From Mycobacterium sp. (lineage in GTDB: Bacteria; Actinomycetota; Actinomycetes; Mycobacteriales; Mycobacteriaceae), in the NCBI GenBank assembly GCA_023264755.1, contig JAHFVB010000032.1:1-16557 (forward strand): a DNA stretch of 16,557 bases, written 5' to 3'. The notes beneath the pieces are model-generated. The model searched no databases, was not told the origin of the DNA, and saw nothing but the letters and a program-made list of their open reading frames with translations. Below are positions 1 through 16,557 of the stretch, piece after piece. The first letter of the stretch is position 1. Every line of letters begins with the position of its first letter. A program made the position numbers and the translations under genes.

Positions 1-524
1 ACGAACGTCAGCAGGAAGTCGGCGTCGTGGGCGCCCGACGTCCAGACCTTCTGACCGTTGACCACGAAGTGATCGCCGTCGCGGACCGCGCGAGTCCGAA
101 GCGACGCCAAGTCCGAACCCGCACTGGGCTCGCTCATTCCGAGCGACGCGGTGCGCTCGCCCTTGAGCACCGGCACCGCCCACTGCTGCTTCTGTTCGTC
201 GGTGCCGAAGGTCAGCAGCGAGGCCGCGATGATGTTGACGCCCTGCGGATTGAAGCTGTGGTAGATGCGCCGCTTGCAGAGCTCTTCGAGGTGGACGTAG
301 GTCTGTAGCACCGTCGCATTGCGCCCGCCGAATTCCGGCGGTTGTGCGGGCAGCAGCCAGCCGTTGTCGAACAGCAGGCGCTGCCAATCGCGCGCCCACT
401 GCGGCATGTGCGACACCGAGCGCGGCCGCTCCAAGGTCTCGGCCGCCGAGGGCAGGTGCTCGTCGAGGAAGGCCGAGAACTCCGCGCGGAAGTCCTCGAC
501 GTCGGCATCGAAGGTCAGTTGCAC
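1..524 (-). CDS. Acyl-CoA dehydrogenase, N-terminal part (cut by left edge)
   Basis: About 174 residues are visible on the minus strand, starting with GTG at 524 and running off the window. The sequence has the acyl-CoA dehydrogenase N-terminal helical domain followed by the start of the middle beta domain. The typical FAD/substrate segment reads LGMSEPSAGSDLASL, followed by VNGQKVWTSGAHDADF, which matches the family's NGxKxW(I/T)S motif. This family oxidises acyl-CoA to trans-2-enoyl-CoA with FAD. The start overlaps the stop of the upstream dehydrogenase by one base (TAGTG), with a purine-rich AGGAG just before it, so translation is probably coupled. Mycobacterial side-by-side acyl-CoA dehydrogenases often form alpha2beta2 heterotetramers, as in the steroid side-chain enzymes; that this pair does so is inference. 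The C-terminal catalytic region lies outside the window. Confidence 0.93.
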   Translation of the reverse strand, partial: MQLTFDADVEDFRAEFSAFLDEHLPSAAETLERPRSVSHMPQWARDWQRLLFDNGWLLPAQPPEFGGRNATVLQTYVHLEELCKRRIYHSFNPQGVNIIAASLLTFGTDEQKQQWAVPVLKGERTASLGMSEPSAGSDLASLRTRAVRDGDHFVVNGQKVWTSGAHDADFLLTF

Positions 525-1516
525 TAGCTCTCCTCGTATTCCTCGGCGATCAACGCGCGGTGCTCCGCCGCACCGCCCAGCATCAGTTCCCCCGCCTTGG
601 CGCGTTTGAGCGCGAACTGCAGGTCGTTCTCCCAGGTGAAGCCCATCGCCCCGAAGCTCTGAAGGCCGTGCCGGAACACCAGCGCCTGGCACTCACCCGC
701 GGACGCCTTCGCCATGGCCGCGGCGATCCGCCGCCGCGGGTCGTCCGCGGCGATGGTGAGCGCGGCGAAGTAGCACAGCGCGCGGGCGCGTTCGATGGCG
801 ACGTACATGTCGGCCGCCTTGTGCTGGATGGCTTGGAAGGATCCGATCGGCACGCCGAACTGATGACGGCCCTTCGCGTGTTCGAGCGCCAGGTCCAGGA
901 TCCGCTGGCAGGCCCCGACCATGGTGATCGCCAGGCCCATCAGGGCGACGTGGCGAGCGCGTTCGGGGTCGACGGGCAGGCGGTCGGTGTCGGCGACGCG
1001 GACTCCGAGGAATGACACCTCTGCGACGTGCAACACCGGGTCGAAGACGTCCACGCGCCGGCTCGTCACCTCGGCGGCGTCGATCAGGAAGACGCCCGCG
1101 GCCGTCACCACCGCGAGCCGCTCTGCCCGGTCTCCGTCGAGCACGAATCGGCTGGTCCCGTCGAGCACCCATCCTGCGGCGTCCCGGTGCGCGCCGACTC
1201 CGTCGTACACGGCCGTCCCCGAGCGCAGCGGGTCGAAGCGCTCACCGACGAGCGGAGCGAATTGGGACATCGTCGCCAGGTATGGCGTGGGGTCGGTGGC
1301 CCGCCCCAACTCCTCGAGCACGATCGCAAGCTCGACGGCATTCTCCGGATCCGCCAACTCGGTCCAGCCGGCGTCGGCGTAGACCTTCCAGAGCGGCAGC
1401 GGGTCGACTCCGTCCTCGGCGACGCTGCGTACCAGTGCCGCCGGACACTGCTTGGCCACGGCGTCGCGCACCGTCTCCTGCCATAACCGCTGATCAGCAT
1501 CGAACTCGAGCAGCAC
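524..1516 (-). CDS. Acyl-CoA dehydrogenase, short-form subunit (330 aa)
   Basis: A 330-residue acyl-CoA dehydrogenase family protein, shorter than the usual 380-400 residues. The GTG start at 1516 follows GAGGGAG at a good distance. The C-terminal FAD-binding helices are clear: GRHQFGVPIGSFQAIQHKAAD near residues 215-236, then FGAMGFTWENDL near residue 290 and the final GGAAEHRALIAEEY. The middle domain is divergent and lacks an obvious (S/T)EPxxGSD motif, which the adjacent coupled partner has. This division of labour resembles heteromeric mycobacterial FadE pairs, in which one subunit supplies most of one active site. It is the first gene of a minus-strand operon read from the control region at 1517-1797. 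The acyl-CoA substrate cannot be told from sequence, but bulky CoA esters are typical of heteromeric pairs. Confidence 0.92.
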   Translation of the reverse strand: MLLEFDADQRLWQETVRDAVAKQCPAALVRSVAEDGVDPLPLWKVYADAGWTELADPENAVELAIVLEELGRATDPTPYLATMSQFAPLVGERFDPLRSGTAVYDGVGAHRDAAGWVLDGTSRFVLDGDRAERLAVVTAAGVFLIDAAEVTSRRVDVFDPVLHVAEVSFLGVRVADTDRLPVDPERARHVALMGLAITMVGACQRILDLALEHAKGRHQFGVPIGSFQAIQHKAADMYVAIERARALCYFAALTIAADDPRRRIAAAMAKASAGECQALVFRHGLQSFGAMGFTWENDLQFALKRAKAGELMLGGAAEHRALIAEEYEES

Positions 1517-1548
1517 TCGATCGCTCCCTCACCCGTCGTCCAGCTCAA

Positions 1549-1577
1549 GAGAATAACATTCTCATTAATGAAGTACC
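1549..1577 (+). promoter_or_regulatory. Operator-like motif, copy 1
   Basis: A perfect 6-3-6 inverted repeat, GAGAAT-AAC-ATTCTC (1549-1563), is followed by ATTAATGAAGTACC. It overlaps the likely -10 (TATTCT) of the minus-strand acyl-CoA dehydrogenase promoter, so a bound repressor would block that promoter. Copy 2 is at 1672-1700 and matches at 22 of 29 positions. A looser copy is at 15135-15163. The binding protein is unknown; the TetR regulator at 15275 is the only regulator in view. Confidence 0.6.
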
Positions 1578-1671
1578 GGTTCTCGGAATAATGCCATCGG
1601 ACTTTACCTCCCGGCCACCGTGCAACTGACCAGCACACACGCTCACCAGGGTCGACCCAGTCAAACTGGTG

Positions 1672-1700
1672 GAGAACAATGTTCTTGCTAATGAAGAACC
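1672..1700 (+). promoter_or_regulatory. Operator-like motif, copy 2
   Basis: GAGAAC-AAT-GTTCTT, containing a perfect AGAAC-N3-GTTCT inverted repeat at 1673-1685, is followed by GCTAATGAAGAACC. It has the same layout and orientation as copy 1. All but one of the seven differences between the copies are transitions. It covers the -35 region (TTGCTA at 1685-1690) of the plus-strand promoter with its -10 at 1707-1712, a classic position for repression. Confidence 0.6.
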
Positions 1701-1712
1701 AGGATCTACACT
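1685..1712 (+). promoter_or_regulatory. Candidate promoter of the amidohydrolase operon
   Basis: A TACACT hexamer (1707-1712) fits the mycobacterial TANNNT -10 pattern. It lies 16 bases downstream of TTGCTA (1685-1690), which could serve as a weak -35. Transcription would start near 1719, leaving a leader of about 80 bases that includes the 10-bp tandem repeat. Confidence 0.4.
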
Positions 1713-1748
1713 GGGGTTTGGTTCCGGCGGCGTCGTCGGCTGGAACCT

Positions 1749-1788
1749 AGACCTACCCAGACCCACCTAGACCTACCAAGACCTGAGG
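1749..1788 (+). repeat. 10-bp tandem repeat (4 units) in the amidohydrolase leader
   Basis: Four consecutive 10-bp units, AGACCTACCC, AGACCCACCT, AGACCTACCA and AGACCTGAGG, sit directly upstream of the start at 1798. The last unit contributes the GAGG of the probable ribosome-binding site. Copy number could vary by slippage. Confidence 0.8.
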
Positions 1789-1797
1789 ACGGATTCG

Positions 1798-2910
1798 GTG
1801 AGAGAACTTCGCGACGAGGCGGGCACCGGGTGGAACACCCCCGTCATCGACGCCAGCGTGCACATCTTCACCGAGTCCAACAAGGACCTCCGTCAGAACT
1901 TCATGCGGGAACCGTTCCGTAGTCGCGGCTTCCCCGACTACGAGATGGACTGGTACGGCGCCCCCGGCGGCGAGTACGTCCGGGGCAGCGAGGGACCCGA
2001 CCGGCAGTATCCGGGCTCCGATCCAGACCTGGTGGCCGAGGAACTGTTCACCAAGCGCGGCGTCGACATCGCGATCCTGCATCCGATGACGCGCGGCATC
2101 ATGCCGGACCGGCATCTGGGTACCGCCATCGCGGCGGCGCACAACGACATGATGGTGACGCGCTGGCTGGAGCATCCCGAGCACGGCGACAAGTTCCGCG
2201 GCACCATCCGGGTCAATCCCGACGACGTATCCGGCGCACTGCGGGAGCTCGAGAAGTACAAGGACCATCCGCGCGTCGTGCAGCTGGGCATCCCGTTGCA
2301 GTCGCGCGAGCTCTACGGCAAGCCGCAGTTCTGGCCGTTGTGGGACGCCGCCGCCGAAGCCGGGCTGCCGGTGGCAGTGCACATCGAGGTCGGCGCGGGA
2401 ATCGCCTTCCCGCCCACGCCGTCGGGTAAGACCCGCACCTACGAGCAGTACCTGTCCTTCATGTCGCTGAACTACCTCTATCACCTGATGAACATGATCG
2501 CCGAGGGTGTCTTCGAGCGGACCCCGGAGCTCAAGTTCGTCTGGGCCGACGGTGCGGCCGACATGCTGACACCGTTCATCTGGCGGATGGACTGCTTCGG
2601 GCGTCCACATCTGGAACAGACGCCGTGGGCCCCCAAGATGCCCAGCGCCTACCTACCCGGTCACGTCTACTTCGTCCAGGGCGGCTTCGACGGACCGGGT
2701 GACACCGAGTTCGCCGGCGAGTGGTTCGGCTTCACCGGCAAGGACGACATGACGATGTTCGGCTCGAGCTACCCGCACTGGGACTGCAACGAGCTGAACG
2801 TGCCCGCCAGCTACTCGACCGAACAGCGCGACAAGTTGTGCTGGCGCAATGCCGCCGAGCTGTACGGGATCGAAAGTCCAGTCATTCCGTCCGCCCTTGG
2901 GGCACAGTAA
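1798..2910 (+). CDS. Amidohydrolase-2 family protein, probably metal-ligand-deficient
   Basis: A 370-residue TIM-barrel protein of the amidohydrolase-2 family (COG2159; ACMSD-like decarboxylases and hydrolases). The GTG start follows GAGGA. Recognisable landmarks are VIDASVHIF near residue 20, PVAVHIEVG (His195) and the C-terminal FGSSYPHWD (321-329). In the family the metal is held by an (H/D)xH pair, a middle His and a C-terminal Asp. Here the first ligand is Ser20 rather than Asp or His, and the usual Asp of SDYPH is Ser324; only His22 and His195 remain. The next gene, separated by 20 bases, is a homologue that keeps all four. This protein may therefore be a non-catalytic partner subunit or may have altered chemistry (inference). 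It is the first gene of a plus-strand operon under the control region at 1517-1797. Confidence 0.88.
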   Translation: MRELRDEAGTGWNTPVIDASVHIFTESNKDLRQNFMREPFRSRGFPDYEMDWYGAPGGEYVRGSEGPDRQYPGSDPDLVAEELFTKRGVDIAILHPMTRGIMPDRHLGTAIAAAHNDMMVTRWLEHPEHGDKFRGTIRVNPDDVSGALRELEKYKDHPRVVQLGIPLQSRELYGKPQFWPLWDAAAEAGLPVAVHIEVGAGIAFPPTPSGKTRTYEQYLSFMSLNYLYHLMNMIAEGVFERTPELKFVWADGAADMLTPFIWRMDCFGRPHLEQTPWAPKMPSAYLPGHVYFVQGGFDGPGDTEFAGEWFGFTGKDDMTMFGSSYPHWDCNELNVPASYSTEQRDKLCWRNAAELYGIESPVIPSALGAQ

Positions 2911-2930
2911 GAGTTGGCGAGGAGGCCATC

Positions 2931-4073
2931 ATGACAGTGACAGCCAATCCACGAGTGCCCGCGGCCGAGCGCATCGCCGTGCGGTGCGTCGACTCCGACG
3001 TCCATCCCATGCCGCGCAGAGGCGAACTGGTCGGATACATCCCGGAGCCGTGGCGCAGCAAGTACTTCACCAACCACGCCGTCGGCGACCAGATCTACTA
3101 TGACGCGCCGGATTACGCACATTCGTACGCCATGCGAGTCGACAGCTTCCCGCCCGACGGTGAGTTCGCATGCAGCGACCCGGACATGGCCTTGCGGCAA
3201 CTCATCATGGAGGCGGGGTCCGACATCGCCATCCTGGAGCCCACTCACGGTGAGTCGCGACTGGCCGAGGCCACGTCGGCCTACTGCACGGCGACCAATT
3301 CCTGGCTGGCCAACCACTGGCTGGACGATCACAACAACTGGCATCAGCGGTGGCGCGGATCCATCTGCGTGGCGATCGAGGACCCGGTCGGCACCGTGGC
3401 CGAGATCGAGAAGTGGGCCGAGCACCCCTACATGGTGCAGATCCTGATCAAGGCGGAGCCACGCCCCTCCTGGGGTGACCCGAAGTACGATCCGATCTGG
3501 GCTGCGGCCACCAAGTACGACCTACCGATCAGCTGCCACCTGTCCCGCGGAGTCTACGAAACGCTGCCCATCCCGCCGGTCGGACTGCCGAGCTACAACC
3601 ACGACTTCATGGTCACCTATTCGTTGTTGGCGGCCAACCAGGTGATGAGCTTGATCTTCGATGGCACGTTCGACCGCCACCCCACCTTGAAGATCGTGTT
3701 CATCGAGCACGCGTTCACGTGGATCCTGCCCCTGATGTGGCGGATGGACTCCATCTACGCCAAGCGCAAGTCGTGGCTGGACATCAAGCGCAAGCCGTCG
3801 GAGTACGTCAAGGACCACATCAAGTTCACCACCCAGCCGTTGGACTACCCCGAGGACAAGACGGAGTTGACCCGCGCGTTCGAGTGGATGGAGTGCGACA
3901 AGATCCTGCTCTACAGCAGCGATTACCCGCACTGGACGTTCGACGATCCGCGCTGGCTGGTCAAGCACCTGCCCGAATACGCCCGGGAGAACATCATGTT
4001 CCGCAACGGCCTGGCCACCTACGGGCTGCCGGACACGGTGCCGGTGCTCGAGGGTCAGGTCCGGGTGTTCTGA
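2931..4073 (+). CDS. Amidohydrolase-2 family enzyme (metal ligands intact)
   Basis: A 380-residue ACMSD-like amidohydrolase-2 protein. The ATG at 2931 is chosen because GAGGAGG precedes it by an ideal distance; the open frame extends further upstream but overlaps the preceding gene. The full set of putative metal ligands is visible: Asp23 and His25 in VDSDVHP, His203 in SCHLSRG and Asp331 in SSDYPHW. Another candidate active-site residue is His260 in FIEHAFTW. Members decarboxylate, hydrate or hydrolyse small carboxylates and ring compounds, so the exact reaction is unknown. It is homologous to the preceding protein throughout (the WRMD and YPHW stretches align), suggesting an old duplication and perhaps a heteromer. 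A Rieske protein follows through a bridging mini-ORF. Confidence 0.9.
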   Translation: MTVTANPRVPAAERIAVRCVDSDVHPMPRRGELVGYIPEPWRSKYFTNHAVGDQIYYDAPDYAHSYAMRVDSFPPDGEFACSDPDMALRQLIMEAGSDIAILEPTHGESRLAEATSAYCTATNSWLANHWLDDHNNWHQRWRGSICVAIEDPVGTVAEIEKWAEHPYMVQILIKAEPRPSWGDPKYDPIWAAATKYDLPISCHLSRGVYETLPIPPVGLPSYNHDFMVTYSLLAANQVMSLIFDGTFDRHPTLKIVFIEHAFTWILPLMWRMDSIYAKRKSWLDIKRKPSEYVKDHIKFTTQPLDYPEDKTELTRAFEWMECDKILLYSSDYPHWTFDDPRWLVKHLPEYARENIMFRNGLATYGLPDTVPVLEGQVRVF

Positions 4074-4114
4074 TGCCGAGGGCAGGAACGAAGCGACCAG
4101 GGGATCCCCGCTAG
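4073..4114 (+). other. Bridging mini-ORF (13 codons, MPRAGTKRPGDPR)
   Basis: The ATG overlaps the amidohydrolase stop by one base (TGATG), and the TAG stop overlaps the GTG start of the Rieske gene by one base (TAGTG). A ribosome could pass through it without leaving the mRNA. It has no visible ribosome-binding site of its own. The peptide is short and basic and may be functionless; its value may be translational relay. Two other junctions in the window have a similar arrangement. Confidence 0.4.
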
Positions 4115-4506
4115 TGGCATCCGATCTCAACCCGCCCCGACTCGCTCAGGGGCGCGAGCACGTCGTCGCCACCGTCGACGAGATCCCTCCCGGCACACAC
4201 AAGTTGGTGCCCATCGGTAGGCACGGCGTCGGCGTCTACAACGTCAACGGCACCTTCTACGCCATTGCCAACTACTGCCCGCACGAGGGTGGCCCACTGT
4301 GTGCGGGTCGCGCGCGCGGTCGGAACGTCGTCGACGACGACGTGCCCGGGAACGCGGTGATGGTCCGCGATCAGGAGTTCATCTTCTGCCCTTGGCACCA
4401 ATGGGGATTCGAACTCGCGACCGGAACGACGGCGGTCAAGCCGGAGTGGAGCATCCGTACCTATCCCGTCCGAGTCGTCGGTACCGACGTACTCGTGATG
4501 GCCTGA
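4114..4506 (+). CDS. Small Rieske [2Fe-2S] ferredoxin-like protein
   Basis: A 130-residue Rieske-fold protein with the two cluster-binding loops Cys55-Pro-His57 (NYCPHEGGPLC) and Cys92-Pro-Trp-His95 (FCPWHQWGFEL). The 34 residues between His57 and Cys92 are about twice the spacing of ordinary Rieske ferredoxins (roughly 15-18), so the loop carries an insertion that includes acidic VVDDDVPGN and an extra Cys63. Such proteins carry electrons to oxygenases or act as accessory domains. No oxygenase alpha subunit is seen nearby, so the partner may be the amidohydrolases or an enzyme elsewhere. The GTG at 4114 is chosen because it overlaps the mini-ORF stop and gives a normal N-terminus. It lacks transmembrane segments and is therefore cytosolic. 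Confidence 0.9.
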   Translation: MASDLNPPRLAQGREHVVATVDEIPPGTHKLVPIGRHGVGVYNVNGTFYAIANYCPHEGGPLCAGRARGRNVVDDDVPGNAVMVRDQEFIFCPWHQWGFELATGTTAVKPEWSIRTYPVRVVGTDVLVMA

Positions 4507-4522
4507 CGAGAGACCAAATCAG

Positions 4523-5404
4523 TTGACTACGCCCACGGCACAGAAGATCGAAGTCAACGGCGGCAACGTCGTCTACGAAATCCTCGGCGATACCGGGGAT
4601 TTCATCGTGCTTACCCCGGGTGGGCGATTCAGCAAGGACATCCCCGGCCTCAGACCACTCGCCGCGGCGCTCGTCGAAGGCGGCTATCGGGTGCTGCTGT
4701 GGGACCGGCCGAACTGCGGAGCGTCGGACGTTCAGTTCTGGGGTCAGAGCGAATCCCACATGCGCGCCGAGACCCTGGCGCAGCTCGTCACCAAGCTTGA
4801 CATCGGGCCGTGCATCATCGCGGGAGGCTCTGGCGGAGCCAGGGATTCGATGATCACCGCGATTCTGCACCCCGAACTGGTCACCAAGCTGGTGGTGTGG
4901 AACATCGTCGGCGGGGTGTATGGCTCGTTCGTACTCGGCGGGCACTACATCGTGCCGAGCATCCTGGCGGTGCGCGGCCTGGGCATCAAGGGCCTGCTGA
5001 ACGTCGGCGAGTGGAAGGAGCGCATCGAAGCGAACCCGGCGAATCGCGAGCGCCTCCTGGCGCTCGACGCCGACGAGTTCCTGAAGGTCATGCTGCGCTG
5101 GCTCAATGCGTTCGTGTCCAAACCCGGCCAGACCATTCCCGGGGTCCCGGACGAGCAGTTCGACGAGATCAAGGTTCCGACCCTGATCATCCGCGGCGGT
5201 GAGAACGACTGGGACCATCCGAAGCGGACCTCCCTGGAGGTGAGCTGCCTGATCAAGGGTTCCGAGCTCATCGACCCGCCGTGGCCGGAGGACGCCTGGG
5301 AGCGCGCGGGCGAGAAGATGGCCGCGAGCGGCGGCAAGGACTTCTGCCTGTTCGACACCTGGGTCCAGGCTGCACCGCCGATCCTGGAATTCCTGGGCCG
5401 ATGA
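4523..5404 (+). CDS. Alpha/beta hydrolase-fold protein without obvious catalytic His
   Basis: A 293-residue alpha/beta hydrolase. The TTG start at 4523 follows GACGAGAGA; no better start lies nearby. The oxyanion-side segment is VLTPGGRFS instead of HGxxxS, then VLLWDRPNCGASD, the nucleophile elbow GGSGGARDS (Ser103), and LIIRGGENDWDHP with acid candidate Asp229. The usual C-terminal aGH motif is replaced by PPWPEDAW near residues 252-259, and no His occurs after His232, so the canonical triad looks incomplete. Possible roles are C-C bond hydrolase, esterase with relocated base, or cofactor-free oxygenase-like chemistry (inference). It ends the amidohydrolase/Rieske operon and converges on the 5410-5892 gene with only five bases between. 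Confidence 0.88.
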   Translation: MTTPTAQKIEVNGGNVVYEILGDTGDFIVLTPGGRFSKDIPGLRPLAAALVEGGYRVLLWDRPNCGASDVQFWGQSESHMRAETLAQLVTKLDIGPCIIAGGSGGARDSMITAILHPELVTKLVVWNIVGGVYGSFVLGGHYIVPSILAVRGLGIKGLLNVGEWKERIEANPANRERLLALDADEFLKVMLRWLNAFVSKPGQTIPGVPDEQFDEIKVPTLIIRGGENDWDHPKRTSLEVSCLIKGSELIDPPWPEDAWERAGEKMAASGGKDFCLFDTWVQAAPPILEFLGR

Positions 5405-5409
5405 GCGGT

Positions 5410-5892
5410 TCAGCTTGGGCGAATGTGGACCTCGCAGTTCAGCGCCGCCTCCAGCGCGGTGTGCACGCGGCTCTCCGAGACTCGCGCCAGGTCGGCCTTG
5501 CGAAGCGTGACGTGGACGACGTCCCAGCCCTCGTCGCCCGCGACGCGTTCGACCTCGCCGTGCAGGCCCATCCCGGCCAGCACGCCGTACGCATCGTCGT
5601 CGGTACCCCTGCTCACGTAGGTCAGCACCCCGACCTCCGGTGTCACGCCGAACGCCCCGAAGGCCTTGGCGCACAACTGGACAGCCCGCCGCGAGAGCTC
5701 GTCCGGGTCGTCACCTGCGATCAGTACCTCGACCTGCCTGCGACTGCCGGGCAGGGCGGCCAGGTCGGCTTCGACGACCTCGGCTCCCGCCGTGGCGACC
5801 AAGTCCGCCAGCGCCGTCATGCCCTGCCCCAGTTGGGTGGCCGTGAGCCGGGCCGTCGGATCGACGTCTACCCGCACCACCGCAGTTCTCAT
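5410..5892 (-). CDS. Conserved-looking protein of unknown function (160 aa)
   Basis: I do not recognise the family. The 160-residue product has no membrane segment and no cysteine cluster; its only cysteines are in LCAKAFG and LNCEVHI. It alternates strand-like stretches (TAVVRVDVD, QVEVLIAGD, VGVLTYVS, WDVVHVTLR) with helices, suggesting a compact alpha/beta cytosolic protein. The ATG at 5892 has no ribosome-binding site, but TAGGCT (5900-5905, minus strand) sits seven bases upstream, which fits a leaderless mRNA. It is inverted relative to the operons on both sides. The reading-frame composition and regular amphipathic pattern argue that it is a real gene rather than an antisense shadow. 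Its presence here may reflect insertion between two catabolic modules. Confidence 0.72.
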   Translation of the reverse strand: MRTAVVRVDVDPTARLTATQLGQGMTALADLVATAGAEVVEADLAALPGSRRQVEVLIAGDDPDELSRRAVQLCAKAFGAFGVTPEVGVLTYVSRGTDDDAYGVLAGMGLHGEVERVAGDEGWDVVHVTLRKADLARVSESRVHTALEAALNCEVHIRPS

Positions 5893-5899
5893 GCCCGCC

Positions 5900-5905
5900 A
5901 GCCTA
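5900..5905 (-). promoter_or_regulatory. -10 element of a leaderless promoter
   Basis: On the minus strand TAGGCT matches TANNNT and ends seven bases before the ATG at 5892. No Shine-Dalgarno sequence is present, so the message probably begins at the start codon. Confidence 0.45.
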
Positions 5906-5928
5906 TCTGCGGGTAGGAAGGGGCCAGC

Positions 5929-7200
5929 ATGAAGACCACCGAGGCCGTGAAGATCGCCGCGTGGCCCGACCTCGCGCCGCGGCTGCTCCGGCTGACGCCC
6001 GGCGTCGAGGAGTACGCCGAGTATGCCAAGGCCGGCGGCTACCAGCCGCTCGACGATCCCGACCGGTTGCTCGCCGAGGTGGAGCGCAGCGGCCTACTCG
6101 GCCGCGGTGGAGCGGCGTTCCCGCTGGCCGTCAAGTTGCGCACCGTGCGCGACGGCGGAGTGGTCGGCGGGCCGGTGGTGCTGGCCAACGGGGAGGAAGG
6201 CGAGCCGGCGTCGGTCAAGGACAAGTGGTTGCTGCGCAACCGCCCGCACCTGGTGCTCGACGGGGTCCGGCTGGCCGCCCGCGTCGTCGGAGCCGCCCGC
6301 GCCGTCCTCTACGTGTCCGATTCCCTTGCCGCCGAAGCGCTTCACGTGGCGCTGGCTGCCGCCGAGCTCGAGCTCTCGATCGACGTCGTGACCGTCGATG
6401 CCGGCTACGTCGCAGGCGAGGAGACCGCGGCCGTCCGCGCGGTCAACGGCGGCCCGGCGAAGCCCACCGACAAGCCACCCCGCCCATTCCAGCGGGGCGT
6501 CGATGGCCGGCCCACCCTGGTGAGCAACGTCGAGACGTTGGCGAACCTGCCGCTGATCCTGCGCGGCGGGGCTGATGCGTTTCGCTCCGTCGGCACCCAG
6601 GCCTCTCCCGGAACGTTTCTGGCCACGATCACGGGAGCCGGCCGACCGCCAGCGCTCTACGAACTTCCCCACGGCGTCACGTTCGGGGAACTACTTGCCC
6701 TGCATGGCGTCTCGCCCGATGCGGTATGCGGCGCGCTGATGGGCGGCTACTTCGCGGGATTGCTCAACCGGGACGTGCTGAACGCCACGCTCGACCACGA
6801 GACGATGCGCGCGCTGGGCAGCGGGCTCGGATGCGGGGCGATCACGATCCTGACCGACGACTGTCCCGTCGCCGTCGCCGCGGCGGTGATGGCGTACTTC
6901 GACCGGGAAAACGCCGGCCAATGCGGGTCGTGCTTCAACGGCACGGCGGCCATGTCGGCAGTCACGTCGGCACTGCGAGACGGGATGGCCACCGCCGAGG
7001 ACGTCGGCCGGCTGCAGCGGTGGTCGGTGGTGCTTCGCGGCCGCGGCGCGTGCGCCACCCTCGACGCCGCGACGAACGTCGCCGCCAGCCTGCTGCGGCA
7101 ATACCCGGAACTGGTCGCCCGCCATCTGGACGGCGAGTGCGACACATGCCGTGCGGAGGCCTTCAGCGCGTTGCGGCCCTACGAGGTGGAGGCATCATGA
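5929..7200 (+). CDS. NuoF-like FMN/NADH oxidoreductase, stand-alone
   Basis: A 423-residue homologue of the 51-kDa NADH-binding subunit (NuoF/HoxF). The ATG follows AGGAAGGGG. Visible motifs, in order: GRGGAAFPLAVKL (59-70 region; NADH/FMN glycine-rich loop), NGEEGEP (87-93), VAGEETA (161-167), SNVETLAN (199-206), an SLBB-like segment, then the iron-sulphur region. The normal CxxCxxC...C cluster motif is reduced to Cys332-GS-Cys335-FN-Gly338...Cys375, so one ligand is missing, while Cys404 and Cys407 form an extra C-terminal pair (ECDTC). No other complex I or hydrogenase subunit is present. The stop overlaps the start of a 3Fe-4S ferredoxin (ATGA). The likely role is an NADH:ferredoxin reductase feeding the nearby P450s (inference from context). 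Confidence 0.9.
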   Translation: MKTTEAVKIAAWPDLAPRLLRLTPGVEEYAEYAKAGGYQPLDDPDRLLAEVERSGLLGRGGAAFPLAVKLRTVRDGGVVGGPVVLANGEEGEPASVKDKWLLRNRPHLVLDGVRLAARVVGAARAVLYVSDSLAAEALHVALAAAELELSIDVVTVDAGYVAGEETAAVRAVNGGPAKPTDKPPRPFQRGVDGRPTLVSNVETLANLPLILRGGADAFRSVGTQASPGTFLATITGAGRPPALYELPHGVTFGELLALHGVSPDAVCGALMGGYFAGLLNRDVLNATLDHETMRALGSGLGCGAITILTDDCPVAVAAAVMAYFDRENAGQCGSCFNGTAAMSAVTSALRDGMATAEDVGRLQRWSVVLRGRGACATLDAATNVAASLLRQYPELVARHLDGECDTCRAEAFSALRPYEVEAS

Positions 7201-7508
7201 ACGGTCCCATGAAGATTCGCTTGGACCGCACGATGTGCGACGGATTCGGCGTGTGCGCCAAGCACGCGCCCGGGTACTTCTCGCTCGACGACTGGGGCTA
7301 CGCGTCGTTGACTGGCGACGGCACCGTCGCGGCGGCCGACCACGACGCGGTGATGCGGGCGCTGCTGGACTGTCCGGTGCACGCGATCACGGAACTCGGC
7401 GAACACGGGCCGCTCGGCGACCGGGCCCCGGCCGTCAACGCGGAGGACTCGGCCGAGCCCGACCTCGTGACCGACCACAGCGAGGCCATCTCGGAATTCG
7501 TCCGATGA
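7197..7508 (+). CDS. 3Fe-4S ferredoxin with acidic C-terminal tail
   Basis: A 103-residue ferredoxin of the P450-associated single-cluster type. Cys14-DGFGV-Cys20 and Cys59-Pro give three ligands (CxxFxxC...CP). The position that would hold the fourth ligand in 4Fe-4S proteins is Phe17. The ATG at 7197 overlaps the NuoF-like stop, and its TGA overlaps the next start (ATGA). After residue 68 it carries a tail of about 35 residues rich in Asp and Glu (NAEDSAEPDLVTDHSEA), absent from the two shorter ferredoxins at 13055 and 13638, which could be a docking element. Direct coupling to the NuoF-like gene suggests that the two form an electron-transfer pair. Confidence 0.92.
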   Translation: MNGPMKIRLDRTMCDGFGVCAKHAPGYFSLDDWGYASLTGDGTVAAADHDAVMRALLDCPVHAITELGEHGPLGDRAPAVNAEDSAEPDLVTDHSEAISEFVR

Positions 7509-9151
7509 CCCGGCCGCTGCCGCAGCTCACCGCGCTCAACGAGTTCTTCTGGACGTCGGGCGCCGACGGCCAACTGCGCATCCAGGAGTGCCTCAGCTGC
7601 CAGGCGCTGATCCATCCACCCGCCCCGGTGTGCCGGTACTGTCGCGAACGCAAGATGGGCGTACGCGTCGTCTCCGGCCAAGCTACGCTGGCCGGCCTCT
7701 CGATCAACCACCGCTTCGGGTTTCCCGACCTTCCGCCGCCCTACGTGGTCGCCGAAGTCGCGATAGTCGAGGATCCGCGAGTTCGGTTGACCACCAACAT
7801 CGTCGAATGCGATCCGGACGAGCTAGCCCTCGGTCAGCCCGTCGAGGTGCTGTTCCAACACCACGGGGACGTCTGGCTGCCGGTGTTCAAGCCGGCCGCC
7901 GACGAGGACGCTCCCACCGCGATGCCGGAAGACCTGATCCCGCCGACGAAGTTCGCCGAGTACGTCCGGCCGATGCTGACCAAGGCGAAGTTCGAGGAAC
8001 ATTCGGCGATCACCGGCATCGGGATGTCGACCATCGGCCGTCGGCAGATGGTCCCACCGCTTTCCTTGACGCTTGACGCGTGCGAGCAGGCGGTCGCCGA
8101 CGCTGGACTGACGTGGGACGACATCGACGGGCTGTCCACCTACCCGGGGCTCGACATCATGGGCATGGGCGAGGGCGGGGTCAGCGCGCTGGAGGGTGCA
8201 CTGGGACTACGCCCGACGTGGATCAACGGCGGCATGGATACCTTCGGGCCGGGCGGCTCGGTGATCGCGGCGATGACGGCCGTGGCGACGGGCCTGGCCA
8301 AGCACGTGTTGTGCTTTCGCACGCTGTGGGAGGCCACGTTCGGGCAGTTGGTGAAGGAGGGCAAGATGTCTCCTCCGGGGGGCGCCCGCACCGCCAGCTT
8401 TCAGCATCCCTTTGGAGCCATCTCGGCCGCACACGTATTGGCGCAGAACGCCAGTCGGCACTTTCACCGGTACGGCACCACCCGCGAGACACTGGGCTGG
8501 ATCGCACTGAACCAACGGGCCAACGCCGCGCTCAACCCAACGGCGATCTACCGCGATCCGATGACGATGGACGACTACCTGTCGGCCCGCCTGATCACCA
8601 CGCCCTTCGGACTCTACGACTGCGACGTGCCCTGCGACGGCGCGGTCGCGGTCATCGTCTCCGCCATCGACGCCGCCCGCGACCTACCCAAGCCGCCGAT
8701 TCTGTTCGAGGCCGTCGGCACCCAGATCATCGAGCGCCTGGACTGGGACCAGACCACCCTGACCCACGAGCCCCAGGTGTTGGGCCAGAGCGCACACATG
8801 TGGTCACGAACGACGTTGCGACCCAAGGATGTCGACGTTGCCGAGCTCTACGACGGCTTCACCTTCAACTGCCTGTCGTGGTTGGAGGGGCTGGGCTTCT
8901 GCGGCATCGGCGAGGCAAAGGACTTCCTCGATGGCGGCCAGAACATCGCACGCGACGGCGTCATCCCCTTGAACACTCACGGCGGGCAACTGTCCCATGG
9001 CCGCACTCACGGCATGGGGCTGATTCACGAAGCCGTCACGCAGTTGCGCGGGGAAGCCGGAGCCCGCCAGGTCGCCAATGCTCGCACCGCGGTCACCAGC
9101 AGCGGCGGCCTGACCCCCAGCGGCGTCATGCTGCTGAGGCGCGACGCATGA
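7505..9151 (+). CDS. DUF35 (Zn-ribbon/OB-fold)-thiolase fusion, probable acyl-CoA retro-aldolase
   Basis: A 548-residue fusion. Residues 1-130 are a DUF35 domain: Cys29/Cys32 (CLSC) and Cys43/Cys46 (CRYC) form a zinc ribbon, followed by an OB fold (VSGQATLAGLSINH, PVEVLFQ). Residues about 165-548 are a SCP2/Ltp2-type thiolase fold: TLDACEQAVADAGL, DCDVPCDGA (372-379), AELYDGF with Tyr449, THGGQLSHGRTHGMG and QLRGEAGARQV. The region that normally holds the thiolase nucleophilic Cys reads GGMDTFGPGGS, and no Cys occurs between 193 and 270. In steroid degradation, the Ltp2 aldolase needs the DUF35 domain of a separate ChsH2 protein. Here both are one chain, suggesting retro-aldol cleavage of a beta-hydroxyacyl-CoA (inference). 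It overlaps its neighbours by ATGA on both sides. Confidence 0.9.
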   Translation: MTRPLPQLTALNEFFWTSGADGQLRIQECLSCQALIHPPAPVCRYCRERKMGVRVVSGQATLAGLSINHRFGFPDLPPPYVVAEVAIVEDPRVRLTTNIVECDPDELALGQPVEVLFQHHGDVWLPVFKPAADEDAPTAMPEDLIPPTKFAEYVRPMLTKAKFEEHSAITGIGMSTIGRRQMVPPLSLTLDACEQAVADAGLTWDDIDGLSTYPGLDIMGMGEGGVSALEGALGLRPTWINGGMDTFGPGGSVIAAMTAVATGLAKHVLCFRTLWEATFGQLVKEGKMSPPGGARTASFQHPFGAISAAHVLAQNASRHFHRYGTTRETLGWIALNQRANAALNPTAIYRDPMTMDDYLSARLITTPFGLYDCDVPCDGAVAVIVSAIDAARDLPKPPILFEAVGTQIIERLDWDQTTLTHEPQVLGQSAHMWSRTTLRPKDVDVAELYDGFTFNCLSWLEGLGFCGIGEAKDFLDGGQNIARDGVIPLNTHGGQLSHGRTHGMGLIHEAVTQLRGEAGARQVANARTAVTSSGGLTPSGVMLLRRDA

Positions 9152-10032
9152 GTTCCGAGCCACGTCGTCGCGTCGTCATGGTCGACGGCGTTCCGATGTC
9201 TGCCCTCGTCGCCGTGGCCGAGCAGCCGCGCGGCGGCATCGTCGCGGTCCACGGCGGTGCCACGTCGTCGACGTACTTCGACTGCCCGGGCCATCCGCGC
9301 TTGTCGTTGTTGCGCTTGGCTGCAACGCAGGGGTTCACGGCGATCGCCCTGGACCGGCCGGGGTACGGGGCTTCGGCCCTCTACGCCGACGAGCTCGACG
9401 ATCCCGATCGGCGGGCCGCGCTCGCGTACGCCGCGGTGGACAAGCTCCTCGCCGACGGACAGCGCGGCGCCGGACACGTCCTCGTCGCGCACTCGGCAGG
9501 TTGCGAGCTGGCGTTGCGGATGGCGGTGAGCAGCTGCAGCGCCGGCCTCCTTGGCCTCGAGTTGGCGGGTACCGGGCTGCGCTATCAAGCTGCGGCCCAG
9601 GCGGTGATCAGGGAGGCGACGACGACCCGCCGGCCAGCGGGGCTGCGGGACCTGCTCTGGCAGCCCACCGAGTTCTATCCGCCCGAGGTGCTCACCGGTG
9701 CGCTCTCGGCATCGGGGGTGGCCTACGAATCCGAGGTGACGGCGCACTGGGCCCGGCGGGACTTCCCCGAACTCGCCGCCCGGGTGACGGTGCCCGTCGA
9801 GTTCAGCGTCGCCGATCACGAAAGCGTCTGGGAGTCGACGCAGGAGGCGGTGGCCGCGATCACCGCACTGTTCGCCGCGGCGCCACGCGTGATCGTCAAC
9901 GAAGTGGCCGGCAGCGGTCACAACCTCAGCGTGGGGCTGACCGCCGAGACGTATCACCGAAAGGTGTTGGCGTTCATCGAGGAATGTATCGCCGCCCGAC
10001 AGGGGCTGACCAGTGAGGTGGAGGCAAGCTGA
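9148..10032 (+). CDS. Alpha/beta hydrolase with full catalytic triad
   Basis: A 294-residue alpha/beta hydrolase. It has the oxyanion-side VHGGATS (His35-Gly36), ALDRPGYGAS, nucleophile elbow AHSAG with Ser116, acid Asp223 in FSVADHESVW, and base His258 in GSGHNLS. The ATG at 9148 overlaps the DUF35-thiolase stop (ATGA); a longer open frame upstream is only the antisense-free shadow of that gene. Unlike the hydrolase at 4523, all three catalytic residues are visible, so this is a competent serine hydrolase, perhaps an esterase, lactonase or CoA thioesterase. No signal peptide is present. It lies between a putative aldolase and hydroxyacid dehydrogenases in one overlapping operon. Confidence 0.9.
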   Translation: MSSEPRRRVVMVDGVPMSALVAVAEQPRGGIVAVHGGATSSTYFDCPGHPRLSLLRLAATQGFTAIALDRPGYGASALYADELDDPDRRAALAYAAVDKLLADGQRGAGHVLVAHSAGCELALRMAVSSCSAGLLGLELAGTGLRYQAAAQAVIREATTTRRPAGLRDLLWQPTEFYPPEVLTGALSASGVAYESEVTAHWARRDFPELAARVTVPVEFSVADHESVWESTQEAVAAITALFAAAPRVIVNEVAGSGHNLSVGLTAETYHRKVLAFIEECIAARQGLTSEVEAS

Positions 10033-10850
10033 TGCGCGTCGGATTCATCGGGCTTGGCAGCCAGGGGGCGCCGATGGCGCGTCGCATCGTCGAGGGCGGC
10101 TTCGACGTCACCCTGTGGGCGCGTCGTCCGGCCTCGGTCGAGCCGTACGCCGATACCGCGGCCAAGGTCGCCGCGACCCCCGCCGAACTCGGCGCCGCAA
10201 GTGACCTGGTGTGCCTGTGCGTAGTCGGTGACGACGACGTACGGCAGGTACTCGAGGGTGAGGCTGGGGTGCTGGCCGGTATGAAACCCGGCGGAATCGT
10301 CGCCATCCATAGCACCGTGCACCCCGACACCTGTCGGGAGCTTGCCGAAATCGCTGCAGCACGGGGCATCGCCGTCATCGATGCCCCGGTGAGCGGCGGC
10401 GCTCCCGCAGTGGCGGAGGGCACCCTGATGGTCATGGTGGGCGGCGAGCCCACCGACGTCGAGAAGTGTCGACCGGTATTCGAGACGTACTCCGACGCGG
10501 TGGTCCACTTGGGCGCGCTCGGCAGTGGCCAGGTCGCCAAGATCCTGAACAACCTGTTGTTCACCGCCAATCTCGGCAGTGCGATGAGCACGCTCGAGTT
10601 GGGTGACGCGCTGGGCATCGCGCGCGACCGACTGTGTCAGGTGCTCAGCCGGGGGTCGGCGACCAGCAAGGCGGTCGGCAGCGTCGCGGTCTTCGGCGGC
10701 AGCCTGGACGGGCTTGCCCCGATTGCGGGCGGGCTGCTGCAGAAGGACGTGCGACACGCTGCGAGCCTCGCGGCCGATGCGTCGGCTCCCGAGGGCACGG
10801 TGTTCACGGTCGCGGATACGGCGCTGACGTTGATGGACCACGGGCGGTGA
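10032..10850 (+). CDS. NAD(P)-dependent beta-hydroxyacid dehydrogenase (HIBADH family)
   Basis: A 272-residue 3-hydroxyisobutyrate/6-phosphogluconate dehydrogenase-type protein. The Rossmann loop is GFIGLGSQGAPMA (GxGxxG at 7-12). The substrate-binding DAPVSGG lies at 117-123, and GSGQVAK gives the catalytic Lys170 followed by Asn174 in ILNN, all as in the family. Length is close to the usual 290. The start overlaps the previous stop by one base (TGATG). It oxidises beta-hydroxy acids (or reduces semialdehydes) with NAD(P); the substrate is unknown. A paralogue of almost equal length follows directly. Confidence 0.92.
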   Translation: MRVGFIGLGSQGAPMARRIVEGGFDVTLWARRPASVEPYADTAAKVAATPAELGAASDLVCLCVVGDDDVRQVLEGEAGVLAGMKPGGIVAIHSTVHPDTCRELAEIAAARGIAVIDAPVSGGAPAVAEGTLMVMVGGEPTDVEKCRPVFETYSDAVVHLGALGSGQVAKILNNLLFTANLGSAMSTLELGDALGIARDRLCQVLSRGSATSKAVGSVAVFGGSLDGLAPIAGGLLQKDVRHAASLAADASAPEGTVFTVADTALTLMDHGR

Positions 10851-10882
10851 TGAGCGCTTGCGCGAAGAACACAGTGAACTGA
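10850..10882 (+). other. Bridging mini-ORF MSACAKNTVN with 19-bp repeat, copy 1
   Basis: The ATG overlaps the stop of the preceding dehydrogenase (TGATG). The first 19 bases, ATGAGCGCTTGCGCGAAGA, recur identically at 12987 and 13017. The ten-codon frame ends with TGA at 10880-10882, inside the first codons of the next dehydrogenase. GCGCTTGCGC within it is a short inverted repeat. Its role is unknown; translational coupling or a dispersed repeat unit are the two readings. Confidence 0.45.
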
Positions 10883-11673
10883 CGAGCATCGGGTTCGTCG
10901 GGGCCGGCCGAATGGGCGCCCCGATGGTGAAGCGCCTCGTCGAAGGGGGCCACGACGTCGAGGTGGTGGGCCGCACCGACGAGAAGCGGTGCGCTGCAGC
11001 CGCGCTGGGGGCCAGGGCGGTAGCCGACGTCACCGACATCGCGCCCGACGCCGACGTGGTGATCGTCTGCGTCTTCACCGACGACCAGGTCAAGCAGCTG
11101 TGTCTGGACGGCCCGCTGGTCCACCGGATGCGTCCCGGGGCGGCACTCGTCGTGCACACCACCGGCAGCCCGCGCACCGTCCAGGCGATCGCGACCCGCT
11201 TCCCTCACGTCGACGTCATCGACGCCCCGGTCAGCGGCGGTCCACACGACATCGCCATGGGCGTGGTCACGTTGTTCGTCGGTGGTGACGAGCGGGCCGT
11301 GGCCCGGGTCCAACCCGTCCTAGGGGCGTACGGCGACCCGATCGTGCACGCGGGAGGCACTGGCTCGGGTCAGCTGGTGAAGCTGATCAACAATTCGATG
11401 TTCGCTGCGCAGGTCGGCCTGGTCGCGGAGGGGGTACGGCTCGGCGCTCGGCTTGGCATCGACGAGGGCCCGCTGCTCGGCGCGTTGACGCACGGCAGTG
11501 CCCAAAGCCGGGTGCTGAGCTTGATCGCGGGGGCGGGGTCCGCCGAGAAGTTCAGCTCCGCCGTCGGCGAGTTCGTCGGCAAGGACGTCGCAGTCGTCCG
11601 AAGAGTGGTCGCCGAACTGGGCGGTGAGCTCGGTGCCCTCGACGTGCTCATCAACGCAGGGATCCGAACCTGA
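10858..11673 (+). CDS. Second beta-hydroxyacid dehydrogenase (HIBADH family)
   Basis: A 271-residue paralogue of the preceding enzyme. It has Rossmann GFVGAGRMGAPM (GxGxxG at 15-20), TTGSP (101-105), DAPVSGG (122-128), and GSGQLVKLINN with catalytic Lys175. The conserved protein begins only at about residue 10 (TSIGFVGAG). TTG at 10858 is the only ATG/GTG/TTG candidate near the beginning. A CTG at 10879, giving MTSIGFVG, would overlap the mini-ORF stop as CTGA, so the true start is uncertain. Two different family members in tandem suggest either two successive oxidations or a heteromer. It is the last gene before the promoter region at 11674-11787. Confidence 0.88.
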   Translation: MREEHSELTSIGFVGAGRMGAPMVKRLVEGGHDVEVVGRTDEKRCAAAALGARAVADVTDIAPDADVVIVCVFTDDQVKQLCLDGPLVHRMRPGAALVVHTTGSPRTVQAIATRFPHVDVIDAPVSGGPHDIAMGVVTLFVGGDERAVARVQPVLGAYGDPIVHAGGTGSGQLVKLINNSMFAAQVGLVAEGVRLGARLGIDEGPLLGALTHGSAQSRVLSLIAGAGSAEKFSSAVGEFVGKDVAVVRRVVAELGGELGALDVLINAGIRT

Positions 11674-11714
11674 CACCGTAGCGATTTCCCATTCCGGATG
11701 CGCCCGGTGAGGCA

Positions 11715-11753
11715 TACTATGTGCGTTACAGATAGATGGTCTTGCGTAACGCA
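11715..11753 (+). promoter_or_regulatory. Promoter and 32-bp inverted repeat upstream of P450
   Basis: TACTAT (11715-11720) fits a mycobacterial -10 box. Immediately downstream, perfect 8-bp arms TGCGTTAC (11722-11729) and GTAACGCA (11746-11753) flank 16 bases. Transcription would begin near 11727, inside the left arm, so a protein bound to the repeat would block initiation. The motif differs from the operator-like sites at 1549, 1672 and 15135, suggesting a second regulator. An RNA hairpin with a 16-base loop is a less likely alternative. Confidence 0.5.
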
Positions 11754-11787
11754 TTCGGTCATCGATCCGCCGCGAAGGAGGAGCCCC

Positions 11788-12990
11788 ATGACCACGCCGC
11801 AGGTCGTATTCAGCCCGGTGTCGCAGGAGTACTTCGAAAACCCCTACGAGGTGTACAAGCGGATGCGCGACGAGGCGCCGCTGTACTACGACGAGGGCGA
11901 GGACTTCTACGCGCTGACGCGGCACGAGGACGTGGCCGCGGCGTTCAAGGACCACGAGTCGTTCTCGTCGGCGCGCGGTTGCGACCTTGGGATGGTGCGC
12001 AGCGGTGAAGTGCCACAAAAGTCGATCATCTTCATGGACCCGCCCGATCACCGGCACATGCGCAGCCTGCTCAACAAGGCGTTCACGCCACGGGCCATCC
12101 AGTCGCAACGCGAGACCGTCGTCGAGTTGATCGACCACTACCTCGGCAAGGCCGATCCGGACCACTTCGACGTCGTGCAGGATTTCTCGGGCCCGTTCCC
12201 GGTCGAGGTCATCACTCGCATGGCCGGGGTGCCAGAGGAGTTCCGCCAGCAGGTGCGGCATTGGATCGACAAGAGCCTTCATCGCAAGCCTGGTCAGATC
12301 GATCTCGACGACGACAACATGCAGGCCAACATCGACTCCGGCATGTATTACTACGGCCTGGTGGTCGAGCGTAGGGCCAACCCTCAGGACGACATGATCA
12401 GCCGGCTGATCGCCGCCGAGATTCCCGATGAGCACGGCCACCTGCGCAAGCTCGACGACATCGAGATCACCGGCTTCACCACCCTGCTCGGTGGTGCCGG
12501 CGCCGAGACCGTCACCAAGCTCGTCGGCAGCGCGGTGGTCGAGTTCGCCCGTCATCCCGAGCAGTGGCAGAAGCTGCTCGACGACCGCAGCAAGATCCCG
12601 GCTGCGGTCGAGGAGCTGCTGCGCTGGGTCGGCCCGGTCCAATACAACGTGCGCTACAGCGTCAAGGACGTCGAGGTGCCCAGCGGCACCATCCCTGCGC
12701 ACAAGCCGGTCTTCTTGATGGGGGCCTCGGCCAACCGTGATCCGCGCGCCTTCACCGACGGCGAGACCTTCGACATCGACCGCGACCGCAGCGAGGCGCA
12801 GAACCTCGGACTCGGCTATGGCATTCACAGCTGTCTGGGCGCCGCGCTGGCTCGCATGGAGACCGCCATCGCACTCGAACGCCTGCTGGACTTCATGCCG
12901 CGCTACGAGGTGGACTTCGCCGGCCTGCAGCGCGTCAACATGCAAAACGTCGCTGGGTATCACCACGTGCCCGTGAAGGTTTTGCGATGA
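11788..12990 (+). CDS. Cytochrome P450 (400 aa) with atypical haem and I-helix motifs
   Basis: A soluble class I bacterial P450. The ATG at 11788 follows AAGGAGGAG; upstream in-frame codons lie in the promoter. Motifs: substrate-side MDPPDHRHMR (83-92), I-helix GGAGAETV (235-242), Glu276-Arg279 ExxR in EELLR, ANRDPRAF, and haem loop LGYGIHSCLGAALAR with Cys349. Two positions depart from the usual consensus: the haem-loop Phe is Leu342 (normally FGxGxHxCxG), and the residue after the I-helix Glu-Thr is Val242 rather than Thr or Ser. A ferredoxin gene follows after a mini-ORF. I cannot give a CYP family number. Substrate is unknown; by context probably a hydrophobic acid or its CoA ester. Confidence 0.95.
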   Translation: MTTPQVVFSPVSQEYFENPYEVYKRMRDEAPLYYDEGEDFYALTRHEDVAAAFKDHESFSSARGCDLGMVRSGEVPQKSIIFMDPPDHRHMRSLLNKAFTPRAIQSQRETVVELIDHYLGKADPDHFDVVQDFSGPFPVEVITRMAGVPEEFRQQVRHWIDKSLHRKPGQIDLDDDNMQANIDSGMYYYGLVVERRANPQDDMISRLIAAEIPDEHGHLRKLDDIEITGFTTLLGGAGAETVTKLVGSAVVEFARHPEQWQKLLDDRSKIPAAVEELLRWVGPVQYNVRYSVKDVEVPSGTIPAHKPVFLMGASANRDPRAFTDGETFDIDRDRSEAQNLGLGYGIHSCLGAALARMETAIALERLLDFMPRYEVDFAGLQRVNMQNVAGYHHVPVKVLR

Positions 12991-13046
12991 GCGCTTGCGC
13001 GAAGAGAGTGTCGGCGATGAGCGCTTGCGCGAAGAGAATGTCGGCG
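12987..13046 (+). repeat. 30-bp tandem duplication containing the 19-bp repeat, copies 2 and 3
   Basis: Two 30-bp units begin at 12987 and 13017 and differ at a single base (GAGAGTG versus GAGAATG). Each starts with ATGAGCGCTTGCGCGAAGA, identical to the copy at 10850. The period of 30 keeps the reading frame. Confidence 0.9.
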
Positions 13047-13052
13047 AGGTGA
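12987..13052 (+). other. Bridging mini-ORF (21 codons, two MSACAKR units)
   Basis: The ATG overlaps the P450 stop (ATGA), and the TGA at 13050-13052 lies two bases before the ferredoxin ATG. The peptide is MSACAKRVSA followed by MSACAKRMSAR, produced by the 30-bp duplication. It could couple P450 and ferredoxin translation. Both units keep the frame and lack stops, but two copies of a dispersed repeat could show this by chance. Confidence 0.45.
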
Positions 13053-13054
13053 CC

Positions 13055-13255
13055 ATGACCCAGAAGATCGTGGTCGACTTCGGCCTCTGCGAGAGCAACG
13101 GGGTGTGCATGGGCATCATCCCCGAAGTGTTCGACTTGGACGACCAGGACTACCTGCACGTGCTGTCCGACGAGGTGACTCCCGAGAACGAACAGCAGCT
13201 CAAGGAGGCCGTGCGGCAATGCCCGCGCCAGGCCATTTCCATCGTCGACGAGTGA
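13055..13255 (+). CDS. 3Fe-4S ferredoxin paired with the P450
   Basis: A 66-residue ferredoxin of the usual P450-partner size. Cys12-ESNGV-Cys18 and Cys56-Pro provide three cluster ligands, with Asn15 in the variable position. The PEVFDLDDQDY segment is typical of the group. ATG at 13055 is preferred because GAGGTG precedes it closely and the protein then has standard length; the frame stays open upstream through the repeat. It lies directly behind the 400-residue P450 and is its probable electron donor. It is the last gene of the plus-strand run. Confidence 0.93.
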   Translation: MTQKIVVDFGLCESNGVCMGIIPEVFDLDDQDYLHVLSDEVTPENEQQLKEAVRQCPRQAISIVDE

Positions 13256-13295
13256 CGAACTACTAGCGCCCCGAACCCCGTGGGCCGCAGCGCGT

Positions 13296-13313
13296 CCGAA
13301 CCCGTTGGGTCGG
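13296..13313. terminator. Possible bidirectional hairpin between convergent genes
   Basis: CCGAACCC and GGGTCGG flank GTT, forming a seven-pair G+C stem with one bulged A. The site sits in the 65-bp gap between the convergent ferredoxin (ends 13255) and the DUF1330 gene (ends 13321). There is no T tract, so it is only a candidate. A related CCGAACCCCGTGGG occurs at 13271-13284. Confidence 0.35.
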
Positions 13314-13320
13314 GTCCGGG

Positions 13321-13605
13321 TCAGAAGCCGGAGACGATGACCCCGTTGCAGTCAGCGGCCGCCTGACGCAGCTTCGCTGCCGCCTGATACTCGTCGGAGT
13401 AGTACCACTGCTTGGCCGCGTCGACGGATTCGAATTCCAGGAGCACCGTCTGGGTGCCGTGCCACGCCCCCTCGATCGTCTCGACCGCCGGGCCGAACGA
13501 CAGCACCTTCGCGGCGCCCATCGTCTGACTGGCCAGCTTGCCGTACTCGGCCATGCCGGCCGGGTCGGTGACGTCCTCGGTGAGGATCACATATCCCTTG
13601 GCCAC
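13321..13605 (-). CDS. DUF1330 family protein (94 aa)
   Basis: A small protein typical in length of the DUF1330 family, which adopts a dimeric ferredoxin-like alpha/beta-barrel fold. Features include MAKGYVILTEDVTDP at the N-terminus, FGPAVETIEGAWHGTQTVLLEFESVDAAKQWYYSDEY (from about residue 38), and the closing RQAAADCNGVIVSGF. The GTG start at 13605 follows AGGGAG. The frame is open upstream, but the homology-like region begins here. The family has no firmly established reaction; related dimeric folds bind small hydrophobic ligands or act as monooxygenases or isomerases. It lies 32 bases downstream of a ferredoxin and is the last gene of the minus-strand P450 operon. Confidence 0.85.
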   Translation of the reverse strand: MAKGYVILTEDVTDPAGMAEYGKLASQTMGAAKVLSFGPAVETIEGAWHGTQTVLLEFESVDAAKQWYYSDEYQAAAKLRQAAADCNGVIVSGF

Positions 13606-13637
13606 GTTGAATCTCCCTGTCGGTTGCGCGGATGGAA

Positions 13638-13826
13638 TCAAACCTGGTGGATCGCCTGCTCGGGGCAATTCGCGATGGCCTCGGCGACGGCACCCTCGAA
13701 TTCGGGAGGCACCTGTTCGGGATCGGCTACCGCCCAGCCGTCGTCCGTCATCGCGAACACCTCGGGACAGAACGTGAGGCACATGCCATGCCCGCGGCAG
13801 CGGTCGTCGTCGACTCGGACCTTCAT
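13638..13826 (-). CDS. 3Fe-4S ferredoxin with His in the variable ligand position
   Basis: A 62-residue ferredoxin with Cys10-RGHGM-Cys16 and Cys54-Pro as cluster ligands and His13 in the variable position (CxxHxxC...CP). An additional Cys20 lies just after the motif in CLTFCPEVF. The ATG at 13826 overlaps the stop of the upstream P450 (ATGA), which makes it the evident electron donor of that P450. Of the three single-cluster ferredoxins in the window this one has the shortest chain and no tail. Confidence 0.94.
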   Translation of the reverse strand: MKVRVDDDRCRGHGMCLTFCPEVFAMTDDGWAVADPEQVPPEFEGAVAEAIANCPEQAIHQV

Positions 13827-15106
13827 CGAACGTCGAACTCCAGGTGCAGCTCGGTGAGCCCGCGCAGGATGAAGGTCGGGATGTAGCGGTAGTCGCGCTG
13901 ACCCGCCGGACCGTGTTTGCGCTCGGAGATCCGGATGTCGGTGGTGCGGTCGAGCAGCCGTTCCAGGCCGACGCGGGTCTCCGCTCGGGCCAGCGGCGCC
14001 CCTGGGCAACTGTGGATGCCCCGGCCGAAGGCGAGGTGCTGGCGAGCATTCTTGCGCGTGGGGTCGAAGTCGTCGGGCGCCTCGAACCGGCGCGGGTCGC
14101 GGTTGGCGGCCCCGTTGAGCACCATGACGGTGGTACCCGCACCGAGCCGGTGGTCGCCGACGGTCACCGGGGTGCGCGACAGCCGGAAGTCACCCTTGAC
14201 CGGACTCTCGTGGCGCAGTGCCTCCTCGATGAAGTTCGGCAGCAGACTGCGGTCCTCGCGCACCATCTTCTGGATGTCGGGGCGGTCGCCGAGCACCTTC
14301 ACCGCGGTGCCGAGCAGCCGAACCGTCGTCTCCTGGCCCGCGGAGAACACGTTGGTGGCGACCCGCGCGACGTCACCGGGGCTCGGTGACGTTCCGTCGG
14401 GGAACAGCGCGGTGGCCAAGCCGGTGAGGATGTCGTCGCGGGGATTGTTCCGGCGAGCCTGCACGTACTCCTCGAACTGCCCATAGAGGAATTCCAGCGG
14501 AGAGTGCGACAGCGACTCCTTGCTGGTGCTGCCGACTCCGCCGCCGGAGTATTGGGAGATGCCGTCGACGAAGGCGTTGCGGTCCTCCGGGGGGATGCCC
14601 AGCAGGTCGGCGATCACCAGCAGCGTGAACGGGCTTGCGAAGCCCTTGATGAATTCGGCCTGGCCGCCGGCGAGAAAGTCGTCGAGCACCTCGTCGGCGA
14701 GCTGCCACATCGCGTCCTCGTTCTCCTTGAGCCGCTTCGGCGTGATCAGCCGCATCATCAGGGAGCGATGGTTGGTGTGGACGGGGGGATCCAAGGTCGG
14801 CAGCTGGTCGCTGAACGGCAGTTCGTCGCGGTGCTGCTCGATCAGTTCGGTGACGTCACCGTCCTCCAAGCCCTCGAAGGACACGGGGAAGCCGGGGAAC
14901 GGCCCGGTTACCGAAAGGCATGACGAGAACGTCTGCTCGTCGTTGTAGACGGCGACGGCCTCTTCCCAGCCGGTGACCATCGTGACGCCGTAGTGGTCCT
15001 CGCGTTCGACGGGGCACTTGTCGCGCAGCGCATTGAAGTACGGATACGGATCGGCGACCAATCGCGGGTCCCTGAACCAGTCGATGCCGGCGGGGTCGAT
15101 CGCCAT
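13823..15106 (-). CDS. Cytochrome P450 (427 aa) with canonical motifs
   Basis: A soluble class I P450 on the minus strand. ATG at 15106 follows GGATGGAGTG. The landmarks are LDPPVHTNHR (105-113), I-helix SAGQETTVR with Ala256-Thr261, ExxR Glu295-Arg298 in EEALR, ANRDPRRF, and haem loop FGRGIHSCPGAPLAR with Cys367, all as expected. It is only distantly similar to the P450 at 11788. It heads an operon with its own ferredoxin and a DUF1330 protein. The gene diverges from the TetR regulator across a 168-bp control region that carries a copy of the operator-like motif, so it is likely regulated with the fadE and amidohydrolase operons (inference). I cannot assign a CYP number or substrate. Confidence 0.96.
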   Translation of the reverse strand: MAIDPAGIDWFRDPRLVADPYPYFNALRDKCPVEREDHYGVTMVTGWEEAVAVYNDEQTFSSCLSVTGPFPGFPVSFEGLEDGDVTELIEQHRDELPFSDQLPTLDPPVHTNHRSLMMRLITPKRLKENEDAMWQLADEVLDDFLAGGQAEFIKGFASPFTLLVIADLLGIPPEDRNAFVDGISQYSGGGVGSTSKESLSHSPLEFLYGQFEEYVQARRNNPRDDILTGLATALFPDGTSPSPGDVARVATNVFSAGQETTVRLLGTAVKVLGDRPDIQKMVREDRSLLPNFIEEALRHESPVKGDFRLSRTPVTVGDHRLGAGTTVMVLNGAANRDPRRFEAPDDFDPTRKNARQHLAFGRGIHSCPGAPLARAETRVGLERLLDRTTDIRISERKHGPAGQRDYRYIPTFILRGLTELHLEFDVR

Positions 15107-15134
15107 GTGTCACTCCATCCCGGTGGGGTGGCGC

Positions 15135-15163
15135 GAGAATGCCACTCTCATTGTTGAGTATTA
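15135..15163 (+). promoter_or_regulatory. Operator-like motif, copy 3 (looser)
   Basis: GAGAAT-GCC-ACTCTC (15135-15149) differs from the perfect palindrome at 1549 by one arm base plus two spacer bases. It is followed by ATTGTTGAG, which parallels ATTAATGAA at copy 1. It lies 28 bases upstream of the P450 start at 15106, in the divergent region shared with the TetR gene. Confidence 0.5.
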
Positions 15164-15227
15164 CATTTCCACAGCGCGGTAGTGGCGTCAACGCGCGAAT
15201 GCCAAGTGCCTCCACTACATGGAGTAC

Positions 15228-15250
15228 TTAGTTTGACTCTGGTCAACTAA
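15228..15250. promoter_or_regulatory. Palindrome upstream of the TetR gene
   Basis: TTAGTTTGAC and GTCAACTAA flank a short spacer: an almost perfect inverted repeat with one extra T in the left arm. It lies 24 bases before the TetR ATG and just upstream of its -10 box, where TetR-family autoregulatory operators commonly lie. The motif is unlike the copy 1-3 sites. Confidence 0.5.
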
Positions 15251-15262
15251 CTCGACGTCCGA

Positions 15263-15268
15263 TACTGT
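15263..15268 (+). promoter_or_regulatory. -10 element of a leaderless TetR promoter
   Basis: TACTGT matches TANNNT and ends six bases before the ATG at 15275. No ribosome-binding site is visible, so translation probably starts at the first base of the transcript. Confidence 0.5.
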
Positions 15269-15274
15269 CCGGAC

Positions 15275-15949
15275 ATGCCCCGCGTTTCCGACGAAGTCGC
15301 TGCTGACCGCGGTCAGCGCAGGGCCACCTTCCAGCGGGCCAAGTCGCACGAGACCAAACGCATGCTGGTCCAGGCGGCGATGGCACTGTGGCGCACCACC
15401 GGCTACGCCAACACGACGGTTGCCGACATCTGCGCGGCCGCGGGCGTCTCGAAGGCGCTGTTCTACTTCTACTTTCCCCGCAAGGAAGACGTGCTGTTCG
15501 AGGTCGGCGTCATGTCGACCAGGTCCGCCCAGCGCACCATTCACGAATCGTTGGGCAGGCCATACGAGCTCGAGACGGTCATCGCCTCAGCCCTGAGGAC
15601 CTTGGAGCGTTCGATGGCCCGCAACCCTCGCGAGCTCGTCATCGAAGCCATCCTGGAGGGCTACCGGCACGAGCACCGCATCCTGGCCGAGGGCGCCCCT
15701 GCCGACCTCGACGCCGACATGTTCACCGAACTGTTCACGCGCGCACGGTCCGATGGCCAGCTCGGTGCCGACGCGAGCGCTGAGGACGTCGCCCACCTCG
15801 CCTATCTCGCCCAGACGATGGTCAGCGAGGGCGCCAGGCACTGGGCGGCGGGGGCGTTCGGCGCCCGCTCGTTCGCCGACGTCGTCACCGCGGACATCTG
15901 CACGCTGATCGCTGGATACCGCTCCGGATACCGCTCTAGACACAACTGA
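15275..15949 (+). CDS. TetR family transcriptional regulator
   Basis: A 224-residue TetR-type repressor. The N-terminal helix-turn-helix is clear: LVQAAMALWRTTGYANTTVADICAAAGVSKALFYFYFPRKEDVL (residues 31-74), with recognition helix around VSKALFYFYF. The C-terminal ligand domain is divergent, as expected, and suits a hydrophobic or acyl-CoA ligand. The C-terminus ends in a duplicated GYRS. ATG at 15275 has no ribosome-binding site but has a well-placed -10 box, consistent with a leaderless mRNA. The gene diverges from the P450 operon and precedes an acyl-CoA dehydrogenase in the same direction, the usual setting of a local catabolic repressor. It is the only regulator in view and the prime candidate to bind either the 15228 palindrome or the three-copy motif. 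Confidence 0.94.
   Translation: MPRVSDEVAADRGQRRATFQRAKSHETKRMLVQAAMALWRTTGYANTTVADICAAAGVSKALFYFYFPRKEDVLFEVGVMSTRSAQRTIHESLGRPYELETVIASALRTLERSMARNPRELVIEAILEGYRHEHRILAEGAPADLDADMFTELFTRARSDGQLGADASAEDVAHLAYLAQTMVSEGARHWAAGAFGARSFADVVTADICTLIAGYRSGYRSRHN
15914..15937 (+). repeat. 12-bp tandem duplication at the TetR C-terminus
   Basis: GGATACCGCTCC (15914-15925) is followed by GGATACCGCTCT (15926-15937). In frame it duplicates GYRS four residues before the stop, so it is tolerated in the coding sequence. Confidence 0.85.
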
Positions 15950-15982
15950 CAGAGCGCACCATGACGCTGGCAAGGAGGCCGC

Positions 15983-16557
15983 ATGTGGGACTTTGAGACC
16001 GACCCCGAGTACCAGGAACTGCTGGACTGGGCGGATGCCTTCGTGCGCGACGAGGTCGAACCGCTAGACCTGATCTGGCCGCATCTGCAGTTCACCCCAC
16101 TCACGGACACCAGACGCAAGGTCGTCGATCCACTCAAGGAGCAAGTGCGCCAAAAGGGGTTGTGGGCAACGCATCTCGGCCCAGAACTCGGCGGGCAGGG
16201 CTACGGCCAGCTCAAGCTGGCGCTGCTGAACGAGATCCTCGGCCGCTCGCAGTGGGCGCCCATCGTGTTCGGCTGCCAGGCTCCCGACACCGGCAACGCC
16301 GAGATCATCGCGCACTACGGCACCCCCGAACAGAAGGACCGCTACCTGCGCCCACTACTGGACGGCGAACTGTTCTCCAGCTACTCGATGACCGAACCTC
16401 AGGGCGGCGCCGACCCCACCCAGTTCAAGACCAGCGCCGTGCGCGACGGCGACGATTGGGTGATCAACGGCGAGAAGTACTTCTCCTCCAACGCAAATAC
16501 GGCGTCGTTCCTCATCGTCATGGTGGTGACGAACCCAGAGGTCAGCCCGTATCAGGG
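15983..16557 (+). CDS. Acyl-CoA dehydrogenase, N-terminal part (cut by right edge)
   Basis: The first 191 residues of an acyl-CoA dehydrogenase, open to the window end. ATG at 15983 follows AAGGAGG. The N-terminal helical domain is followed by YSMTEPQGGADPTQF, the family's (S/T)EPxxGxD loop, and VINGEKYFSSNANTASF. A long N-terminal segment (DLIWPHLQFTPLTDTRRKVV) is typical of the larger, roughly 400-residue mycobacterial members acting on longer or branched acyl-CoA. It lies 33 bases after the TetR gene in the same direction and probably belongs to the same transcript. It is a third dehydrogenase, not closely similar to the pair at the left edge. Confidence 0.93.
   Translation, partial: MWDFETDPEYQELLDWADAFVRDEVEPLDLIWPHLQFTPLTDTRRKVVDPLKEQVRQKGLWATHLGPELGGQGYGQLKLALLNEILGRSQWAPIVFGCQAPDTGNAEIIAHYGTPEQKDRYLRPLLDGELFSSYSMTEPQGGADPTQFKTSAVRDGDDWVINGEKYFSSNANTASFLIVMVVTNPEVSPYQ

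Follow-up and report, generated by a model that had tools for sequence, protein, structure and literature searches.

In the 16,557-nucleotide stretch of Mycobacterium sp. DNA analyzed here (contig JAHFVB010000032.1; hereafter the window), three operator-like sites fall into one conserved motif family, which is also located directly upstream of a TetR-type gene outside the window, and comparison of sequences across genomes indicates that the product of that gene (TetR-B), and not the TetR protein encoded at position 15275 (TetR-A), is very probably the repressor that binds them. TetR-B is encoded on another contig (G000:C337:7049-7774) and carries a TetR_N domain (PF00440, 6.5e-08, 32.7 bits against a cut-off of 24). 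The assembly that holds the window is a draft of 70% completeness; the distance of TetR-B from the window was deduced from the genomes G010, G012 and G029. The enzyme genes of the window and their neighbors are as follows.

3..617, minus strand: second acyl-CoA dehydrogenase (Pfam PF02771/PF02770), running off the window; start codon approximate
524..1516, minus strand: acyl-CoA dehydrogenase (fadE; Pfam PF00441), divergent to the amidohydrolase operon
1798..2910, plus strand: amidohydrolase-fold subunit 1, AibH1-like (PF04909; PDB 8sm7 3e-47, 6m1w_B 2e-28)
2931..4073, plus strand: amidohydrolase-fold subunit 2, AibH2-like (PF04909; PDB 8sm7 1e-57, 6m1w_B 4.5e-51); start codon inferred
4114..4506, plus strand: small Rieske ferredoxin (PF00355)
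4523..5404, plus strand: alpha/beta hydrolase
5929..7200, plus strand: NuoF-like FMN/4Fe-4S reductase (PF01512, PF10589)
7197..7505, plus strand: 4Fe-4S-type ferredoxin (PF13459)
7505..9151, plus strand: OB-fold plus thiolase-like fusion
10032..11673, plus strand: two 3-hydroxyisobutyrate-dehydrogenase-like genes (10032-10850 and 10858-11673)
11788..12990, plus strand: cytochrome P450 no. 1; start codon approximate
13321..13617, minus strand: DUF1330 protein, downstream of the ferredoxin
13638..13826, minus strand: 4Fe-4S-type ferredoxin
13823..15106, minus strand: cytochrome P450 no. 2, CYP150A6-like (PDB 6dcd 5e-150), downstream of copy 3
15983..16555, plus strand: acyl-CoA dehydrogenase after TetR-A, running off the window

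The initial annotation had described motif copies at 1549, 1672 and 15135, all within divergent control regions. The three are indeed present at these positions, where they constitute the best motif matches of the window, and they lie between fadE (1516, minus) and the amidohydrolase gene (1798, plus) and between P450 no. 2 (15106, minus) and TetR-A (15275, plus). In a pattern scan, the copies at 1549 and 1672 showed no mismatch to GAGAAYNNNRTTCTY, and that at 15135 showed one. Likewise, 22 of the 29 bases are identical between copies 1 and 2, as had been reported, with values of 18/29 for copies 1 and 3 and 13/29 for copies 2 and 3. The predicted elements are listed below, with a strand given for the promoter.

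1549..1563: operator copy 1, GAGAAT-AAC-ATTCTC, a perfect dyad (pattern, recurrence in orthologues, top score in the window)
1580..1584: distal TTCTC half-site belonging to copy 1 and lying some two helical turns downstream of it (offset 31-35, counted from where the motif begins; kept in orthologues)
1672..1686: operator copy 2, GAGAAC-AAT-GTTCTT, 123 bp from copy 1 (pattern, recurrence in orthologues)
1693..1699: third half-site GAAGAAC of copy 2, forming a second, wider dyad, GTTCTT-N7-AAGAAC (kept in orthologues)
1685..1712, plus strand: promoter of the amidohydrolase operon, with -35 TTGCTA (1685-1690), a 16-bp spacer and -10 TACACT (1707-1712) (geometry, conserved columns)
15135..15149: operator copy 3, GAGAAT-GCC-ACTCTC, with one mismatch and in front of the P450 (P450 orthologues, third-best score in the window)
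15154..15174: tail of copy 3, TTGAGTATTACATTTCCACAG (common among orthologues of the P450)

The three copies are not due to chance. With a matrix built solely from other genomes (252 unique 21-mers fitting the consensus), they scored 30.6, 22.8 and 18.8, respectively, the next best match in the window reaching 2.5, and the score of the weakest copy was not attained in any of 300 dinucleotide shuffles of the window. The bare pattern at up to two mismatches gave a weaker excess, with 10 strand hits against 3.7 expected, which was reached by 4 of 200 shuffles. Further window matches with two mismatches, at 1694, 3987 and 10884, were attributed either to chance or to copy 2 itself; those at 3987 and 10884 are intragenic, with matrix scores far below those of the three copies. 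A plasmid search with positions 1500-1800 returned no match.

Conservation upstream of orthologous genes, the test that the initial annotation itself had suggested, was observed at both amidohydrolase and P450 orthologues; therefore, the objection that the motif lacks such conservation does not hold, and the grouping of the fadE pair, the amidohydrolase operon and the P450-ferredoxin operon into one regulon is supported by these sites. In particular, an anchor-free count over 29 amidohydrolase loci found the pair formed by copies 1 and 2, at a spacing of 121-124 bp, in 27 of them, exact copy 1 being absent from loci L156 and L173. An anchored count over 30 such loci gave 23 with an exact site, 25 at up to one mismatch and 5 without a site, of which at least one, L175 (G029), is an artefact of the anchor, since direct inspection shows both sites. 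In G029, a single block of about 25 kb comprises the fadE pair, the amidohydrolases, the P450s, the Rieske operon and TetR-B; four of its control regions carry sites, and TetR-A was not found in this genome. In G033, the operon and TetR-B are present, yet no motif was detected at the amidohydrolase promoter. With regard to the P450 orthologues in TetR-A loci, 33 of 39 had a site at up to one mismatch within 200 bp (9 of them exact), and in the remaining six the best site had two mismatches. Control of the P450 by the motif may be weak or variable, because copy 3 itself carries a mismatch, a CTCTC half replaces TTCTC in at least 13 of the 39 orthologues, six have only two-mismatch sites and, in some, the best site is located 130-154 bp upstream.

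The tail following the palindrome, which had been described as conserved too, stood for copy 2 and not for copy 1. Across orthologues, the TAATGAAG-type tail was kept only at copy 2, where it contains the predicted -35 box and the third half-site; this copy overlaps the predicted -35 of the amidohydrolase operon (16-bp spacer to TACACT). At copy 1, TTCTC at 1580-1584 was kept and the tail itself was not, and for this reason the whole 29-mer with its TAATGAAG tail was rejected as a conserved unit. The tail of copy 3 differs from the TAATGAAG type and is frequent among P450 orthologues. Here, the alignment is the weaker evidence, since its rows (including two Rieske-side promoters, from G010 and G012) were chosen by that very ATTTCC tail; an unselected count was therefore made, and the tail was present at the best-scoring site in 14 of 39 P450 orthologues.

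Two elements next to the P450 bear on the identity of the regulator.

15275..15949, plus strand: TetR-A, the local TetR (PF00440, 55.5 bits), predicted not to read the GAGAAY sites
15229..15249: separate dyad TAGTTTGAC-N4-GTCAACTA, predicted auto-operator of TetR-A

That TetR-A regulates all three sites, as the initial annotation had proposed, is suggested by its position, as TetR repressors commonly bind beside their own gene and TetR-A is divergent to the P450, its start lying 126 bp past the last base of copy 3. Moreover, TetR-A was found in 39 of 118 genomes of the genus, and every one of them also has TetR-B and at least five sites; mean site numbers were slightly higher with TetR-A than without it (9.59 vs. 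8.39, p = 0.007). However, the 56 genomes that have TetR-B and lack TetR-A still showed a median of nine sites, with at least five in 52 of them. Furthermore, TetR-A has a conserved dyad of its own, TAGTTnGAC-N4-GTCAACTA, which differs from the GAGAAY motif and was found at up to three mismatches within 150 bp in 75 of 80 TetR-A loci (0 of 1600 mononucleotide shuffles), while a GAGAA site at up to one mismatch was present within 300 bp in only 14 of the 80. At up to one mismatch, the TetR-A dyad occurred in 3 of 21 genomes, always beside TetR-A; the fourth TetR-A genome among the 21 (G005) had none at this threshold. Where TetR-A and the P450 lie apart, each retains its own motif: in G010 and G012, an exact GAGAAY site starts 60 and 46 bp, respectively, before the P450 gene, with TetR-A about 20 kb away. 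Since the motif follows TetR-B instead, we consider regulation of the three sites by TetR-A very improbable.

Across genomes, the abundance of the motif parallels the presence of TetR-B. TetR-B was detected in 95 of 118 genomes of the genus, and exact GAGAAYN3RTTCTC sites had a median of 9 in these genomes, with at least five sites in 91 of the 95, compared to a median of 0, a maximum of 2 and no genome with five or more among the 23 lacking TetR-B (p = 1.9e-13 over the 118 genomes, uncorrected for kinship). A reversed-pattern control gave no site in 104 of the 118 genomes, one in 13 and two in one. In the four genomes with TetR-B and fewer than five sites, the operon is gone, or the operator, or both. 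Co-occurrence in species that are kin to one another does not count as independent evidence, and site count is tied to the presence of the operons.

An exact motif was located upstream of TetR-B in all of the 30 genus loci that gave the best matches, and likewise in 19 of the 20 loci taken from six further genera, the remaining locus having only a two-mismatch site. It could still be argued that another regulator binds the motif and merely co-occurs with TetR-B, given that co-occurrence does not distinguish between the genes of an island inherited together. This seems very unlikely to us in view of the near absence of the motif from the 23 mycobacterial genomes without TetR-B, its maintenance at the TetR-B promoter across genera, and the case of G063, which has no amidohydrolase match and retains TetR-B, preceded by an exact site. 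A TetR-B paralogue in G029 (C1:838822-839526) had no site at up to one mismatch just upstream, and the relatives of TetR-B in the PDB were only distant TetR proteins that provided no functional lead.

We also considered whether the motif could be that of an already described steroid regulon, controlled by KstR or by the Rv0767c-type TetR from the CYP51 cluster. The CYP51 locus of G012 and that of the window genome (located with an I-helix motif and, judging by gene order, presumably the Rv0767c locus) had no GAGAAY site at up to one mismatch in the stretches examined; a dyad of its own, TGGACA-TG-TGTCCA, lies close to where the TetR begins. The G012 TetR next to CYP51 differs from TetR-B (22% over 85 aa, E 0.46). 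Against the KstR model of NCBIfam, TetR-B gave no hit at E up to 0.001, and TetR-A reached 19.5 bits against a cut-off of 280. In favor of such an identity, the palindrome 'motif X' has been reported to precede 14 operons containing P450s and dehydrogenases, of which phytosterol induced 12 by a factor of more than three, and the corresponding regulon of G155_05115, the Rv0767c orthologue, is a predicted TetR regulon of catabolic operons with P450s that is probably autoregulated (PMC6593523), features also predicted here; it is the CYP51-side TetR protein and its different dyad that set it apart. Similarly, the KstR sites TAGAAC-N2-GTTCTA resemble AGAAC/GTTCT (PMC1995591). However, the KstR operator TnnAACnnGTTnnA has a 2-bp spacer and is not matched by the window sites, which read GAGAAY-N3-RTTCTY. 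Spacer, KstR model scores and the separate protein and dyad make both KstR and the CYP51-linked TetR unlikely regulators, and we give the steroid-regulon identity very little weight.

For TetR-B, we regard a broader role as reasonably probable: this unnamed protein, present in about four fifths of the sampled Mycobacterium genomes and in seven further genera of the family, would act as master repressor of a second catabolic regulon resembling that of KstR. At the core of the regulon would be a heteromeric dinuclear monooxygenase of the AibH1H2 type, together with a NuoF-type reductase, two P450s (one of them CYP150-type), a Rieske oxygenase and a mycofactocin-coupled dehydrogenase, TetR-B reading a three-half-site operator that embeds the -35 box at the main operon. 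TetR-B dimers would bind the 15-bp dyads and might also touch the third half-site, though less strongly. At the amidohydrolase operon they would cover the -35 region, and at the P450 and TetR-B genes a stretch close to the promoter, thereby blocking RNA polymerase. A pathway intermediate, perhaps an acyl-CoA, would release TetR-B, and the fadE pair, the amidohydrolase-fold monooxygenase operon, the P450-ferredoxin operon, the Rieske oxygenase operon and TetR-B itself would be switched on together. TetR-A would regulate itself, the following acyl-CoA dehydrogenase and possibly the divergent P450 via the dyad at 15229-15249.

The predicted GAGAAY/TetR-B regulon would belong among the KstR-like regulons. 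KstR (Rv3574) is a TetR repressor that controls lipid and cholesterol genes; its short dyad stands at the promoter of KstR itself and in front of numerous scattered catabolic operons, in many cases between divergent genes, and one intergenic region has two copies (PMC1995591). The same layout is predicted here, including one region with two copies, although the dyad TnnAACnnGTTnnA is replaced by GAGAAY-N3-RTTCTY, a third half-site is present at some promoters and the gene set is different. Operators for conserved mycobacterial TetRs have been predicted by the same logic (Balhana et al. 2015, PMC4482099), in a survey of motifs whose Table 2 comprises M. tuberculosis genes. No description of the GAGAAY/TetR-B regulon was found in the open-licence literature searched by motif letters and gene combination. 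The analysis offers a regulator, an operator and a set of targets, all open to testing, for a catabolic island widespread in the sampled mycobacteria and corrects a common shortcut, as the TetR gene nearest to an operator is not always its reader. Once the repressor is known, the inducer, and hence the substrate, becomes searchable.

If this assignment is true, an AibH1H2-like 'amidohydrolase' monooxygenase would be under a defined genetic switch. The pair resembles AibH1H2-type dinuclear monooxygenases: in the AibH1H2-AibG-AibF system, two PF04909 proteins are followed by a small Rieske ferredoxin (PMC7782822), and the PF04909 proteins of amidohydrolase-related dinuclear oxygenases (AROs) are encoded beside a small Rieske protein (PMC10811679). 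Both gene arrangements are found in the window; unlike AibF (322 aa), the flavin reductase encoded there is NuoF-like. P450 no. 2 sits with small ferredoxins, as in the M. marinum CYP190A3/CYP150A5 neighborhood (table Mmar_4730-4736) of a paper on electron transfer (PMC6237146). At the sequence level, subunit 2 displays the motifs VDSDVH, CHLSR, IEHAF and YSSDYPH, which may hold counterparts of the metal-binding residues of AibH2/SfbO, and subunit 1 has FGSSYPH in place of the last of these. The first enzyme genes of the catabolic island were present in 92 of the 118 mycobacterial genomes sampled.

The three copies of a GAGAAY-N3-RTTCTY motif that the initial annotation had placed at both ends of the window were confirmed at their coordinates: the sites at 1549 (copy 1) and 1672 (copy 2), in the divergent region between fadE and the amidohydrolase operon, matched GAGAAYNNNRTTCTY with no mismatch, and that at 15135 (copy 3), upstream of P450 no. 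2, with one (pairwise identity over 29 bases of 22 for copies 1 and 2, 18 for copies 1 and 3, and 13 for copies 2 and 3). With a scoring matrix built from 252 unique 21-mers, all from sites of other genomes, they occupied ranks 1–3 in the window (30.6, 22.8 and 18.8; rank 4, 2.5), and 18.8 was attained in none of 300 dinucleotide shuffles. The excess of the bare pattern at up to two mismatches was weaker (10 hits vs. 3.7 expected; 4 of 200 shuffles). In the draft genome (4.75 Mb, 70% complete), six exact sites were found, copies 1 and 2 among them, and a reversed control pattern gave 0 matches. One site precedes TetR-B, a TetR protein encoded outside the window near a mycofactocin-coupled SDR (TIGR03971, 392.6 bits; cut-off, 300).

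Exact sites on contigs C337, C419 and C424 of the draft genome (G000)
G000:C337:7831, 56 bp upstream of TetR-B (C337:7049–7774)
G000:C337:13749, flanked by a Rieske oxygenase operon and by an additional PF04909 gene
G000:C419:1277, ahead of an acyl-CoA synthetase
G000:C424:7247, close to an aldehyde dehydrogenase operon, gene starts uncertain

The shared regulon proposed from these copies was supported by sequence comparison, as the sites recurred ahead of orthologous operons. At amidohydrolase promoters, copies 1 and 2 were both present in 27 of 29 loci, spaced by 121–124 bp (123 in the window). The P450 was followed in the loci of TetR-A, the local TetR (15275–15949); of 94 such loci, the best 80 were used, under the names Mycobacterium, Mycolicibacterium or Mycobacteriaceae, and three of them, L104–L106, are just 57–59% identical. 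An orthologue at least 60% identical was present in 39 of the 80 (unselected count), and a site with up to one mismatch stood within 200 bp of the gene in 33 of these 39, being exact in 9; in the remaining six, the best had two mismatches. The mismatch of copy 3 (CTCTC for TTCTC) recurred in at least 13 of the 39, and the best site lay 130–154 bp upstream in some of them. An extra AAGAAT-N3-ATTCTC was also seen about 130 bp upstream at the P450 promoters of L078, L085, L086, L088–L090, L092, L093, L096, L098–L100 and L103, many of which also have a one-mismatch proximal site.

The annotation had further described the operator as more than a bare dyad, which was right in that additional parts are conserved; the additional part is, however, not the same from one promoter to the next. 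At copy 1, the TAATGAAG tail is not conserved and TTCTC at 1580–1584 is; at copy 2, a second, wider dyad, RTTCTT-N7-AAGAAY, is conserved, with a predicted -35 box (TTGCTA, 1685–1690) at its centre, 16 bp from TACACT (1707–1712). The tail of copy 3 around ATTTCC was found at the best-scoring site in 14 of the 39 P450 orthologues, an unselected count, the copy-3 alignment itself having been selected by that tail. This pattern would be compatible with a second dimer contact.

TetR-A, which had been put forward as the reader of these sites, did not hold up in that role, and the comparisons point to a putative operator of its own. TAGTTnGAC-N4-GTCAACTA, unrelated to the GAGAAY motif, was present upstream of TetR-A relatives in 75 of the 80 loci (up to three mismatches, within 150 bp; 0 of 1600 mononucleotide-shuffled regions), and matched the window without mismatch at 15229–15249, the sole other match there having three. 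Across 21 genomes, it occurred three times at up to one mismatch, in each case no more than 60 bp from a TetR-A match, and was absent at that threshold from G005, the fourth TetR-A genome among them. A GAGAA site (up to one mismatch, within 300 bp) accompanied only 14 of the 80 TetR-A loci. Sites and TetR-A are separable elsewhere. For G010 and G012, an exact GAGAAT site starts 60 and 46 bp, respectively, ahead of a CYP150-like P450, with TetR-A and its own dyad about 20 kb away. G029 lacks TetR-A; a block of about 25 kb in it brings together TetR-B, the Rieske operon, P450s, the fadE pair and the amidohydrolase operon, the last with both of its sites. Four control regions of this block have sites, some of which fall within over-called gene starts.

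The number of exact GAGAAYN3RTTCTC sites was compared with the presence of TetR-B in the same 118 sampled genomes of the genus. TetR-B (E up to 1e-40) was found in 95, with a median of 9 sites and at least 5 in 91 of them; genomes without it had a median of 0 and a maximum of 2 (p = 1.9e-13, kinship not corrected for). The reversed pattern was absent from 104 genomes, matched once in each of 13 and twice in a single one. TetR-A was present in 39 of the 118, all with TetR-B, and the 56 genomes with TetR-B and no TetR-A still had a median of 9 sites; the mean was 8.39 with TetR-B alone vs. 9.59 with TetR-A too (p = 0.007), a gap that includes four decayed genomes. In the four TetR-B genomes with fewer than 5 sites (G033, G063, G070 and G096, with 1, 2, 1 and 0), the operator has decayed or a target operon is missing (seen at loci L208–L211): G033 has a TetR-B site with two mismatches and no site at up to two mismatches in the approximately 320 bp preceding the amidohydrolase gene, G063 keeps the exact TetR-B site and lacks an amidohydrolase match, G070 has neither, and G096 has a TetR-B site with two mismatches and no amidohydrolase match.

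At its own promoter, TetR-B was preceded by GAGAAT-N3-ATTCTC in 30 of 30 loci (the best 30 genus matches, own genome included), with TACAAT directly past the motif in 27. Elsewhere in the family, TetR-B (E up to 1e-30) occurred in 33 of 151 genomes and 8 of 31 genera, and the exact motif was present in 19 of the 20 listed loci that were checked (six genera), the remaining one having two mismatches. It is probably TetR-B, and not TetR-A, that acts as the repressor at GAGAAY sites; it would bind them and repress by blocking the promoters, with an inducer presumably acting on the system. At the TetR-B promoters of other genera (L217–L237), the dyad is repeatedly followed, about two turns downstream, by [A/G]TCTC, possibly a second half-site or else a piece of the start region. 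In G010, three sites (one exact, two with one mismatch) lie within about 75 bp in the gap between the TetR-B and P450-SDR genes (L144:3540–3613), and L124, L134 and L135 have similar arrays. Several genomes have two TetR-B copies, and a paralogue 75% identical lies in a different gene cluster of G029 (C1:838822–839526; end of L197, start of L198), with no site at up to one mismatch immediately upstream.

With regard to known regulons, a CYP51 neighbourhood was located by an I-helix motif and, from gene order, we take it to be the Rv0767c locus. The CYP51-linked TetR is unlikely to be the GAGAAY regulator: the G012 protein is distinct from TetR-B, the locus carries another dyad, and no GAGAAY site at up to one mismatch was found in the stretches of it examined in G012 and the window genome. 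That dyad, TGGACA-TG-TGTCCA, near the TetR start (L206:7502–7515; L207:5030–5043), is a candidate operator of this TetR. It is by this protein and locus, and not by the logo, that the regulon was separated from motif X, the regulator of which is assigned as the Rv0767c orthologue in PMC6593523. The KstR dyad, as given in PMC1995591, differs from the GAGAAY motif, and the TetR survey by Balhana presents motif logos as images (PMC4482099). No description of a GAGAAY/TetR-B regulon was found in the literature searched, mostly non-subscription papers.

As for the putative chemistry of the regulon, the amidohydrolase pair (subunit 1, 1798–2910; subunit 2, 2931–4073) matched the AibH1H2 monooxygenase 6m1w_B (2e-28 and 4.5e-51, respectively) and structures 8sm6–8sm9, whose proteins are named amidohydrolase-related dinuclear oxygenases in PMC10811679. 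The pair is followed by a small Rieske ferredoxin (4114–4506), as in the AibH1H2/ARO operon type, and further down by a NuoF-like reductase (5929–7200); the gene set at 1798–4506 resembles an AibH1H2/ARO-type monooxygenase rather than a hydrolase. In place of the YSSDYPH of subunit 2, subunit 1 has FGSSYPH, a difference that would be consistent with one subunit being structural and the other catalytic, by analogy with AibH1H2. P450 no. 2 matched CYP150A6 (6dcd, 5e-150), and CYP190A3 and CYP150A5 are listed with small ferredoxins (Mmar_4730-4736) in PMC6237146. A gene at 5410–5892, with 0 hits in a Pfam search, lies on the opposite strand within the operon, its place and orientation being kept in G012, G029 and G033.
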